Source: Thalassobacillus devorans MSP14 (GTDB lineage Bacteria; Bacillota; Bacilli; Bacillales; Halobacillaceae). Taken from it: 64,000 nt of DNA. Where the stretch lies: assembly GCF_000496835.1 (NCBI RefSeq), contig NZ_KI543237.1:452364-516363 (forward strand), given 5' to 3'. Below, in pieces: positions 1-64,000 of this stretch; position 1 is the stretch's first letter; each line of letters starts with the position of its first letter. The notes beneath the pieces are model-generated. The model did not search any database, was not told the origin of the DNA, and worked only from the letters and a program-made list of their open reading frames with translations. The position numbers and the translations under genes are program-made.

Positions 1-726
1 CTGATCGATGATCTGCGAATCTACAAAGCTTTGATTCTGGCTTATCGCCAATGGGGAGCGACTGAATATCTGACAGCAGCTGATAAGGTTGGAACATTTC
101 TTGGCAGCAACCTTATCTATCAATCAGTCCTGGTTGATTTTTATGATAGGTTTTATGACTATCAGACCCAAACGATTACACTTTCCTACCTGGACCCTGA
201 GGCGATTAAAATGCTGGAGCAACACGGCCACATAACTCCGTCCAGCTACAAGAAAATGACGGCGCTATTACAGGAAGTCCCATTGAAGAATGGCTTTTAC
301 CCTAAGTCTTACAACGTGCAAACGAAAAAAATGGTGTTTGATGAAGAAATAAACTTGATCGACCAGCTGTTAGTGGCCATCAATCGTTCCCAGCTTGATT
401 TTAATTCTGATGAATTGCTCATATTTATTAAAAAGGAATTAGAACAAAGAGGCGTCTTGAACGGAAGATACAGTATAACTACCCGTTCACCAATGGTAGC
501 GTATGAGTCTCCGGCGATATATGGATTCGTTATCCTATATGCGATTGAAATCAAGGATAGGGAGCTCGCACTTCAAGCCTATCAACGGATGATTGACTTC
601 CGGGTCAACCGCTCCAAGTTTCGAGGAGCTTATTCCATCAACGAAGACCAAAACACCCATATATTCGATAATCTCGTCCCATTATTAGCAATACAAAAAC
701 TCAAGAATGCCCAATGGATCAGCTAA
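1..726 (+). CDS. GH8-like (YdaJ-type) glycosidase, 3' part only
   Basis: The frame is open from the first base (LIDDLRIYKALILAYRQWG...), so the true start lies outside the window; 241 residues are visible. The opening DDLRIYKALILAYRQWG resembles the region of family 8 glycosidases and of Bacillus YdaJ, where an acidic D-D-L/W motif precedes helices of an (alpha/alpha)6 barrel. The rest is mostly helical with aromatic clusters, as in that fold. YdaJ-like proteins belong to exopolysaccharide operons, but no such operon can be checked because the upstream genes are missing. The gene converges with the amylopullulanase gene and the intervening sequence is a palindromic repeat. Family membership is from fragment recognition only. 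Confidence 0.5.
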   Translation: MIDDLRIYKALILAYRQWGATEYLTAADKVGTFLGSNLIYQSVLVDFYDRFYDYQTQTITLSYLDPEAIKMLEQHGHITPSSYKKMTALLQEVPLKNGFYPKSYNVQTKKMVFDEEINLIDQLLVAINRSQLDFNSDELLIFIKKELEQRGVLNGRYSITTRSPMVAYESPAIYGFVILYAIEIKDRELALQAYQRMIDFRVNRSKFRGAYSINEDQNTHIFDNLVPLLAIQKLKNAQWIS

Positions 727-740
727 CTTTTTTTACAATA

Positions 741-806
741 TCTGGAGGACCTGGGGTGCAAACAAAAGCACCCCGGGTCCTCCATTTTTGGAGGGCTCCG
801 GGGTGG
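741..806. repeat. Bipartite GC-rich palindromic repeat, locus 1
   Basis: A half unit (TGGAGGACCTGGGGTG) is followed by a full hairpin whose left arm is ACCCCGGGTCCTCCA and right arm TGGAGGGCTCCGGGGT, paired with two G-U wobbles and one bulge. It lies between the convergent GH8-like and amylopullulanase genes. No T-run follows, so it is not a classical terminator, although it may act as one. Five related loci occur in the window. Confidence 0.85.
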
Positions 807-812
807 GTCACT

Positions 813-3800
813 TTATTTAAGCTTTTTTATTTTCTCTAACGCTTCTGTAAGCTGCTTGGAGGCTGTTTTGTCTGCATTTTTCTTGCCTGCATCTTCCAGC
901 AACTTCTCCAAACTACGCTCGATCTGTTCCACAGCTGTTTCAACAGCTCGTGCTTTGCCGGTTTGCTTTTCTTCTTTGTCCTCATTTAAGAATACTTCCA
1001 ATACAATATCCTTAATTTCTGCCGGTTTCATTTCGCCTGCTGCAGTCAGATCCATCATGGTTCCGGCATCTTGTGCAGCAGAAACTTTACCAGCTAGGAA
1101 ATCTTCGGTATTGAATTGAACCAGCTCTTCCGGTGTCAGCGGTTCATTCGCTTTACGGTTTTCCATTTTGATGACGACGGTTGTCAGCGGCTCGATAGTC
1201 AGTGTATCTTCCGTCATTTCAAAACCGGATCGTTCGTCCACTGATTCAGCACCAGCTTCGTCACTGTCTACCAGCACATCGCCGCCACGGAAGTTATAAT
1301 CACCTAGTGTCAGGCTGCGTGCTTGATCATCGGCATTGACGAATACATAATAGTTGCCCGTTTCGTCGGTCGACACTGCTTCATAACCGATCAACAAGTC
1401 ATTCTCCTGCATTTCGGGGAATTCCAGCAAGGAAACATTTTCATTGACCAGCGATTGTTCGCCCAACCTAAATGCATTGGTAGATTTACGCAGTTCAATC
1501 ATGCCTGCTGTGAAGTCCCTCGTCGTTGTATTAACCGCATATTTCTCTTCGTTGGTCGCTTTTTCCCAGTCAAACATGTTTATGGCATCAGAAGAATCAT
1601 AGGAATCATGGATGAAGTAGCCAAATGGATCGCCACTGTCATCAGTCAATTCATGATACTTCTGTTCCGGTACACCTTCACCGAGCCATTGCTTGGTACG
1701 ACCGTACTCCTGGCCGGAATGGATGAAAGCTGTACCCTGGGAGGTCAAAATCATCGAATTCCCTAGACGAATCCGTTTATGAATTTCTAAATCGTTTTCC
1801 GGTATGGCCGGATCCTTTTTAATTGACTGGGCGATGACATCATACAACGGCAGGTTATCGTGTGCCGCAATGTACTGGACCATATCGCCTGGATCGTCTT
1901 CCGCCGTATTGGAAGGCTGACCTTTGATGTTGTTGAAAATGACATCGAGATCACGTGCTCCCCCGGTCAGGAAGCGAGGCTCCCCTTCAGAACCGAAACC
2001 GGACTTTAATTCGTTTCGAATTTCATCGGAGAATACGGCGACATCGTCGGTTTTATCCATCCAGTCCTGATCTGCGCCCATACCTTCTAAAGATGGATCG
2101 GCAAGATGGCCGGCAAACGTTCTCCATCCTTCACCGATGAACAACGCATCCGGGTTGATCGCTTCTGCGGCATCATACGCATTCTGGACAGCTGGATAAG
2201 TAGCGTCACCCATCATGTCAAAACGCATGCCGTCAATTTTGTACTCATCGAACCAGTATTCTACGGAATCGACCATCAGCTTTTCCGCCATATAATGGTT
2301 GGTCGCCAGGTTGTTACCGAAACCGCCAAGGAAGTTGCCCTGATCGTCCTGGAAAGCATAATAATCAGGAACGATATCATTCAAGGTGCTTGTCTTGGCC
2401 ATATGGGTATAGACGACATCAAACACAACGCCCATGCCGGCATCGTGAATTGCATCGATCAATTGCTTCAATTCTTTCACACGCAGTTCTGGATCTTTCG
2501 GGTTTTCGGAATAGGCACCATCCGGCGAGAAGTAACTGTGCGGGTCATAACCCCAGTTGTACGAATTACCCGCTGCTGAATACTCCAGTTCCCGTTCACC
2601 CATATCGGTTTCATCGCCATAGTACCATGCCATCACAGGAAGCAGCTGCACATGGGTTACTCCCAGCGATTTAATATAGTCCAGCTTGTCAATGAACGCG
2701 GTATAAGATCCCCATTTGGAATCCAGGTCATCTGCGATGGATGGGTCAGATGTAAAGTCGCGGATGTGAGTTTCGTAAATCACCGCATCTTCACGTTTTT
2801 CATAACCATCGATCGCCGCATGACCGAAGCCTTCCGGATCTGTACCGCTCAAATCGACGATTGCCGCTTTACCGACATCATCGCCATCCGGGCCAGGTTC
2901 GCCTGTCGTGTCGACAGTAAATGCTGCCATGGACTTGGCGTATGGATCCAATACTTTTTTCGTGACACCGTCATTGGTCACTTCGTACTGATAGTAGTAG
3001 CCTTCGAGATCCTCAACTCCCAGTTCACTGGCAGCGACCTCTTCAGCCCAGACACCCTGTTCCACTTTTGTCAGTTCGACACTGCCAATTTTGGTTGCGG
3101 CATCTTCTTTGTCAAAAAAGTTCGCCACGACTTTGCTTGCTTTTGGCGCCCATAATTTCAATGTGGCATCGCCATCCTGATAGGTTGCACCAAGATCATC
3201 GCCTTCATAGGCATACAGTTCATCAATCATTCTCCAGCTCGTGTCTGCGGAAACAGTTCTTTCCCCGTATTCCACCGTCAGTGGAAGTTTTTCCAAATCG
3301 AAAACAGCTTTCACTTCCACCGTCTTGTCACCGGTGATATCCACACTGTCTATCGCTACATCGTTACCATCGACATCTTTGATGGACAGCTTCGCGATCA
3401 AACCATCAACGGTCAGACCATCAGTCATGGTAAAGCTTAATTCGATGGTATCTTCGGCAATCACCTCTGCCGATGCAAGGCCAGTGGCCATTTCCCAGTA
3501 CGGAGAAACATAGACATTGTCGTCACCTTGTCTGAGCCATAGCTGATTGTATCGGTCTAATAGATTGAAAGTTTTGTCGCCGCCATCTTTGTTGCCATTC
3601 GTCGTATCAAGCGTGATCATGCCGATTTCCTTTGCATTTTCTGTCAGCTTGATATCTACATAGGCCCCGTATCTGTCTGTTCCTTCAAAAGGAGCGGCAC
3701 CAGTCGGCCAATTTTCAGAAGGATTAGCTACATCGCCCCAGTTCCAAAGACCGAAGTTTTCATAATCATCATTGTCGCGGTCATAATGGATGCGAACGGT

Positions 3801-6704
3801 ATTTTCAGGTAAATCTACTGGTTCATAGGTATAAACTTTATCCGATCCCTGTTTGATATAAATCTCGTTGATTTCCGGTGAGGTAATCGTAAAATCTTTA
3901 TCTCCACCATCTTTTCCGGCATCTCCTTTGGTCACATCCATGACCAGGAAGCCGATATTTTTCGCACCGTCAGCAAGTGGTACGTCGGCATAGGCACCAT
4001 AGCTGTCTGTTTCTTCAAACATGGTCGCTCCTGTCGGCCAATTTGCGGAAGGTTCAGCTACATCATTCCACAGCCATAAGCCATAGTTTTCATAGTTGCC
4101 ATCGTCACGCTTGTAATGGATGCGGATATGATCTTCCGGGACAGGCTCGACTTCCATGTCGCCTTCTCCTCCATCACTTGCACCTGCAACACCCGTAATG
4201 GCTCCACCTTCAGCGGTCAACAAGGCAGTACCACCGTCCGCTTTGGAAGGGATAGTCAAAGTAACCTTTCCTTCTGAAGCCTCGTAAACCTTTCCAGTAT
4301 AGTGATCGGTCACAGTTGTACCGTCTTCCACTTCGATGGTCACTTCCTTAGCTTCATCGGCAACATTAAGCCCGACATGGACGGAGCTGCCGTCATAAGC
4401 CCGTTCAAACAGTAAGAATTGATCGCTGTCAGATCCGCCGACAAACGTACGATCTCCTTTTGCAAAAACCTCGGACTGCTCGCCCCGGAAGTTCAAAATC
4501 TTAGAATAGTGTGCGAGAATATCATTGTTTTCTACTTCATTCCAGGCAAAATCATAGCGGTTATCGTATTCCGGGTAGTTGTTCGCTCCCGATTGCCCGA
4601 GTTCTTCCCCGTAATAGATGACCGGCTGCCCTTTTGCGGTCGCCTGAAGGGAAGCCGCTACTTTCAGTTTGCCTTCATCGCCACCAAGAGAATGCAGGAA
4701 ACCATCTTCATCGTGGCTGCCTAAAAATTGCCCTAACGTAGCGGTGTTATCCATTTTCTCATTACGTGCAGCAAGCTTGTCATCGGCTGCTTTCAAGCTG
4801 CCATTGACGAAATCATGGGCAATTCCTTTGAATCCGAAATCAAGGAGCGAGTCCATCATTCCGGTTTCCAGGTAGCCGTAATCGTTGTCGGCATTGGCTC
4901 CCCATGCTTCCCCGATCATTTTGTGTTCCGGCATTTTTTCCGTAATCGCGTTCTTGAATGCCATCCATGTCGTATCCTCGACATGCTTTACGGTATCGAC
5001 ACGGAAGTAGTCAATCGTGTTTCCTTCATCTGTCGTCGCTGCCTCAATCCAGCTCGTCTGCCAGTCGATGATCTGCTGGCGGACGGCAGGATCTTCGGTC
5101 TTTAAGTCAGGTAATCCAGCCAGTTCACCGACAACCTCATCGGTGCCGACATCTGCTCCCTGACGGACAAGGCTGCTGAACCTTTCGCGGTCAGCGTCGG
5201 TCGGATAACCTTCCGGCTGCTCAGCTTCAGGCATATCGTCGACTTCCTTCAAACCATATCCGGTATGATTCAATACGACATCGACCATGATTTTCATATC
5301 ACGGGCATGGGCTTCATCAATCAGGTTATGGAACTCTTCCATCGTTCCGAAGTGGGGGTTCAATTTCCCAAAGTTATTTGCCCAATAACCATGGTAGCTA
5401 TAGTAAGGCTGGTCGCCGTCTTCATTGTAGCGGACATCATACTTGATGTTTTCGACAATCGGGCTGATCCAGATCGTGTTCACCCCAAGATTATCGAGAT
5501 AATCAAGTTTTTTCGTAATCCCTTCAAAATCTCCTCCCTGGTAGGTGCCACGTTTTTCCGTGTCATAACCAAGGTTGTATGGATCGTTGTTCGATGTATC
5601 ACCATCAAAAAAGCGGTCGGTCAGCATAAAATAAATGATCGACTCGTCCCAGTCAAAATCAGCTTCACCGACAGACTGGCGCGTTTTCACTTCTACTTCT
5701 GCGGTTCCTTCATGATGATTGCCGAAAGAATCTACTACAGTAAGCGGAATCGCCTTCGTCCCAGCTGTCACGTCATCATCGACAGCAATGGAGATTTCCT
5801 GTAGTGACGGATCAATCGGCAGCTTTTGTGATCCGCCTAAGGAAGAAATATCCGCATACATTTCTGTAACCTGCAGGTTATCCGTTAGACCTTCCACATC
5901 AACATTCAACACAGCGTTTTCATTATAGTCAATCGCTGCAGGTTCGACTGTTCCCGAAACGCTGAGGTCAGCTTTTTCGAAACTGATGGTCGAAACGCCA
6001 TCTACTGTGTTGTATGGATCGGTCACCTCGGTAGTCTGCCCATCCTTGGTCACGAGGTACGTGTATGCATGTTCTCCATTTGGAATATCATTGTACGTAA
6101 AAACAAACCGCTCATTCTCCGGCTCATACGTCATTTCCTTCGTTTCACCGTTGAACTTCAACTCGACTTTATCGATCGTGTCCATCGCATCGGATGCGAA
6201 CAACTCTTTATCCCTGTAAAAGAACGTCGCATTTCCGTTATCAATGACAGGAGCCGAGCCATCCGGCACTATCCTTATTTCCTCGACACCGCTGGTTATG
6301 TAGGCCTTGGTGAGGGTGTCGTTCTGGCTGACCTGGATAAAGCGGTCTCCAAATTCTTTTTCCGCCGTATTCCAGTCTTCCGTGCTGCGGAGTACAAAAC
6401 CGAACTCTTTTGTTTCCGGTGCAACGGAAATATTCGCTGTCGCAACACTGCCTTCATACGAATCAAAATTAATCTGGCCATCCTGGACGCCAGTATTCCA
6501 GGTCCAAATATTCCAGTCGCCAAAATTCTCATCTTCCCGGATGTAATTGAACTGGACCGTTCTTTTTGTAGTTTCCTCTGTCGCGGTTGCATCAGTAGCT
6601 CCCGCTGCATGCGTCTGTTTAACTGGCGCAATCGGCGACCATAAGCTTAACAGCATGATCAAAATCAAAAAAATGGAGAAATTACGCCTCGTATCTCTTC
6701 TCAT
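813..6704 (-). CDS. Secreted amylopullulanase with separate amylase and pullulanase catalytic domains
   Basis: A 1963-residue exoenzyme that should cut both alpha-1,4 and alpha-1,6 bonds of starch, glycogen or pullulan. A Sec signal peptide (about 1-34) precedes a CBM41-like domain (50-130), linker domains, and a GH13 alpha-amylase domain (350-760) with region I DVVLNH, nucleophile D570 in FRVD, acid E599 in IGEAW and D665 in GSHDED. Two tandem CBM41-like domains follow (about 860-960 and 968-1065), then a CBM48-like domain (1165-1265) and a second GH13 domain of pullulanase type (1305-1790) with YNWGYDP at 1382, D1496, E1525 and D1616. The tail (about 1850-1963) is charged and helical, with no LPXTG anchor. 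The amylase-first order matches amylopullulanases of alkaliphilic Bacillus. An AAGGAGGA site precedes the ATG. Antisense frames inside are shadows. Confidence 0.95.
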   Translation of the reverse strand: MRRDTRRNFSIFLILIMLLSLWSPIAPVKQTHAAGATDATATEETTKRTVQFNYIREDENFGDWNIWTWNTGVQDGQINFDSYEGSVATANISVAPETKEFGFVLRSTEDWNTAEKEFGDRFIQVSQNDTLTKAYITSGVEEIRIVPDGSAPVIDNGNATFFYRDKELFASDAMDTIDKVELKFNGETKEMTYEPENERFVFTYNDIPNGEHAYTYLVTKDGQTTEVTDPYNTVDGVSTISFEKADLSVSGTVEPAAIDYNENAVLNVDVEGLTDNLQVTEMYADISSLGGSQKLPIDPSLQEISIAVDDDVTAGTKAIPLTVVDSFGNHHEGTAEVEVKTRQSVGEADFDWDESIIYFMLTDRFFDGDTSNNDPYNLGYDTEKRGTYQGGDFEGITKKLDYLDNLGVNTIWISPIVENIKYDVRYNEDGDQPYYSYHGYWANNFGKLNPHFGTMEEFHNLIDEAHARDMKIMVDVVLNHTGYGLKEVDDMPEAEQPEGYPTDADRERFSSLVRQGADVGTDEVVGELAGLPDLKTEDPAVRQQIIDWQTSWIEAATTDEGNTIDYFRVDTVKHVEDTTWMAFKNAITEKMPEHKMIGEAWGANADNDYGYLETGMMDSLLDFGFKGIAHDFVNGSLKAADDKLAARNEKMDNTATLGQFLGSHDEDGFLHSLGGDEGKLKVAASLQATAKGQPVIYYGEELGQSGANNYPEYDNRYDFAWNEVENNDILAHYSKILNFRGEQSEVFAKGDRTFVGGSDSDQFLLFERAYDGSSVHVGLNVADEAKEVTIEVEDGTTVTDHYTGKVYEASEGKVTLTIPSKADGGTALLTAEGGAITGVAGASDGGEGDMEVEPVPEDHIRIHYKRDDGNYENYGLWLWNDVAEPSANWPTGATMFEETDSYGAYADVPLADGAKNIGFLVMDVTKGDAGKDGGDKDFTITSPEINEIYIKQGSDKVYTYEPVDLPENTVRIHYDRDNDDYENFGLWNWGDVANPSENWPTGAAPFEGTDRYGAYVDIKLTENAKEIGMITLDTTNGNKDGGDKTFNLLDRYNQLWLRQGDDNVYVSPYWEMATGLASAEVIAEDTIELSFTMTDGLTVDGLIAKLSIKDVDGNDVAIDSVDITGDKTVEVKAVFDLEKLPLTVEYGERTVSADTSWRMIDELYAYEGDDLGATYQDGDATLKLWAPKASKVVANFFDKEDAATKIGSVELTKVEQGVWAEEVAASELGVEDLEGYYYQYEVTNDGVTKKVLDPYAKSMAAFTVDTTGEPGPDGDDVGKAAIVDLSGTDPEGFGHAAIDGYEKREDAVIYETHIRDFTSDPSIADDLDSKWGSYTAFIDKLDYIKSLGVTHVQLLPVMAWYYGDETDMGERELEYSAAGNSYNWGYDPHSYFSPDGAYSENPKDPELRVKELKQLIDAIHDAGMGVVFDVVYTHMAKTSTLNDIVPDYYAFQDDQGNFLGGFGNNLATNHYMAEKLMVDSVEYWFDEYKIDGMRFDMMGDATYPAVQNAYDAAEAINPDALFIGEGWRTFAGHLADPSLEGMGADQDWMDKTDDVAVFSDEIRNELKSGFGSEGEPRFLTGGARDLDVIFNNIKGQPSNTAEDDPGDMVQYIAAHDNLPLYDVIAQSIKKDPAIPENDLEIHKRIRLGNSMILTSQGTAFIHSGQEYGRTKQWLGEGVPEQKYHELTDDSGDPFGYFIHDSYDSSDAINMFDWEKATNEEKYAVNTTTRDFTAGMIELRKSTNAFRLGEQSLVNENVSLLEFPEMQENDLLIGYEAVSTDETGNYYVFVNADDQARSLTLGDYNFRGGDVLVDSDEAGAESVDERSGFEMTEDTLTIEPLTTVVIKMENRKANEPLTPEELVQFNTEDFLAGKVSAAQDAGTMMDLTAAGEMKPAEIKDIVLEVFLNEDKEEKQTGKARAVETAVEQIERSLEKLLEDAGKKNADKTASKQLTEALEKIKKLK

Positions 6705-6790
6705 TCAATTATTTCCTCCTTAATAGATTAATAGAATAGCGTCATCAGCCCTCCCTTCTTTTCGTAAACCTATACGTTTGCAACTTGTGG

Positions 6791-6804
6791 CGCAAACGCT
6801 TGCA
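6791..6804 (-). promoter_or_regulatory. cre-like / LacI-family operator, proximal
   Basis: CGCAAACGCTTGCA; its reverse complement fits the CcpA cre consensus with two mismatches. It also forms one side of a wider dyad with CGTTTGC at 6775-6781. It lies about 90 bp before the amylopullulanase start, suggesting catabolite repression or a MalR-type LacI regulator. Confidence 0.55.
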
Positions 6805-6856
6805 TAAAAGGGTAAATAAAAAGAAGTTCTTAAGTCATAGGTATTTTATATTATCG

Positions 6857-6870
6857 TGCAAGCGCTTGCA
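6857..6870. promoter_or_regulatory. cre-like perfect palindrome, distal
   Basis: TGCAAGCGCTTGCA is a perfect 14-bp palindrome differing from the cre consensus at one position. It lies about 155 bp before the amylopullulanase start. Together with the proximal site it suggests control of that gene by CcpA or another LacI-family protein. Confidence 0.6.
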
Positions 6871-6964
6871 TTTTATGTTTTTATTTTACATGATTTGCTA
6901 ACAAACGGCAAACTGGAATTTCTTTTTACAATGCACTTAGACGCATTCTTGCTCCATAAACCAA

Positions 6965-7051
6965 ACACCCCGGGTCCTCCAGATTTTGGAGGGCTCCGGG
7001 GTGTTCAAGGTTTTACCCCAGGTCCTCCAGAATTTGGAGGACCTGGGGTGG
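6965..7051. repeat. Bipartite GC-rich palindromic repeat, locus 2
   Basis: Two complete hairpins stand in tandem. The first is the wobble-paired type (ACCCCGGGTCCTCCA with TGGAGGGCTCCGGGGT). The second has a perfect 15-bp stem (ACCCCAGGTCCTCCA with TGGAGGACCTGGGGT). The pair begins 7 bp after the stop codon of the leftward beta-propeller gene. The remainder of the gap up to 6704 holds only the two cre-like sites and the amylopullulanase promoter region. Confidence 0.9.
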
Positions 7052-7057
7052 CTCAGT

Positions 7058-8539
7058 TTATCTCTCGATTTTATTTTTTCTGCTTTTCCTTACGGTAACA
7101 ATTAGGATAGTTACCAGTACAACAAATGTTACTAAAGGTATCCCATAAACGACCGTAAGAAAACTGAACTGGCTTTTCTCCGGAGGCTCCGGGTCAGCGG
7201 TGAATGCATCCGAACCATTACGGATATCCTCTGTAGGCAGTGCATAAACCTTGCTATCCTGACTCCCGACAATCAACGTATCATTCATAATAATCGGTCC
7301 CGATGGTGCCAGAGTGCCGCCAAGTTTCTTTCGTCCGATTTCTTCCCCTGTTTCAGCATCGAGGGCATGGACGTATCCTTTAGCGTTAGAAAAATAGACA
7401 ACTCCACCTTCTGCGACCGGCGGAGCTTTCATCGTAGTGTTTTGAAAGTCCCAAAGCCGTTCGCCGGTTTTCAAATCATAGGCATAAAACTTTTTCGTGA
7501 TCGGACTCCCAACATATACTGTTCCATTGTAAATCATCGGTGCACCTGATTTATTGTTTTTTACCATCTCGCCATATCCAAGGCTTTTTTTCCACAGTAC
7601 TTCCCCGGTCTCTGTATCCATCGCATAGATGACATGTTCCGGGTGTTCCATGCGCTCCCCGCCAAATGACCTTCCCATTTCTTTATAAGCTTCTAACAAT
7701 CCATATTGCTCATAGACTTCTTTAAGCGTTAATTGCTTAGGTCCCTCCAGCGCTGTCGTTACGACAATATCATCGCTGATGGCAGGCGGCACATCATCCA
7801 ACCCGGCGAAAGCTTTCGGCATTTCCGTCTGCCACACCACTTCACCATCAGCTAAATCAATAGAAGAAAAAGTATATGGCTGTGGATGGCCGCCTCCCAC
7901 AAACAACTTCCCTTCATATAGATTAGGAGAAGACATACTGACGACATGACCAAGACCTATCTCGTCCACGACCTCCCCTGACTCCACTTCCATCTTATAT
8001 ATCTGCCTGTCCCCTGCCGCGGCATAAACATAACCATCATGATAAACCGGGGCGGGCATGACTTCACCGTCGGTACTTGTCTGCCATTTCGTTTCGCCTG
8101 TTTCCGCATCCACAGCCATCACGCCGCTTTTTCCTGTACCCCGGAGCCCATTACCCTGAAAAAATCGGTTGCCATACCCGACATAAACGGTTCCGTCATG
8201 ATAGATCATTTCCGAATGGATCCAGTTCGGCGCCTGGTTCTGCCACAATTGCTCTCCTGTCTTGATATCAAAAGCAAACATACCTCCGGTATTGTGATTG
8301 CCGACAAACATGCGGTCTCCTGCCACTACTGGTGTCGAACGGATTTCATCCTCTGTTTCAAATGTCGTGGCCTCAAGCGGCTTTACTCCTTCCTGGTTAA
8401 AAACGGGATTATTGCTGTCATTCAACCGATATTCCAGCCATTCATCAGGCCCAAAAGCCGCCCACGCACCAGCAGGGGCAATCAATAAGTATAATAGTAA
8501 TACCGCACCGGCCCAGCTATTTTTCATCACCAACTTCAC
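7058..8539 (-). CDS. Membrane-anchored PQQ-type beta-propeller protein
   Basis: 493 residues: an N-terminal signal peptide (about 1-27), a beta-propeller built from repeated blades with motifs such as DAETGETKW, DTETGEVLW, DLKTGERLW and DAETGEEIG, and one C-terminal membrane segment (about 461-484) followed by a basic tail. The bulk should face outside the cell. Such WD40/PQQ_2 propellers bind ligands or partners. No quinoprotein dehydrogenase residues are evident, so an enzyme role is not claimed. The GTG start follows GGGGAGGG at 7-nt spacing. It is read toward the amylopullulanase gene and might assist exoenzymes or the envelope, which is speculation. Confidence 0.8.
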   Translation of the reverse strand: MKLVMKNSWAGAVLLLYLLIAPAGAWAAFGPDEWLEYRLNDSNNPVFNQEGVKPLEATTFETEDEIRSTPVVAGDRMFVGNHNTGGMFAFDIKTGEQLWQNQAPNWIHSEMIYHDGTVYVGYGNRFFQGNGLRGTGKSGVMAVDAETGETKWQTSTDGEVMPAPVYHDGYVYAAAGDRQIYKMEVESGEVVDEIGLGHVVSMSSPNLYEGKLFVGGGHPQPYTFSSIDLADGEVVWQTEMPKAFAGLDDVPPAISDDIVVTTALEGPKQLTLKEVYEQYGLLEAYKEMGRSFGGERMEHPEHVIYAMDTETGEVLWKKSLGYGEMVKNNKSGAPMIYNGTVYVGSPITKKFYAYDLKTGERLWDFQNTTMKAPPVAEGGVVYFSNAKGYVHALDAETGEEIGRKKLGGTLAPSGPIIMNDTLIVGSQDSKVYALPTEDIRNGSDAFTADPEPPEKSQFSFLTVVYGIPLVTFVVLVTILIVTVRKSRKNKIER

Positions 8540-8609
8540 AACAAAACCCTCCCCTTCTTCAAAACATCTCTACTCCATTACTTACTATCATACCCCTGAG
8601 GCAATTGTG

Positions 8610-8717
8610 TTACTACATCTCACTCTAAGAATTAAAAATGGAGGTCTAGGAATAGAGTATGCCAGAGTTGTCTTTTCCAGGAAATATAACAACTACGTGC
8701 CTCCTTATAACCTATGA
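8610..8717 (+). pseudogene. Possible 3' remnant of a lost gene
   Basis: A coding-like tail reads rightward (TLRIKNGGLGIEYARVVF...) and ends at TGA 8715-8717, 51 bp before a strong hairpin. Upstream the frame runs antisense through the start of the beta-propeller gene, so no intact gene exists. It may be chance; the remainder of the 320-bp gap is the promoter region of the flanking genes. Confidence 0.2.
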
Positions 8718-8768
8718 CTCTAATCTTACAAGGCAAGCAGGCGAAGATTTCAGATCCTTATAAAAGAC

Positions 8769-8806
8769 AAAAGGTGTTTTGCATGTTTGGGTGCAAAACA
8801 CCTTTT
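8769..8806 (+). terminator. 15-bp hairpin, terminator-like
   Basis: AAAAGGTGTTTTGCA pairs perfectly with TGCAAAACACCTTTT around an 8-nt loop. It is terminator-like in either direction, yet no intact gene ends just before it; the possible gene remnant on its left would fit. Confidence 0.6.
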
Positions 8807-8858
8807 CCTGTTGTAGAGTTTCCCTTATAATTCGTGTAAGGATGGGAGGCAGTACGAT

Positions 8859-9710
8859 ATGCAGAGGTATAGTAAAGACTTGATTTTACTTATTGTCGGT
8901 TCTTTTATTTTTGCGATTGGTATAAATTATTTTGCCATTCCTAACCAACTTTCCGAAGGTGGCATTATAGGGATTACCATCGTAACCTACTATTTATTTG
9001 GCTGGTCTCCTGGAATAACGAATTTTCTCATTAATACTTCTTTGGTTGCGATCGGATATAAGTATTTCACAAAACGAATGACCATCCTTACGATTATTTC
9101 CATTGTGATTACCTCCATTTTCCTCCATATCACGGCCGGTTGGGGTGAGTCACTGAACGGGGATACGTTATTAGCTGCTTTATATGCCGGCCTGGCTGTA
9201 GGGATGGGGATCGGATTCATATTCAAAGCGGGAGGAACATCAGGCGGCACGACCATTCTTGCACGCTTACTTAACCAATGGCTGGGATGGAGTGTCGGAA
9301 GTGCCATGCTGATCATTGATATAACTGTGATTGCAGGTTCTTCTTTCGTTATCGGAAAAGAAAAAGCTATGTATACACTGATTGCGGTATATATTGGAGC
9401 AAAAGTCATTGATGCCATCGTGGAGGGAACAGAAGAACGCAGTGCTGTGATGATCATCTCAGACAAAAGCGAAAACATTCTTCAGGCCGTCACGGAAAAA
9501 ATGTCACAAGGAGTCACGGTTCTTGAAGCAAAAGGCGGTTATAGCCAAACCGATAAGAATGTATTATATATCGTCATAAACAAACGGGAAATCGTCCAAC
9601 TTAAAAAGCTGGTAGAGGCTATTGATCCTGAAGCTTATATTACACTGCATCGTGTACAGGAAATTTTCAGAAAAGGTTATAAGGGAGAAAAACGCTCCAG
9701 AATCAAATAG
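8859..9710 (+). CDS. YitT family membrane protein (DUF161 + DUF2179)
   Basis: 283 residues. The first ~195 hold about five membrane segments (LILLIVGSFIFAIGINYF, the SEGGIIGIT loop, GGTSGGTTILARL) typical of YitT/YpjC/YqfU proteins. Residues ~205-275 form the cytoplasmic DUF2179 domain (SAVMIISDKSENILQAV...GYS...VLYIVINKREI). The molecular role of the family is not settled. The ATG follows GGGAGG. It stands alone, with decayed sequence on both sides. A fragment closely matching its 3' end occurs near 24.2 kb. Confidence 0.85.
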   Translation: MQRYSKDLILLIVGSFIFAIGINYFAIPNQLSEGGIIGITIVTYYLFGWSPGITNFLINTSLVAIGYKYFTKRMTILTIISIVITSIFLHITAGWGESLNGDTLLAALYAGLAVGMGIGFIFKAGGTSGGTTILARLLNQWLGWSVGSAMLIIDITVIAGSSFVIGKEKAMYTLIAVYIGAKVIDAIVEGTEERSAVMIISDKSENILQAVTEKMSQGVTVLEAKGGYSQTDKNVLYIVINKREIVQLKKLVEAIDPEAYITLHRVQEIFRKGYKGEKRSRIK

Positions 9711-9734
9711 AAAGCGAACCTTGTATAATATTAA

Positions 9735-10377
9735 CACTCCCGAGTAAAGAATCGCTAACATTGACGCCTCTAATAAAGAAATTCCGGGAAGCCTATGTGT
9801 CTGACGAAGGTAAAGAACAAGCAGCGGCTTAGTTAATGAAAGAGTTTGAACATCTACAGCAACTCCCAGAGCAATTGAATCAGGAATAGGAGAACGAGAA
9901 GTTTTTAACCGAAGTAGAATCTTACCTCGAAAAACTGAAATATTACGATGAAGCTGGTGAAATTCCGTTAGACATCTAATGGCCACTAAGAACAACGAGA
10001 CAGAGAAAGCAGAGGAATACAAAGAAGAGCTGATTACTCTGTTCAACCAATCCGAACAGATACCGCAAAAAATGGGCAGGGAGTCATCAAGCCATTCCTA
10101 GTTCAGAGTGTGCTGGGGTTGCCTTCCTTACAAGAATCAATCCAACCCTCTATAGATACATTTTACAGCATGTGGCATGACCTGAATGACATCGATTATC
10201 ATAAGCTGGATGGAGTCAACAAAGACGCCACGCAGGTGAATTGATTCAGTACACACCTGAACACGGAAAACGAACCGGTACCAACCATTGGTGGTCGAAG
10301 GGCTCGTCGCAGAAAGAGGCGGCAACAATTCTATCATGCCTTACTACGGATAGTCCTGAGCATTCATGCCAATGACT
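9735..10377 (+). pseudogene. Decayed gene of unknown function
   Basis: Several rightward coding-like stretches are broken by stops and frame changes. One frame from 9735 reads TLPSKESLTLTPLIKKFREAY... with in-frame stops at about 9828, 9886 and 9977. Later frames give SVLGLPSLQESIQPSIDTFY then, after a shift near 10238, ELIQYTPEHGKRTGTNHWWS. The order and common strand suggest one gene that lost function. I do not recognise the family. The 820-bp gap between yitT and the regulator gene holds this and the terminator at 10469. Confidence 0.45.
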
Positions 10378-10468
10378 AGCTGAGAGAGAATGCGGATCTA
10401 GGGGCTGACTATTCGTATAGAAGATGGCGTTGTTCTGGTTACTGAATCTTAAGCTCTATAAACCAAAC

Positions 10469-10512
10469 GAAACAAAAGGTCTGAAGGGGGTACCCTTCAG
10501 ACCTTTTGTTTC
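10469..10512 (-). terminator. Terminator of the siaPQM-nanK-nanR operon
   Basis: A perfect 20-bp stem (GAAACAAAAGGTCTGAAGGG with its complement) and a 4-nt loop lie 21 bp after the stop of the leftward RpiR-family gene. The stem ends in A/T-rich arms typical of bidirectional terminators. Confidence 0.85.
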
Positions 10513-10533
10513 ATCCTTTTTTAAAGTAAAATC

Positions 10534-11373
10534 TTAATATAACTTACTTGCAGTATTCTTGGTAATTCCCATTTTAACTTTTTCTGCATACTCGTAGTTT
10601 TTAATGGTTAGCCCGGTACATATCAAATCGATTAAGAATAACTGGGTTATCTTAGCTACTAGTGATCCACTGTCCAATGGGCTCTCTTTCGATGATGAAA
10701 GTAAGACGTGATCTGCAAATTTCGTGAGAGGGGATCTGATATAGTTTGTGAGTGCAATGACTTGCGCGTTGTTTTCCTTCGCAATAGCTACACTATCCAC
10801 AATATCTTTAGTACTTCCCGTCAGACTTATAGCGATTACAACCGTATTTTCATTCATGGTGGAAGCACGCATCACTTGAAAGTGTGGATCCGTAATGACA
10901 TCCACATGCTTTCCAATACGCATCAGCCGGGTCTGCATATCCTGGGCAGCAATACCAGAAGAACCAACACCGAATACAACAACATCGTTCGCCTCATGGA
11001 TTGTGCTGATACACTGCTGTAATACGTCCGGGTCTACAAGATCGTAGGAATCTTCGATGGCCCGTACCATATTATTCTTGATTTTTTCTACGTAAGTAGC
11101 TTCATTATCATCCTTGCCTTGCACTGATAATTCCTGAGCGAACAAAAATTTAAAATCCTGAAATCCCTTGAATCCCAGTTTTCGAAAAAAGCGTAGAACC
11201 GTAGCCTCTGCCACACCGCTCGCCTCTGATAATTCCGTCAATGAATGGTAGAGAACCTGCTGGCTATTTGCTTGGATATACTGATATATTTTATTTTCTG
11301 ACTTTGTAAAACCAGGCTTATTTTGTTCCATTAAAATGGAAGGTTTCACACCATTAAGTCGGTTCTTTTCCAT
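10534..11373 (-). CDS. nanR: RpiR/MurR-family regulator, probable sialic acid repressor
   Basis: 279 residues from the chosen ATG. An N-terminal HTH (about 10-90; FTKSENKIYQYI..., SGVAEATVLRFFRKLGF) and a SIS sugar-phosphate-binding domain (about 115-250; VVFGVGSSGIAAQDM, ISLTGSTKDIVDSV) define the family. As last gene of the sialic acid operon it probably senses a pathway intermediate such as ManNAc-6-P or GlcNAc-6-P; that is inference. The longer frame begins with TTG at 11406 overlapping the nanK stop; the ATG at 11373 is preferred because AGAGGGGAT precedes it. Its likely targets are the three matching operators at about 15240, 16954 and 19563. Confidence 0.85.
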   Translation of the reverse strand: MEKNRLNGVKPSILMEQNKPGFTKSENKIYQYIQANSQQVLYHSLTELSEASGVAEATVLRFFRKLGFKGFQDFKFLFAQELSVQGKDDNEATYVEKIKNNMVRAIEDSYDLVDPDVLQQCISTIHEANDVVVFGVGSSGIAAQDMQTRLMRIGKHVDVITDPHFQVMRASTMNENTVVIAISLTGSTKDIVDSVAIAKENNAQVIALTNYIRSPLTKFADHVLLSSSKESPLDSGSLVAKITQLFLIDLICTGLTIKNYEYAEKVKMGITKNTASKLY

Positions 11374-11402
11374 AAAATGATCCCCTCTTTCTCCCTTTGC
11401 GG

Positions 11403-12299
11403 TCAATCAGCAAAATAGTGGTAAGCAGCTCCCAGAAGGTTTGCTTTATTTTGATGAACTGCTATCCGAACATCAAGTTTTCTTCGATGATTCGGCATCA
11501 CTTTTTCAAAAAGCGATTGTTTAATATGGGTCAAAAGAAATTCACCTTGGGCAGAAATACCGCCACCGATAACGATCAGTTCTGGATTTAAAACATGAAC
11601 AACCGACTTAAGGCCGGTCGTCAAATCATCCAGCCACTGATTAAAAACTGCTTCACTCTGTTTATCACCATACCGCAATTTTTCGAAGAATTCTATTACC
11701 TTTATTTTACTACCAAACGATTCATTTATCATCTCTTCCAAGGCGGAACTTGAAGCATATCTTTCCAGACAACCATCATTTCCACAGGTGCACGGCTTCC
11801 CTCCGGGATATAAAGTAAGATGACCGATCTCAGCCGCAGCATGACTGGAACCAGAATATAATTGACCATTTAAAAACAATGAACCTCCGATTCCCGTACC
11901 AATGGTCAAACATAAAAAGTTTTCTGTATCATTAGCTGCACCCTTCCAATATTCTCCGAGCGCTGTACAATTGACATCATTTTCTACTTTAACCTTCAGA
12001 CCTGTTGCTTTTCCAACACGACTTCTGATATCCATTCCAGTGTAATCGGGGATAGTATCAGTAGCATATACCACTACCCCATTTTCCGAATTAATCTGAC
12101 CAGCTGTACTAATGGATATTCCATCTATCTTCCAGATTTTTTTTATTTCCAGGCTTTTATTGATGACTTTTTTTATAATAGCTTCTCCACCTTGTTTTGC
12201 TGCTGTGGGGAAGGAGCCATCTTCCATAAATGAGCCATCCCTATCTACAACACCATACTTTATTGATGTTCCTCCTATATCAAACACGGCAATCAACAT
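11403..12299 (-). CDS. nanK: ROK-family N-acetylmannosamine kinase
   Basis: 298 residues with the ROK signature: N-terminal phosphate loop DIGGTSIKYG, catalytic Asp in VENDVNC (D108), and the zinc motif CTCGNDGCLE after GHLTLYPGG. It should phosphorylate ManNAc to ManNAc-6-P in the cytoplasm, between NanA and NanE. Family alone would also allow glucokinase; its place between siaM and nanR decides. GAGGAG precedes the ATG. A terminator-like hairpin separates it from siaM, so its expression may be lower than that of the transporter. Confidence 0.87.
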   Translation of the reverse strand: MLIAVFDIGGTSIKYGVVDRDGSFMEDGSFPTAAKQGGEAIIKKVINKSLEIKKIWKIDGISISTAGQINSENGVVVYATDTIPDYTGMDIRSRVGKATGLKVKVENDVNCTALGEYWKGAANDTENFLCLTIGTGIGGSLFLNGQLYSGSSHAAAEIGHLTLYPGGKPCTCGNDGCLERYASSSALEEMINESFGSKIKVIEFFEKLRYGDKQSEAVFNQWLDDLTTGLKSVVHVLNPELIVIGGGISAQGEFLLTHIKQSLFEKVMPNHRRKLDVRIAVHQNKANLLGAAYHYFAD

Positions 12300-12327
12300 A
12301 GCTATTTCTCCTCTATATTCAAGTTAA

Positions 12328-12361
12328 AAAGAGAAAAACCTGCAGACAGGCTTTTCTCTTT
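12328..12361 (-). terminator. Intra-operon hairpin between siaM and nanK
   Basis: AAAGAGAAAAACCTG pairs with CAGGCTTTTCTCTTT (one G-U pair in leftward RNA) around a 4-nt loop. It starts 5 bp after the siaM stop. With nanK beginning downstream it looks like a partial terminator or an mRNA stabiliser for siaPQM. Confidence 0.65.
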
Positions 12362-12365
12362 AAAA

Positions 12366-13646
12366 TTACGGACTAAACAAATTAGGTAAAAACAGTACAA
12401 GTTGAGGAAATATCGTTATGATAATCAATGTAACGAACAACGGAATCCAAAATGGAATGACTCCTCTGGTGATGACATGAATAGGGATATTACCCACTTT
12501 TGACACCACAAACAACGCCATTCCCATCGGTGGAGTCAATATTCCAATCATCAAGTTCAGAATAACAATGATACCAAAATGAACTGGATCGACACCAGCT
12601 GCTACGACAACAGGCACCAGAATTGGTATCAATAAAATCAGTAAAGCCAATGACTCGATGAACGTTCCCAGAAAAATCAAGAGTAAATTGATCAATAACA
12701 GCAATAGTACAGGGTTTTCTGTGACATTCAAGAAAAAGTCAGCTATTTCCATGGCGACTCGTTCATGCGCGATCATCTGGCCAAAAAACTCAACAGCCAT
12801 AATCATCAATACAGCTACCCCGGTCAATTTTAACGAATCAACCACATTATCAAAAAACTTCTTCAAAGTCAGTTCACGATATAAAAAGAACCCCAGGATC
12901 ATTGCATAAACCGTGGCTACCACAGCAGCCTCTGTCGGTGTAAATAACCCAGAAAAGATACCACCTATAATGATAACCGGTGTCAGCAATGCCCAAAATG
13001 CTTCTTTAAAATGAAAAGCACGCTTTTTGAAGGTAGACTTTTCTTCCTTTGGAAATCCACGCTTCTTTGCAAAAATATAGGCGACCACCATCAAGCTGGC
13101 TGCCATTATAATACCTGGGATAACTCCCGCTAAAAATAAATCGGCAATCGATTGATCAGAGACTACACCATAAATGATCAATGGAATACTGGGAGGAATA
13201 ATTGGCCCAATGATCGCTGAAGCTGCCGTTAGGCCTCCCGCGTAATCATCATCGTACTTCCCGTCACGCATCGACTTAATTTCTAATTGTCCCAGCCCCC
13301 CAGCGTCAGCAAGTGCTGAACCGGACATGCCGGAAAACATTAAGCTTGCCATGATGTTCACATGTCCCAGTCCACCCATGAAGTGTCCTACCAGCGATCT
13401 TGCAAAACTGAAAATCCGCTCGGTGATGCCAGATGAATTCATTAATGTTCCAGTTAATATAAAGAATGGAACGGCAAGCAGCGAAAATGTATCAAGACTA
13501 TCAACCAATTTCGCACTTGTGAAAAATACCAGGCTCCAGTCATTGGTAAGAAAATAAACAAATGCTGCAAGCAGTAACGTGAACCCCACCGGCATACCCA
13601 GGAATAAAAGGACAAGCCATAACAGCAATATCATAAAGACATCCAT
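12366..13646 (-). CDS. siaM: TRAP transporter large membrane subunit (DctM type) for sialic acid
   Basis: 426 residues, hydrophobic throughout with the about 12 membrane segments of DctM proteins; family motifs include GMPVGFTLLLAAF near the start and IIPPSIPLIIYG and FTPTEAAVVA further in. It forms the Na+-driven translocation unit with siaQ and receives ligand from siaP. The ATG follows AAGGAGGTGGG and abuts the siaQ stop, showing tight coupling. Substrate is assigned from the neighbouring nan genes; DctM sequence alone would not reveal it. Confidence 0.88.
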   Translation of the reverse strand: MDVFMILLLWLVLLFLGMPVGFTLLLAAFVYFLTNDWSLVFFTSAKLVDSLDTFSLLAVPFFILTGTLMNSSGITERIFSFARSLVGHFMGGLGHVNIMASLMFSGMSGSALADAGGLGQLEIKSMRDGKYDDDYAGGLTAASAIIGPIIPPSIPLIIYGVVSDQSIADLFLAGVIPGIIMAASLMVVAYIFAKKRGFPKEEKSTFKKRAFHFKEAFWALLTPVIIIGGIFSGLFTPTEAAVVATVYAMILGFFLYRELTLKKFFDNVVDSLKLTGVAVLMIMAVEFFGQMIAHERVAMEIADFFLNVTENPVLLLLLINLLLIFLGTFIESLALLILLIPILVPVVVAAGVDPVHFGIIVILNLMIGILTPPMGMALFVVSKVGNIPIHVITRGVIPFWIPLFVTLIIITIFPQLVLFLPNLFSP

Positions 13647-14114
13647 TTATCCCACCTCCTTCTTATGCTTTATCTCTTTGATGTTTTTCTCAATCAAGCG
13701 ATAAAGCATAAGCAAGGATAGTACCGGGAGTGCCATATACATATATACATAGGATATATTCAAGGAGACAATCTCCACCGGAAGCTTACGTATTGACATT
13801 TCGTACCCGATATAGGTCATTACCAGCAGGATGATCCCTATTAGTATTTGAAAAGTGTAGTGGATAACATTTTGTATCCTGACTGGCAGCTTCTCAAAGA
13901 AGTATTCGATTCTCACATGTCCATCACTTTTAATCTCAGAGGAGACGGCAAGGTAAGCTACATATACAAATAGAAACCTCGCCAGCTGCTCAGACCACGT
14001 ATTCGGACTATCCAATACCTGCCTTGAAAAGATTTGGAGGACAAGAACAATTAATATTACGATGAACAGCGATCCACCAATAATCTCCTCGAGATTCCGA
14101 AAGAACTTTTTCAT
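13647..14114 (-). CDS. siaQ: TRAP transporter small membrane subunit (DctQ type)
   Basis: 155 residues with four predicted membrane helices; LEEIIGGSLFIVILIVLVLQ, WSEQLARFLFVYVAYLA and VRIEYFFEKLP match the DctQ pattern. It partners siaM. The start is taken at ATG 14114 (MKKFFRNLEE) because AGGGG lies 8 nt before it, while the ATG two codons earlier is too close to that site. Confidence 0.85.
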   Translation of the reverse strand: MKKFFRNLEEIIGGSLFIVILIVLVLQIFSRQVLDSPNTWSEQLARFLFVYVAYLAVSSEIKSDGHVRIEYFFEKLPVRIQNVIHYTFQILIGIILLVMTYIGYEMSIRKLPVEIVSLNISYVYMYMALPVLSLLMLYRLIEKNIKEIKHKKEVG

Positions 14115-14140
14115 AAACATTCCCCTAGATCGAGTTTGAA

Positions 14141-15172
14141 TTACCGCGCGTCTTTAATTTGTTGTAAGTATTTTTCTCCGTCACCTTCAATATCTTCCAG
14201 ATATTTAGGGTAAGCTTTGGAGACTGCCTTTCTGAATTCCTCTAAATCAGGCCTTGTTACAGTGACACCTTCTTTTTCGAACTTAGAAATCAAACTTGCT
14301 TCTTCTTCTTTAAATAGCTTGGTATGCTCTTCGGCAGCCTTATCAATTCCTTCTTGTAAAATGGTCTGGAGGTCTTCAGGTAATGCATCCCAAGTCTTTT
14401 TACTTACTACATAATTGGCATCGTTAACTACATGATTTGTCATAGCGAGGTAATCCTGTACTTCATAGAATTTTTGTGCATCAATCGTGGAAAGAGGATT
14501 CTCCTGTCCATCTACGGAGTTAGTCTGAAGCGCCATGTATACTTCTGTAAATGCCATCGGTGTAGGAGAGGCTCCAGTATATTTAGCATAATCAAGGAGT
14601 GTATCAGCTTCCGGAACGCGAAGTTTCAAACCTTCCATATCACTTAATGATTCTATCGGACGGTTGGAAGTCGTCTGACGAGTACCATTATAGGCAGTTG
14701 CAGCTATCATCCAGTTATGGTCTTTCTCTAATTCCTCATGAAGTTCTTTCCCATAGTCCGTTTCATAAACAGCACGTTTCAGGTGATCGAAATCCTCCAC
14801 AATATATGGAAGACCCATCAGTTCAGCACGCGGTACCCATATCCCGAATCTGCCAGTCTCCGCAAGAGTAATATCTAAGCTATCTTCCCTTACTTGCTCT
14901 AACATGGCGCGGTCATCTCCAAGTTGAGAATCTGCATAAATGTTGATGGTTAATTGTCCATCACTTTCTTTCTCTACATAGTCAGCTAGCAGCTCAGCCG
15001 CCTTGTATTCGTTCTGAGCAGTTCCGGCTACCATTCCAAACTTCAATTCAAATTTTTCTCCATCAGATGAAGAGTCGGCACCTGCAGAACTTGTATCATT
15101 TTCTCCAGAACACGCCGCTAAAGCGAATACTAAAACTAACAAAAAGCCTAACTTCATGATATGTTTCTTCAT
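14141..15172 (-). CDS. siaP: TRAP transporter solute-binding lipoprotein for sialic acid (DctP type)
   Basis: 343 residues. A lipoprotein signal ends in LAAC (residues ~18-21), so the protein is anchored outside the membrane as expected in a Gram-positive. The DctP fold is shown by FGMVAGTAQNEYKAAELLADYVE, LAETGRFGIWVPRAELMGLPY, the carboxylate-binding region around KLRVPEADTLLDY and QTNSVDGQENPLSTI. It should capture free Neu5Ac released by the sialidase. First gene of siaPQM-nanK-nanR, with promoter, operator and cre about 30-115 bp upstream. Confidence 0.88.
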   Translation of the reverse strand: MKKHIMKLGFLLVLVFALAACSGENDTSSAGADSSSDGEKFELKFGMVAGTAQNEYKAAELLADYVEKESDGQLTINIYADSQLGDDRAMLEQVREDSLDITLAETGRFGIWVPRAELMGLPYIVEDFDHLKRAVYETDYGKELHEELEKDHNWMIAATAYNGTRQTTSNRPIESLSDMEGLKLRVPEADTLLDYAKYTGASPTPMAFTEVYMALQTNSVDGQENPLSTIDAQKFYEVQDYLAMTNHVVNDANYVVSKKTWDALPEDLQTILQEGIDKAAEEHTKLFKEEEASLISKFEKEGVTVTRPDLEEFRKAVSKAYPKYLEDIEGDGEKYLQQIKDAR

Positions 15173-15200
15173 AAAATAACCTCTCTCCCTTTAATATGTT

Positions 15201-15214
15201 TTGAAACGCTTTCA
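15201..15214 (-). promoter_or_regulatory. cre-like site downstream of the siaP promoter
   Basis: TTGAAACGCTTTCA resembles the CcpA cre with two mismatches (and one deviation from symmetry). It lies just downstream of the predicted -10 box, a roadblock position, as does the cre at the nanE promoter. Confidence 0.55.
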
Positions 15215-15227
15215 TTTGTTAGTAAAA

Positions 15228-15256
15228 AATATATCATCTTGATAGTTAATTGTCAA
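15228..15256 (-). promoter_or_regulatory. SigA-type promoter of siaPQM-nanK-nanR
   Basis: On the minus strand, TTGACA (15256-15251), 17 nt, then TATATT (15233-15228). The -35 hexamer lies inside the operator arm. Confidence 0.7.
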
Positions 15257-15286
15257 TATTATTATTATTATGAAAATCAACTATCA
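15240..15286. promoter_or_regulatory. Predicted NanR operator before siaP
   Basis: An inverted repeat with outer arms TTGATAGTT and AACTATCAA (11 bp perfect when extended to 15237 and 15289). The left part TGATAGTTAATTGTCAATAT matches the nanE operator arm. The same 47-48 bp layout recurs at nanE and nanH, pointing to one regulator, most simply the RpiR protein encoded in this operon. Confidence 0.7.
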
Positions 15287-15295
15287 AGAAGAGTT

Positions 15296-16165
15296 TTAAT
15301 TAAAATACTTTTCAGCAATTTTATTAGCTCTTGTTACTTCTGTTTCTGTTAAAGCACGCATCGGTTTGCGGCAAAAACCGGCGTCTACGCCTTTTTGCTT
15401 AAGGACTTCTTTAATAGTTTGATAGAGTCCATTATCAAGTATTTCAGCAATTACATCGTTCGTTACTTTTTGTACTGCTCTCGCCTCGTCAATTTTACCA
15501 TTTTGCGCCAATTCAAAGATCTGTTTCGCCCGTTGTCCATTCAGATTGAACGTACTGCCAATAGCGCCATCGATATCTAATACACTTGCTGACAGGAGCA
15601 TCTCATCAAATCCAGAATAAATCAGTTTCTCTGGGAATTTGTGGCGAATTCGTTCCAACAGGAAAAAGTCAGGAGCTGTGAATTTTACACCGATGATTTT
15701 TTCATGTTCAAATAGCTCAGCAAATTGATCCAGGTTCATATTGACCCCTGTCAATGCTGGAATGGAATAAATAATCAAATCGTTATCAACGCTTTCAAGA
15801 ATTGTCTGGTAGTAGTCTTTGACCTCTGCAAAATCAAATTTATAATAAAAAGGTGTGACAGCAGAAATAGCATCATATCCCAAATCTGTCGTGTACTGGG
15901 CCAGCTCCACTGCTTCATCGATGTTCAAAGATCCCACTTGCCCGATCAATTTCACTTCGTCACCGACTTCATCCTTTACAATTTTAAATACCTGTTTCTT
16001 TTGCTCCGTGGATAACAGGAAGTTCTCCCCGGTACTGCCATTTACATAAAGACCATCCACTTCGGAAACATCGATATTATATCTGACAATTTCCCGTAAG
16101 CCTTTCTCATTTATGTTTCCTTGTTCATCAAAGGAACACATTAAAGCTGAAAATAATCCCTTCAT
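15296..16165 (-). CDS. nanA: N-acetylneuraminate lyase
   Basis: 289 residues from the ATG at 16165. It cleaves Neu5Ac to ManNAc and pyruvate in the cytoplasm. The DHDPS/NAL TIM-barrel signature is complete: GSTGE at 43-47, catalytic Tyr133 in IIYSIPALTG and Schiff-base Lys161 in GVKFTAPDF, and YSGFDEMLLS. An upstream in-frame start (16225) would overlap nanE by 47 nt, but AGGGGGAT stands just before ATG 16165, leaving 13 nt after the nanE stop. Second gene of nanE-nanA. Confidence 0.93.
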   Translation of the reverse strand: MKGLFSALMCSFDEQGNINEKGLREIVRYNIDVSEVDGLYVNGSTGENFLLSTEQKKQVFKIVKDEVGDEVKLIGQVGSLNIDEAVELAQYTTDLGYDAISAVTPFYYKFDFAEVKDYYQTILESVDNDLIIYSIPALTGVNMNLDQFAELFEHEKIIGVKFTAPDFFLLERIRHKFPEKLIYSGFDEMLLSASVLDIDGAIGSTFNLNGQRAKQIFELAQNGKIDEARAVQKVTNDVIAEILDNGLYQTIKEVLKQKGVDAGFCRKPMRALTETEVTRANKIAEKYFN

Positions 16166-16178
16166 ACTTATCCCCCTA

Positions 16179-16877
16179 TTATTTACTGGATTCATATTCA
16201 TCCACTTGATCAATAGCTGCTGCAAACTTCTTAGTAATCAATTGCGGTCTCGTGATGGCACTGCCCACTACCACTGCATGAGCGCCTAGTTCTAATGCTT
16301 CTTTCACTTTCTCAGGGGTATCATAGTTGCCCTCGGCTATTACAGGAATAGAAACAACCTCCAGTACCTTCTCCAATACTTGCAATGGAACCACATCTTC
16401 CGTATAAGCGGTGTACCCCGCAAGTGTTGTCGCAACAATATCTACGCCTGCTCTTTCTGCTTCTATTGCTTCTTCAGTTGTAGATACATCTGCCATGAAA
16501 AGCTGTTGAGGAAACTCTTTCTTAACTTTGTGAAAAAATTCAGTAAAGCCTTTGCCATCCGGTCGTTTTCGGCAGGTAGCATCAAAAGCGATAATGTCAC
16601 ACCCTTCTTGGTAAAGCTCCCTCACTTCTTTAGTGGTCGGGGTAATCCTTACATCATTATCCGGGTAATCCTTTTTGATAATCCCGATGATAGGAAGCTT
16701 AATCTCCCTTTTAATCGCCCGAATGTCCTTTACTGTATTCGCCCTTATTCCTGCGGCTCCTCCCTGGGATGCTGCCAGTGCCATCTTGCTCATGATGTAC
16801 GAGTCGTGAAGCGGTTCTCCTTCCAGTGCCTGACAAGAAACAATCAATTTTGACTTTAGTTTTTCTACTAGATCCAT
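16179..16877 (-). CDS. nanE: N-acetylmannosamine-6-phosphate 2-epimerase
   Basis: 232 residues. It converts ManNAc-6-P to GlcNAc-6-P, the last dedicated step of sialic acid breakdown. Typical stretches are [16 protein letters not shown] at the start, [41 protein letters not shown] and [12 protein letters not shown] of the phosphate-binding barrel end. It is first gene of nanE-nanA, with a clear promoter, operator and cre upstream. The following enzymes, NagA and NagB, are not in the window and must be elsewhere. Confidence 0.93.
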
Positions 16878-16919
16878 AAACGATCTCCTTACCTAATTTG
16901 CCATTCTACTATCGTTTGT

Positions 16920-16933
16920 TTAAAACGCTTTCA
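16920..16933 (-). promoter_or_regulatory. cre site at the nanE promoter
   Basis: TTAAAACGCTTTCA matches the CcpA cre consensus with one mismatch. It sits just downstream of the -10 hexamer, where CcpA would block transcription. Confidence 0.65.
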
Positions 16934-16941
16934 GTAAGTTC

Positions 16942-16970
16942 ACTATAAACCAGTGATTGCTAATTGTCAA
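16942..16970 (-). promoter_or_regulatory. SigA-type promoter of nanE-nanA
   Basis: Minus strand TTGACA (16970-16965), 17 nt, TATAGT (16947-16942). Near-consensus and embedded in the operator palindrome. Confidence 0.8.
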
Positions 16971-17001
16971 TATAATATTTAATATTGACAATTAGCAATC
17001 A
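16954..17001. promoter_or_regulatory. Predicted NanR operator before nanE
   Basis: A perfect inverted repeat with 20-bp arms (TGATTGCTAATTGTCAATAT and its complement) around an 8-nt A/T centre. One arm carries the -35 box, so binding would occlude RNA polymerase. It is the best-formed of the three related sites. Confidence 0.75.
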
Positions 17002-17022
17002 TAAGTGATTAACTTATATACA

Positions 17023-17057
17023 AAAAAGGGCATCATTTTATAGGTGATGCCCTTTTT
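17023..17057 (-). terminator. Terminator after nanH
   Basis: AAAAAGGGCATCA and TGATGCCCTTTTT form a perfect 13-bp stem with A/T tails, 15 bp after the nanH stop. It isolates nanH from the nanE promoter. Confidence 0.85.
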
Positions 17058-17072
17058 AATAGACCTGCTTTT

Positions 17073-19508
17073 CTACTGTTTTTTTGCTGTTATTATTTCA
17101 TCTTTCAATAAAATATCTTCCTCATATAGTTTTCCATATTCGTTAAACCACCGTGATTCTTCAGCTGGTTCAAGCTTTACATCATGTATTCCTGCGGGCA
17201 AATCAGGCAGTGTTCCAGTAAATGTGAAATGGTTTTTGTTTTGTTCTTCTAATTGTAAAGTTAACTGTTCCCCGCCAACGGTACCATGAAGCTTCCTTTC
17301 ACCCATCAACATTATATAGGCATCTTCAAATGATACATCCACTCTAATTTCATCACCTTTAACATATACGGGTGGAGGACTAGAGATAATTTGAACCGCT
17401 TCTAAAGTTGGCTCTGGAGCTTCTCTGAATTTATCCCATTTCAGAAATTCCTTATTGAATTTGATAAAATTCATTTCCGTATTGGCTGTCCCTTCATAGA
17501 AGAGCCCTAACTTTCCGCCACTCAAGTTAGCAAGACTGGAATACCCATAATGTCCTTCTTTGACAAGCTGTGCATATTTCCAATTAAAATCATACTTTAA
17601 ACGGCCGTTTTCATACGTGCCATTTTCCTTTATCAAGCCGAAACGGACTGCTCCATTGATTCTGCTGGAATTATCATTAGCACTGGACAAAACTACTGCT
17701 TCTTTGCCGTCAACCATTCCCTCATACTTGATAGCTGACATTTGACTGTATGGCGCATCTACTGCTTCTTCGGTAACCACCTCATGATGCCACGTTTCAC
17801 CACCATCGAAACTTGTTGCAATTTGCGGATGGCCACTGTGATTCCTCATGAACAACTTCAACTGACCGTCTGGCATCTCCACAACCTGGGCTTCTGTAAT
17901 TTCATACTGCCAGCCTTCAAAGGTCTTCTCATCTAATACTTTGTCGTTACCGACTATCCTGCCTTGATTTGGCGACTCACCACGATGCCACGTTTCTCCG
18001 TTGTCATCACTGTAGATTACCGCGCTGGCCTGGCGATTATTGTCATTGATGAAATAAACCGGGAAAACCAGCCTCCCCTGATTCGGCCCTTCTTTCAACT
18101 GAATTCCATTACCAGGGCCAGCACCCAGAAACATCATCCAATCTTCTTTGACTTCATCATTCAAATCAATCGGGCCTGTCCATGTTTCGCCTTCGTCATC
18201 ACTATAATATAACTCAAGATAAGATGTTTTAAATGGCTTTAACGGAGAAGTCTCACTGAAGATGTTATCTATTTTCTCACCATCCTGATATAAATTTCTC
18301 TCCATATCGACTGTATATTCAGTAAGCGCTCCTGATTCATCATAAACCTTGCCTTCCTCACGAATCGTATATTCGTTCCCACTTTCATCGGTAAGAAACA
18401 TATATTCTTTTCCATTAACCGTTTTAAAACCAGTTCCCTTGGAAACGTTCGTACCGAATCCTCCCATCAATCCAGCTCCATGGGGAAATCCATCCACTAA
18501 AGCAAAAATTCGTTCAGTTGAACGATCTTGCAAGAAAGCTAAGTCAATATTAGACGCTTCATCCGGGTAATCATTGATGACAATTCCATCATCCCAGGTC
18601 TCGCCTTCATCAAAACTTCGCCTGATTACTGCATCAATATTATTGGGAGAATCAGCCCCACTCTCAACTCTTCTGTCGATTCCCGCTATAAGGGTATTCT
18701 CTTTCGTATTAAACAAAGCAGGTATTCGGTAGTTATTGGAACCCATGAATCCTGGATAAAAGAGGCTTGCAGGTTCTGTAATATAGGCGTCGTCGGGCAT
18801 TGGATTGACCAATGCTTCTTTAGAGGTTACTTCTGTGGTGTTAATAAGTAGTTGATCAGAGAGAGGAGTGGAGTAGAATTCAAAGAAGTCAATGTCCCCT
18901 TCAAACGGATAAGGATTTCCTCCCGATGCCCGTTCAGTTATACCCAGTTTTGCACTGTTTGGTTCGTAGATGTTAGCGAGGAATTTCACAGGTGAAGTTT
19001 GATCATGCTTTATTAATTCACCATCAAGAAAATACTTATAACCTTCCTCCTTGTCTACAGACATTGCTAAAGTATAAACTTCACCTTTTTTTAAAGACAG
19101 ATTAGAGGCTTGGATGTGTATATTTTTTTGTGGTTCACCAGGTTTTTCATACCGGTTTTCACTACCAATCGCTCCAGGCGATACATATAAATGAAAATGC
19201 CCGTTTGCAAGCCTGTTATTGCTTAAAGAAAACAAAGACATAATCGAATCACCAGTATAACGGAATCTGACCACGATCGTTCCTTCTTCCTGCTGCTTCA
19301 GGATGTTTAACTTATTGTTTAAATCTACCGATTCACCACTTGATAGTTGCTTGTTCTCGATTCGTAATGTCGGCTCTGCACTTTCTTCAGAAGCAGCAGA
19401 TAATCCAGTAACAGGTTGAAAAGCTGAAACTACTAAAAGAAATACCAGAACCAGCAGAAAAGCTTTTTTGTTCAAACAATCTCCTCCTATTTTATAAAAA
19501 AGTTTCAA
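17073..19508 (-). CDS. nanH: Secreted sialidase (GH33) with N-terminal lectin-like domain
   Basis: 811 residues. After a signal peptide (hydrophobic core ~16-30) a concanavalin-like domain (about 45-225) precedes the six-bladed sialidase propeller. The RIP motif is at 261-263 in NNYRIPALF, and four Asp boxes are visible at 298-305 (SFDEGETW), 436-443, 500-507 and 566-573 (SFDGGETW). No anchor motif, so it is probably released. It should free sialic acid from glycans for SiaPQM. Two TTG starts are possible: 19508 after AAGGAGGA, and 19475 after GGAGGAG, which gives a more typical signal peptide (MNKKAFLLVLVF). An insert (about 350-430) lies between Asp boxes 1 and 2. Own promoter and terminator. 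Confidence 0.93.
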   Translation of the reverse strand: MKLFYKIGGDCLNKKAFLLVLVFLLVVSAFQPVTGLSAASEESAEPTLRIENKQLSSGESVDLNNKLNILKQQEEGTIVVRFRYTGDSIMSLFSLSNNRLANGHFHLYVSPGAIGSENRYEKPGEPQKNIHIQASNLSLKKGEVYTLAMSVDKEEGYKYFLDGELIKHDQTSPVKFLANIYEPNSAKLGITERASGGNPYPFEGDIDFFEFYSTPLSDQLLINTTEVTSKEALVNPMPDDAYITEPASLFYPGFMGSNNYRIPALFNTKENTLIAGIDRRVESGADSPNNIDAVIRRSFDEGETWDDGIVINDYPDEASNIDLAFLQDRSTERIFALVDGFPHGAGLMGGFGTNVSKGTGFKTVNGKEYMFLTDESGNEYTIREEGKVYDESGALTEYTVDMERNLYQDGEKIDNIFSETSPLKPFKTSYLELYYSDDEGETWTGPIDLNDEVKEDWMMFLGAGPGNGIQLKEGPNQGRLVFPVYFINDNNRQASAVIYSDDNGETWHRGESPNQGRIVGNDKVLDEKTFEGWQYEITEAQVVEMPDGQLKLFMRNHSGHPQIATSFDGGETWHHEVVTEEAVDAPYSQMSAIKYEGMVDGKEAVVLSSANDNSSRINGAVRFGLIKENGTYENGRLKYDFNWKYAQLVKEGHYGYSSLANLSGGKLGLFYEGTANTEMNFIKFNKEFLKWDKFREAPEPTLEAVQIISSPPPVYVKGDEIRVDVSFEDAYIMLMGERKLHGTVGGEQLTLQLEEQNKNHFTFTGTLPDLPAGIHDVKLEPAEESRWFNEYGKLYEEDILLKDEIITAKKQ

Positions 19509-19550
19509 GCAGCTATCCTCCTTTTTTGAAATATTTTTCCATTCAGGAAA

Positions 19551-19579
19551 ATAGTAACATTTTGAAAATAAAACATCAA
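19551..19579 (-). promoter_or_regulatory. Predicted promoter of nanH
   Basis: Minus strand TTGATG (19579-19574), 17 nt, TACTAT (19556-19551). Its position relative to the operator arm equals that at nanE. Confidence 0.6.
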
Positions 19580-19610
19580 TACCAATTATTAAAATGACAA
19601 TTAATAATCA
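19563..19610. promoter_or_regulatory. Predicted NanR operator before nanH
   Basis: Minus strand TGATTATTAATTGTCA matches the outer arm of the nanE operator (TGATTGCTAATTGTCA) at 14 of 16 positions, and lies 31 nt before the -35 box measured from its first base, as at nanE. The inner arm is degenerate, so binding may be weaker. Confidence 0.6.
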
Positions 19611-19649
19611 AAACCTTATTGGTCACTTCTTTAATAGACTTATATAAAA

Positions 19650-19681
19650 AGCACACAAACGAATTTTAACGTTTGTGTGCT
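19650..19681 (-). terminator. Terminator of the BCCT-tetR-cocE operon
   Basis: AGCACACAAACG / CGTTTGTGTGCT with an 8-nt loop, followed leftward by TTTTTATA. It lies 38 bp after the CocE-family stop codon. Confidence 0.88.
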
Positions 19682-19719
19682 GAATAATAATTATTGGCAG
19701 ATTTCCGTATAAGTTATTT

Positions 19720-21771
19720 TCAGTTATATATCCTCGGAATTTCTTTTTCCCACGTTTTCTCCGTTACTTTTACATCATTTTCATACGCCCATATTTTATT
19801 GACCAAGTAGAACGTTGTCGCATCACTGGTCATTTCACTGAAAGTTTCTACCTTTGTCTGCCATTCCCCCCTGCCAATGGTTAACTCCCATTCACACTGA
19901 ACCTTGGCTGAGACAGGATTCTTTTCTTCTATTATATAAACGTTTTTATTGGTACTTCCATACTCTATCCCATTGGCAGGCAGCCTTCGCTTTCCTTCAT
20001 CAGAAAAGTCATGCAGCGTCCATGTCTGCCGGATAGGGTCATGGGTAATTTCCTGGGTTCTTTCTTCTTTTCGTAGAATCTCTCTTTCCATGACTGGAGC
20101 CGTCTCTGGTGGCTGGAACTTGCCTGCTTGTCTGTCCTTCTCACTTGGCACTCGCTTAGGCATCTCCAGGTAAGTGGAATCTCCAGTATATAAGGTAAGC
20201 TCCACTTCTTCAGGAGAAGGCCATGCCTGTGGCCAATAAGTGGGAGCAATAGCCACCTCCAAACAATGTCCTTCAGGAATAACTTGTCCTAATGAATCAA
20301 GTTTGATAGCTGCATGATATGTCTTCCCTGGCACCAATGCTTCAGGGTTTACATGGGAGTCCAGATGATTAAGATTCAGCATTCCCCAACTGATTAACGT
20401 AGACTCCCCTGTCGGTGATTTATCCGATAAGCGCACGGCCACGAAAGCATTTTCTTTATTAGCAGAGAATTTCATATGAAAGATAGGGTGCCCAAGGTAT
20501 TCTGTTTGTTTAGAAAACGGTTGAGATTGGAACACAATTGATTTTCCATTTTCTAACCTCTGGTCGGCAGGCAGATCACCTGGCTGACCAAATGGGCAAT
20601 ACGTACCCGCGTAGAATCCATGCTCCTGAACACTGGGCACTACTATTTCTTCCCTGACTGACGCCTTTTCCTGCAATTCATTAGAAGAAACAAACCATTT
20701 CTCTTCCTTTAATTGCGGGGATGGCCAGGATTCGTCCCCCACCCATTTTCCGGGACGTTCATCATAACTGACAGCAGGTTTGACACTGTCCTGCATCCAG
20801 GAAATGAGTTTAGGCTCATCCATGATTCCTGTATCAATACCTTTCAGCCAATAATCCCACCAGCGGATACATTCCTGCAGGAAACCAATGGTCGGTTCAG
20901 GGGTGGCGACTTCAGGAAACTCATGCGCCCAGGGACCGATAATCCCTTTGCTTTCTGCTGGCAGGTTCTCTAACAGACGGAACACGGCATCGGTATACCC
21001 ATCCTGCCATCCACTAACAGCAAACACCGGGATTTGGATGTCATCGTAATTTTCGCAGACAGATCCATGTTTCCAATAGTCATCCCGCGTTTGATGGGTC
21101 AGCCATTCTTCTACAAAAGGAGGGGTGTTTTCGATTCGATCCATCCAATTTTCCTTCCAGCTCTTCCCCACCACTGCTGGGTCTTGCGGACGCGTATTAT
21201 AAGCGAACATCGTTGAAGCCCACCAAAGCATATCAGAAGCAAGGATATTTCCTCCCCGATAATGTACATCATCCGCATACCTGTCATCAGTGGAGCATAA
21301 AGTGATAATTGTTTTTAAAGCACGGTGCTGCCTGGCAGCTACCTGCAAACCATTAAAACCTCCCCACGATTTACCAATCATACCTGCAGCACCAGTCGAC
21401 CACGGCTGCTTTTCGATCCAGGTAAGTATGTCTAATGCATCGTCTTGTTCCTGCTTCGTATATTCATCGAGTAGAATGCCATCTGAATTCCCAGTTCCTC
21501 TAATGTCAACCCGGATACTGGCATAACCATGACCAGCAAAATAAGGGTGCCTTGCCGAGTCACGTATCGCAGTAAAATCATCCTTACGATAAGGAAGGTA
21601 TTCCAAAATGGCAGGAACTGGATTTTCTTCTGCATCTGTCGGTATCCACATAGTGGCAGATAAATTCGCACCATCAGACATAGGAATCCATATATTCTCT
21701 ATCTTTTTCACTTTTCTGGGATAATCGGTTTTTACCTTTCTTCGGTCAGAATCATTTATGTTAAATACCAC
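19720..21771 (-). CDS. CocE/NonD-family alpha/beta hydrolase (S15-like)
   Basis: 683 residues, the usual length for CocE/NonD and X-Pro dipeptidyl-peptidase-like proteins. The catalytic triad is visible: S135 in GKSWGG, D257 in SGWQDGYTD and H283 in GPWAHE. The cap and C-terminal jelly-roll domain (about 450-680) follow. No signal peptide, so it acts in the cytoplasm. Members cleave esters, amides or N-terminal peptides, and the substrate is not readable here. GTG start after GAGGTGG. As last gene of an operon with a BCCT carrier and TetR regulator, it probably hydrolyses the imported compound, perhaps an ester or amide of a quaternary amine; that is inference. Confidence 0.85.
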   Translation of the reverse strand: MVFNINDSDRRKVKTDYPRKVKKIENIWIPMSDGANLSATMWIPTDAEENPVPAILEYLPYRKDDFTAIRDSARHPYFAGHGYASIRVDIRGTGNSDGILLDEYTKQEQDDALDILTWIEKQPWSTGAAGMIGKSWGGFNGLQVAARQHRALKTIITLCSTDDRYADDVHYRGGNILASDMLWWASTMFAYNTRPQDPAVVGKSWKENWMDRIENTPPFVEEWLTHQTRDDYWKHGSVCENYDDIQIPVFAVSGWQDGYTDAVFRLLENLPAESKGIIGPWAHEFPEVATPEPTIGFLQECIRWWDYWLKGIDTGIMDEPKLISWMQDSVKPAVSYDERPGKWVGDESWPSPQLKEEKWFVSSNELQEKASVREEIVVPSVQEHGFYAGTYCPFGQPGDLPADQRLENGKSIVFQSQPFSKQTEYLGHPIFHMKFSANKENAFVAVRLSDKSPTGESTLISWGMLNLNHLDSHVNPEALVPGKTYHAAIKLDSLGQVIPEGHCLEVAIAPTYWPQAWPSPEEVELTLYTGDSTYLEMPKRVPSEKDRQAGKFQPPETAPVMEREILRKEERTQEITHDPIRQTWTLHDFSDEGKRRLPANGIEYGSTNKNVYIIEEKNPVSAKVQCEWELTIGRGEWQTKVETFSEMTSDATTFYLVNKIWAYENDVKVTEKTWEKEIPRIYN

Positions 21772-21786
21772 CGGTTTCCACCTCTT

Positions 21787-22485
21787 TCAAATTTCGATGT
21801 TTAAGTCAACTTTTTCTCTTTTATCTTCTGGTATGGCATGAATCAGAATTTCCCACACATATTTTAACGTTAAATGAACGGCTTCATCTTTTGCTAAAGG
21901 ACGTCGTTCATTAATGTAGGTGCTCATCATACCCTTCCAAATCATTAAAGTCATATCGGAAATAAGTTCTACTTTTTCCTCCTGGATCAGACCTTCTTCC
22001 ACAGCTTGCTGAATAAAGAGAGCACTACGCTTAGAAAAACTATGTTCTGTGATAATAGATCTTATTTCTTCCGGCAGCCCAATTAAATCATCAGCGTAAA
22101 TACTATAATAGTGATCAAGCAGATCCTGGGCAGAACCACCAACATTTTCGATGAAAATTACTTCATAGATTTTTGGTTGTTCAAAACTATGTTCACAAAA
22201 GCATTCCCAGGCATACAACCATTTTTCCAACGTATTATTTCCTTTTTCTAAATAAGAAGGCAGCTCTTCTGTATAGCTTTTCGTAAAGCGCATCGCTGCA
22301 AAAAATTTTAAATGAGAAAGGTCTTTGAAGTAGTTATAAGCAGTGGAGCTGGTGAAGCCGGCTCTATCTGCTATCTTACGGATGGTTACATTTTCAATGC
22401 CTGACTCTTCGATCATATCTACAGCGGCCTCCATGAAATAGTTCCACATCCGTGCTTTTTTTAATTTCTTTCTATTATCTTCCAT
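21787..22485 (-). CDS. TetR-family transcriptional regulator
   Basis: 232 residues from ATG 22485. The N-terminal HTH (about 15-60) shows AAVDMIEESGIENVTIRKIA and AGFTSSTAYNYFKDLSHLKF, typical of TetR. The C-terminal ligand domain is rich in aromatic residues. It is sandwiched between the transporter and hydrolase genes, with only a few bases between them. Probable operators are the two palindromes before the transporter gene. The first ATG at 22494 lies directly on the GAGG site, so the ATG three codons later is chosen. Confidence 0.85.
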   Translation of the reverse strand: MEDNRKKLKKARMWNYFMEAAVDMIEESGIENVTIRKIADRAGFTSSTAYNYFKDLSHLKFFAAMRFTKSYTEELPSYLEKGNNTLEKWLYAWECFCEHSFEQPKIYEVIFIENVGGSAQDLLDHYYSIYADDLIGLPEEIRSIITEHSFSKRSALFIQQAVEEGLIQEEKVELISDMTLMIWKGMMSTYINERRPLAKDEAVHLTLKYVWEILIHAIPEDKREKVDLNIEI

Positions 22486-22497
22486 GCTACTCATCCT

Positions 22498-24036
22498 CTA
22501 TTTTTTATCATCTATATAGACGTGTAAGTGTTCATTACTCTTTAACCATTTAATAAGAGAATAAGCCATTAAGATATACATTATCAATACAGGGACAGAT
22601 ACTAACACCGAAGAAGTCTGTACAACATCCAACCCTCCGACAATGGTCAAGCTGATCGCCAGCGCGGATAGTAAAATCCCCCATAGCAATCGATGCCAAC
22701 GGGCAGGTTCGGCCCCATCTTCCAACTCTCTCGTAGCGACACTTGCAATGACATAACTAGCTGAATCAAGAGAGGTAGCCAAAAATATAAAGCCCAGGAT
22801 AACAAAAAATATTGAGACTATTATCGGAAGCGGAAGTGAGTTCAACACCTCTACAATAACGGATGGGCCACCTTTTTCCATAAGAATGGACGTTAAGTCT
22901 ACTTTGTCTGTCAATTGCAGGTTCATCGCATAACCACCAAAAACTCCAAAATATAACCAACTGCCAAGGGAACCCCATAATAAGACATTTGAAACTAATT
23001 CCCGAATGCTTCTTCCTTTGGAAATACGAGCTACGAATATTCCTATGAATGGTGCTGTAGCCGCAAACCATGCCCAGTAAAAGACAGTCCAGGTTTGTGG
23101 GAAGCCCCCTTGGTTGATAGGATCGGTGTACAGGCTCATGCGCATAAATTTATCCAGCATAATTCCCATACTGTCTGTAGTATAAGAGAGAATAAAGAAA
23201 GTCGGCCCCACAATGATGACGAATAATGCAAGCCCTAAGGCCATATACACATTCCAGTCGCTCAGTTTACGGATACCTTTATAAAGACCGAAATAGGCAC
23301 TGGTACTGAAAATGAACGTCCAGATGACAATAATGGTAAGGTTAAGCCATAAAGAAGGCTCGATACCAAAAAGGTTGCCTAATACGGCAGCCACCATAGG
23401 AACGCCAAGTCCCAAGGAAGTACCAAGACCGCCTATCATACTCCATATCACTAAGACATCAATGGTTTTTCCAATAAAACCATCTGCATGTTTTCCCAAT
23501 ACTCCCCTGCAAGCAGCACTTATTTTCAACGAACGATCTTTTCTGACAAAAAAACTATATGCCATGACTACTGCTGGAAGCGCATATAAGGCCCATGCAG
23601 AAATTCCCCAATGAAAAAAACCGTAACTCAGAGCATACTCTGCTGCTTCATTGGTACTTGGCTCAATTCCAAATGGAGGGCCAGTGTAGTAATAAAGCGG
23701 TTCGACAATGGACCAGAACATAATGCTGGTTCCCATACTCGCACAAAATAACATTCCTCCCCAACTGAAACGAGTGAATTCAGGTTTATCCTGCGGATCG
23801 CCCAACTTCACTTTTCCGTATCTGCCGAAGATCAGCCAAATAAGTATAATAAATAGTCCTATCGTTAAGAATTCGAATGCCCAATCCAAACGGTTATTGA
23901 TCGCGGACATCATACTTGAAATAACCGGCGCCGCTGATTCTCGTAATATAACAAGCAACAGCGTGACGACCACAACTAAAATCAATGACGGCCAAAAAAT
24001 ACTCTTTTCTAATTTAGCTTTCATAAGTGCTTGCAT
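22498..24036 (-). CDS. BCCT-family transporter with atypical substrate site
   Basis: 512 residues, 12 membrane helices. The BCCT hallmark is present at 316-342 (WTVFYWAWFAATAPF, IGIFVARISKGRSIREL). The TM4 aromatic residues of the betaine box, W143, W148 and Y151, are kept. In TM8, by alignment with BetP, two tryptophans (BetP W374 and W377) are replaced by F324 and T327. The imported compound is therefore probably not plain glycine betaine. Three-gene operon with tetR and the CocE hydrolase. Start uncertain: the ATG at 24036 nearly touches AGGAGG, and the ATG at 24024 lies 13 nt from it. Confidence 0.85.
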   Translation of the reverse strand: MQALMKAKLEKSIFWPSLILVVVVTLLLVILRESAAPVISSMMSAINNRLDWAFEFLTIGLFIILIWLIFGRYGKVKLGDPQDKPEFTRFSWGGMLFCASMGTSIMFWSIVEPLYYYTGPPFGIEPSTNEAAEYALSYGFFHWGISAWALYALPAVVMAYSFFVRKDRSLKISAACRGVLGKHADGFIGKTIDVLVIWSMIGGLGTSLGLGVPMVAAVLGNLFGIEPSLWLNLTIIVIWTFIFSTSAYFGLYKGIRKLSDWNVYMALGLALFVIIVGPTFFILSYTTDSMGIMLDKFMRMSLYTDPINQGGFPQTWTVFYWAWFAATAPFIGIFVARISKGRSIRELVSNVLLWGSLGSWLYFGVFGGYAMNLQLTDKVDLTSILMEKGGPSVIVEVLNSLPLPIIVSIFFVILGFIFLATSLDSASYVIASVATRELEDGAEPARWHRLLWGILLSALAISLTIVGGLDVVQTSSVLVSVPVLIMYILMAYSLIKWLKSNEHLHVYIDDKK

Positions 24037-24050
24037 TCCTCCTCTTTTAT

Positions 24051-24080
24051 GAACGCGTTCTTTTTATGAACATGTTCATA
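24051..24080. promoter_or_regulatory. Tandem palindromes, likely TetR operators
   Basis: GAACGCGTTC (24051-24060) and TATGAACATGTTCATA (24065-24080) are perfect palindromes with centres 17 bp apart and a shared GAAC...GTTC core. They lie directly before the BCCT gene, whose operon encodes a TetR protein. Confidence 0.7.
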
Positions 24081-24126
24081 TTAACATAACAATTAGATTT
24101 GTCAAAAAATTTTTGATGTTTAAATT

Positions 24127-24311
24127 ACCCCGGAGCCCTCCAAATTTTGGAGGGCTCCGGGGTAAAATGAAATATAGACTTATATTACACTGCATCGTGT
24201 CCAGGAAATTTTTCAAAAGTGGTTATAAAGGATAAATAGCCGAGTTAGGGAGGACTGCGGGGTAAACTCAGTTACACCCCAGGTCCTCCAGATTCTGGAG
24301 GACCTGGGGTA
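24127..24311. repeat. Bipartite GC-rich palindromic repeat, locus 3, split
   Basis: The first unit (24127-24163) has a perfect 16-bp stem, ACCCCGGAGCCCTCCA with its complement. The second (24274-24311) has the 15-bp stem ACCCCAGGTCCTCCA. Between them lie a degenerate half unit (GGGAGGACTGCGGGGTA, 24248-24264) and a yitT-like fragment. This is the largest of the six loci and sits between divergent genes. Confidence 0.85.
24179..24240 (+). pseudogene. Fragment of a second yitT 3' end
   Basis: The first 22 bases are identical to 9634-9655 in the yitT-family gene (CTTATATTACACTGCATCGT and two more), and similarity continues through CAGGAAATTTT and GGTTATAA to a stop, matching the last ~20 codons. 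Nothing of the rest of the gene remains. It is flanked by palindromic repeat units. Confidence 0.8.
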
Positions 24312-24345
24312 GTCTGGCCTATGAATACTCTTCTAATCTTTCCCT

Positions 24346-24371
24346 GTTTCAACGTTTCTCCACAAGGGTAG
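24346..24371 (+). promoter_or_regulatory. SigB-like promoter of the gtrB operon
   Basis: GTTTCA, 14 nt, GGGTAG fits the general-stress SigB pattern (GTTTAA, 12-15 nt, GGGTAT) with one mismatch in each hexamer. It lies 34 bp before the ATG. The Bacillus subtilis counterpart csbB is named for control by SigB. Confidence 0.6.
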
Positions 24372-24404
24372 GATGTAAATAGAGTAAAACTACGGAGGTA
24401 CACG

Positions 24405-25397
24405 ATGAATAAATTAATGGTATCGGTAATCATACCCGCTTATAATGAAGGGGAAAATATCGAGTTGGTGCATGAGGCCCTTCAAAAGGAATTTGCCGGT
24501 CTTTCCTGTGACTGGGAGGTTGTCTTTGTCGACGACGGAAGCGCGGATGATACCCTTATGACAATCCGTGCACTGGCGGCTACTTTCCGGGAAGTGAAAT
24601 ATGTCGCCTTCAGTCGGAATTTCGGCAAGGAAGCTGCCCTGCTTGCAGGTCTTCAGCATGCCCGCGGGGATGCGGTAATCATAATGGATGCCGATCTCCA
24701 GCATCCTCCTGCCCTGATTCCTGAGTTACTGGAAGGTTATCAGGAGGGTTATCAGCAGGTGATCGCCAAGCGGAACCGGAATGGAGAATCCAAACACCGC
24801 TCTTTCCTCTCCTCGCTTTACTATAAAGCGGTCAACAGTCTGATCGAGGTGAAACTGTATGACGGAGAAGGAGATTTCCGGCTTCTGGGCAGACAGGCTG
24901 TCGATGCTATACTGAGTCTCAGTGAAGGAAACCGTTTTTCCAAGGGGTTGTTTTCGTGGATCGGTTTTGATCAGAAAACGATTCGTTACAATAACGTCGA
25001 ACGCCAGAACGGCGACTCCCAGTGGTCGATGAAACAGCTGCTGGAGTATGGAATCGAAGGTATCTTATCGTTTAACCAGCGGCCGCTCCGTCTGGTCATG
25101 TATACTGGTTTAATCGTAATGGCCTTCAGTCTGATCTATATCCTGATCATGTTCGGAATGATTCTCGTACAGGGAATCGATGTGCCAGGCTATTTCACCA
25201 CCATATCGTCCATTCTGTTTCTTGGCGGTGTACAGCTGGTGAGCCTTGGTGTAATCGGCGAATATGTGGGAAGAATTTATATGGAAACGAAAAAACGGCC
25301 ACATTATTTGGTAAAAGAAAGCAATGCGAAGAGGGATAACCGTGAACAAAGCGAGTCAACTGCCAAAACAAGCACTCCTGAAAAAATGGAACAATGA
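24405..25397 (+). CDS. Polyprenyl-phosphate glycosyltransferase (GtrB/CsbB type)
   Basis: 330 residues. A GT2 domain (VSVIIPAYNEGENI, VFVDDGSADDTL, and the metal motif in MDADLQHPP) is followed by two C-terminal membrane helices (about 232-254 and 262-290). It should transfer a sugar from a nucleotide donor to undecaprenyl phosphate on the cytoplasmic face. With a GtrA and a YfhO protein next in the operon, it matches the CsbB-YngA-YfhO system that puts GlcNAc on lipoteichoic acid in B. subtilis. The sugar here is not known. GGAGG precedes the ATG. A SigB-like promoter lies directly upstream. Confidence 0.88.
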   Translation: MNKLMVSVIIPAYNEGENIELVHEALQKEFAGLSCDWEVVFVDDGSADDTLMTIRALAATFREVKYVAFSRNFGKEAALLAGLQHARGDAVIIMDADLQHPPALIPELLEGYQEGYQQVIAKRNRNGESKHRSFLSSLYYKAVNSLIEVKLYDGEGDFRLLGRQAVDAILSLSEGNRFSKGLFSWIGFDQKTIRYNNVERQNGDSQWSMKQLLEYGIEGILSFNQRPLRLVMYTGLIVMAFSLIYILIMFGMILVQGIDVPGYFTTISSILFLGGVQLVSLGVIGEYVGRIYMETKKRPHYLVKESNAKRDNREQSESTAKTSTPEKMEQ

Positions 25398-25752
25398 ATT
25401 CACCCGGTTCGTCATCGTCGGCGGACTGAACACGGCGAATTACTATCTATTCTATGTGTTATTTTATAACCTGTTGGGATGGCATTACCTGCCATCCCAC
25501 ATTCTTGCCTTTTTGATCAGCATGGTCATTTCTTTCTTCCTGAACGTTTATTTTACGTATAAGGTCAAGCCCACGCTGTCCAAATTCCTGATGTTCCCGT
25601 TCACCCAGGCCGTAAATATGTCGGTGTCTTCTTTGTTGATCTATGTGTTTGTCGACCTGTTACATTTAAATGGCAACATCGCCCCCCTTGCTGCAGTCAT
25701 ATTCACCGTACCAATTACATTTATCGTAACCAGTAAAATTTTGAAGAGGTAA
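25342..25752 (+). CDS. GtrA-family membrane protein, probable lipid-linked sugar flippase
   Basis: 136 residues with four membrane helices; FTRFVIVGGLNTANYYLFYVL and ISMVISFFLNVYFTYK are characteristic of GtrA/GtcA/YngA. It probably moves undecaprenyl-phosphate-sugar across the membrane. The GTG at 25342 is preferred (AGAGGG 6 nt before) over the upstream ATG at 25324. Either way the gene overlaps the gtrB 3' end by more than 50 nt in another frame, showing translational coupling. Confidence 0.85.
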   Translation: MNKASQLPKQALLKKWNNEFTRFVIVGGLNTANYYLFYVLFYNLLGWHYLPSHILAFLISMVISFFLNVYFTYKVKPTLSKFLMFPFTQAVNMSVSSLLIYVFVDLLHLNGNIAPLAAVIFTVPITFIVTSKILKR

Positions 25753-25765
25753 GGCGGGAACAATC

Positions 25766-28357
25766 ATGTCAAAAAAACAAACGATTCTGCTTATCGGCGC
25801 AAGCCTCGTCACTGCCATCCTGGCACATGCCTTTTTCCTATATCAGTGGACGCAGGGGGTCTATATGGCAGGGCCGGATGATGGGCTGTCCCAGATGGTC
25901 CCTTTCCGTGAGATGCTCTATGACCAGTTCACGAGCGGAAATTTCTTCTATGCCTATGAATTCGGCCTCGGAGGAGGTACATATAGCCAGCTTGCCTATT
26001 ATTATGGCATCAACCTATTTTTCTACATTACCGTAGCGGCTGTCTTTCTTCTGGAGTCCTTATCGCTAATTGGAGAGCCGGACGTGCTGTTCTGGGCCCA
26101 GGCGACCGTGTTCATCAGCATAGCGAGAATGACAATCATCCTGATGGTCAGTACATATGTCTTCCGCTACCTGAATGGCAGGATACTCCATTCGTTCATT
26201 GGTGCCGTTCTTTACGGGGTATCCGCCATGTATTTTCGAAATGTTACCTTTTGGGAGTTTTTCGGGGACGCATTCCTCTGGCTGCCACTTTTGATTCTTG
26301 GCGTGGAAAAAATCATCCGCGAGCAAAAGCCGGGCTGGCTGATTGCAGCGACAGCCATTTCTTTTTTCGATAATTTCTATTTCGCCTACATAAACGGCAT
26401 TTTCACCGGCATGTATATCTTTGCCAGATGGATTTTCCCGCTGGCGGCCAAAGAAACGCCGAAACGTAAACAGCTGAACTATTATATCGGAGCCGTGCTG
26501 CTTGGACTCGGAATAGGCTCGGTCGGACTCGTACCGGCGATCTGGGGCTTTCTGCAAAACATCCGCCCGCCCTTTGATCAGGAAATTCCATTTTTCTCAA
26601 ACACAAGCAACATTCTTTATGACAGCCCGTACCTGATCGTACCGGCTGTGTTTGTGCTGATGATCGGCCTGCTTCCACTATTCAAACAACCACAGTTCAA
26701 GCTGTTCACAGCTCTGAGCCTGCTGATCATCATGCTGCATTATCTTCCATGGGCGGCGAGCTTCTTTAATGGACTGTCTGCGCCCCAGAATCGATATGAA
26801 TATCTGGCATCCTTTACGATTGGCGGAGCGGTTGCGGCTGGCTTGCCGGTATTGAAAAAAGTGACACAGCGACAGATGATGGCAGCGGGAATCGGCATGA
26901 TCGCTTTCTATTTCGTTTTCCATCTGGCCGATTCGACCCTGGAATTCGCCTCTCAGTGGACAGCGGTCATTCCTGTTACTGCAGGTGTAGTCCTTCTGCT
27001 GTTTTTCCTGGTCATCAAAAACGGAAAAACAGCGAGGCACAGCTTGATAGCGGTGATTGTTCTGTCCCAGCTCGTAGTAATCAATCAATACCAATATGAC
27101 AAATTATACGTACATGGCGGGTTGCAGGACACTACGAAAGAATATATCCAAAGTGAAAAATACTCAGGGGCAGAGCAGCAGAAACTGATCAATGAAGTCT
27201 TAAACGCAGATTCTTCGCCTCTTTCCCGGGTGTCGTGGAAAGCAGATGGCAGATATAATACACCCATCATCCAGGGATTCACCGGGACAAGTGCTTATTC
27301 CAGCATCCTCAATGGGCACCTGTTGGATTACTATTATCATGACCTGGAAATAGATATGAAACGGGAAAGCGTCAGCCGCTACTCGGGGTTCGGCGACCGC
27401 GCTAATTTGCACAGTCTGTGGCAGGGTAATTACGTGATGTATAAAAAAGGAGACGCAGCGAACATCCCGTATGGTTTTGAAGCCTATAAAGAGAGTGAAA
27501 ACTATATCGTCTATAAAAATACCAATCCTTTACCGTTCGTGCGGGTGTCTGATCAGATCTACAGCGAGAAAGCTTTAAAAGACAATCATCCCATTTCCCG
27601 GGAACAGGCGATGTTAAAAGGACTGGTGGTCAAAGGTGCCACAGCGACAGCAGGACCAATTCCGGAAAAAGAAAACCTGATCGATCAAACGACAAGCGAG
27701 AGCGTTGGAAGCACTTATTCCGAGGGAAGACTTGTAATTAATGAGAAGAAAGGCGGGCTCGATATTTCACTGCCTCAATCAGTCATGGAGTCGGGGGCAG
27801 AGGATATCTATGTTTCCTTTTATCTGTTTAACAATGTAGAAGAAGCCCCATTGTTTGCGTTACAGGTGAACGACTTCTGGACCACCCGGAAGTCGCGGGA
27901 ATCCTTCTATAAAACCAATGTTAATGATATTACGATCCGTATTCCAAAAGAGGAAGTAATCTCGATCCGCATGCGGAAAGGCGATTATACCTTAAAGGAT
28001 CTGGAAATCTACACAGCGGATTATCAGGCCTTAGAAAAAGCTGCCAAACGAGAGCAAACCAACACCCAGCCGGAAGTAACACTCGATGGCAACCGGATAA
28101 GTATTAAAGATTTACAGGTAACTAAAGACGGCTACCTGGCTATTCCTGTTCCCTATGAAAAAGGATGGCAGGTCAAAGTCGACAGAGAGAAACGCGATGT
28201 AGAAAAAGTTAACTACGCCATGCTCGGGACTGCTATCCAGCCGGGCGATGAAACAGTAGAATTCACCTACCTGCCGCCATATTTTAAAACGACCTTGATA
28301 ATAGCAGTTGTATCAATACTTTTAGCTTGCCTTTGGGTGAGAAGAAAAAGAGATTAG
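25766..28357 (+). CDS. yfhO: YfhO-family membrane glycosyltransferase
   Basis: 863 residues, close to the 861 of B. subtilis YfhO. About twelve membrane helices fill residues 1-430, with an early acidic loop (GPDDGLSQMVPF) where GT-C enzymes keep catalytic acids. A large extracellular domain follows and a final helix lies near the C-terminus (TTLIIAVVSILLACLWV) before a basic tail. It should take the sugar from undecaprenyl phosphate outside the cell and attach it to an acceptor such as lipoteichoic acid. Last gene of the three-gene operon. Acceptor assigned from B. subtilis work only. Confidence 0.88.
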   Translation: MSKKQTILLIGASLVTAILAHAFFLYQWTQGVYMAGPDDGLSQMVPFREMLYDQFTSGNFFYAYEFGLGGGTYSQLAYYYGINLFFYITVAAVFLLESLSLIGEPDVLFWAQATVFISIARMTIILMVSTYVFRYLNGRILHSFIGAVLYGVSAMYFRNVTFWEFFGDAFLWLPLLILGVEKIIREQKPGWLIAATAISFFDNFYFAYINGIFTGMYIFARWIFPLAAKETPKRKQLNYYIGAVLLGLGIGSVGLVPAIWGFLQNIRPPFDQEIPFFSNTSNILYDSPYLIVPAVFVLMIGLLPLFKQPQFKLFTALSLLIIMLHYLPWAASFFNGLSAPQNRYEYLASFTIGGAVAAGLPVLKKVTQRQMMAAGIGMIAFYFVFHLADSTLEFASQWTAVIPVTAGVVLLLFFLVIKNGKTARHSLIAVIVLSQLVVINQYQYDKLYVHGGLQDTTKEYIQSEKYSGAEQQKLINEVLNADSSPLSRVSWKADGRYNTPIIQGFTGTSAYSSILNGHLLDYYYHDLEIDMKRESVSRYSGFGDRANLHSLWQGNYVMYKKGDAANIPYGFEAYKESENYIVYKNTNPLPFVRVSDQIYSEKALKDNHPISREQAMLKGLVVKGATATAGPIPEKENLIDQTTSESVGSTYSEGRLVINEKKGGLDISLPQSVMESGAEDIYVSFYLFNNVEEAPLFALQVNDFWTTRKSRESFYKTNVNDITIRIPKEEVISIRMRKGDYTLKDLEIYTADYQALEKAAKREQTNTQPEVTLDGNRISIKDLQVTKDGYLAIPVPYEKGWQVKVDREKRDVEKVNYAMLGTAIQPGDETVEFTYLPPYFKTTLIIAVVSILLACLWVRRKRD

Positions 28358-28465
28358 CCACACCACGGTTTCTGCTCTCCCAGGGTGCCTGAACCTGGCC
28401 CACTCACTTCCATCAGGAAACACATTACCGGGAAAACCAAATTAAAATCAGAGATCTCAATACAG

Positions 28466-28505
28466 TGGGTCAGACTCCCGTGGCTAAGTCCTGGAGTCTG
28501 ACCCA
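28466..28505. repeat. Long inverted repeat
   Basis: TGGGTCAGACTCC and GGAGTCTGACCCA form a perfect 13-bp stem around 14 nt. It lies 108 bp after yfhO and has no T-run. It is unrelated in sequence to the six-locus repeat family; possibly a REP-like element. Confidence 0.7.
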
Positions 28506-28526
28506 TCATACATAGATCTATGTATT

Positions 28527-28694
28527 TTAAGTATCTTTACCAGGAAAAAGTTCCCTCGCAACATTAGACGGCCAGGTGATCACGAACCCCTTGGTTACAT
28601 TATATGTGCTTATAATCAAAAAGGCGCCTGCCTTCCCATATGCTAAAGCAATAACATACAGAAAGGCAGACGCCTTTTCATTCATTCTTTTCAT
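28527..28694 (-). CDS. Possible 55-residue hydrophobic peptide
   Basis: An uninterrupted short frame (MKRMNEKASAFLYVIALAYG...) with a hydrophobic first half and a C-terminal part GFVITWPSNVARELFPG. Its first half contains two similar stretches, KASAFLYV and KAGAFLII, encoded by related DNA that also folds as a hairpin (28618-28678). No good ribosome site precedes either ATG (28694, 28685), so it may be a gene remnant or chance. It would be read in the same direction as the small gene upstream of it, 77 bp away. Family not recognised. Confidence 0.3.
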   Translation of the reverse strand: MKRMNEKASAFLYVIALAYGKAGAFLIISTYNVTKGFVITWPSNVARELFPGKDT

Positions 28695-28771
28695 CCAAAA
28701 GAATTTTTATATAGTCTCTACGTGATTAGACCTTGTCGGGCAATAGGATTAATACTAATCTGCTCAATGCA

Positions 28772-28939
28772 TTATAATCCTAACCCTTTTTTCACCTCGT
28801 CTTCAGGCAGCCATTCATCTCCAGTCTTAATTGAATTCTCGGCTTCTATCATTTTGGAGAGCAACTTTATGGTAGCGTGACTTTTTTTATTAGCTTCGAT
28901 GCGTTTATTTATATCTTCCAGTTTCACTTTTCTCATCAT
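28772..28939 (-). CDS. Small charged helical protein, 55 residues
   Basis: MMRKVKLEDINKRIEANKK... ends in DEWLPEDEVKKGLGL. It is rich in Lys and Glu and predicted helical, with no membrane segment. A strong ribosome site (GGGGGAAGG) stands directly before a double ATG, which argues for translation. The second ATG (28936) is the alternative start. The size and charge pattern resemble antitoxins or small regulatory proteins, but no family is recognised and no clear toxin lies beside it. The rest of the 700-bp gap after yfhO holds the inverted repeat at 28466 and the doubtful frame at 28527. Confidence 0.55.
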   Translation of the reverse strand: MMRKVKLEDINKRIEANKKSHATIKLLSKMIEAENSIKTGDEWLPEDEVKKGLGL

Positions 28940-29054
28940 GCCTTCCCCCTTTTCTCTTGGAAATCATTATATGAGATGCTTAATGCTAAACTTATATATA
29001 ATTTACCCGGTTTTTAATAGCTCCATAACATTTATGCAAGCCCTTGTATATAAT

Positions 29055-29834
29055 TCATAGCAATTCATAAGAAGGAGGCAGCCAGCGCCCTTTTTCTTCT
29101 TTATTGATCGAATAGACTTCTCCTGACTGTGATAACTCCCGATTTTCGATAAACGCACAAATAAACGCAGCTACCTGCTCCGGGGTGCCGATATCCCAGT
29201 AGGCTTGTTCATCCTTGTTTGTGGCGTTTGCCTGCGCCTTTTCCACGAAAGGTCTGGTCATATCGGTCAAGGCGGCGGGTGACAGTGCATTGACCTGAAT
29301 GTTATTCCGCTTCAATTCTTTTGCGAGCGTAATCGTCATGCCGATGATGGCTGCTTTGGCTGCACTGTAGTTGATCTGGCCCGGGTTTCCAATCAATCCT
29401 GCCAGTGAAGTCATGTTCAAAATAAATCCTGGCGTTCCGGTCGATTTAAAAAATCGGGTCGCTGCGGTGCTGCAAAGGAAGGTGCTTGTCACGTGAGAGT
29501 CCATGACCTGCTTGAAGACTTCGAGACCCATCCGGTACGAAATGCGATCCTTCGTGATTCCGGCATTATTGATGATTCCAGTCAGGCCGCCAAAAGCAGC
29601 TGTCGCCTCCTGGACCAATCGCTCCCCTGCATCTTCTTCTATTACCGACTTGGCAACTCCGGTGGCACGTCCGCCATGACTGCGAATGTCGTTTACCAGT
29701 TGTTCGACCTTTTTCTCATCACGTCCGTTTACAACAACGGCGGCTCCTTTTTCTGCAAGCATCCAAGCAGTACTTTTGCCAATGCCGCGCGTAGACCCTG
29801 TGATGATAATGATTTCGTTCGACAAATCTCCCAT
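29055..29834 (-). CDS. Short-chain dehydrogenase/reductase, FabG-like
   Basis: 259 residues from ATG 29834. NADP-type Rossmann motif TGSTRGIG, the NNAG motif, Ser in NMTSLAG, and catalytic YSAAK are all present. It probably reduces a 3-oxoacyl thioester. As last gene after an acyl-CoA ligase and a thiolase-like protein it would act on a 3-oxoacyl-CoA made by the thiolase. The upstream TTG (29855) has no ribosome site, while GGGAGGG lies 8 nt before the chosen ATG. Substrate and physiological direction are inference. Confidence 0.82.
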   Translation of the reverse strand: MGDLSNEIIIITGSTRGIGKSTAWMLAEKGAAVVVNGRDEKKVEQLVNDIRSHGGRATGVAKSVIEEDAGERLVQEATAAFGGLTGIINNAGITKDRISYRMGLEVFKQVMDSHVTSTFLCSTAATRFFKSTGTPGFILNMTSLAGLIGNPGQINYSAAKAAIIGMTITLAKELKRNNIQVNALSPAALTDMTRPFVEKAQANATNKDEQAYWDIGTPEQVAAFICAFIENRELSQSGEVYSINKEEKGRWLPPSYELL

Positions 29835-29858
29835 ATTAACAGCCCTCCCGTTCAATAT

Positions 29859-30998
29859 TTATTCCATGGTTTCTAACAAAGTGGCAAGTCCCATTCCCCC
29901 GCCGATCCCAAGCGTTGCAATTCCACGCCTGGCATCCCCTTTGGCCAGTTCATGGACCATGCGGGTAACCAGAATTGCCCCGGAAGCTCCATACGGGTGG
30001 CCTAATGCCAGGGCACCACCGGACCGGTTGACCTTTTCAAAAGGAATCTCCAGCTCTTTCAATGAGGCGATCACTTGGGAAGCAAAGGCTTCGTTGAATT
30101 CGACGAGATCAATGTCGTCCTGACTCAAATTCTGCCGCTTCCACAACTTTTCTACGGCAGGAATCGGACCGATGCCAAGCAGATTGGGATCGACCCCGGC
30201 AGCGGTACTGTCCACAAAGCGCGCTAATGGCTCCAGACCGAGCATCCGGCACTTTTCCCATGACATGATCAGCACAGCAGACGCTCCGTCATTCATCGGA
30301 CAGGCATTCCCCGCGGTTACCGTTCCTTCTGGCTTGAACACCGGCTTCAGGCGACGCAGTTTTTCCAGTGATGTATCGGCTCTCGGGCATTCATCGACCC
30401 TGACGCCAGCTACCGGAACAATTTCCTCATCAAAAATACCGTTTTGCTGTGCATGCACTGCTTTTTGGTGACTATGTAAGGCAAACGCATCCTGTTCTTC
30501 CCGTGAGATATCGTAGTGTTCAGCTACATTTTCAGCCGCTTCCCCCATGTCAGGATCACCGATCGCATCAGGGGAGAATCTTGCTCTTGTATAAAGTTCA
30601 GGACCTCGCGGGTCATGGAGGTTCGCAGGCTTTTTTATTTTCCAGGGAGCGAGACTGGTGCTCTCGACCCCGCCAGCAATATAGGTATCGCCAGCTCCAG
30701 CCTGGACCAGCCGGGCAGCCATATTGATTGCCTCAAGCCCTGATCCGCACTGACGATCCACGGTTACTCCAGGGATCGTCACCGGCATCCCTGCTGTCAG
30801 CAACGACAAACGTGCGATATTGCCTCCTGGACCGACCACATTCCCTAAAATGACGTCATCAATTTCTTCTGGATCGATGTCTGTTACCAGGTTTTCAAAC
30901 AGAGGACGCATCAGCTCTTCGGGAGGGATATGGGACAACACCCCTCCTGCTTTACCTACCGGCGTCCGTTTTGCTTTGACAATGACAGCGTCTTGCAT
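29859..30998 (-). CDS. yhfS: Thiolase-like protein lacking the second catalytic cysteine
   Basis: 379 residues. The nucleophile C84 in DRQCGSGLEA, the NEAFA motif and H334 in LGHPYGASGA are present. The C-terminal motif, normally CIGGGxG with the acid/base cysteine, reads LGIGGGMG, so this Cys is Gly364 (codon GGG). Thiolysis or condensation may therefore be lost or altered. In B. subtilis the BirA-controlled operon yhfU-yhfT-yhfS has the same order of BioY, ligase and thiolase, which is the basis for the symbol. The ATG abuts the ligase stop, with AAGGAGTG in the ligase's last codons. Confidence 0.82.
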   Translation of the reverse strand: MQDAVIVKAKRTPVGKAGGVLSHIPPEELMRPLFENLVTDIDPEEIDDVILGNVVGPGGNIARLSLLTAGMPVTIPGVTVDRQCGSGLEAINMAARLVQAGAGDTYIAGGVESTSLAPWKIKKPANLHDPRGPELYTRARFSPDAIGDPDMGEAAENVAEHYDISREEQDAFALHSHQKAVHAQQNGIFDEEIVPVAGVRVDECPRADTSLEKLRRLKPVFKPEGTVTAGNACPMNDGASAVLIMSWEKCRMLGLEPLARFVDSTAAGVDPNLLGIGPIPAVEKLWKRQNLSQDDIDLVEFNEAFASQVIASLKELEIPFEKVNRSGGALALGHPYGASGAILVTRMVHELAKGDARRGIATLGIGGGMGLATLLETME

Positions 30999-32456
30999 CT
31001 ACTCACTCCTTAAGGGAATTTGAAGTTTTTTCCGCGCTATTTTTCCACTGCTCGTATAAGGGAAAGCTTCGAGCTCGTACCATTCTTTTGGACATTTATA
31101 CTTGGGCAAAAAGTCAGCAAGGTGGGCTTTTATCTCCTCGATCATGAGCGATTCGTCTTTGGCAGCAGTTACAAAAGCGACGACTTTCTCACGCCAATAG
31201 TCGTCCGCTACTCCTTTTACCACTACTTCCTCTATCGCTGTATGTTTACGAATCGCTTGTTCGACTTCCTCCGGATAAATATTGAGACCGCCGCTGATGA
31301 TCATGTTTTGTTTCCGTCCTACTAAAATAAAATGACCTGCTTCATTTTCAAAAGCAAGGTCTCCGACCGTTGCCCAGTCACCAGCAAACACTTTTTCTGT
31401 TTCTTCGGGCAGGTTCAAGTAACCATCAAAGGTCCAGGGGCTTTTTACAAACAAGCTGCCGACTTCTCCCTTTTGAACCCGCTTTCCTTCATTTGAAAAA
31501 ATAGCGAGTTCCACTTCCGGAAAAGGAGTCCCAATCGCTCCGTCAGGGAGGGCTTCCTCCACATTGCGATAACTGACAAAGCTCAATTCCGATGCCCCGT
31601 AGAACTCATGCACACTCGCATTCGGAAACACCTGCACGGCTTCCTGTTTCGATGGTTCAGCCCATTTCGCTCCAGAGGATATCAACGCCTGTAACGTTGG
31701 GGCAGTTTCGCCCTTCCTCACACGATTCAGTGCTTCAAACATGGTTGGTACGATGTACAGAACGGTAATATCGCTTTTCTGCAGCAGACCCCAGACCTCG
31801 CCTGCCTCAAACGTATCCGTCAAATATAATGTGGCACCGATATGCAGACTTTGCACAGCTGCATATAAAAAGTGGGAGTGGACAAGCGGCCCCGGGCAAA
31901 GGATTCGATCTGCTTCATACAGGGAGAAAACTTCCTGCCCTACAGAAAAACAATCCGCCCAGGAAGCATGGCTTCGGATGAAACCTTTCGGCCGCCCGGT
32001 AGTTCCAGAAGTATATCCAATATAAAAAGGGTCATGATCATCAGCATGCCCCTGTTTCCCATCAGCAGGAGCATTCGCTTCCAGTTCAGAAATAGAAACA
32101 GCCTCCATTTTCTCAAACCGATCACCAAAAATAGAATCATAGATGATGAGATCCGGCTCGGCATCACCGATTACATCGTAGAGCTGCGCCAGTTTCCATT
32201 TCGGATCAAACGGTATCGCAATCCCTCCGCATGAACTGATGGCGATGAACAGTTCTAACCACCTGGGACTGTTAGGGAGCAGGAACCCTACTCTTTTCCC
32301 TTTTATATCAGAAAGCTTTTTAGCAAGTTTACCCTGGAGAGACTGGATAGATTGATAGAAATCCCGATACGAAATTATGCCTTCCTTCGTTTCGATGGCA
32401 ATCCGCCCGGGATTGTCTTCCGCTATTTGTATTAGTTTTTCCCCGATACAAGCCAC
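30999..32456 (-). CDS. yhfT: Acyl-CoA ligase (AMP-forming)
   Basis: 485 residues from GTG 32456. ANL superfamily: P-loop-like YTSGTTGRPKGF, adenine motif HEFYGASE, ATP-binding VGDLAF, hinge around GRKQNMIISGG and the C-terminal catalytic Lys in SSGKIARKK. It activates a carboxylic acid to acyl-CoA; chain length is unknown. The long frame starts at 32507, but the first codons overlap the bioY terminator, so the GTG with AGAGGTG 6 nt before is chosen. Second gene of a bioY-ligase-thiolase-reductase set like yhfUTS of B. subtilis, suggesting a link to biotin precursor supply, not proven. Confidence 0.85.
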   Translation of the reverse strand: MACIGEKLIQIAEDNPGRIAIETKEGIISYRDFYQSIQSLQGKLAKKLSDIKGKRVGFLLPNSPRWLELFIAISSCGGIAIPFDPKWKLAQLYDVIGDAEPDLIIYDSIFGDRFEKMEAVSISELEANAPADGKQGHADDHDPFYIGYTSGTTGRPKGFIRSHASWADCFSVGQEVFSLYEADRILCPGPLVHSHFLYAAVQSLHIGATLYLTDTFEAGEVWGLLQKSDITVLYIVPTMFEALNRVRKGETAPTLQALISSGAKWAEPSKQEAVQVFPNASVHEFYGASELSFVSYRNVEEALPDGAIGTPFPEVELAIFSNEGKRVQKGEVGSLFVKSPWTFDGYLNLPEETEKVFAGDWATVGDLAFENEAGHFILVGRKQNMIISGGLNIYPEEVEQAIRKHTAIEEVVVKGVADDYWREKVVAFVTAAKDESLMIEEIKAHLADFLPKYKCPKEWYELEAFPYTSSGKIARKKLQIPLRSE

Positions 32457-32485
32457 ACGTTTCACCTCTTCTTTATGTAGAAAAA

Positions 32486-32511
32486 AGGTTTGCCGGAGTT
32501 CAGGCAAACCT
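32486..32511 (-). terminator. Hairpin after bioY
   Basis: AGGTTTGCC / GGCAAACCT followed leftward by TTTTTT, 5 bp after the bioY stop. It is a good intrinsic terminator between bioY and the ligase gene, so the downstream genes depend on readthrough or an unseen promoter. Confidence 0.85.
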
Positions 32512-32516
32512 CTTAT

Positions 32517-33095
32517 TCAGGCAACATTCGAAACCTTGCTCGAACGTTGATTCCCTTTTTCAATTATCGGATAGACACGATTGATTTGTCGTGCAAGCAA
32601 GGAAGCCACTACCACTTTCACCAGGTCGCCAGGGATGAACACGAATGCTGCCCACATCGCCTTCGTCCATGGAGTTTCTGTAATGAAAGATAAATAGGTA
32701 ACCCCACAGGCATATACAAACAGGATTCCGCCAATTACGTTAAAGGCAATGTAAAGCCCGAGATTGAGTTTATTCCAGAAACGTTCGACCAGAAATCCGG
32801 TGATAAAAGCGGCAAACGGCCAAGCCATGATATAACCGCCGGATGGCCCGAATAGCACACCAAGCCCGCCTCTTCCTCCGGAAAGGAGCGGTACACCAAA
32901 TGTCACAAGCAAAACAAAGAGTAATAGACTCAACCCGCCACGTTTCGCCCCTAAAATAGATCCAGCGAGCATCACCCCTAAGGTCTGAGCCGTGATCGGT
33001 ACCGGCGTAAACGGTGTGACAATCGGAGGCATTAGACCGAGCGCACCAATAATAGCAGCAAATAAAGCCGCATAAACCATTGTTCTCAATTTCAT
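32517..33095 (-). CDS. bioY: BioY family biotin transporter S component
   Basis: 192 residues from ATG 33095, six membrane helices. Typical BioY stretches are PFTPVPITAQTLGVMLAGSI, GPSGGYIMAWPFAAFITGF and FIPGDLVKVVVASLLARQI. It takes up biotin alone or with the shared ECF energising module, which is not encoded here. The seven-codon longer start (33116) is rejected because AGGTGG lies 9 nt before ATG 33095. A BirA box upstream supports biotin control. Confidence 0.92.
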   Translation of the reverse strand: MKLRTMVYAALFAAIIGALGLMPPIVTPFTPVPITAQTLGVMLAGSILGAKRGGLSLLLFVLLVTFGVPLLSGGRGGLGVLFGPSGGYIMAWPFAAFITGFLVERFWNKLNLGLYIAFNVIGGILFVYACGVTYLSFITETPWTKAMWAAFVFIPGDLVKVVVASLLARQINRVYPIIEKGNQRSSKVSNVA

Positions 33096-33158
33096 AATCT
33101 CCACCCACCTGTTCATTAGTTTTATGTATGAGTGAAGATTACCGTATATTAGCGAAGT

Positions 33159-33189
33159 TTGTCAACTATGTTTTTCATTAGGTTAACGT
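33159..33189. promoter_or_regulatory. BirA box (biotin operator)
   Basis: TTGTCAACT, 13 nt, GGTTAACGT. The halves fit the BirA half-sites TTGTTAACC and GGTTAACAA with few mismatches. It lies about 65-95 bp before bioY, where biotinyl-AMP-bound BirA would repress the operon. Confidence 0.75.
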
Positions 33190-33357
33190 TGCTTGGTATA
33201 AGTCAACTTTAAACCTTGCTTCTTATATCCGGCTTCAATTCTATCACTATCAACTACAAATAATACTTAACCTTGTATAACACTCTGATATACCCGCCTT
33301 CGATTATAAAAATAGATATCTAATAACTGCAGAACCGGTTCTCGAAAAGAGAATAAA

Positions 33358-33852
33358 ATGTCAAAGCAATTAGATCAACCATTCGAAGAAATATTAAAGC
33401 AATACGACAATATGATCCATTATCATATCCATAAGTTACATATCAATGATCCGGAGCAGGAATTCTACCAGGAAGGCTGCATCGCACTATGGGAAGCATA
33501 TCAGTCCTTTGACCCGGAGCGAGGAGCCTTCCGGCAGCTGGCAAATTATAAAATACACCACCGCTTTATCGACCTGATCCGCAAGCATTCCAAAGCAGCA
33601 GAAAACGAAAAGAACTATGTTGACCAGCACGCTAACCTGGAAGACAACAGCACGTATGATCAGCCGGAAGATTATTATCTTTGGAATCGCTTGAAAAATG
33701 AATTGACAGAAAAGCAATGGAAATGGGTGAAGTATTTCATCGTAGAGGATCTGCCTTATGCAGTGATTGCGAAGAAAGAAAACACTACGGTCGATGCTGT
33801 GAAGAATTGGGGAAGGGAAGCAAAGAAGAAACTGAAGCTGATGTTCGTATAG
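33358..33852 (+). CDS. Sigma-70-like RNA polymerase sigma factor
   Basis: 164 residues. Region 2-like sequence (EFYQEGCIALWEAYQSFDPERGAFRQLANYKIHHRFIDLIRKHSK, cited in parts: EGCIALWEAYQSFD and RFIDLIRKH) and a region 4 HTH (LTEKQWKWVKYF, YAVIAKKENTTVDAVKNWGR) are visible. No anti-sigma gene adjoins it. Such short orphan factors control competence-like, phage-like or stress genes in Bacillaceae; the target here is unknown. Ribosome site weak (AAGAGA), suggesting low expression. Ends 13 bp before a palindromic repeat and converges with the nuclease gene. Confidence 0.75.
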   Translation: MSKQLDQPFEEILKQYDNMIHYHIHKLHINDPEQEFYQEGCIALWEAYQSFDPERGAFRQLANYKIHHRFIDLIRKHSKAAENEKNYVDQHANLEDNSTYDQPEDYYLWNRLKNELTEKQWKWVKYFIVEDLPYAVIAKKENTTVDAVKNWGREAKKKLKLMFV

Positions 33853-33865
33853 TAATATTCCATTT

Positions 33866-33932
33866 TCTGGAGGACCTGGGGTATGAACGCTCACACCCCG
33901 GAGCCCTCCAAAATCTGGAGGACCCGGGGTGT
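33866..33932. repeat. Bipartite GC-rich palindromic repeat, locus 4
   Basis: A half unit (TCTGGAGGACCTGGGGT) precedes a full hairpin with left arm ACCCCGGAGCCCTCCA and right arm TGGAGGACCCGGGGT, that is, the mixed unit in the opposite orientation to locus 1. It lies between convergent genes. Confidence 0.88.
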
Positions 33933-34308
33933 GTTTATGGTATTTTCATTCTAATTCAATCGCAATCTTCTAATAAACGTCTTCTGTTTTCGATTATGTT
34001 CCTTTGAAAACTCTCACATGTTCATTCTCCTTTCTATGTATCCTTTAAACTTTTACGATAGTTACTATGCAGCGTCTGACATTACATCTGTACCTTTCAA
34101 TTTCCTACCATAAGCAAATATAAACCCAAAAGGAAGTGTCATTTGAAACAAAAAACGAAAATACTTATCTGTGCTAAACATCAAATCTAAATTCTCTGCA
34201 AAGGATAGCAAGATTTCTATCTAAATTATTAATCAGCCACTGGAAAATATCTTCAACAAATGTAAATGCCCCTATCAAGTCTCCCTCACAAAGATGGAGA
34301 CAAGTTTT
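33933..34308. other. Intergenic region with a doubtful 38-codon frame
   Basis: AT-rich, no clear gene. A leftward frame at 34065-34181 (MFSTDKYFRFLFQM...) is hydrophobic and preceded in another frame by coding-like sequence (FVEDIFQWLINNLDRN), hinting at a decayed membrane protein. It has no ribosome site. A weak hairpin GTCTCC/GGAGAC at 34279-34301 may serve the nuclease gene. Confidence 0.25.
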
Positions 34309-36432
34309 CTACTCATTTGGAGAGGGGGCAACAGCTGCCCAATCCGAAACCGAATCACTGTCAGATGCCACATCCGTACGGATAATGGCTTCCCCTCGAT
34401 TCGCACGGATATCCCATCCACTGGCATAACCTTCATAAGCTACAAAATCCATCTCATTGCCCGCTTCATCCTTCAGGACAACCTGATCCCCGCTATTGCT
34501 GAGGGAAATGGACATGCCGCCCACAGCTGGAGAAAATCCAAATAGGTTACTGAACCCGGCTGCGTCTTTAGCGATAACCAGGTATTGGCCTGGTGCAATG
34601 AATGTACCGGATGGCAACGTAAAGGATTCGTAGTTATCCTGCAGGGAATACCCGCTCAAGTCCATATCAGCACTAGTTCCGTTATATAGTTCCACAAATT
34701 CTTCTTTGCTATCTGTTCCTGTTGTATCATAATACACTTCTGAAATCACAAGCTTTCCATCATTCCCACTAGAACCCCCGTCATAGGAAGTTCCATAGTT
34801 GAATACGACCCCCAATGGATCATGATCGGAAACACTCAATGGGGTGGTTGGGTCTGATGCAAGGGAAGCTGGAAAATCAGGATTGATCTTGGCGGAATTC
34901 ACCTTTGTTACTTGGTTTTGCAAACCGCCGCTGACCAACAAGTGGTCTAGAAATTGAGCCTTACCGGTGTAGATGTAACTGAAGCGATTTTCCTCCGGAA
35001 TATGATAAATCATGTTCGTCAGATTTGCATTGTTTTCCAGGATCGCTACAGGCTCTTCATCCCCGTAGGAATTCAAATCTCCTGTAACCATCACTTCCAT
35101 CTCGTTGGATTGTTCTTTTTCAGCTGCATCAGCTACATAAGTGGCTTGAGCACTCCGGCAAGCATCTGGTCCGCTTTTGGACATGAAATGGTTGTTGATA
35201 ACAGAGATCGTCACTCCGCTATCTGTTTTTACATGTAGCAGCAAAGGAGGACGGTCGAATAATAGATTTCCGGAATCGGCGCAACCGCCGTTGACCGTAG
35301 TTGTGGCATTCTCACCGATTTGTTCCACACCAACAACATTTACACCATCTTTCACCAAGTAGCCGACATCAATGCCCCGGCTGTCATTTCCTTCTTTTAA
35401 ATACGGGGTATAATTCGGTCCGCCATCGGCTTCAATTTTAGCGGCCAGGCTGGCAAGGACCTGTTTATTTTCCACTTCCTGTACAGCAAGAACATCGGGG
35501 TAACCAAGATTATTACGTATGGCAAGGGAGAGCTTGGCTGTTTTTGTGTCAAATGCTTCCTGCGTTACTGTGGTGCTGGAGTCTCCAGGAGTAACTTCTG
35601 AACCGGCAGCAAAATAATTCTCCACATTAAAAGTTTCCACCGTCAATGTACTGGAACTATCCGCAGCTAACGAATTCTCTGTATGCCCTTCATCTGAGAC
35701 ATTCAGTGTGCCGGAATTCCACTGTAATGTATAAGCCCCATAGTCATAATCCATTGGACCGATGGGGCTGCCGGTGATGGTATCGAACGTAGATGCTCCG
35801 CTTATATAATTACCTAGTTTGTCCCCCATCTTGAATAGAGGCGTCGTCGCGTCCTTTCGATCCACACGATTGGTTGTGGTTCCTGGTACTAAATAGGTCT
35901 CCTTATATTCATTACTCCCGGCCACGGCTGTCGCGTTTTTCACCATCACACGCATCCCCTCGAAGGATTCGAAGTCTTGCTTCGTCATGGTGGAAGTTAG
36001 TTCAATAGGAGCAGGAACAGAAGAAGAACCGACTACTTTTGCTCCGCTTGATGCTGCTATTTCAGTCAATTCATAGTATTCTTTTACCGTTCCTGTTTGC
36101 GTTACGACATCTCCCGGCTCGATGTTCCCTGGTCCATTCGAATGATAGACATAGATCCCCTCAGATGTAGCAGCATTCCCATCCTCACTGGTGTCCTGGA
36201 TCCAATAGCCGTTACTGTGCGTGGCGATGACCGTACCACATGTCGTCACCGTCTTCCCTGCATAAGGGGAGGTGTTTCCACTCCCTTGGATGTCATGGAT
36301 TTCGTAATCGACAGATTGCTCGACTCCGGAACAATCCACCGTAGCAGCAGCTGCGGTGCTTGCATTCATCCCAAAAAGCACAAAGCCGACGATGACAAAC
36401 ATTAGAAAACTTGTACTCCAGATTCTTCCCAT
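34309..36432 (-). CDS. Secreted nuclease: OB-fold, EEP nuclease and lamin-tail domains
   Basis: 707 residues. A signal peptide (1-30, ending STAAAA) leads into an OB-fold domain (about 32-135), an endonuclease/exonuclease/phosphatase domain (about 262-546) and a lamin-tail domain (about 560-695). Expected catalytic residues are visible: N269 in TFNVENY, E319 in QEVEN, H415 in NNHFMS, D452 and N454 in GDLNSYGDEEP, and D536-H537 in SDHDPLG. This resembles extracellular nucleases of the ExeM/YhcR type that digest DNA for nutrients or biofilm turnover. No LPXTG. AAAGGAGG precedes the ATG. Monocistronic. Confidence 0.88.
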   Translation of the reverse strand: MGRIWSTSFLMFVIVGFVLFGMNASTAAAATVDCSGVEQSVDYEIHDIQGSGNTSPYAGKTVTTCGTVIATHSNGYWIQDTSEDGNAATSEGIYVYHSNGPGNIEPGDVVTQTGTVKEYYELTEIAASSGAKVVGSSSVPAPIELTSTMTKQDFESFEGMRVMVKNATAVAGSNEYKETYLVPGTTTNRVDRKDATTPLFKMGDKLGNYISGASTFDTITGSPIGPMDYDYGAYTLQWNSGTLNVSDEGHTENSLAADSSSTLTVETFNVENYFAAGSEVTPGDSSTTVTQEAFDTKTAKLSLAIRNNLGYPDVLAVQEVENKQVLASLAAKIEADGGPNYTPYLKEGNDSRGIDVGYLVKDGVNVVGVEQIGENATTTVNGGCADSGNLLFDRPPLLLHVKTDSGVTISVINNHFMSKSGPDACRSAQATYVADAAEKEQSNEMEVMVTGDLNSYGDEEPVAILENNANLTNMIYHIPEENRFSYIYTGKAQFLDHLLVSGGLQNQVTKVNSAKINPDFPASLASDPTTPLSVSDHDPLGVVFNYGTSYDGGSSGNDGKLVISEVYYDTTGTDSKEEFVELYNGTSADMDLSGYSLQDNYESFTLPSGTFIAPGQYLVIAKDAAGFSNLFGFSPAVGGMSISLSNSGDQVVLKDEAGNEMDFVAYEGYASGWDIRANRGEAIIRTDVASDSDSVSDWAAVAPSPNE

Positions 36433-36801
36433 AAAATATTACCTCCTTTAATTCATAACCTATAGTTCTATGAAACCAGAAAAACATTAAGATAGCGTAA
36501 ACTGGGCATATATTCGCTGAATTCCCTGAATTAGGTCCAATGAATGCATAAAACATGGAAAATTTGGCAGGAATTTGCCCCCTTATAAGGAAAGATTAAG
36601 CCTCTCGGAGTGATAACAAATAGAAAATCAGAAAAAATTGTAAAATGCGTTAACCTAACATCATTGACATGTTATATGAATGTAAAAAAATAAGATTCTT
36701 TCTCAATTGGCCAGGCTCCCCAGCGGAATCCATCGTGCTTCGTTTTGAGAACTCCTTAGCTAAGCTGTCCGGCCATATATTGTATAAATGACTAAAAAAA
36801 A
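36433..36801. other. Intergenic region upstream of the nuclease gene
   Basis: About 370 bp of AT-rich sequence between two leftward genes. It must hold the nuclease promoter, but I see no convincing -35/-10 pair or operator, and no gene. Confidence 0.4.
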
Positions 36802-36840
36802 GAAGAAGTACCGAGATCGATAGTTGCTCGGTACTTCTTC
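36802..36840 (-). terminator. Terminator of lacZ
   Basis: GAAGAAGTACCGAG / CTCGGTACTTCTTC, a perfect 14-bp stem with an 11-nt loop, followed leftward by a run of T. It begins 11 bp after the lacZ stop. Confidence 0.92.
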
Positions 36841-36851
36841 CTTTTAAAATA

Positions 36852-40037
<3,186 letters not shown>

Positions 40038-40108
40038 TCACAGTATGAGCCACTTTCCGAATCTCACCTATTGCGTAACTCGTAAAATGATAGTAAACTG
40101 ATGTTAAC

Positions 40109-40150
40109 TTAATTATTTTAATTAATAAAGATACTTTAGATTATTATACT
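40109..40150 (+). promoter_or_regulatory. lacZ-galK control region: operator and galK promoter
   Basis: TTAATTA-TTT-TAATTAA (40109-40125) is a perfect dyad. A -10 box TATACT (40145-40150) lies 17 nt after a weak -35 (TTAATA, 40122-40127) that overlaps the dyad, so a bound ROK repressor would block galK and perhaps lacZ. A similar AT-rich dyad occurs at the sugar-binding protein promoter. Confidence 0.45.
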
Positions 40151-40199
40151 ATCTAATTTCTGAATTATCAATAATCAGTTAAAAAACAGGAGGTCTCAT

Positions 40200-41384
40200 A
40201 TGAAATCAGGAGTAAACCTCACCAAAGAATTTCAAACTATTTTTAATACCACCCAACCAATAAGAACATTCTTTGCTCCAGGGCGCATTAATCTAATAGG
40301 TGAACACACAGATTACAATGGGGGGCATGTTTTTCCGGCAGCCATTTCCTATGGCACCTATGCACTGGGAGCCAAACGAAATGATTCAAAGCTACGCTTA
40401 TATTCACTTAATTTTCCTGAAACAGGAATTATTGAGTGCGATCTATCTGAGTTAAACTACAATGAAGAACAAGAATGGGCAAACTACCCAAAAGGAATAT
40501 TCTCTTTGCTCACTAAAGAAGTAACTTTTTCTAAAGGTGCTGATATTCTATTTTACGGTAATATTCCTAACGGTGCCGGTTTATCTTCTTCGGCCTCAAT
40601 TGAACTTGCGACCAGTGCACTTATCAATGGCTTATATAACATTATGGTAGATCGGATTGATATGATTAAACTTGGGCAAAAAGTTGAAAACACTTATATT
40701 GGTGTTAATAGTGGGATTATGGATCAATTTTCTATAGGACTAGGTAAACAGGAACACGCTATTCTATTGAACTGTGACTCTCTTCAATACCAATATGCCC
40801 CTTTAAGATTAACTGATCACGTTATTATAATCATTAACACTAATAAGAAACGTTCTTTAACTGGCACTCAATATAATAACCGAAGAAAGGAATGCGAAAG
40901 AGCTCTACTGGATTTACAAAAAAAACTAAACATTCATAGTTTAGGGGAGCTCTCAAAAGAAGTATTTGAACATAATAAACATCTAATCACTAACGTAGTG
41001 GATAAAAAACGTGCGAAACATGTTGTTTATGAAAATGCTCGTACATTAGAAGCTTTTGACAATTTACAGAAAGGAGACCTACATGCCTTCGGACAATTAC
41101 TTAATACATCTCACGTTTCGTTACGGGATGATTATGAAGTAACAGGAAAAGAACTTGACGTAATCGTGGAAACCGCTTGGAAACAAGAAGGTGTATTAGG
41201 AGCTCGCATGACAGGTGCAGGTTTCGGCGGATGTGCAATAGCTCTTGTCGAAAAAGAGCACCTAGAAGCATTCAAAAAAAATGTGAATAATACTTATGTA
41301 GAAAAAGTTGGTTATGAAGCTACGTTCTACAATCCGAAAATCGGCGATAATATAAAGGAAATCTCTGAAGGAGTGTTGATATGA
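40200..41384 (+). CDS. galK: Galactokinase
   Basis: 394 residues of the GHMP kinase family: galactose signature [16 protein letters not shown] near residue 28, ATP motif [11 protein letters not shown], and the C-terminal [11 protein letters not shown]. It phosphorylates galactose to galactose-1-phosphate, first Leloir step. AGGAGG lies 6 nt before the ATG. The stop overlaps the galE start by 4 nt (ATGA), so galKETM is one translationally coupled operon, divergent from lacZ. Confidence 0.96.
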
Positions 41385-42382
41385 GCATACTCATCTTAGG
41401 TGGGGCTGGTTACATCGGCTCACACGCTGTCCATCAATTAATTGATCAGGGAGAACAAGTGGTTGTCATTGACAATTTAGAAACTGGACATAGAGCCGCC
41501 CTCCACCCTCAAGCGAACTTTTACGAAGGAGATATCCGGGATATAGAATTTCTACGCTCTGTTTTTGCTAAAGAGTCAATTGAAGCAATTATTCATTTTG
41601 CTGCAAATTCACTCGTTGGAGAATCGATGGAAAAGCCACTCAAATATTTTGATAATAATGTTTATGGAACACAAGTATTGCTACAGGCCATGGTGGAAGC
41701 AGAGGTGAAATATATTATCTTCTCATCCACTGCTGCGACATATGGAGAACCTCAAGATGTGCCTATTAAAGAAACAGCGCCTACTGACCCGACAAATACG
41801 TATGGAGAAACTAAACTTACAATGGAAAAAATGATGAAATGGACGGAGAAGGCTCACGGAATCAAATACGTTTCCTTACGTTATTTCAATGTAGCTGGGG
41901 CAAAGGAGAGTTCTGAAATAGGTGAAGATCATCGTCCTGAATCACACTTGGTTCCAATTATTTTACAAACTGCTTTAGGCCAAAGAGAGTTTATTACTAT
42001 TTTTGGCGAGGATTATAATACGAGTGATGGCACTTGTGTACGTGATTATGTCCATGTTGAAGATTTAATTGACGCTCACATTCTGGCAATAAAGTATCTA
42101 AAGAGCGGTGGAGATAGTGACGTTTTCAACCTAGGAAGCAATAAAGGTTTTTCTGTGAGAGAAATGATCAATACAGCCCGTAAAACAACAGGAAAGGTAA
42201 TTCCTGCAAAGATAGGAGAACGTCGAATTGGTGATTCAAGCACATTGATTGCAAGTTCTGAAAAAGCAAAGCGAATTCTTGGCTGGGACCCTAAAAAAAC
42301 CTCAATCTCAAAAATATTTGAGGATGCTTGGAACTGGCATTCTTCGCATCCATTAGGGTATGGAAGGAAGGATTTCTCATGA
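41381..42382 (+). CDS. galE: UDP-glucose 4-epimerase
   Basis: 333 residues, extended SDR: NAD motif GGAGYIGSH at the N-terminus, SSTAATYG, and catalytic Y141 with K145 in YGETK. It interconverts UDP-galactose and UDP-glucose for the Leloir pathway. Overlaps galK and galT by 4 nt each. Confidence 0.96.
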
Positions 42383-43857
42383 TTTATCAACATATTGAAG
42401 GGCTGATTAAGAAAGCATTAAGTATGGAGTTGATAAAAGCTTCAGATGTTAACTATGTACGGAACCAATTAATGGGACTGTTAAGTCTAAAGTCATTTCC
42501 AGAAAAAATAGATAATCCCAGCACGGGTTCAATTCCTCATATACTAGAAAATATTATTGCTGATGCAATCGAAATCGGCCTTATTGAAAACATTTTTGAT
42601 GAGAAAGAAATTTTATCAGCAAACATAATGAATTGTTTTATTGCTAGACCCTCAGTCATAAATGAAGAGTTTTATGATAGATATACCCAATCACCTCGTT
42701 TAGCAACGAATTACTTTTACAATCTAAGTAAAAATAGTAACTATATTCATATAAATCGTATTTCAAAAAATATTTCTTATAAAACGGAAACACAGTATGG
42801 AGAAATGGATATTACTATCAATTTATCAAAACCCGAAAAAGACCCTGTTCAAATTAAACGAGAAAGAGAGGTAAAGCAAAAGCTAAGCTACCCAAAATGC
42901 GTCCTTTGCAAAGAAAATGAAGGATACCTAGGAAGAACAGGATACCCGGCAAGAGCTAATCACCGAATTATTAAAGTACCTATTCTAGGCGAGAATTGGT
43001 ACTTACAATATTCCCCGTATGTTTATTATAACGAGCATAGTATTCTATTTTTTGAAGAGCATCGCAACATGAAGATTGATAAAACAACATTTGAAAGGCT
43101 TCTTGTATTTACCGATAAATTTCCGCATTATTTTATCGGTTCTAATGCTGATTTGCCGATCGTTGGTGGCTCTATCCTAAATCATGATCATTATCAAAGT
43201 GGAAAGTTTGAATTTGCAATCACAAAAGCCAAAACTGACTTTTATTTTAAACTAAGAGCATTCCCTAAAATAGATTGCTCTGTTTTAGAGTGGCCAATGT
43301 CCGTTCTTCGTCTCAAAGGTACAAAACTTTCAGATCTAGTAAATGCTGCCAATCACGTTTTAAACACCTGGAAGAATTACTCAGATCCACTTTCTGATAT
43401 CTCCGCATTTACAGATAACGTACCACATAATACGATAACTCCAATTGCTAGGCAGAAGAATGGCGAATACGAGCTTGACCTTGTTCTGCGTAATAACCGC
43501 ACATCAGAGGAACATCCTTCAGGGATTTTTCATCCACACGCTGACGTGCATCATATTAAAAAAGAAAATATAGGTTTAATAGAAGTAATGGGATTAGCTA
43601 TATTGCCTCCGAGATTAAAAACTGAGCTTTTAGAAGTTAAAAAATATTTACAGGGAAAAGGAAATAATATTCCAGATTACCATCAAAAATGGGCTGAACA
43701 ATTAAAAGATAAGTATAATACGATTCACAGTGAAGAAGAAGCAAAAAATATCATACAGAAAGAACTGGGAAATAAATTTATAAAAGCACTAGAAGATGCT
43801 GGAGTATTAAAAAATCGTGCTGCTTTCAATAGATTTATTAACAAATTAAATGAATAG
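42379..43857 (+). CDS. galT: Galactose-1-phosphate uridylyltransferase, Firmicute type
   Basis: 492 residues from ATG 42379, which overlaps the galE stop (ATGA) and follows GGAAGGA; a longer frame opens 51 nt earlier inside galE. This is the long GalT_2 class of Firmicutes and not the HxH HIT-type of E. coli: RARTGYPAR-like [31 protein letters not shown] with the nucleotide-accepting His, and [20 protein letters not shown]. It makes UDP-galactose and glucose-1-phosphate. Confidence 0.94.
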
Positions 43858-43870
43858 GCGGACATAAATT

Positions 43871-44905
43871 ATGAATATAAGTAGAAATGAAGTGTTTAAG
43901 AACTGGAATGAATACACTTTAACAAATAATAAGGGGATGTCTGTAAGTGTATTAAATTACGGCGGTATTATTACTAAGATCATCGTCCCTGATCAAAACG
44001 GCAATTTTGAAAATATAGTTCTGGGGTATAAAAACTATAAAAATTATGAAACCAACCCCGATTATTTAGGAGCTATTATAGGGAGGATTGCAGGAAGAGT
44101 GCAAAATGCTTCTTTTAATTTAAATGGGGATACATACCGGCTGGAGACCAATGATGGAAAAAATCACTTGCATGGTGGTAGCAGAGGCCTACACCAAGTA
44201 GTTTGGAACGTCACTACATTTAGCACAGATGAGAAAGTCGGCTTAACTCTGACTTATCAAAGCGAAGATAATGAAGGAGGTTATCCTGGTAATCTAAAAA
44301 TAATGGTTACTTATACTTTAACTAACAACAATCAGTTGCTTCTAAACTACACGGCTTCAAGTGATAAAACGACACCAATAGCATTAACGAATCATACTTA
44401 CCTTAACTTGAGCGGCAATTTAAAAAATACTGTAGATAATCATTTTGTAACCATAGATAGTAGTAATTATATAGAATTGAACGAAGAATTGATCCCGACT
44501 GGAAACTTAATTAGCGTCAATAATTCCCCGTTTGATTTTCGAACAAGTCGCATGCTTGGTGAGGGATTCAATCAACATTTTCTCCAAAACAGCATAGTTG
44601 GTGGAGGTTATGATCACTATTTTGTTTTTGACGACATTTCAAATAAAGAAAAAGTGGTCATGAATGAAGCTAATAGTGGGCGTGTACTCAAAATAAAAAC
44701 GAACCAACCTGGGATGGTATTGTATACAGCTAATAATCTAGAGGAAGGTCAGGAATTAAGAGAAAAAATATCTGAAAAGCATCTTGGGGTTTGCTTCGAA
44801 ACACAAGCTCCCCCTGCATCTTTACACGATGAATCTTTACCCAGTCTCATACTAAACGCCGGAGAGGTTTACACTCATCAAACTATTATGGAATTTAGTA
44901 TATAA
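43871..44905 (+). CDS. galM: Aldose 1-epimerase (galactose mutarotase)
   Basis: 344 residues. The family fold is shown by NYGGIITKIIVPD, GAIIGRIAGRV, catalytic His in NHLHGG and LTNHTYLNL, and the Glu in CFETQAPP. It converts beta-galactose from LacZ to the alpha anomer used by GalK. Last gene of galKETM, 13 nt after galT, and followed by a strong terminator. Confidence 0.95.
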   Translation: MNISRNEVFKNWNEYTLTNNKGMSVSVLNYGGIITKIIVPDQNGNFENIVLGYKNYKNYETNPDYLGAIIGRIAGRVQNASFNLNGDTYRLETNDGKNHLHGGSRGLHQVVWNVTTFSTDEKVGLTLTYQSEDNEGGYPGNLKIMVTYTLTNNNQLLLNYTASSDKTTPIALTNHTYLNLSGNLKNTVDNHFVTIDSSNYIELNEELIPTGNLISVNNSPFDFRTSRMLGEGFNQHFLQNSIVGGGYDHYFVFDDISNKEKVVMNEANSGRVLKIKTNQPGMVLYTANNLEEGQELREKISEKHLGVCFETQAPPASLHDESLPSLILNAGEVYTHQTIMEFSI

Positions 44906-44910
44906 TAGTA

Positions 44911-44962
44911 AAGGAACAAAAAAAGTTAATCAAATTGTTAGATTAACTTCTTTTTGTTCCTT
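44911..44962 (+). terminator. Terminator of galKETM
   Basis: A ~21-bp stem (AAGGAACAAAAAAAGTTAATC with GATTAACTTCTTTTTGTTCC, one mismatch) followed by TTTTTATT. The rest of the gap to the ROK gene shows nothing. Confidence 0.92.
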
Positions 44963-45173
44963 TTTATTCGAGAAAACGGGAGTGAGTCCTTTAGTCAAAG
45001 TTGGAAAAACTAGCTGCAAGTTACCAGAACATATCAATAAATAAAAAGCAAAATCTGATGAAAAACAGTTAAGTTTCCATGGGTTTCCTTTCGATTCTTT
45101 AGTGAGGATTGTAACGAGAAAGTTACATTGAATATTTAAAATCGATTATTTAAATTCGAGAATCATACTATAT

Positions 45174-46334
45174 CTAGTATTCAAATAGTTCTACTAACAA
45201 TAAAGAAACAGCTCCAAGTAATGTCGCATTATCCCCCAGACCCGAGACAGTCACGTCTGTATTTTTCGCTTCTTCTGAAAGCGCTCTTTCTTTAATCGTA
45301 CTACATATTTCAGGGTAAAGGAATTCTTTACTCTTCATAACGCCCCCTCCCAACACGATCCTATTCGGATTTAGTAGATGGATTAGGTTTGTTAGACCAA
45401 TACCAATGGTTTTACCAGTGTCATTCAAAAATTGAATAGCTTCCCTATTGTCCCCTTTAGCCAGTTCATATATTTCTTCTCCACTCAACTTTTCCCGCAA
45501 ACTAAATTGCTTTTTAAACCTAGCTTCAATAGCCTCTCCACTTACAAATGTTTGCAAGCACCCAAAGTTACCGCATTCACATTTTTGCCCATGTAAATCA
45601 ATAGTCATATGACCTAATTCTCCGGCGATATCTTGTGCGCCATGGTATAACTTTCCATTTAAAATGACGCCTGCGCCAACGCCAGTACCAAAATTAACAG
45701 CAACCATACTATCTACATCACTATTGCCACCAAACCACGATTCTCCAAGTGCCATAGCACGAGCATCGTTTTCTACTTTAACAGTAAGGTGGAAGGTTTC
45801 TTCTAACGTCTTTTTAATCGGAATGTCTTTTAAATCTAAATTAGGAGCTATTAAAGAAATCCCACTATCTACTTGAACAACTCCATGCATAGCTATTCCT
45901 ATTCCTATGATTTTTTGTTGAATTACATCAGTTGTGTCGATTATGGCACCTATACTTTCTTTTAATATAGAAAGGAATTTTTCATTTGTTAATGGTTTGG
46001 GTATGGCATACGATGATTGTTCAAAAATTTGGCCTGTTAGGTCAGTCAACACACAGTCTACCGCTTCAGGCCCCGCATCTACTCCTATTACATAGAATGC
46101 CTGGCTGTTAATATGAAGCATTGTAGGCTTACGTCCGCCATTAGACTCACCTAGCTTACTTTCTCTTACTAACCCCTCTTCCATCAGTTCCCTTACGATG
46201 CTGCTTACCGTTGGAGGAGTTAGTTTTGTCTCCTTCGCAATTTGAGCTCTAGATATAGGTTCAGACGTTCGGATTTTATTTAAAACAATTGATTTATTTA
46301 CTGATTTCATTAATTCAAACGAACCACGTTGCAT
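45174..46334 (-). CDS. ROK-family transcriptional repressor (XylR/NagC type)
   Basis: 386 residues from ATG 46334 (GGAGG 8 nt before). A winged HTH (about 10-65; ISRAQIAKETKLTPPTVSSI) precedes a ROK sugar domain with VGVDAGPEAVDC-like phosphate loop, VENDARAMALGES and zinc motif CECGNFGCLQ. The phosphate loop departs from DxGGT, as in non-catalytic ROK repressors. Located after the sugar ABC genes and beside galKETM, so it probably controls lacZ, gal and the importer. The inducer is not readable. Confidence 0.87.
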   Translation of the reverse strand: MQRGSFELMKSVNKSIVLNKIRTSEPISRAQIAKETKLTPPTVSSIVRELMEEGLVRESKLGESNGGRKPTMLHINSQAFYVIGVDAGPEAVDCVLTDLTGQIFEQSSYAIPKPLTNEKFLSILKESIGAIIDTTDVIQQKIIGIGIAMHGVVQVDSGISLIAPNLDLKDIPIKKTLEETFHLTVKVENDARAMALGESWFGGNSDVDSMVAVNFGTGVGAGVILNGKLYHGAQDIAGELGHMTIDLHGQKCECGNFGCLQTFVSGEAIEARFKKQFSLREKLSGEEIYELAKGDNREAIQFLNDTGKTIGIGLTNLIHLLNPNRIVLGGGVMKSKEFLYPEICSTIKERALSEEAKNTDVTVSGLGDNATLLGAVSLLLVELFEY

Positions 46335-46428
46335 GGAAAAGCCTCCATTAATCTCATTTAACAAACATTTATTATAAGTAACTTATATATTTCAATTATA
46401 TATGAAAAAGTCTATAAAACACACATAA

Positions 46429-47256
46429 TTAACCCTTTACTGAACCGGACATCCCTTCCACAAAGTATTTTTGTAGAAAGAAGAAGACTAAAGCAGTTGG
46501 TATTGTTCCAATTACAATTGCTGTGTAAATAATACCAAAATCCGGCGAATATCCTGACCCTAGGTTCGAAATCAACAATGGGATTGTCTGAACGTCTGGA
46601 GATTGTAATATGACCAATGGCCATAAGAAATTGTTCCAGTTATTCATGAAAGAGATAATTCCAGCAGCTGCAAAAGTATTTTTCATTGAAGGCATATAAA
46701 TGTGGATGAATATCCCAAGTTCACTTAAGCCATCTATCCTTCCAGCTTCAATTAACTCCCTAGTAAACATTTTTGTATTTTGCCTAAATAAGAATACAAA
46801 AAATGCTGTGGTAACATAAGGTAAAATAACCGCAAACAAAGTATTAATTCCAAGAAAGGGGATCGTTTGAGATACTCCCCCAAAAAACCTAAACAATGGT
46901 ACCATTAAAGCTGCAAACGGTATCATCAATGAAAGTAGTAAAATATTAAAGACAATGTCTTTTCCTTTACTTCTATATATTTCAAATCCGTAACCTGCAA
47001 GAGATGAAACAATTAGGCATAGTATTGTCGCTACAATAGCAATAAAAAACGAGTTATACAATGCCGATCCAACATTGTAGTTTTCAAATAAACTTTTCAA
47101 GTTCTCAATTAAATGTGTACCTGGTAGCAGCCGACCGTTTGAAACATCAACCGATTTATTAGTCATACTTATTAACATCCACAAAAATGGGAAGAGTGAA
47201 ACTAGTGTCGCTATGCTTAAAATGAAATAAGTTGAAAATAACTTTAATTTATTCAA
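46429..47256 (-). CDS. Sugar ABC transporter permease (MalG/LacG type)
   Basis: 275 residues, six membrane helices, with the EAA loop near EAGRIDGLSELGIFIHIYMP. CUT1 family. It pairs with the other permease, overlapping its stop by 4 nt. No ATPase gene is present, so a shared MsmX-type ATPase encoded elsewhere must energise it. Probable beta-galactoside importer by context. Confidence 0.88.
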   Translation of the reverse strand: MNKLKLFSTYFILSIATLVSLFPFLWMLISMTNKSVDVSNGRLLPGTHLIENLKSLFENYNVGSALYNSFFIAIVATILCLIVSSLAGYGFEIYRSKGKDIVFNILLLSLMIPFAALMVPLFRFFGGVSQTIPFLGINTLFAVILPYVTTAFFVFLFRQNTKMFTRELIEAGRIDGLSELGIFIHIYMPSMKNTFAAAGIISFMNNWNNFLWPLVILQSPDVQTIPLLISNLGSGYSPDFGIIYTAIVIGTIPTALVFFFLQKYFVEGMSGSVKG

Positions 47257-48125
47257 TCTCTTTCACCTCCCAGTTTGAATTGAATTATAGAAAAGATAAC
47301 CGTCAAGACAACAATGATAAACGAAACTGCTGCTGCATATCCAAAGTCTGGTGTATACTCAAAAGAAAGATTGTAAATATATTGTGAAATAGTCAATGTT
47401 TCATTTCCGGGTCCACCCATTGTGATGTTCATTGGTTCATCAAATAATTGAAGCGTTCCAATAGTGGATGTAATTGCCGTAAATAGGATTATAGGCTTTA
47501 ACATCGGAATCGTAATATAAAAAAACTGCTGTACTACATTTGCCCCATCTATTCTGGCTGCTTCATAAACAGAATGATCAACGTTTTGTAGACCTGCTAG
47601 ATAAAATATCATATTGTAACCAGTCCAACGCCAAGTTATCGCAATTATAATGACGACCTTGGCCCAAAAAGGGTCCATCAACCACTCGATTGGTTCAGAA
47701 ATTATAGATATAGATAACAGAAATTCATTGACTAACCCGTCAGTAGAAAACAAATATTTAAATATGACGGAGTAAGCAACCAGCGAAATAACACTAGGTA
47801 AAAAAATAGCCGTCCGGAAAAAACCTTTAAACTTTAAATTTGGGCTATTTAATAGCACGGAAAAAAACATAGCTATTATAATCATTAATGGTACTTGGAA
47901 GATTAAGTAGATAAAAGTATTCCTGATTGCGATCAATGCCACTGGGTCATTAAATAATCGTATATAATTATCTAGTCCAACAAACTGCAAGCTTGCTCCC
48001 ATACCTGATTTAAAGGAGAGTATAAAAGCTTGTAACATAGGATAGAAGTAAAATAAAGATATCAAAATAGTAGCTAAAAGTATAAAAATCCAGCCGATCA
48101 GACTTTTGCTTACCCTTAGGTTCAT
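47253..48125 (-). CDS. Sugar ABC transporter permease (MalF/LacF type)
   Basis: 290 residues from ATG 48125 (GGAG 8 nt before; a longer frame opens at 48149). Six membrane helices and the EAA motif EAARIDGANVVQQFFYITIP, CUT1 type. Forms the channel with the MalG-type permease. Confidence 0.88.
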   Translation of the reverse strand: MNLRVSKSLIGWIFILLATILISLFYFYPMLQAFILSFKSGMGASLQFVGLDNYIRLFNDPVALIAIRNTFIYLIFQVPLMIIIAMFFSVLLNSPNLKFKGFFRTAIFLPSVISLVAYSVIFKYLFSTDGLVNEFLLSISIISEPIEWLMDPFWAKVVIIIAITWRWTGYNMIFYLAGLQNVDHSVYEAARIDGANVVQQFFYITIPMLKPIILFTAITSTIGTLQLFDEPMNITMGGPGNETLTISQYIYNLSFEYTPDFGYAAAVSFIIVVLTVIFSIIQFKLGGERD

Positions 48126-48215
48126 TTTCCCCACTCCAAACAATTGCATTTAAATAGGCCTTGAGCATCGCTCTTAATTATTTTTCTGATGCCCCAGGCC
48201 CTTTTTTCGAATATA

Positions 48216-49508
48216 TTAATTTAATTGTGCTTCAGCTTGTTTCTGAGCATCATTCAATACTTCTTCTAATTTTTTGCCGGTCCTATAGTTTTGTAACTCT
48301 CCAGTTAGTATATCCATCGCTGCATACGTGTGCATTCCATAATTAACCCTTGGAATTTCCCTCATCCAGTTGACAAAATCAGTGGTTACTTTTTGGCCAC
48401 CGAAGAATTCGTCTTTTTGATTAAAAGCTTCTCCCTCCAAAGCAGGTAGATAAGTTCCAATGGCTCCTATTTCCGATACTAGCTTTTGATAAAGTTCAAC
48501 GTCATTTCCAAAGGTATCAGCTAGAAATTCTGCAGCTTTTTCCTTACCAGGTATGTTTAGCACATAGAAAGAACTCCCACCTAAGTTTGAAGCATTCTTG
48601 GCACCCTCAACTGATAACTTCGGAACTGGGACAACTTTCCACTTTCCAGATTGTGATTCTTCGGCCTTTATACTTGGAGTCATCCAGTTACCTGTAGCTA
48701 CGGTAACCACCTCTCCACTATTAAATGAAGCAATTCTAGAACTCCAGTCCGTATTAATATGTGCAATATCCTCCTCTAGCATTTCCTTATAAACACGCAT
48801 AGCATTTTTTACTGCTTCATTATCTCCTATATTAGCTGTAGTACCATCTTCTCCTGTGAACCATTCCCCTGCTGTTTGAACCATGAATCTTAAATGGTCA
48901 GGTTCATTTGGATTCAATGAAATCATTTTTTTGCCCGTCTTTTTTGTTATATCCTTACCAATTTCTATAAATTCTTCCCAAGTGATATTTGTTAAATCTT
49001 CAGGTGTATATCCAGCTTCTTCTAGATAATCTGTTCTTACATACAAACCAGTGACACCCGTATCAAAGGGAACGCCATATTGTTTGCCCCCTAAACTTGT
49101 AGGCGGTATTTTGTAATCTGCAAAATCCTCTTCATTGATATAGTCTGACATATCATAAAACGCATTTGGATAGGACTTCAAAAAACTTTGCGCTCTATAA
49201 TCTTCAATTAAGACGATGTTCGGCATTCCATTCATAGTTCCAGAGCTCAATCCTGTATTCAACTTTTGAACGATATCAGATTGTGCATTTTCTATTATCT
49301 TCAAATTAAAGTCCTTATTTTCTTGTGTATATTGCTTTTCTGCTAATTCCAAAGCTGCGACATTAAATAAGGGATCCCAAGCCCAAGCTGTAATAGAATC
49401 TGTATTGGAATTCCCTTCTGCTCCAGAATTGCTTCCACTTTCTGACGAACAAGCTGATAAAGCCATAATTAATAAAACAGTACTAAATAACAAGAACCAC
49501 TTCTTCAT
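48216..49508 (-). CDS. Sugar-binding lipoprotein of an ABC transporter
   Basis: 430 residues. A lipoprotein signal ends in ALSACSS. The family 1 solute-binding fold is shown by ITAWAWDPLFNVAALELAEK, GMPNIVLIEDYRAQSFL and FNSGEVVTVATGNWMTP. First gene of the importer operon; it should deliver an oligosaccharide, most simply lactose or another beta-galactoside given lacZ and gal genes next door. Promoter, dyad and cre lie upstream. Confidence 0.87.
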   Translation of the reverse strand: MKKWFLLFSTVLLIMALSACSSESGSNSGAEGNSNTDSITAWAWDPLFNVAALELAEKQYTQENKDFNLKIIENAQSDIVQKLNTGLSSGTMNGMPNIVLIEDYRAQSFLKSYPNAFYDMSDYINEEDFADYKIPPTSLGGKQYGVPFDTGVTGLYVRTDYLEEAGYTPEDLTNITWEEFIEIGKDITKKTGKKMISLNPNEPDHLRFMVQTAGEWFTGEDGTTANIGDNEAVKNAMRVYKEMLEEDIAHINTDWSSRIASFNSGEVVTVATGNWMTPSIKAEESQSGKWKVVPVPKLSVEGAKNASNLGGSSFYVLNIPGKEKAAEFLADTFGNDVELYQKLVSEIGAIGTYLPALEGEAFNQKDEFFGGQKVTTDFVNWMREIPRVNYGMHTYAAMDILTGELQNYRTGKKLEEVLNDAQKQAEAQLN

Positions 49509-49627
49509 TTAGGTGCCCCCTTAATTTCTTATAAAATAAAGTCTGTCATAGCGGTTGTTTACTTAATTATTATTTTTCTAGTTATCGCCCCTCTTTCTTA
49601 AATAAGTGAGTAACTAGCTCCTAACTT

Positions 49628-49641
49628 AGCAAGCGTTTTCA
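49628..49641 (-). promoter_or_regulatory. cre-like site before the sugar ABC operon
   Basis: AGCAAGCGTTTTCA fits the CcpA cre with two mismatches and lies downstream of the predicted promoter, a repressing position. Confidence 0.55.
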
Positions 49642-49680
49642 AAGGAAATAAAACAAACAGGTGCTAAAAAAGATCGAAAA

Positions 49681-49726
49681 TTAATTTAATTAACTTTATG
49701 TTACTGACAATTATATTCAATGTCAA
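49681..49726 (-). promoter_or_regulatory. Promoter and dyad of the sugar ABC operon
   Basis: Minus strand TTGACA (49726-49721), 17 nt, TAACAT (49703-49698), with the dyad TTAATTTAATTAA (49681-49693) just after the -10. The dyad resembles that between lacZ and galK and may be the ROK operator. Beyond it, up to about 50080, the sequence is AT-rich and shows no convincing gene. Confidence 0.5.
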
Positions 49727-50083
49727 TACAATTTATATAGAAACAGACTAAATCTTAAAAATTATCTGACAAGGTGAGATGCTATTGCAAGTAATTGATT
49801 CTTCTTCCTACTAATGCACAAACTCTTAACACATGGTGCCTCTGGTCTTGAGAGGAAGGTAAGTGGCTATCGGCACACGCATTACACCAGAAAAAAATTC
49901 CGGATCGTAATCAGGAATAAAGAGGGGTTAATATCTAACATGTTCTATTCAGAAAACTTACAATTTTTAAAGCCACCATTATTTCAAATTCCTTACCTTC
50001 ACTATAATATTTTTCTTCTCTAAGAGATCTATGAGACTATTATTCTTACATTGAATATTTCAAAAACATTGCTAAAATTGCTA

Positions 50084-50097
50084 TAAAAGCGCTAACA
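50084..50097 (+). promoter_or_regulatory. cre-like site before the two-component operon
   Basis: TAAAAGCGCTAACA matches the cre consensus with one mismatch, 24 bp before the kinase ATG. Confidence 0.55.
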
Positions 50098-50120
50098 CAG
50101 AAATACTGCGGGGGATATCT

Positions 50121-51728
50121 ATGAAAAAGCTGCTTCAGGTTTCACTCCAGGTCAAAATACTAGGTTTGGTCGTTGGACTATTACTGCTCGTTTTGACCCT
50201 GGTAACCTTCATGGTCACCTATATGGAGTCCGGCGAGGACGTCCAAAATGCCGAAGACCTGGCACTCCAGACTGCTACTACCCTATCTTACATGCCGGTG
50301 GTCCAGGATGCTTTTAAGGAAAAGGTGAAAGATGAGAATGTGAAACATATTGCTGATCGGATTCGGGACCAGATTGACGCAAGCGCGATTAAAATCATCG
50401 ACCGGGAGGGACAGCTGGTCGGATACTCAGGACAAGAAAAGCCTGAATCCATCGACCAGCAGGATTATTACAGTACCTTGACCTTTGGGGGCAGTTTCGT
50501 ACTTCAGCCGGAGGAAGACGAAGATGTACTGAAAGCTGTTGTTCCGATTCGGGTCGATTATGATACATATATGAAAGTGGAAGGAGCAGTGGCGGTCGAG
50601 TTTAAAATGAAAGATATTTATGCGGAAATTCGTGCAGATCTTAAAGATTTCATTTTTGCCTCCTCTTCTGTGCTTATACTTGGGGTGATTGGCAGCATCC
50701 TGCTGGCAAGAAGCATACGTAAAGACACGCTGGGACTGGAGCCCTTCCAAATCGCTGCACTGTTCCGGGAAAGGAATGCAGTGCTTGACTCTGTAAAAGA
50801 AGGGCTGATTGCTTTTGACCAGTCTGAGAAGATTACGATGATCAATGCCTCTGCCAGGGAGCTGCTTGATTTAAAAGACAATGCGGAAGCAAGGACGCTC
50901 AATGATGTGATCACGTCCCCGAAACTGAGAGAAATGATCGAGTCGAATAAAGGTGTTAAAAATAAAGAATTACAATACAAAGAAAAAACACTGATCATCA
51001 ATAGCAATCCCATTCTGGAAGGTGGCGTCCGGACGGGAATTGTCGTCAGTGTCCGGGATAAAACGGAAATCAAGCAGATGGTGGATGCATTATCCGAAGT
51101 GAAACAGTACTCGGAGGACCTCCGGGCCCAGGCACATGAATTCACGAGCAAATTGTATGTCATCATGGGGCTGATCCAGCTGGAAAAATATCAGGATGCC
51201 ATCGAACTGATCAAGGAAGAAGCTGATTCCCAGAAGCAAGTGACAGAACGGTTCTTCAAGGAGATTGTTGATGAAAAAGTCCAGGCTATCCTGCTAGGAA
51301 AGTTCGCTAAAGCTTCCGAGAAAAAAATCGACTTTTATATTGAAGATGGCAGCTCACTCCAGCGTCTCCCTGCCCATATCCCCTTATCACCATTGATCAT
51401 TATTTTAGGGAATATCATCAACAACGCCTTCGAAGGAGTGGCTGGACAAAAAGAAAAAACAGTCTCTTTCTTCGTCACCGATTTGGGCCATGATATTATC
51501 TTTGAAGTCACGGATAATGGCACCGGTATCAGGCAAAGCGACATGGAGAAGGTTTTCGCTAAAGGGTACTCTTCGAAAGGAACCGGCCGCGGCTATGGGC
51601 TTGCCAATGTAAAGGAAGAGGTCGATCACTTGCATGGTTCGATTGAAATCAACAGCATTGTTAAGGAAGGCACAACCATTACGATCATTTTGCCAAAAGA
51701 AATAACAGACACGAAAGGGGTATCATAA
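50121..51728 (+). CDS. CitA/DcuS-family sensor histidine kinase
   Basis: 535 residues. Membrane helices at about 12-34 and 178-198 enclose an extracellular PAS-like sensor domain. A cytoplasmic PAS follows (about 212-315), then the phosphoacceptor H339 in AQAHEFTSKLYVIMGL and an HATPase domain with IILGNIINNAFEG, VTDNGTGI and GRGYGLANV. This architecture senses di- and tricarboxylates outside the cell. It is directly followed by its response regulator and by a tripartite carboxylate importer, so citrate or a related acid is the likely signal. Confidence 0.9.
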   Translation: MKKLLQVSLQVKILGLVVGLLLLVLTLVTFMVTYMESGEDVQNAEDLALQTATTLSYMPVVQDAFKEKVKDENVKHIADRIRDQIDASAIKIIDREGQLVGYSGQEKPESIDQQDYYSTLTFGGSFVLQPEEDEDVLKAVVPIRVDYDTYMKVEGAVAVEFKMKDIYAEIRADLKDFIFASSSVLILGVIGSILLARSIRKDTLGLEPFQIAALFRERNAVLDSVKEGLIAFDQSEKITMINASARELLDLKDNAEARTLNDVITSPKLREMIESNKGVKNKELQYKEKTLIINSNPILEGGVRTGIVVSVRDKTEIKQMVDALSEVKQYSEDLRAQAHEFTSKLYVIMGLIQLEKYQDAIELIKEEADSQKQVTERFFKEIVDEKVQAILLGKFAKASEKKIDFYIEDGSSLQRLPAHIPLSPLIIILGNIINNAFEGVAGQKEKTVSFFVTDLGHDIIFEVTDNGTGIRQSDMEKVFAKGYSSKGTGRGYGLANVKEEVDHLHGSIEINSIVKEGTTITIILPKEITDTKGVS

Positions 51729-52418
51729 ATGTACCGAGTATTGATAGCGGAAGATGATTTCCGTGTAGCACAGATTCACGAAAGTTTCCTGGAAAAAGTC
51801 GAAGGTATGCAATTGGCCGCTAAGGCGGGCAATGCTGACGAAACATTGAAAGCATTAGATAAACATGAGGTTGACCTGCTGCTACTGGATGTCTATATGC
51901 CTGATGAGCTGGGAACAGGAATCCTCCATAAAATCAGAGACACACATCCCGGGGTAGATATCATCATGATCACTGCTGCAACCGATAAAGCTTTCCTCGA
52001 GAAAGCGATTCGTTATGGCGTGATGGACTACCTTATCAAACCGGTGACGCTGGAAACATTTCAGGAGGCGATCAGCCGTTACAAAGACAAGAAACAAGTG
52101 CTGGAAGATACTCAGGAAGTCAATGAAGACATCCTGAGACAGATGTTCCGTCCAAGCCTGGATGAACAAAAAGAGTCACCTTCCCCCCTCCCGACCGGAA
52201 TCGATGCCAATACATTGAAGAAAGTAAAGACGATATTACTGGACTCCAGGGATGGCATCACTTCCGAAGAGGCCGGCAAACGGATGGGTGCCTCCCGCAC
52301 AACTGCCCGAAGATATCTTGAATATCTTGTCGGTATAGAAGAAGCGTATGCGGAACAGGTTTACGGCATCGTTGGACGCCCGGAAAGAAGATATTATGTC
52401 CACCAAAACATTTTGTGA
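51729..52418 (+). CDS. CitB/CitT-family response regulator
   Basis: 229 residues. Receiver domain with D9-D10, phosphoacceptor D54 in LLLLDVYMPDE and Lys in YLIKPVTL; C-terminal HTH (about 165-225; GITSEEAGKRMGASRTTARRY). Starts one base after the kinase stop. Expected to activate the tct operon; the palindromes overlapping its own 3' end are candidate binding sites. Confidence 0.92.
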   Translation: MYRVLIAEDDFRVAQIHESFLEKVEGMQLAAKAGNADETLKALDKHEVDLLLLDVYMPDELGTGILHKIRDTHPGVDIIMITAATDKAFLEKAIRYGVMDYLIKPVTLETFQEAISRYKDKKQVLEDTQEVNEDILRQMFRPSLDEQKESPSPLPTGIDANTLKKVKTILLDSRDGITSEEAGKRMGASRTTARRYLEYLVGIEEAYAEQVYGIVGRPERRYYVHQNIL

Positions 52419-52459
52419 ACAAAATGCACAAAATGTTTTTTAAATATTTAAAAAACATT
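52405..52459. promoter_or_regulatory. Overlapping palindromes before tctC
   Basis: AAAACATTTTGTG and CACAAAATGTTTT (52405-52439) form a perfect 13-bp dyad across the regulator's stop codon. A second perfect 28-bp palindrome AATGTTTTTTAAA-TA-TTTAAAAAACATT (52432-52459) shares its end. CAAAATG also recurs at 52420 and 52429. They could terminate the upstream operon or bind the CitB-type regulator. Confidence 0.55.
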
Positions 52460-52463
52460 ATTT

Positions 52464-52477
52464 TGAAAACGTTTACA
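52464..52477 (+). promoter_or_regulatory. Consensus cre before tctC
   Basis: TGAAAACGTTTACA matches the CcpA cre consensus at every position. Located 92 bp before tctC and 5 bp after the 28-bp palindrome. Possible promoter TTTACA-17-TAGCAT overlaps it. Confidence 0.8.
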
Positions 52478-52568
52478 TAGCTGGTTTTCACTATTAGCAT
52501 AGAGTTAACTTAAAGCTTAGTCGACTGAGCAAAAAGGTTTTTTCCAAAAAATCAAAAGGAGTGTACGT

Positions 52569-53546
52569 ATGAGGAAACTCGCATTTGTATCATTGCTAAT
52601 ACTTACGTTCGTCATAGCCGGCTGTTCAGGCAATGCTTCCGGCACGCAGGAATATCCGAAGAAAAACATCGAAATTGTTGCCCCTGCTTCACCAGGCGGC
52701 GGATGGGACTTGACGGCACGTTCGCTTGAAAAAGTCCTAACTGATGAAAAATTGGTCAAAGAGAACATCAACGTCGTCAACAAGCCCGGCGGAGGTGGAG
52801 AAGTTGGCTGGAAATACCTGAAGTCAAAGGACGCCCACACATTGGCTGTCAACTCAAGCTTAGTACTGACCAACAACCTGCTTGGCCAGAGTGAACTTAC
52901 TTACAAGCAATTCACCCCGATCGCCACCCTTGCTACCGAATGGCAGGCACTGGCCGTTCCAGCGGACTCCAAGTATAAGAGCGCAACGGAATTCATGGAA
53001 GCCGTCAAAAAAGACCCTAGCAAAGTCAAAATCGGAGTCGGACCAGGACTTGGCAATGATGACCACTTGTCCATCGTCCAGGCGGCCAGTGAATATGATA
53101 TCAATCCTTCAAAACTGAACTTCCTTGTTTACCAGGGAGGCGGTGATGTCGTAACAGCACTGCTTGGCGGTCACGTTGATGCAGTTACCACTTCCCTTTC
53201 TGAAGTAAAGGACCAGCATCTGGCAGGAAAATTGAGAATCCTGGCCGTTTCTTCCGATAAACCGGTAGAAGGACTTGAAGACGTGCCTACCTGGAAAGAG
53301 GAAGGCATCGACCTTGTATTTCCGCACTGGAGAGGAATCATGGGACCGCCGGATATGACTGAAGAAGAAATCGCCTACTGGGATAAGAAGCTCAGCAAGA
53401 TGGTCGAAACCGAACAATGGAAAAAAGTACTGGAGAACAATGACTGGGAAGGTTTCTATAAAAACAGCGAAGAAACGAAGAAATTCATGAAAGAACAACA
53501 CGATCTTTATCAAAGACTTGTGAAAGAGTCAGGTCTGGTCAAGTAA
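52569..53546 (+). CDS. tctC: Tripartite tricarboxylate transporter solute-binding lipoprotein (TctC)
   Basis: 325 residues with lipobox VIAGCSG. The Bug/TctC fold is clear: KNIEIVAPASPGGGWDLTAR, VVNKPGGGGEVGW, and the pocket region YQGGGDVVTALLGGHVDAV. It captures a carboxylic acid, perhaps citrate or tricarballylate, outside the cell for TctAB. AAAGGAG precedes the ATG. A hairpin after the gene may raise its level over tctB and tctA. Confidence 0.92.
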   Translation: MRKLAFVSLLILTFVIAGCSGNASGTQEYPKKNIEIVAPASPGGGWDLTARSLEKVLTDEKLVKENINVVNKPGGGGEVGWKYLKSKDAHTLAVNSSLVLTNNLLGQSELTYKQFTPIATLATEWQALAVPADSKYKSATEFMEAVKKDPSKVKIGVGPGLGNDDHLSIVQAASEYDINPSKLNFLVYQGGGDVVTALLGGHVDAVTTSLSEVKDQHLAGKLRILAVSSDKPVEGLEDVPTWKEEGIDLVFPHWRGIMGPPDMTEEEIAYWDKKLSKMVETEQWKKVLENNDWEGFYKNSEETKKFMKEQHDLYQRLVKESGLVK

Positions 53547-53552
53547 TTACAT

Positions 53553-53579
53553 TGCCTGCTGTCTTCCTTACAGCAGGCA
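53553..53579 (+). terminator. Intra-operon hairpin between tctC and tctB
   Basis: TGCCTGCTGT / ACAGCAGGCA with a 7-nt loop, then TTTTCTT. A partial terminator or stabiliser giving more binding protein than membrane subunits is likely. Confidence 0.75.
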
Positions 53580-53607
53580 TTTTCTTCAAAGAGAGGTGAT
53601 ATCGATA

Positions 53608-54057
53608 ATGAAAACCTTAAAGCTGCTCATGCCTGCAGGACTGACGATTTTTAGTATTGTCTTCCTGTTTGCATCCTTGAACCTGCCAAAAGCCAACTTA
53701 GGAAATCCGTACGGACCTATCTACTTCCCATTAGGGTTAAGTATATTCATGCTGATTTTCAGTGTCATTTTCTTCATTCAGGAATTGAAAAAACTACATG
53801 AAACAAACACCGATATCAAGCTGATGTTATCAGGAAGAACGCCTAAACTGATCCTGTTTACCATTGCAGCCGGGCTCGTCTATGCCTTCCTGTTCGAACC
53901 ACTCGGCTTCTTATACTCCACGATGATTTTTTTAGGAGCGCTGCTTTTTTTTATCAACGGGCCAAAGAAATGGCTGGTGAACATCATCGTGACGGTCAGT
54001 TTTTCTTTCATCAGCTGGTATGCGTTTAGTCAACTGCTCGGTGTCAGTCTACCTTAG
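53608..54057 (+). CDS. tctB: TctB small membrane subunit
   Basis: 149 residues, four membrane helices (PAGLTIFSIVFLFASLNLP, PLGLSIFMLIFSVIFFI and two after). Start at ATG 53608 (AGAGAGGTG before it); an in-frame GTG at 53596 lies within that ribosome site. Partner of TctA. Confidence 0.85.
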   Translation: MKTLKLLMPAGLTIFSIVFLFASLNLPKANLGNPYGPIYFPLGLSIFMLIFSVIFFIQELKKLHETNTDIKLMLSGRTPKLILFTIAAGLVYAFLFEPLGFLYSTMIFLGALLFFINGPKKWLVNIIVTVSFSFISWYAFSQLLGVSLP

Positions 54058-54068
54058 GAGGTGAAACC

Positions 54069-55589
54069 ATGGATATCAGCAGCTTTTTAGATGGATTATC
54101 CATAGCCGTCCAGCCGATCAATATCCTCTGGATCATTTTGGGCGGATTTTTGGGAACAATTGTAGGAATGCTCCCGGGACTCGGACCGGCAACAGCGGTT
54201 GCCGTACTGATTCCGGTCACTTTTGGAATGAACCCGGTCAGCGCCATCATTTTGATGGCAGCCATTTATTACGGAGCCATGTATGGCGGGTCGAGGAGTT
54301 CGATTCTCTTGAATACTCCAGGGGATGGTTCGGCCATTGCCGCTACATTCGATGGTTACCCGATGGCTAAAAAAGGACAGGCAGGAGAAGCGCTGGCTAT
54401 CTCTGCTGTGGCGTCCTTCATCGGCGGCCTGATGGCTGTCGTCGGTTTTATATTCCTTGCCGAACCATTGGCCAACTTCGCGCTGAAGTTCGGCCCTGCC
54501 GAATACTTCCTGCTGATGCTGCTTACCTTGTCGGCCATCGTAGCACTTTCCATCGGCAGAATGATCAAAGGCTTCCTGGCCATGATGGTCGGGCTTGCTT
54601 TAAGTACTGTCGGTATTGATACGCAGACAGGTGTATATCGTTTCACCATGGGCATCCCCCATTTAAGTGAAGGGATCGACTTCCTCATCGTCATTATCGG
54701 TGTGTATGCCATCGGTGAAGTGCTTTATAACTTTTTGAATATCGACAAGCAGAAAAAAGAAAAGAAGAAAGTCGGAAAAGTATGGTTTTCCAAGGAGCAA
54801 TGGAAACGTTCCAAGTGGCCGATATTGAGAAGCGGACCACTCGGTTTTATCATCGGCGTCCTGCCTGGCGCAGGCGGTTCGATCGCATCCATGATCAGTT
54901 ACACTTCTGAAAAACAAATCTCCAAACGGACAGAAGAGTTCGGTGAAGGTGCGGTAGAAGGACTTGCTGCGCCGGAATCATCCAACAACGCGGCATCTGT
55001 CGGGGCGATGATCCCGCTTTTGACCATGGGTATCCCAGGTTCAGGGACGACAGCCGTCATGCTCGGGGCCCTTATCATGCTTGGTCTCAGACCCGGTCCG
55101 CTACTGTTCGAACAACAGCCGGAAACAGCATGGGCACTGATCAACAGCATGTTCATCGGCAACCTTGCACTGGTGATCATCAATATCGCGATGGTAGGAC
55201 TGCTCGTCAAAATTTTGGATACACCTGCGAAAGTGCTTTATCCAATTATCGTGCTGCTGGCATTCATCGGGACCTATACGTTGAGCTACTCGGTCATTGA
55301 TTTCTTCCTGCTTCTCATCTTCGGGCTGTTCGGTCTGATGATGAAAGTGATGGATATCCCGATTGCACCACTGGTACTGGCATTGATTGTCGGGACCGAT
55401 ATGGAACAAAATTTCCGAATGGCCGTTCTATCATCCAATGGAAGCCTCGGGGTCTTCTTTTCCTCTGGTGTAAGCATCGGCTTAGTGATTCTCACCATGC
55501 TTTCCTTGTGTTATCCGTTGATTTTAAAGCTGGCCAAAAGAAAAAAGAATATGTCAGAAGACGAAGATCAAGTCTATAAATCTTCGTAA
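54069..55589 (+). CDS. tctA: TctA large membrane subunit
   Basis: 506 residues, about 12 membrane helices. Conserved TctA blocks are GMLPGLGPATAVAVLIPVTF, GGSRSSILLNTPGDGSAIA and GVLPGAGGSIASMISY, plus GIPGSGTTAVMLGAL. It carries the substrate with Na+ or H+. TAGGAGGTG precedes the ATG; 11 nt after tctB. Confidence 0.93.
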   Translation: MDISSFLDGLSIAVQPINILWIILGGFLGTIVGMLPGLGPATAVAVLIPVTFGMNPVSAIILMAAIYYGAMYGGSRSSILLNTPGDGSAIAATFDGYPMAKKGQAGEALAISAVASFIGGLMAVVGFIFLAEPLANFALKFGPAEYFLLMLLTLSAIVALSIGRMIKGFLAMMVGLALSTVGIDTQTGVYRFTMGIPHLSEGIDFLIVIIGVYAIGEVLYNFLNIDKQKKEKKKVGKVWFSKEQWKRSKWPILRSGPLGFIIGVLPGAGGSIASMISYTSEKQISKRTEEFGEGAVEGLAAPESSNNAASVGAMIPLLTMGIPGSGTTAVMLGALIMLGLRPGPLLFEQQPETAWALINSMFIGNLALVIINIAMVGLLVKILDTPAKVLYPIIVLLAFIGTYTLSYSVIDFFLLLIFGLFGLMMKVMDIPIAPLVLALIVGTDMEQNFRMAVLSSNGSLGVFFSSGVSIGLVILTMLSLCYPLILKLAKRKKNMSEDEDQVYKSS

Positions 55590-55604
55590 GGAGGAGAAAG
55601 TAAC

Positions 55605-57095
55605 ATGGAAAAATATGATTTAGTCGTAGTCGGCGCTGGAAATGCCGCCTTGTGTGCAGCCATTTCCGCACAAGAAAACGGAGCGAATGTCCTCGTACTG
55701 GAAAAAGCTCCTGAACAAAAACGCGGCGGTAATTCCTATTTCACCGATGGAGCGATCCGATTCGCCTATAACGATTTAAGCGACATCAGAAAACTGATAC
55801 CGGAACTCTCTGATGGAGAAGCAGATAACATCGTCATGCCGGAATACAGCACGGATGATTACTACAATGACCTGCAGCGGGTGACAGGTGGCAAAAGTAC
55901 TCCTGAGCTGGCCAGCCATCTTGTCAACAATTCCTATGACACGATTGCCTGGATGAAAGAACAAGGCGTCGAATTCGAGCTGAACTACAGCAATCAGTCA
56001 TTTGAAAAAGACGGAAAGTTCCAGTTCTGGGGAGGCCTGCCCGTCAAGACGAAAAACATCGGCATGGGGCTGATGAGCACCTTGTTCAACCGAGCGAAAG
56101 AACTTGGAGTCGATATCTGGTACGGATCCGAGGCCATGGCATTGAAAACCGATAAGAATCGCATTTCTTCTATTATAGTAAAAAAAGGCAGTGAAGAAAT
56201 TGAAGTTGCCACCACTTCTGTTGTGCTTGCCTGCGGAAGTTTCGAGGCCAACAGGAAAATGCGTGCGGCACAAATTGGAGAAGAATGGGAAGCAGCCATT
56301 GTCCGCGGCACCGAATACAATACCGGCGACGGACTTTCCATGGCTCTTTCAGTCGGGGCACAGAAACACGGCGAATGGGCAGGCTGTCACGCGATCGGAA
56401 CAGATGCGAACGCACCCAAAACCGGAGACTTCAACAAGCCCGGTGACATTTTCAAAAAACACTCCTACCCGCTCAGTATCATGCTCAACAAAGATGGTAA
56501 ACGATTTGTGGACGAAGGTGCGGACTTCCGGAACTATACGTATGCGAAGTATGGAAAGGAAATCCTGAAACAGCCAGGCCATATCGCTTACCAAATCTAT
56601 GACGAGCAGGTAAGACCGATGCTCCGGAAGGAATATAATCTCGAAGAAGCTACTTATTATAAAGCCGACACACTGGAAGACCTGGCAGACAGGCTGGACG
56701 TAAACACTTCCGCTTTTTTGGAAACCATCCAGGAATATAACGAAGCAGTCCAGGATGGATATTATAACCCTACCGTAAAAGACGGCAAAGGAACGGAAGG
56801 CATTACACCACCGAAATCGAACTGGGCGCTCCGCATCGAACAGGGACCATTTTACGCTTTTCCTGTCACTTGCGGCATCACCTTCTCCTTCGGGGGCGTG
56901 CGTGTCAATACCAATGCAGAGGTACTGAATGAAAACGACGAGCCGATCCACGGCTTGTTCGCCGCCGGGGAAATGGTCGGAGGTATTTTCTACGAAAACT
57001 ACCCTGGCGGTTCAGGGCTCATGTCCGGCGCCGTCTTCGGAAAAACAGCTGGTACGTCTGCCGCAAACTATGTAACCAAAAGTGTCACATCTTAA
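55605..57095 (+). CDS. tcuA: FAD-dependent dehydrogenase, TcuA/tricarballylate dehydrogenase-like
   Basis: 496 residues of the fumarate reductase flavoprotein family. FAD-binding VVGAGNAALCAAISA, EKAPEQKRGGNSYFTDGAIR, and C-terminal TCGITFSFGGVRVN with LFAAGEMVGGIFYENYPGGSG. No signal peptide or haem sites, so it is cytoplasmic. TcuA oxidises tricarballylate to cis-aconitate in enteric bacteria; the neighbouring TctCBA would supply such a substrate. TcuB, its usual electron-passing partner, is absent. Symbol by similarity, substrate not proven. Confidence 0.8.
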   Translation: MEKYDLVVVGAGNAALCAAISAQENGANVLVLEKAPEQKRGGNSYFTDGAIRFAYNDLSDIRKLIPELSDGEADNIVMPEYSTDDYYNDLQRVTGGKSTPELASHLVNNSYDTIAWMKEQGVEFELNYSNQSFEKDGKFQFWGGLPVKTKNIGMGLMSTLFNRAKELGVDIWYGSEAMALKTDKNRISSIIVKKGSEEIEVATTSVVLACGSFEANRKMRAAQIGEEWEAAIVRGTEYNTGDGLSMALSVGAQKHGEWAGCHAIGTDANAPKTGDFNKPGDIFKKHSYPLSIMLNKDGKRFVDEGADFRNYTYAKYGKEILKQPGHIAYQIYDEQVRPMLRKEYNLEEATYYKADTLEDLADRLDVNTSAFLETIQEYNEAVQDGYYNPTVKDGKGTEGITPPKSNWALRIEQGPFYAFPVTCGITFSFGGVRVNTNAEVLNENDEPIHGLFAAGEMVGGIFYENYPGGSGLMSGAVFGKTAGTSAANYVTKSVTS

Positions 57096-57101
57096 TTTGT
57101 T

Positions 57102-57130
57102 CAAGCCACCTACATCGTGCAGGTGGCTTG
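57102..57130 (+). terminator. Hairpin after tcuA
   Basis: CAAGCCACCT / AGGTGGCTTG, perfect 10-bp stem with a 9-nt loop, then TCTCATTCTTTT. A weak terminator. It covers the first possible start of the next gene, supporting the later start. Confidence 0.6.
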
Positions 57131-57161
57131 TCTCATTCTTTTGCCATTAGGAGACATCGCT

Positions 57162-58541
57162 ATGGAGAAACGAAAAATACTGCTATTACTATCGCTGGCC
57201 ATTTATATCATCTTCTTTTTTCCATTATTCGACTGGGATATCAAAGTGAAAGCGATAGCTGCCTTATTCTTCATACAAATATTATGGATCGGAAGAGTAT
57301 TCACCCTTGCTTTCAGCTCGTTATTGTTCATCCTGGTGCTCTCATTCCATTTTTTCAGCTATGAAGAAACACTCGGCTATCTCGGAGAGGAAGTCGTCTG
57401 GCTGTTATTCGCCACCTATATTATTTCCAACGCCTTTATCAAAACAGGACTCGCCAGCCGCTTGTCCCTAAATCTGTTAAAACTCTCGAAGGGTTCAGGG
57501 AAAGCTCTCATCCTGATATCTTTTATCCTGATGCTGGTGTTATCTGTGCTGGTGCCATCCAATATCGGAAAGGGGAATCTTGTATCGTCCGTCCTGGACA
57601 GGCTCTTAAAAAGTCTGCGGGAAATCAATGATGTCACCAATCTGGGAAAATCCCTGTTCATCGGCATCAGCTACTTAAGTGCCATTTCCGGAGCTTTTGT
57701 TGCCACAGGGGCAAGCAACACCATTTATACATTCGGGATATTCACAAACATCTACCCGGACTTAAACTATTTGACCTGGCTCATCTACTTCGCCCCGCCG
57801 ATTCTGCTGTTCATATTTATTCTATGGCTGATCATGATGAGCTATTTTCCACCGGAAAATGTCGATCAGGGTCACCTGGTAGGGTTACTGGAAGAACGCT
57901 TGAACGAGTTAGGAAACATCAACCTGGCTGAAAAGAAAGTCATTGCCATCATGGGGGTTACCCTCCTATTATGGGCGACACAAAGCATACACGGGTTCTC
58001 CATCCCGCTCGTCGGTCTGTTAGGAGCCGTGCTCACCATGCTCCCCGGTATTGGCGTATGGGAATGGAAAGAAGCGAGAGAATCGATCAACTGGGATATG
58101 ATGCTGTTTTTCGCCAGCACCCTGATGGTATCCGGCATGCTTATTAAAACCGGCACGGTCGAGTGGCTTGCAAAAGTCATCGTCGAAACCACTGCCTCCC
58201 AGTCTGCTATTTTAGTAGTGATCATCTTGATATTGTGTACCCTGATCGTGCGCATTGTCTTTGTGAACGTGCTTGGATTTCTAACCATCATGATCCCGCT
58301 GTCTATCAATATCGGAGAAAACCTGGCCGGCTTCTCTCCGCTGATGGTAGCCATGGCTGTCTTTTTAACAGGAGTACCCGGCTTCTATTTGATCACCCAA
58401 TCTCCTGTTCACCTGATCAGTTATTCGTTCGGTTATTTTAGTGACAAGGACCTTTTGAAGGTGGGCCTTCCCACTTCCCTGGTATGGGTCGGGGTCATCA
58501 GCGTTTCACTGCTATTCTTCTGGAGAATCGTGTTAGGTTAA
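57162..58541 (+). CDS. DASS/SLC13-like anion or carboxylate permease
   Basis: 459 residues from ATG 57162 (AGGAG 8 nt before). About 11-12 membrane helices with two inverted halves; ALSYLSAISGAFVATGASNTIY-type segment (seen as ISGAFVATGASNT) and VTLLLWATQSIHGF, NWDMMLFFASTLMVSG fit the SLC13/CitT group. It may export or import a dicarboxylate linked to the TctCBA-TcuA pathway. An earlier in-frame start at 57117 falls in the hairpin. Confidence 0.78.
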   Translation: MEKRKILLLLSLAIYIIFFFPLFDWDIKVKAIAALFFIQILWIGRVFTLAFSSLLFILVLSFHFFSYEETLGYLGEEVVWLLFATYIISNAFIKTGLASRLSLNLLKLSKGSGKALILISFILMLVLSVLVPSNIGKGNLVSSVLDRLLKSLREINDVTNLGKSLFIGISYLSAISGAFVATGASNTIYTFGIFTNIYPDLNYLTWLIYFAPPILLFIFILWLIMMSYFPPENVDQGHLVGLLEERLNELGNINLAEKKVIAIMGVTLLLWATQSIHGFSIPLVGLLGAVLTMLPGIGVWEWKEARESINWDMMLFFASTLMVSGMLIKTGTVEWLAKVIVETTASQSAILVVIILILCTLIVRIVFVNVLGFLTIMIPLSINIGENLAGFSPLMVAMAVFLTGVPGFYLITQSPVHLISYSFGYFSDKDLLKVGLPTSLVWVGVISVSLLFFWRIVLG

Positions 58542-58547
58542 TGGTTA

Positions 58548-58619
58548 ACACCCCAGGTCCTCCAGGAAATGGAAAACACACCCCAGAGCCCTCCAAAATC
58601 TGGAGGACCCGGGGTGTGT
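58548..58619. repeat. Bipartite GC-rich palindromic repeat, locus 5
   Basis: A left half unit (ACACCCCAGGTCCTCCAGGA) followed by a mixed full hairpin, left arm ACCCCAGAGCCCTCCA and right arm TGGAGGACCCGGGGT. Fills the space between the convergent permease and gntP genes and may terminate both. Confidence 0.88.
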
Positions 58620-58620
58620 A

Positions 58621-59976
58621 TTAAACAAAAATCAACCACAGAACGAAGGTTACCAGGATCGCTACGATCCCCTGGATCAACGTACCTGCTGTCTGCGCTT
58701 TATAAGCTTGTGTAACCGACATGCCGCTGAACTCTTTCACTACCCAGAAGTAGCTGTCATTCACGTGGGATACGACCATCGCACCTGCTCCGACAGACAT
58801 GACTACCAGCGCAAGCGGCAAGGCGCCTTCGATTCCCATTTGCCCCAGTAACGGTGCTACCAAGGTAGATGTGATGACGAGTGCTGCCGTGGATGAACCT
58901 TGTGCTGTTTTCAATGCAGCAGCAATCAGGAATGGAATGAATACGAACATGGCACCAGCGAACACATCATTGGAGGCGAACCCTTTGATGAATTCGGCAA
59001 CTGGTGTCGCTTTAATGACAGACCCGAATGCGCCACCTGCACCGGTGATCAGCAGGATAGGAGCCGCTTCCTTGATTCCGATGCCTACCCACTGCGTCAA
59101 TGTTTCTTCGTCATACTTCGGCAGAAGCCCGAATGCGAATAAAACACCGATCAGCAAAGCAACGACTGGTGCACCAAGGAATAGGAAGATATCAAACAAT
59201 GTTCCTTCCCATCCGGCAAAAGTGATTACCGAACTGAAACCGATCAACAGAATCGGCACAAGGATTGGTGCAAATGATTTGAATGTCGATGGCATCTCAC
59301 CGAATTCTTTTACAATCGTATCGTAATCGAAGGAATGGTCATCTTCTCCTTCGATATGTATTTTTGTACCTGCTTTAAGCGCCCACAGATAACCGGCGAT
59401 GATTACCGGGATAGCAACGATGAAACCGACCAGGATGACGGTTCCCAGATAGTTTTCCGCTCCGATGTTACCTGCCGCTGCAATCGGACCCGGTGTCGGT
59501 GGTACCAGTGTATGTGTCGCGAACAAACCGGTCGACAATGCGATTGCCATGGAAGCGACGGTAACCTTCGCTCTGCGCGCAAGCGCTTTCTTCAACGACG
59601 ATAAAATGACGTAACCGGAGTCACAAAATACCGGAATACTGACAATACTTCCGATGACACTCATAGCAAGCTGGGGACGTTTTTCCCCGACGATACGCAA
59701 AACGACTTCCGCCATGCGCAAGGCCGCTCCTGATTTTTCTAAAATGACTCCGATGATCGTACCGAACACGATGACCAGCCCGATGCCGCCCATCAGTCCT
59801 CCAAATCCTCCATTGACAGCTTCGACAACTTCCGATAATGGAAGTCCCGCCACAATTCCGATTCCGAATGCAGCGATCAATAATGATAGAAATGGATGAA
59901 GCTTGAATTTAGCTGTTGCAAAAATAACGAATAATACCCCTAATGTTATGACTAAAATAAGACCGATACCTTCCAC
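58621..59976 (-). CDS. GntP-family permease, probable glycerate transporter
   Basis: 451 residues, GntP family: PLLSLLIAAFGIGIVAGLP-like N-terminus, GGIGLVIVFGTIIGVILE, HTLVPPTPGPIAAAG and LITGAGGAFGSVIK. Gluconate, glycerate and related acids are substrates of the family; the glycerate kinase gene 15 nt upstream points to glycerate. GTG start after GGAG. Confidence 0.87.
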   Translation of the reverse strand: MEGIGLILVITLGVLFVIFATAKFKLHPFLSLLIAAFGIGIVAGLPLSEVVEAVNGGFGGLMGGIGLVIVFGTIIGVILEKSGAALRMAEVVLRIVGEKRPQLAMSVIGSIVSIPVFCDSGYVILSSLKKALARRAKVTVASMAIALSTGLFATHTLVPPTPGPIAAAGNIGAENYLGTVILVGFIVAIPVIIAGYLWALKAGTKIHIEGEDDHSFDYDTIVKEFGEMPSTFKSFAPILVPILLIGFSSVITFAGWEGTLFDIFLFLGAPVVALLIGVLFAFGLLPKYDEETLTQWVGIGIKEAAPILLITGAGGAFGSVIKATPVAEFIKGFASNDVFAGAMFVFIPFLIAAALKTAQGSSTAALVITSTLVAPLLGQMGIEGALPLALVVMSVGAGAMVVSHVNDSYFWVVKEFSGMSVTQAYKAQTAGTLIQGIVAILVTFVLWLIFV

Positions 59977-59991
59977 TCGATCACTCCTCTC

Positions 59992-61128
59992 TTAAATTTC
60001 CAATCTGGATGACGTTTCAATCAAATGGATGATCTGTTTCGTAGCATCGTATAAAAGCGTTTCCGCATGTGTGATACAGTCCTCAAGACTCATCGGTCCT
60101 GGAATGATAGAAAAACATCCGGCAAAAAGTCGATTGAGTTCTTCTACGTTTCCACCAATACTGCCAGAAATCAGTACGGCTGGCACGCCATGGTTCCGGG
60201 CAAGCTCGGCGACATATCCAGGAGCTTTCCCGTATAATGTCTGTTCATCGCTCTGTCCTTCTCCTGTAAAAACAAGATCAGCATCTGTGAGGCTTTCTTC
60301 CAACCCGATCGCTTCGGCAATCAGTTTTGCGCCTGACACCAGTTCCGCGCCAATAGTCAGTAAGGCGAATCCCAGGCCGCCAGCAGCTCCGGCACCTTCC
60401 ACTTCCATATGGTTTTCACCGGTTTCCGCTTCAATCAGCTTTCCATAACGTTCCATAGCGGCATCATAGTGTTCTACCTGCTGCTCGGTTGCACCTTTTT
60501 GCGGACCGTATACCGCTGAGGCTCCGCGTGGACCAGTCAGTGGATTATCAACATCACAGGCTACTTTGATCTCGATATTTTTCAAGCGCTCATCAAGGTT
60601 TTTGAAGTCGAGTGCAGCTACTTCCAGCAGGGATGCGCCTTTGGCAGGAAGTTCGCTGCCTTCTTCATCAAAAGCTTTTAACCCCAGCGCCTGAAGCATG
60701 CCAATACCTCCATCATTGGTCGAACTCCCGCCTAAACCGACCAGAATCTCCGTGAATCCTTCATCGATGGCATCTTTGATCGCCTCTCCAATCCCGTAGG
60801 AAGTGGTAAGATCGGGGTTCCTTTTTTCTTCCGGTACCAGCGTCAAACCGGCAATGGTTGCCGCTTCGATGACAGCGATTTCATTTTTGAGCGCGGCATA
60901 CCAGCCGGACTGTCTTTCCCCTAATGGACCTGTGCAATCGAGAACCTTCTTCTCCCCGTCAGTGGCAGCCAGAAGCGCATCAAGTGTTCCCTCTCCACCG
61001 TCAGCCATAGGCTTTGTAACTGTGTCAAAGGCTGGGTTGGCTGACAGAATCGCGCGTTGCATGGTTTCTGCTGCCTGCCGGGAGGTCAAACTCCCTTTGA
61101 ATGAATCTGGTGCAATAACGATTTTCAT
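59992..61128 (-). CDS. glxK: Glycerate kinase (GlxK/GarK type)
   Basis: 378 residues. Family I glycerate kinase: MKIVIAPDSFKGSLTS, ADGGEGTLDAL, GLGGSSTNDGGIGML, and VFTGEGQSDEQTLYGKAPG. It forms 2- or 3-phosphoglycerate for glycolysis. Operon with gntP, behind the CdaR gene. AAGGAG precedes the ATG. Confidence 0.93.
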   Translation of the reverse strand: MKIVIAPDSFKGSLTSRQAAETMQRAILSANPAFDTVTKPMADGGEGTLDALLAATDGEKKVLDCTGPLGERQSGWYAALKNEIAVIEAATIAGLTLVPEEKRNPDLTTSYGIGEAIKDAIDEGFTEILVGLGGSSTNDGGIGMLQALGLKAFDEEGSELPAKGASLLEVAALDFKNLDERLKNIEIKVACDVDNPLTGPRGASAVYGPQKGATEQQVEHYDAAMERYGKLIEAETGENHMEVEGAGAAGGLGFALLTIGAELVSGAKLIAEAIGLEESLTDADLVFTGEGQSDEQTLYGKAPGYVAELARNHGVPAVLISGSIGGNVEELNRLFAGCFSIIPGPMSLEDCITHAETLLYDATKQIIHLIETSSRLEI

Positions 61129-61230
61129 AAGCTACTCCTTCCAAGCGTCACTACCTTTATTCAACCGAAAAAACAGGACACATACAATCAGCCTATTCGA
61201 CAAAATTTTCAGACTTTTCAACTGTGTAAT

Positions 61231-61246
61231 TTGTGCAAGTGCACAA
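61231..61246. promoter_or_regulatory. Dyad between cdaR and glxK
   Basis: TTGTGC-AAGT-GCACAA is a perfect 6-4-6 inverted repeat 103 bp before glxK and 5 bp after the cdaR stop. Likely CdaR operator for glxK-gntP. Confidence 0.5.
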
Positions 61247-61250
61247 TTGT

Positions 61251-62336
61251 TCACGTTTCGATTCGTTGAAGGATCATATATAATAAGCTGGCATCTTTGA
61301 ATAGTTGCGGGTTCAGTCCTACTTTTTCTGTGATCTGCCCAAGCCTATAGTTCAGTGTATTCCGATGGATATGCAAAGATTCAGCCGTTTCTTTCACTTT
61401 AAAATTGTTTTCTAAAAACTGTTTCAGCGTCTGTATATACGGTGTGCCTAACGCCTGCAATTTTTGTTGATACAGGGAAGCTATAGAATCGTACTTCTCA
61501 TCAGGAATAGCATCCACCATTCGCTCTAACTCCCAGTCGGAACTTAACGTTACGGTCGTCGCCAGGTCGGAAAATTGCAGTGCCTGCTTCGCTTGAAAAT
61601 AAGATTTACGCAGCCCGTTGATGCCGCTTCCGATCTCACCTATTCCAACCCTCGTCTTACCGCCAATCCGCTGAACCAGTTTCTCAGCAAACGTAACAGG
61701 GGCCTGTTCTGCAGCTGAGAGAGCAACGACATATTCCTTTTCACGATATTGAATGGTAAAAAGCGGCTGTAAAGCCAGCTGATCAACAACCACTTTTATT
61801 TGATCGTTCTTTTCAGCTAGTCTATCGGAATAAACCAAAAACACCCTCCACTCCCCCGTTACATTCGTGTCGAGTGTATAGCGTGCTTCCTGTGTCAAAA
61901 ATTCTTCGTTGATACCTGCCGGGTGCAACAATTGCTGCAGCCAATTCTCCCACTGGCGTTCTTTATAAAAAGTCTGGCGCTGGATATAAATCTGTTCCAA
62001 AGCTATTTCAACCGAAGCCTTCGTCATTCCGGCAGCCTGCATGATGGCTTCCGGATCACCGGTAAGTCCGACGACACCAGCAAGCTCATCACGATGCCGG
62101 ATCGGGAGGTTCACCCCTTTTTTCGCACCGGGAAATTCATTGATATTCTCATCACCGATAATCAAATCCTGTTGATGTTGCATCACATAAATAGCGCCTT
62201 GATGAACCTGCCTGACACGGGAAGAATCAGAACTTGCGACAATCCTGCCTTCCGGGTCCATCAGATTCATCGGAACATGTATATAAGGTGCCAGACGCTG
62301 AATGATTTCATTGCCGAGATCCTCTGTAATCTTCAT
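61251..62336 (-). CDS. cdaR: CdaR-family sugar diacid/glycerate regulator
   Basis: 361 residues. N-terminal diacid-recognition domain (about 1-135; LAPYIHVPMNLMDPEGRIVASSD in part), a GGDEF-like middle part, and a C-terminal PucR HTH (VKETAESLHIHRNTLNYRLG). E. coli CdaR activates galactarate, glucarate and glycerate genes; here its neighbours are glxK and gntP. AGGAGGAGG precedes the ATG. Confidence 0.9.
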   Translation of the reverse strand: MKITEDLGNEIIQRLAPYIHVPMNLMDPEGRIVASSDSSRVRQVHQGAIYVMQHQQDLIIGDENINEFPGAKKGVNLPIRHRDELAGVVGLTGDPEAIMQAAGMTKASVEIALEQIYIQRQTFYKERQWENWLQQLLHPAGINEEFLTQEARYTLDTNVTGEWRVFLVYSDRLAEKNDQIKVVVDQLALQPLFTIQYREKEYVVALSAAEQAPVTFAEKLVQRIGGKTRVGIGEIGSGINGLRKSYFQAKQALQFSDLATTVTLSSDWELERMVDAIPDEKYDSIASLYQQKLQALGTPYIQTLKQFLENNFKVKETAESLHIHRNTLNYRLGQITEKVGLNPQLFKDASLLYMILQRIET

Positions 62337-62377
62337 ATGAATGCCTCCTCCTGTGCTCTGCCTATTTTACCATAACA

Positions 62378-62450
62378 ACACCCCGGGTCCTCCAGATTTT
62401 GGAGGGCTCCGGGGTGTGGGAATCTTCACCCCAGGTCCTCCAGAATTTGG
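62378..62450. repeat. Bipartite GC-rich palindromic repeat, locus 6
   Basis: A full mixed hairpin (ACCCCGGGTCCTCCA with TGGAGGGCTCCGGGGT) followed by a left arm ACCCCAGGTCCTCCA whose right partner has decayed. It lies between divergent genes, so it is not simply a terminator. Confidence 0.88.
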
Positions 62451-62560
62451 ATTTCCAGGAGGGTTTTGACTTAATGGCTTTTCTACTGAATAATAGAAAC
62501 AACATGAATAATTCAGCAGACCTGCCTCGTTAATCCTCATGGTCTGTCAGGAGGGGAACT

Positions 62561-63976
62561 ATGCGTCAATCTGGTAATTCTACGAACAAATCAGCAATCC
62601 AACCTGTTCCTCAGGAACTTCAGCTCTTGGACTCTATCATTCAATCAAGCTATGATGGTATTTTCGTTGCCGATGCCAACGGAATTGGCTGGACTATGAA
62701 TGAAGCCTACACTCGAATTACCGGTGTTTCTAAAGATAAACTTTTATATCGGGATTTAAAAGATGCGATCCAGGATGGAATCATTTCCGATTCGGTTACC
62801 TATAAAGTTTTAGAAGAAAAGAAAGCGATTACAATCATTCAAACGGTAAACGGGACTGAAGTCCTCGCTACCGGCAGTCCTGTCCTTGATGACCAGGGTA
62901 ACATCACCCATGTCGTTACCAACATCAGAGATTTGCGCGACTTGAATTATCTAAAATCAGAAATATATTCTTCCCGCATTTTTTCTGACAGCTTGATGAG
63001 AGAGTTGGAGCAGCGTAACGAAAGTGAGATTGCTAAACCAGTTTTCAGGGGAGTCATTGCCCATAGCCAGGAGCTCAGGAAGCAGCTCAAAATAGCGAAG
63101 AAAGTGGCAAAAGTTGATTCCCTTGTATTACTGACCGGGGAATCCGGAGCCGGGAAAGAAGCGTTTGCGGATTTCATTTATGAACATAGCCAGCGTAAAG
63201 GACAGCCCTACCTGAAAGTGAACTGTGCTGCTATCCCATCATCCCTACTGGAAGCAGAATTGTTCGGTTATGAGAAAGGGGCGTTTACCGGTGCCATCAC
63301 GACAGGAAAAGTCGGTTTGTTTGAAAAAGCAAATGGAGGAACCATCCTGCTGGATGAAATCGGGGAGATACCGAAAGAGTTTCAAGTGAAGCTTCTCCGT
63401 GTCCTGCAGGAATTAGAAATCAAGCGTGTCGGAGGAACTCATCAGATTCCGCTTAACATAAGAGTCATCGCAGCCACTAACCGCAACTTAGAAGAACTGG
63501 TTAACAACGGGGAGTTTCGGGAAGACCTTTATTATCGATTAAATGTGATTCCCATCCACATCCCCCCGCTCAGAAAACGGACAGCAGACATCATTCCTCT
63601 AGCTAACTATTTTCTTGAAAAATTAAATGAAAAACTTGACTCAAACCTTTCGCTTCACCCGGAAACGCTGCCAGTACTTGAAAACTATAGCTGGCCTGGA
63701 AACATTCGCGAATTAGAAAATGTGCTGGAACGGGCTGCTATTCTCAGTGAGGAAGAACACATTATGCCATCAGATTTGTCGCTCCGCCCTACACGCTCTC
63801 AGAAAAACAACTTAAAAGAGCTGGTGAATCGATATGAAGCAGAACTTATCCAGGAGGCGATCGAAAAACATAAAACTACTAGAAAAGCTGCTGCATCGCT
63901 CGGCATCAGTCAATCCGCTTTAGTGAAAAAGATGCAGAAGTTCCAACTCACCTCCAAGGAATATATCCATGAGTAA
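62561..63976 (+). CDS. PAS-containing sigma-54-dependent activator
   Basis: 471 residues. PAS domain (about 22-125), AAA+ domain with Walker A GESGAGKE (193-200), the sigma-54 contact loop GAFTGA (240-245), Walker B TILLDEIGE (261-269) and an arginine-finger region, then a Fis-type HTH (about 435-465; AAASLGISQSALVKKM). BkdR/RocR-like in layout. It needs SigL. AGGAGGGG precedes the ATG. Its target genes must lie outside the window or be unlinked; no -24/-12 promoter was spotted beside it. Confidence 0.92.
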   Translation: MRQSGNSTNKSAIQPVPQELQLLDSIIQSSYDGIFVADANGIGWTMNEAYTRITGVSKDKLLYRDLKDAIQDGIISDSVTYKVLEEKKAITIIQTVNGTEVLATGSPVLDDQGNITHVVTNIRDLRDLNYLKSEIYSSRIFSDSLMRELEQRNESEIAKPVFRGVIAHSQELRKQLKIAKKVAKVDSLVLLTGESGAGKEAFADFIYEHSQRKGQPYLKVNCAAIPSSLLEAELFGYEKGAFTGAITTGKVGLFEKANGGTILLDEIGEIPKEFQVKLLRVLQELEIKRVGGTHQIPLNIRVIAATNRNLEELVNNGEFREDLYYRLNVIPIHIPPLRKRTADIIPLANYFLEKLNEKLDSNLSLHPETLPVLENYSWPGNIRELENVLERAAILSEEEHIMPSDLSLRPTRSQKNNLKELVNRYEAELIQEAIEKHKTTRKAAASLGISQSALVKKMQKFQLTSKEYIHE

Positions 63977-64000
63977 GGGGCCATCTAAGGGCCTCTTTTT
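63976..64000 (+). terminator. Terminator of the sigma-54 activator gene
   Basis: AGGGGCC / GGCCTCT with a 7-nt loop (one G-U pair), followed by TTTT to the window edge. It overlaps the last base of the stop codon. Confidence 0.75.

Follow-up and report, generated by a model that had tools for sequence, protein, structure and literature searches.

In the parts of PMC2817692, PMC3733652 and PMC8266576 drawn on here, rayt genes are described as flanked by REP palindromes, often near the stop codon, and the REPs themselves as paired or clustered and located mostly downstream of genes. Gathering of REPs near the rayt gene is reported for marine gammaproteobacteria and Marinomonas in sections of PMC2817692 and PMC8266576. 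The portion of PMC3733652 used here describes REPs of the GTAG and CGTC types together with TIRYTs. According to passages of PMC6006769, most TIRYTs belong to RAYT subclass 2.1, which has NHVH and Y[IV]HLNP motifs, a median length of 238 and a C-terminal extension, and is reported without REPs. Qualifying REP-linked RAYTs are, in the relevant extract of PMC2817692, confined to gammaproteobacteria, with mention of one acquired betaproteobacterial case. In the literature surveyed, which comprised parts of papers, most descriptions of REP/RAYT pairs come from Proteobacteria, with a few further phyla represented, and a literature search on RAYT/REPIN in Firmicutes gave no paper.

We analysed a palindrome family in a window of 64,000 nt (C2:452364-516363) from the 3.94 Mb, nine-contig genome of Thalassobacillus devorans MSP14, referred to as G000. 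The Spo0A_C domain is present in this genome and, among 14 control genomes, in B. subtilis alone, which identifies the host as a spore-forming member of the Bacillota. The palindrome arms follow two patterns, CCCCRGGTCCTCC for A and G arms and CCCCGGAGCCCTCC for E arms, and the arm types themselves read ACCCCAGGTCCTCCA (A), ACCCCGGGTCCTCCA (G) and ACCCCGGAGCCCTCCA (E). All six loci named in the initial annotation were found in place, with 19 of 20 arms exact and a single mismatch in the remaining one at 58580. Its gap types also proved correct when assigned from mechanical ORFs (convergent at 741, 33866 and 58548, tandem at 6965, divergent at 24127 and 62378). The features are listed below, with arrowheads for arm orientation and a strand where one was assigned.

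Locus 1, 743-804: convergent gap; arm <A 743-757, then palindrome G> 770-784 / <E 789-804 with a loop of 4
Locus 2, 6967-7049: tandem gap, full composite; G> 6967-6981 / <E 6987-7002 and A> 7015-7029 / <A 7035-7049
Locus 3a, 24127-24163: divergent gap; perfect palindrome E> 24127-24142 / <E 24148-24163
Locus 3b, 24248-24263, minus strand: decayed E arm with 3 mismatches
Locus 3c, 24276-24310: perfect palindrome A> 24276-24290 / <A 24296-24310
Locus 4, 33868-33930: convergent gap; arm <A 33868-33882, palindrome E> 33895-33910 / <G 33916-33930
Locus 5a, 58550-58564, plus strand: solitary arm A>, then CCA-N5-TGG; 8 nt past the stop of ORF 57117-58541 (plus strand)
Locus 5b, 58580-58615: convergent gap; palindrome E> (1 mismatch) 58580-58595 / <G 58601-58615
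Locus 6a, 62380-62415: divergent gap; palindrome G> 62380-62394 / <E 62400-62415
Locus 6b, 62428-62442, plus strand: arm A>, truncated after CCA-N5-TGG

The two palindromes of locus 2 are separated by a 12-nt spacer, with 8 nt between the end of the composite and the stop codon of ORF 7058-8539 (minus strand); a similar composite adjoins the matching gene in the congeners G003 and G004. Rfam gave no match at gathering score within the window, and a plasmid search with locus 2 as query gave none either.

We consider it probable that the six loci are REP-like: short and non-autonomous palindromes for which a RAYT/TnpA-REP single-strand transposase (HUH, Y1) served as the copying enzyme, recognising them in their folded form. 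In the genome, CCCCRGGTCCTCC occurs 54 times exactly and 64 times with at most one mismatch (reversed control, 3), and CCCCGGAGCCCTCC 22 and 26 times, respectively (reversed control, 0). These arms form 47 clusters, 37 of which hold at least one exact arm (76 exact arms), and in the studied region of G000, 58 of 65 arms with up to 2 mismatches lie outside called ORFs of at least 100 aa. The unit is a 35-37 bp palindrome, ACCCC-core-CCA-N5-TGG-core'-GGGGT, with a 15-bp stem and a 5-nt loop, and thus agrees in size and copy number with REPs as extragenic palindromes of 20-50 nt in many copies. It occurs as a single palindrome, as two palindromes spaced by 12 nt or as one truncated arm, and the order G> <E A> <A recurs in both orientations; palindromes that mix arms of two cores also occur. 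The arm-to-arm gap within a palindrome is nearly always 5 nt (range 4-6), and adjacent units mostly lie 12 nt apart (start-to-start 27-28). In correction of the 10-110 bp given earlier, the spacing is regular, apart from about 112 nt at 24127 and 15 nt at 58550. What had been described as half units are, for 24 of 35 solitary arms (hand count), one arm plus CCA-N5-TGG followed by unrelated sequence.

The two arms of a palindrome change together: both-side changes fill 41 cells, where shuffling gives 16.9 (a value as high was reached in 0 of 500 shuffles), and they are seen in 7 of 15 pairs (as many in 3 of 500 shuffles). This count covers 30 of 37 distinct 35-mers, preselected for at least 12 of 15 pairs and set apart from the 36-37 nt palindromes with E arms; when pairing was not required, 1 of 99 frame matches on the plus strand had fewer than 12 of 15 pairs. 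Symmetric change of this kind fits recognition of a DNA hairpin and selection at the RNA level equally well. The initial annotation had read G-U compensation between the arms as a sign that the folded RNA matters; each G-U pair, however, exists on one strand only and is a C-A at the same position on the opposite strand. Among the mixed hairpins, facing genes would place the G-U strand in the transcript in 17 instances and the other strand in 16 (arm types of decayed copies being approximate), and this absence of a strand preference lends no support to RNA-level selection acting through G-U pairs. Since the G-U argument fails, a conserved RNA processing site, in the form in which it was proposed, is unsupported.

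The palindromes have a narrow range, and their relatives accompany one RAYT clade in sister genera of the same family (g3 and g4). A Y1_Tnp match, ordinary IS200-like copies included, was found in 48 of 61 genomes, and the window-type hairpin pattern in 4 of the 61, all of one genus (33 strand matches in G000, 16 in G003, 17 in G004, 1 in G001 and 0 in G002, perfect palindromes being counted twice; G001-G004 are congeners of G000). The looser core palindrome GGTCNYCCA-N5-TGGRNGACC, which was used for the family search, is present in 21 of 44 family genomes from 3 of 6 genera, the copy number being 13-57 in the 18 genomes that belong to two sister genera and 6-13 in three of the five genomes of the window's genus; its reversed control is absent from all 44. 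We scanned 29 RAYT-like sequences for palindromes up to 700 nt from the gene, where the available stretch allowed, and built a tree of 28 after omission of the short ORF of G030, whose RAYT copy is 85% identical to that of G026. One clade, comprising 14 of the 28 tree entries, holds the RAYTs with palindromes of this frame, and such a palindrome adjoins the gene in 13 of the 14. It lies on both sides in seven (G027, G013, G020, G024, G032, G034 and G036), on the 3' side only in four (G031, G019b, G023b and G033) and on the 5' side only in G028 and G002; no palindrome adjoins G025b, where one lies 573 nt past the stop. The 5' palindrome is located 117-139 nt upstream of the called start in eight g3/g4 genomes, and the 3' palindromes start 17-29 nt before the stop and span the stop codon of the RAYT gene. 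The remaining 15 RAYT-like sequences carry no palindrome of this kind within the scanned distance, and several carry other palindromes.

Both searches covered 32 family genomes outside the genus: 13 have the core palindrome and also the RAYT clade, and the other 19, which include G022 with a decayed, unplaced Y1 copy, yielded neither (Fisher 2.9e-9, a value that ignores shared ancestry). All 14 clade members have an NHVH or NHIH motif and a YIHLNP motif, and PF01797 is matched above its cut-off. Against NF047646 (REP-associated tyrosine transposase; cut-off 80 bits), two proteins were scored, the G027 RAYT at 70.8 and the intact G000 copy, which belongs to another clade, at 80.2. With the G027 RAYT as query, no PDB chain was found at E 0.01, and the 20 plasmid records matched all had at most 60% identity, the best being from Sporomusa at 38%.

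Within the window's own genus, this clade is represented mainly by remains. G003 has a RAYT remnant at C2:186587-187137, 69% identical to the RAYT of G002 over 119 aa and flanked by palindromes at 186261 and 187134-187162. In G000, tblastn gave two short pieces, one of 30-36 and one of 20 residues, at C2:625168-625321, between palindromes starting at 624978 and 625342; over 142 nt the DNA there shares 84% identity with the remnant of G003. The matching RAYT of G000 seems to survive only as a wreck between two elements. A rayt gene flanked by its own palindromes is found in the sister genera, with their own core, and palindromes of the window type flank only the remnants, that of G003 and the short one of G000; the five genomes of the genus hold no intact RAYT flanked by the window's own type. 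The single intact RAYT of G000, at C2:544 kb, was set aside as partner because it belongs to another clade and no arm (up to 3 mismatches) occurs in the 19 kb stretch around it. As a query, this protein returned two remote matches in betaproteobacterial MAGs. In G002 the matching clade is present as an intact RAYT, a placement with weak support (80/60). The core is another one there, AGAACCA, found in 16 palindromes, of which two lie upstream of the RAYT; G001 has 1 such palindrome and G000, G003 and G004 have 0 each. A third core, GGACATCC, is present in all five genus members, most frequently in G002 and G000. G004 shows 17 window-type pattern matches yet no Y1 match, and the one Y1 match of G001 is IS200-like judging by score. 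The search for an associated RAYT, which the initial annotation had proposed, thus led to a matching clade flanked by palindromes in sister genera and to its remnants in G003 and G000.

The multiple copies, the limited range, the tie to one RAYT clade in sister genera and the RAYT remnants between copies in two species together support the REP-like mobile element already considered in the initial annotation. Points against it are the missing GTAG or CGTC tag, the lack of a clean empty site among the gaps compared, the other clade of the intact G000 RAYT, the absence of a Y1 match in G004, the different core and weak placement of G002, the lack of an intact RAYT flanked by window-type palindromes in the genus and the NF047646 score of the G027 RAYT below the cut-off. 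A RAYT of the matching clade would have done the copying, presumably acting on single-stranded DNA by analogy with TnpA-REP, and, with this RAYT wrecked, the copies in G000 would now be immobile. Many of them may have been retained as hairpins at the 3' ends of genes, where they could form transcript ends or insulate facing genes from each other.

Such a position near gene ends also suits ordinary transcription terminators, often serving two facing genes and alike through gene conversion or selection, without any mobility; we regard this as an unlikely account of the family. Gaps with at least two arms are enriched among convergent gaps (21 of 95) over tandem ones (31 of 834), but 9 of 94 divergent gaps likewise hold elements. 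Hairpins start within 20 nt of the facing gene's stop codon in 40 of 61 cases, where uniform placement predicts 16.6, and by this position a role as mRNA 3'-end hairpins is still allowed and appears plausible from the sequences. In the gap at 636989, where the palindrome stands in G000, inspection by eye shows in G001 an unrelated hairpin resembling a terminator. A T-run of at least 4 in the next 12 nt, however, follows only 17 of 61 hairpins, against 10 of 61 on the mirror side, and terminators would not be expected to track one RAYT clade or to flank its genes.

Comparison of G003 with G004 bears on both readings. Of the element-bearing gaps with conserved gene order, 12 of 14 are shared; identical positions in distant relatives, with RNA ends always mapping to the elements, had been named as the mark of ordinary terminators, and the shared gaps of these two close species agree with it in part. 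Identity between the two genomes is 173/179 in hairpins (about five hairpins only), 425/524 elsewhere in those gaps and 7446/8756 in hairpin-free gaps. Judged from these alignments, shared gaps and high hairpin identity would fit long residence, perhaps with selection, and gene conversion could have the same effect. The two gaps occupied in only one of G003 and G004 were both unclean, and no insertion with a clean empty site was seen; one of them may be an artefact of ORF calling, since the G004 palindrome at 390660 lies about 50 nt outside the called gap.

The elements are also clustered, which could indicate protein-binding or chromosome-organising sites in one chromosomal domain, an explanation that we think very improbable. 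In G000, 19 of 37 clusters (hand count) lie within C2:393-667 kb, a stretch of 274 kb or 7% of the genome; 13 of 16 matches in G003 fall in C2:91-495 kb and 17 of 17 in G004 in C1:366-718 kb. The binomial value for G000, 5e-13, is too strong, because the interval was chosen after the data had been inspected. By GC skew in sampled stretches, the terminus falls within C1:1.2-1.4 Mb and the origin close to C2:1.0-1.1 Mb. The cluster therefore lies mid-arm, away from the terminus, which speaks against terminus or domain-organising sites; a B. subtilis dif sequence had no match with up to 6 mismatches in the part of the genome sampled. Gathering of REPs near a rayt gene has the precedents named at the outset, and the RAYT remnants of G000 and G003 fall inside the clustered stretches. 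Borders of exchangeable gene cassettes are the least credible explanation, prompted by single cases. One is a 4.6 kb stretch between palindromes at 119555 and 124118 in G001; another is a gene that G000, G001 and G003 all carry between two palindromes, and beyond which the G000 sequence on either side is unmatched in the compared parts of the others. Gene-order breaks do not support this explanation. In the parts of the genomes compared, order is poorly conserved (of 253 ORFs, 71-84 have reciprocal best hits between G000 and a congener), and breaks are significantly enriched at element gaps over other non-operon gaps in 0 of 12 comparisons (lowest p 0.09, G000-G001).

We found no description of this palindrome family in our limited survey of parts of papers. 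A further possibility, which we hold to be less likely than not, is a tag-less class of REP/RAYT systems in Bacillota. Such a class would have a constant frame (in this genus ACCCC...CCA-N5-TGG...GGGGT) and an exchangeable core that changes in both arms together and differs between RAYT lineages. Its arms would act as modules, with joining and breakage at the CCA-N5-TGG loop, and its palindromes would have been kept as gene-end hairpins after loss of the transposase. One family here offers a series from an intact RAYT with matching palindromes, through an intact RAYT with a changed core and a wrecked RAYT with surviving palindromes, to no RAYT at all, and this series lets the change of core recognition and the retention of orphaned palindromes be studied.

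Like the GTAG-type REPs and REPtrons of Stenotrophomonas, Pseudomonas, Marinomonas and E. coli, as far as the cited excerpts describe them, the palindromes are extragenic, occur in pairs and clusters, lie mostly downstream of genes, flank a rayt gene, often close to its stop codon, and gather near it in some genomes. They differ in the missing tag, the 15-bp stem and 5-nt loop, the Bacillota host and a matching RAYT that is only a remnant in G000: in the 8 nt next to each of 142 palindrome ends, in outward reading, GTAG occurs 2 times, CGTC 0, CTAC 0 and GACG 1, and no flank position exceeds 0.67 bits. In its motifs, NH[VI]H and YIHLNP, the RAYT is similar to subclass 2.1, which the part of PMC6006769 used here reports without REPs; the assignment is by motifs only, because the present RAYTs have about 187 aa against the median of 238. 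TIRtrons, in which terminal inverted repeats flank a Y1 transposase gene (TIRYT), share with our system untagged flanking repeats, some self-complementary and some moderately abundant in dimers or clusters (PMC3733652, in part), but their TIR motif GGGGWSAS is present at only 4 of the 142 palindrome ends (after GGGGT), and the short RAYT contrasts with the C-terminal extension given for the TIRYT subclass in the same extract of PMC6006769. REPINs and BIMEs resemble the present elements in inverted units, short spacers, mixed units and both orientations, but in the present family every unit forms a complete palindrome by itself, and a doublet consists of two adjacent palindromes. Set against these systems, the palindromes are REP-like, RAYT-linked and untagged.

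Five solitary arms of the palindrome, all five in the same orientation, lie within 40 kb of contig C1 of Thalassobacillus devorans MSP14 (412-452 kb; stretches L009-L013), and two of them (L010 and L013) have about 25 nt of additional sequence in common. Some solitary arms are followed, about 55-70 nt downstream, by a promoter-like TATAAT or TATTAT that was recognized by eye (L133, L146, L182, L200, L012 and L152), and two of these sites are common to the congeners G003 and G004. A regulatory use of such upstream arms is possible.

Two further features concern the window and the second RAYT clade of this genome:

Window 813-6704, minus strand: gene for a protein of 1963 aa that combines alpha-amylase, pullulanase-associated and isoamylase-type domains.
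C2:544206-544790 (L065:1279-1866), minus strand: intact RAYT-like gene of the second clade, 195 aa.

Two further strong hairpins in the window (10466-10515 and 28461-28510) bear no relation to the palindrome family.

The second-clade gene runs on into the next ORF, which appears to be ComM-like. No window-type palindrome was found beside this intact gene in the stretch examined, nor in those examined beside its clade mates G014 (where the upstream side was covered over about 300 nt), G017 and G023c. Other RAYT clades of the family are flanked by palindromes of their own, of the GTACC type and the GGTGCC type (L223, L224, L235, L237; L104, L229), as if every RAYT clade had a palindrome particular to it.
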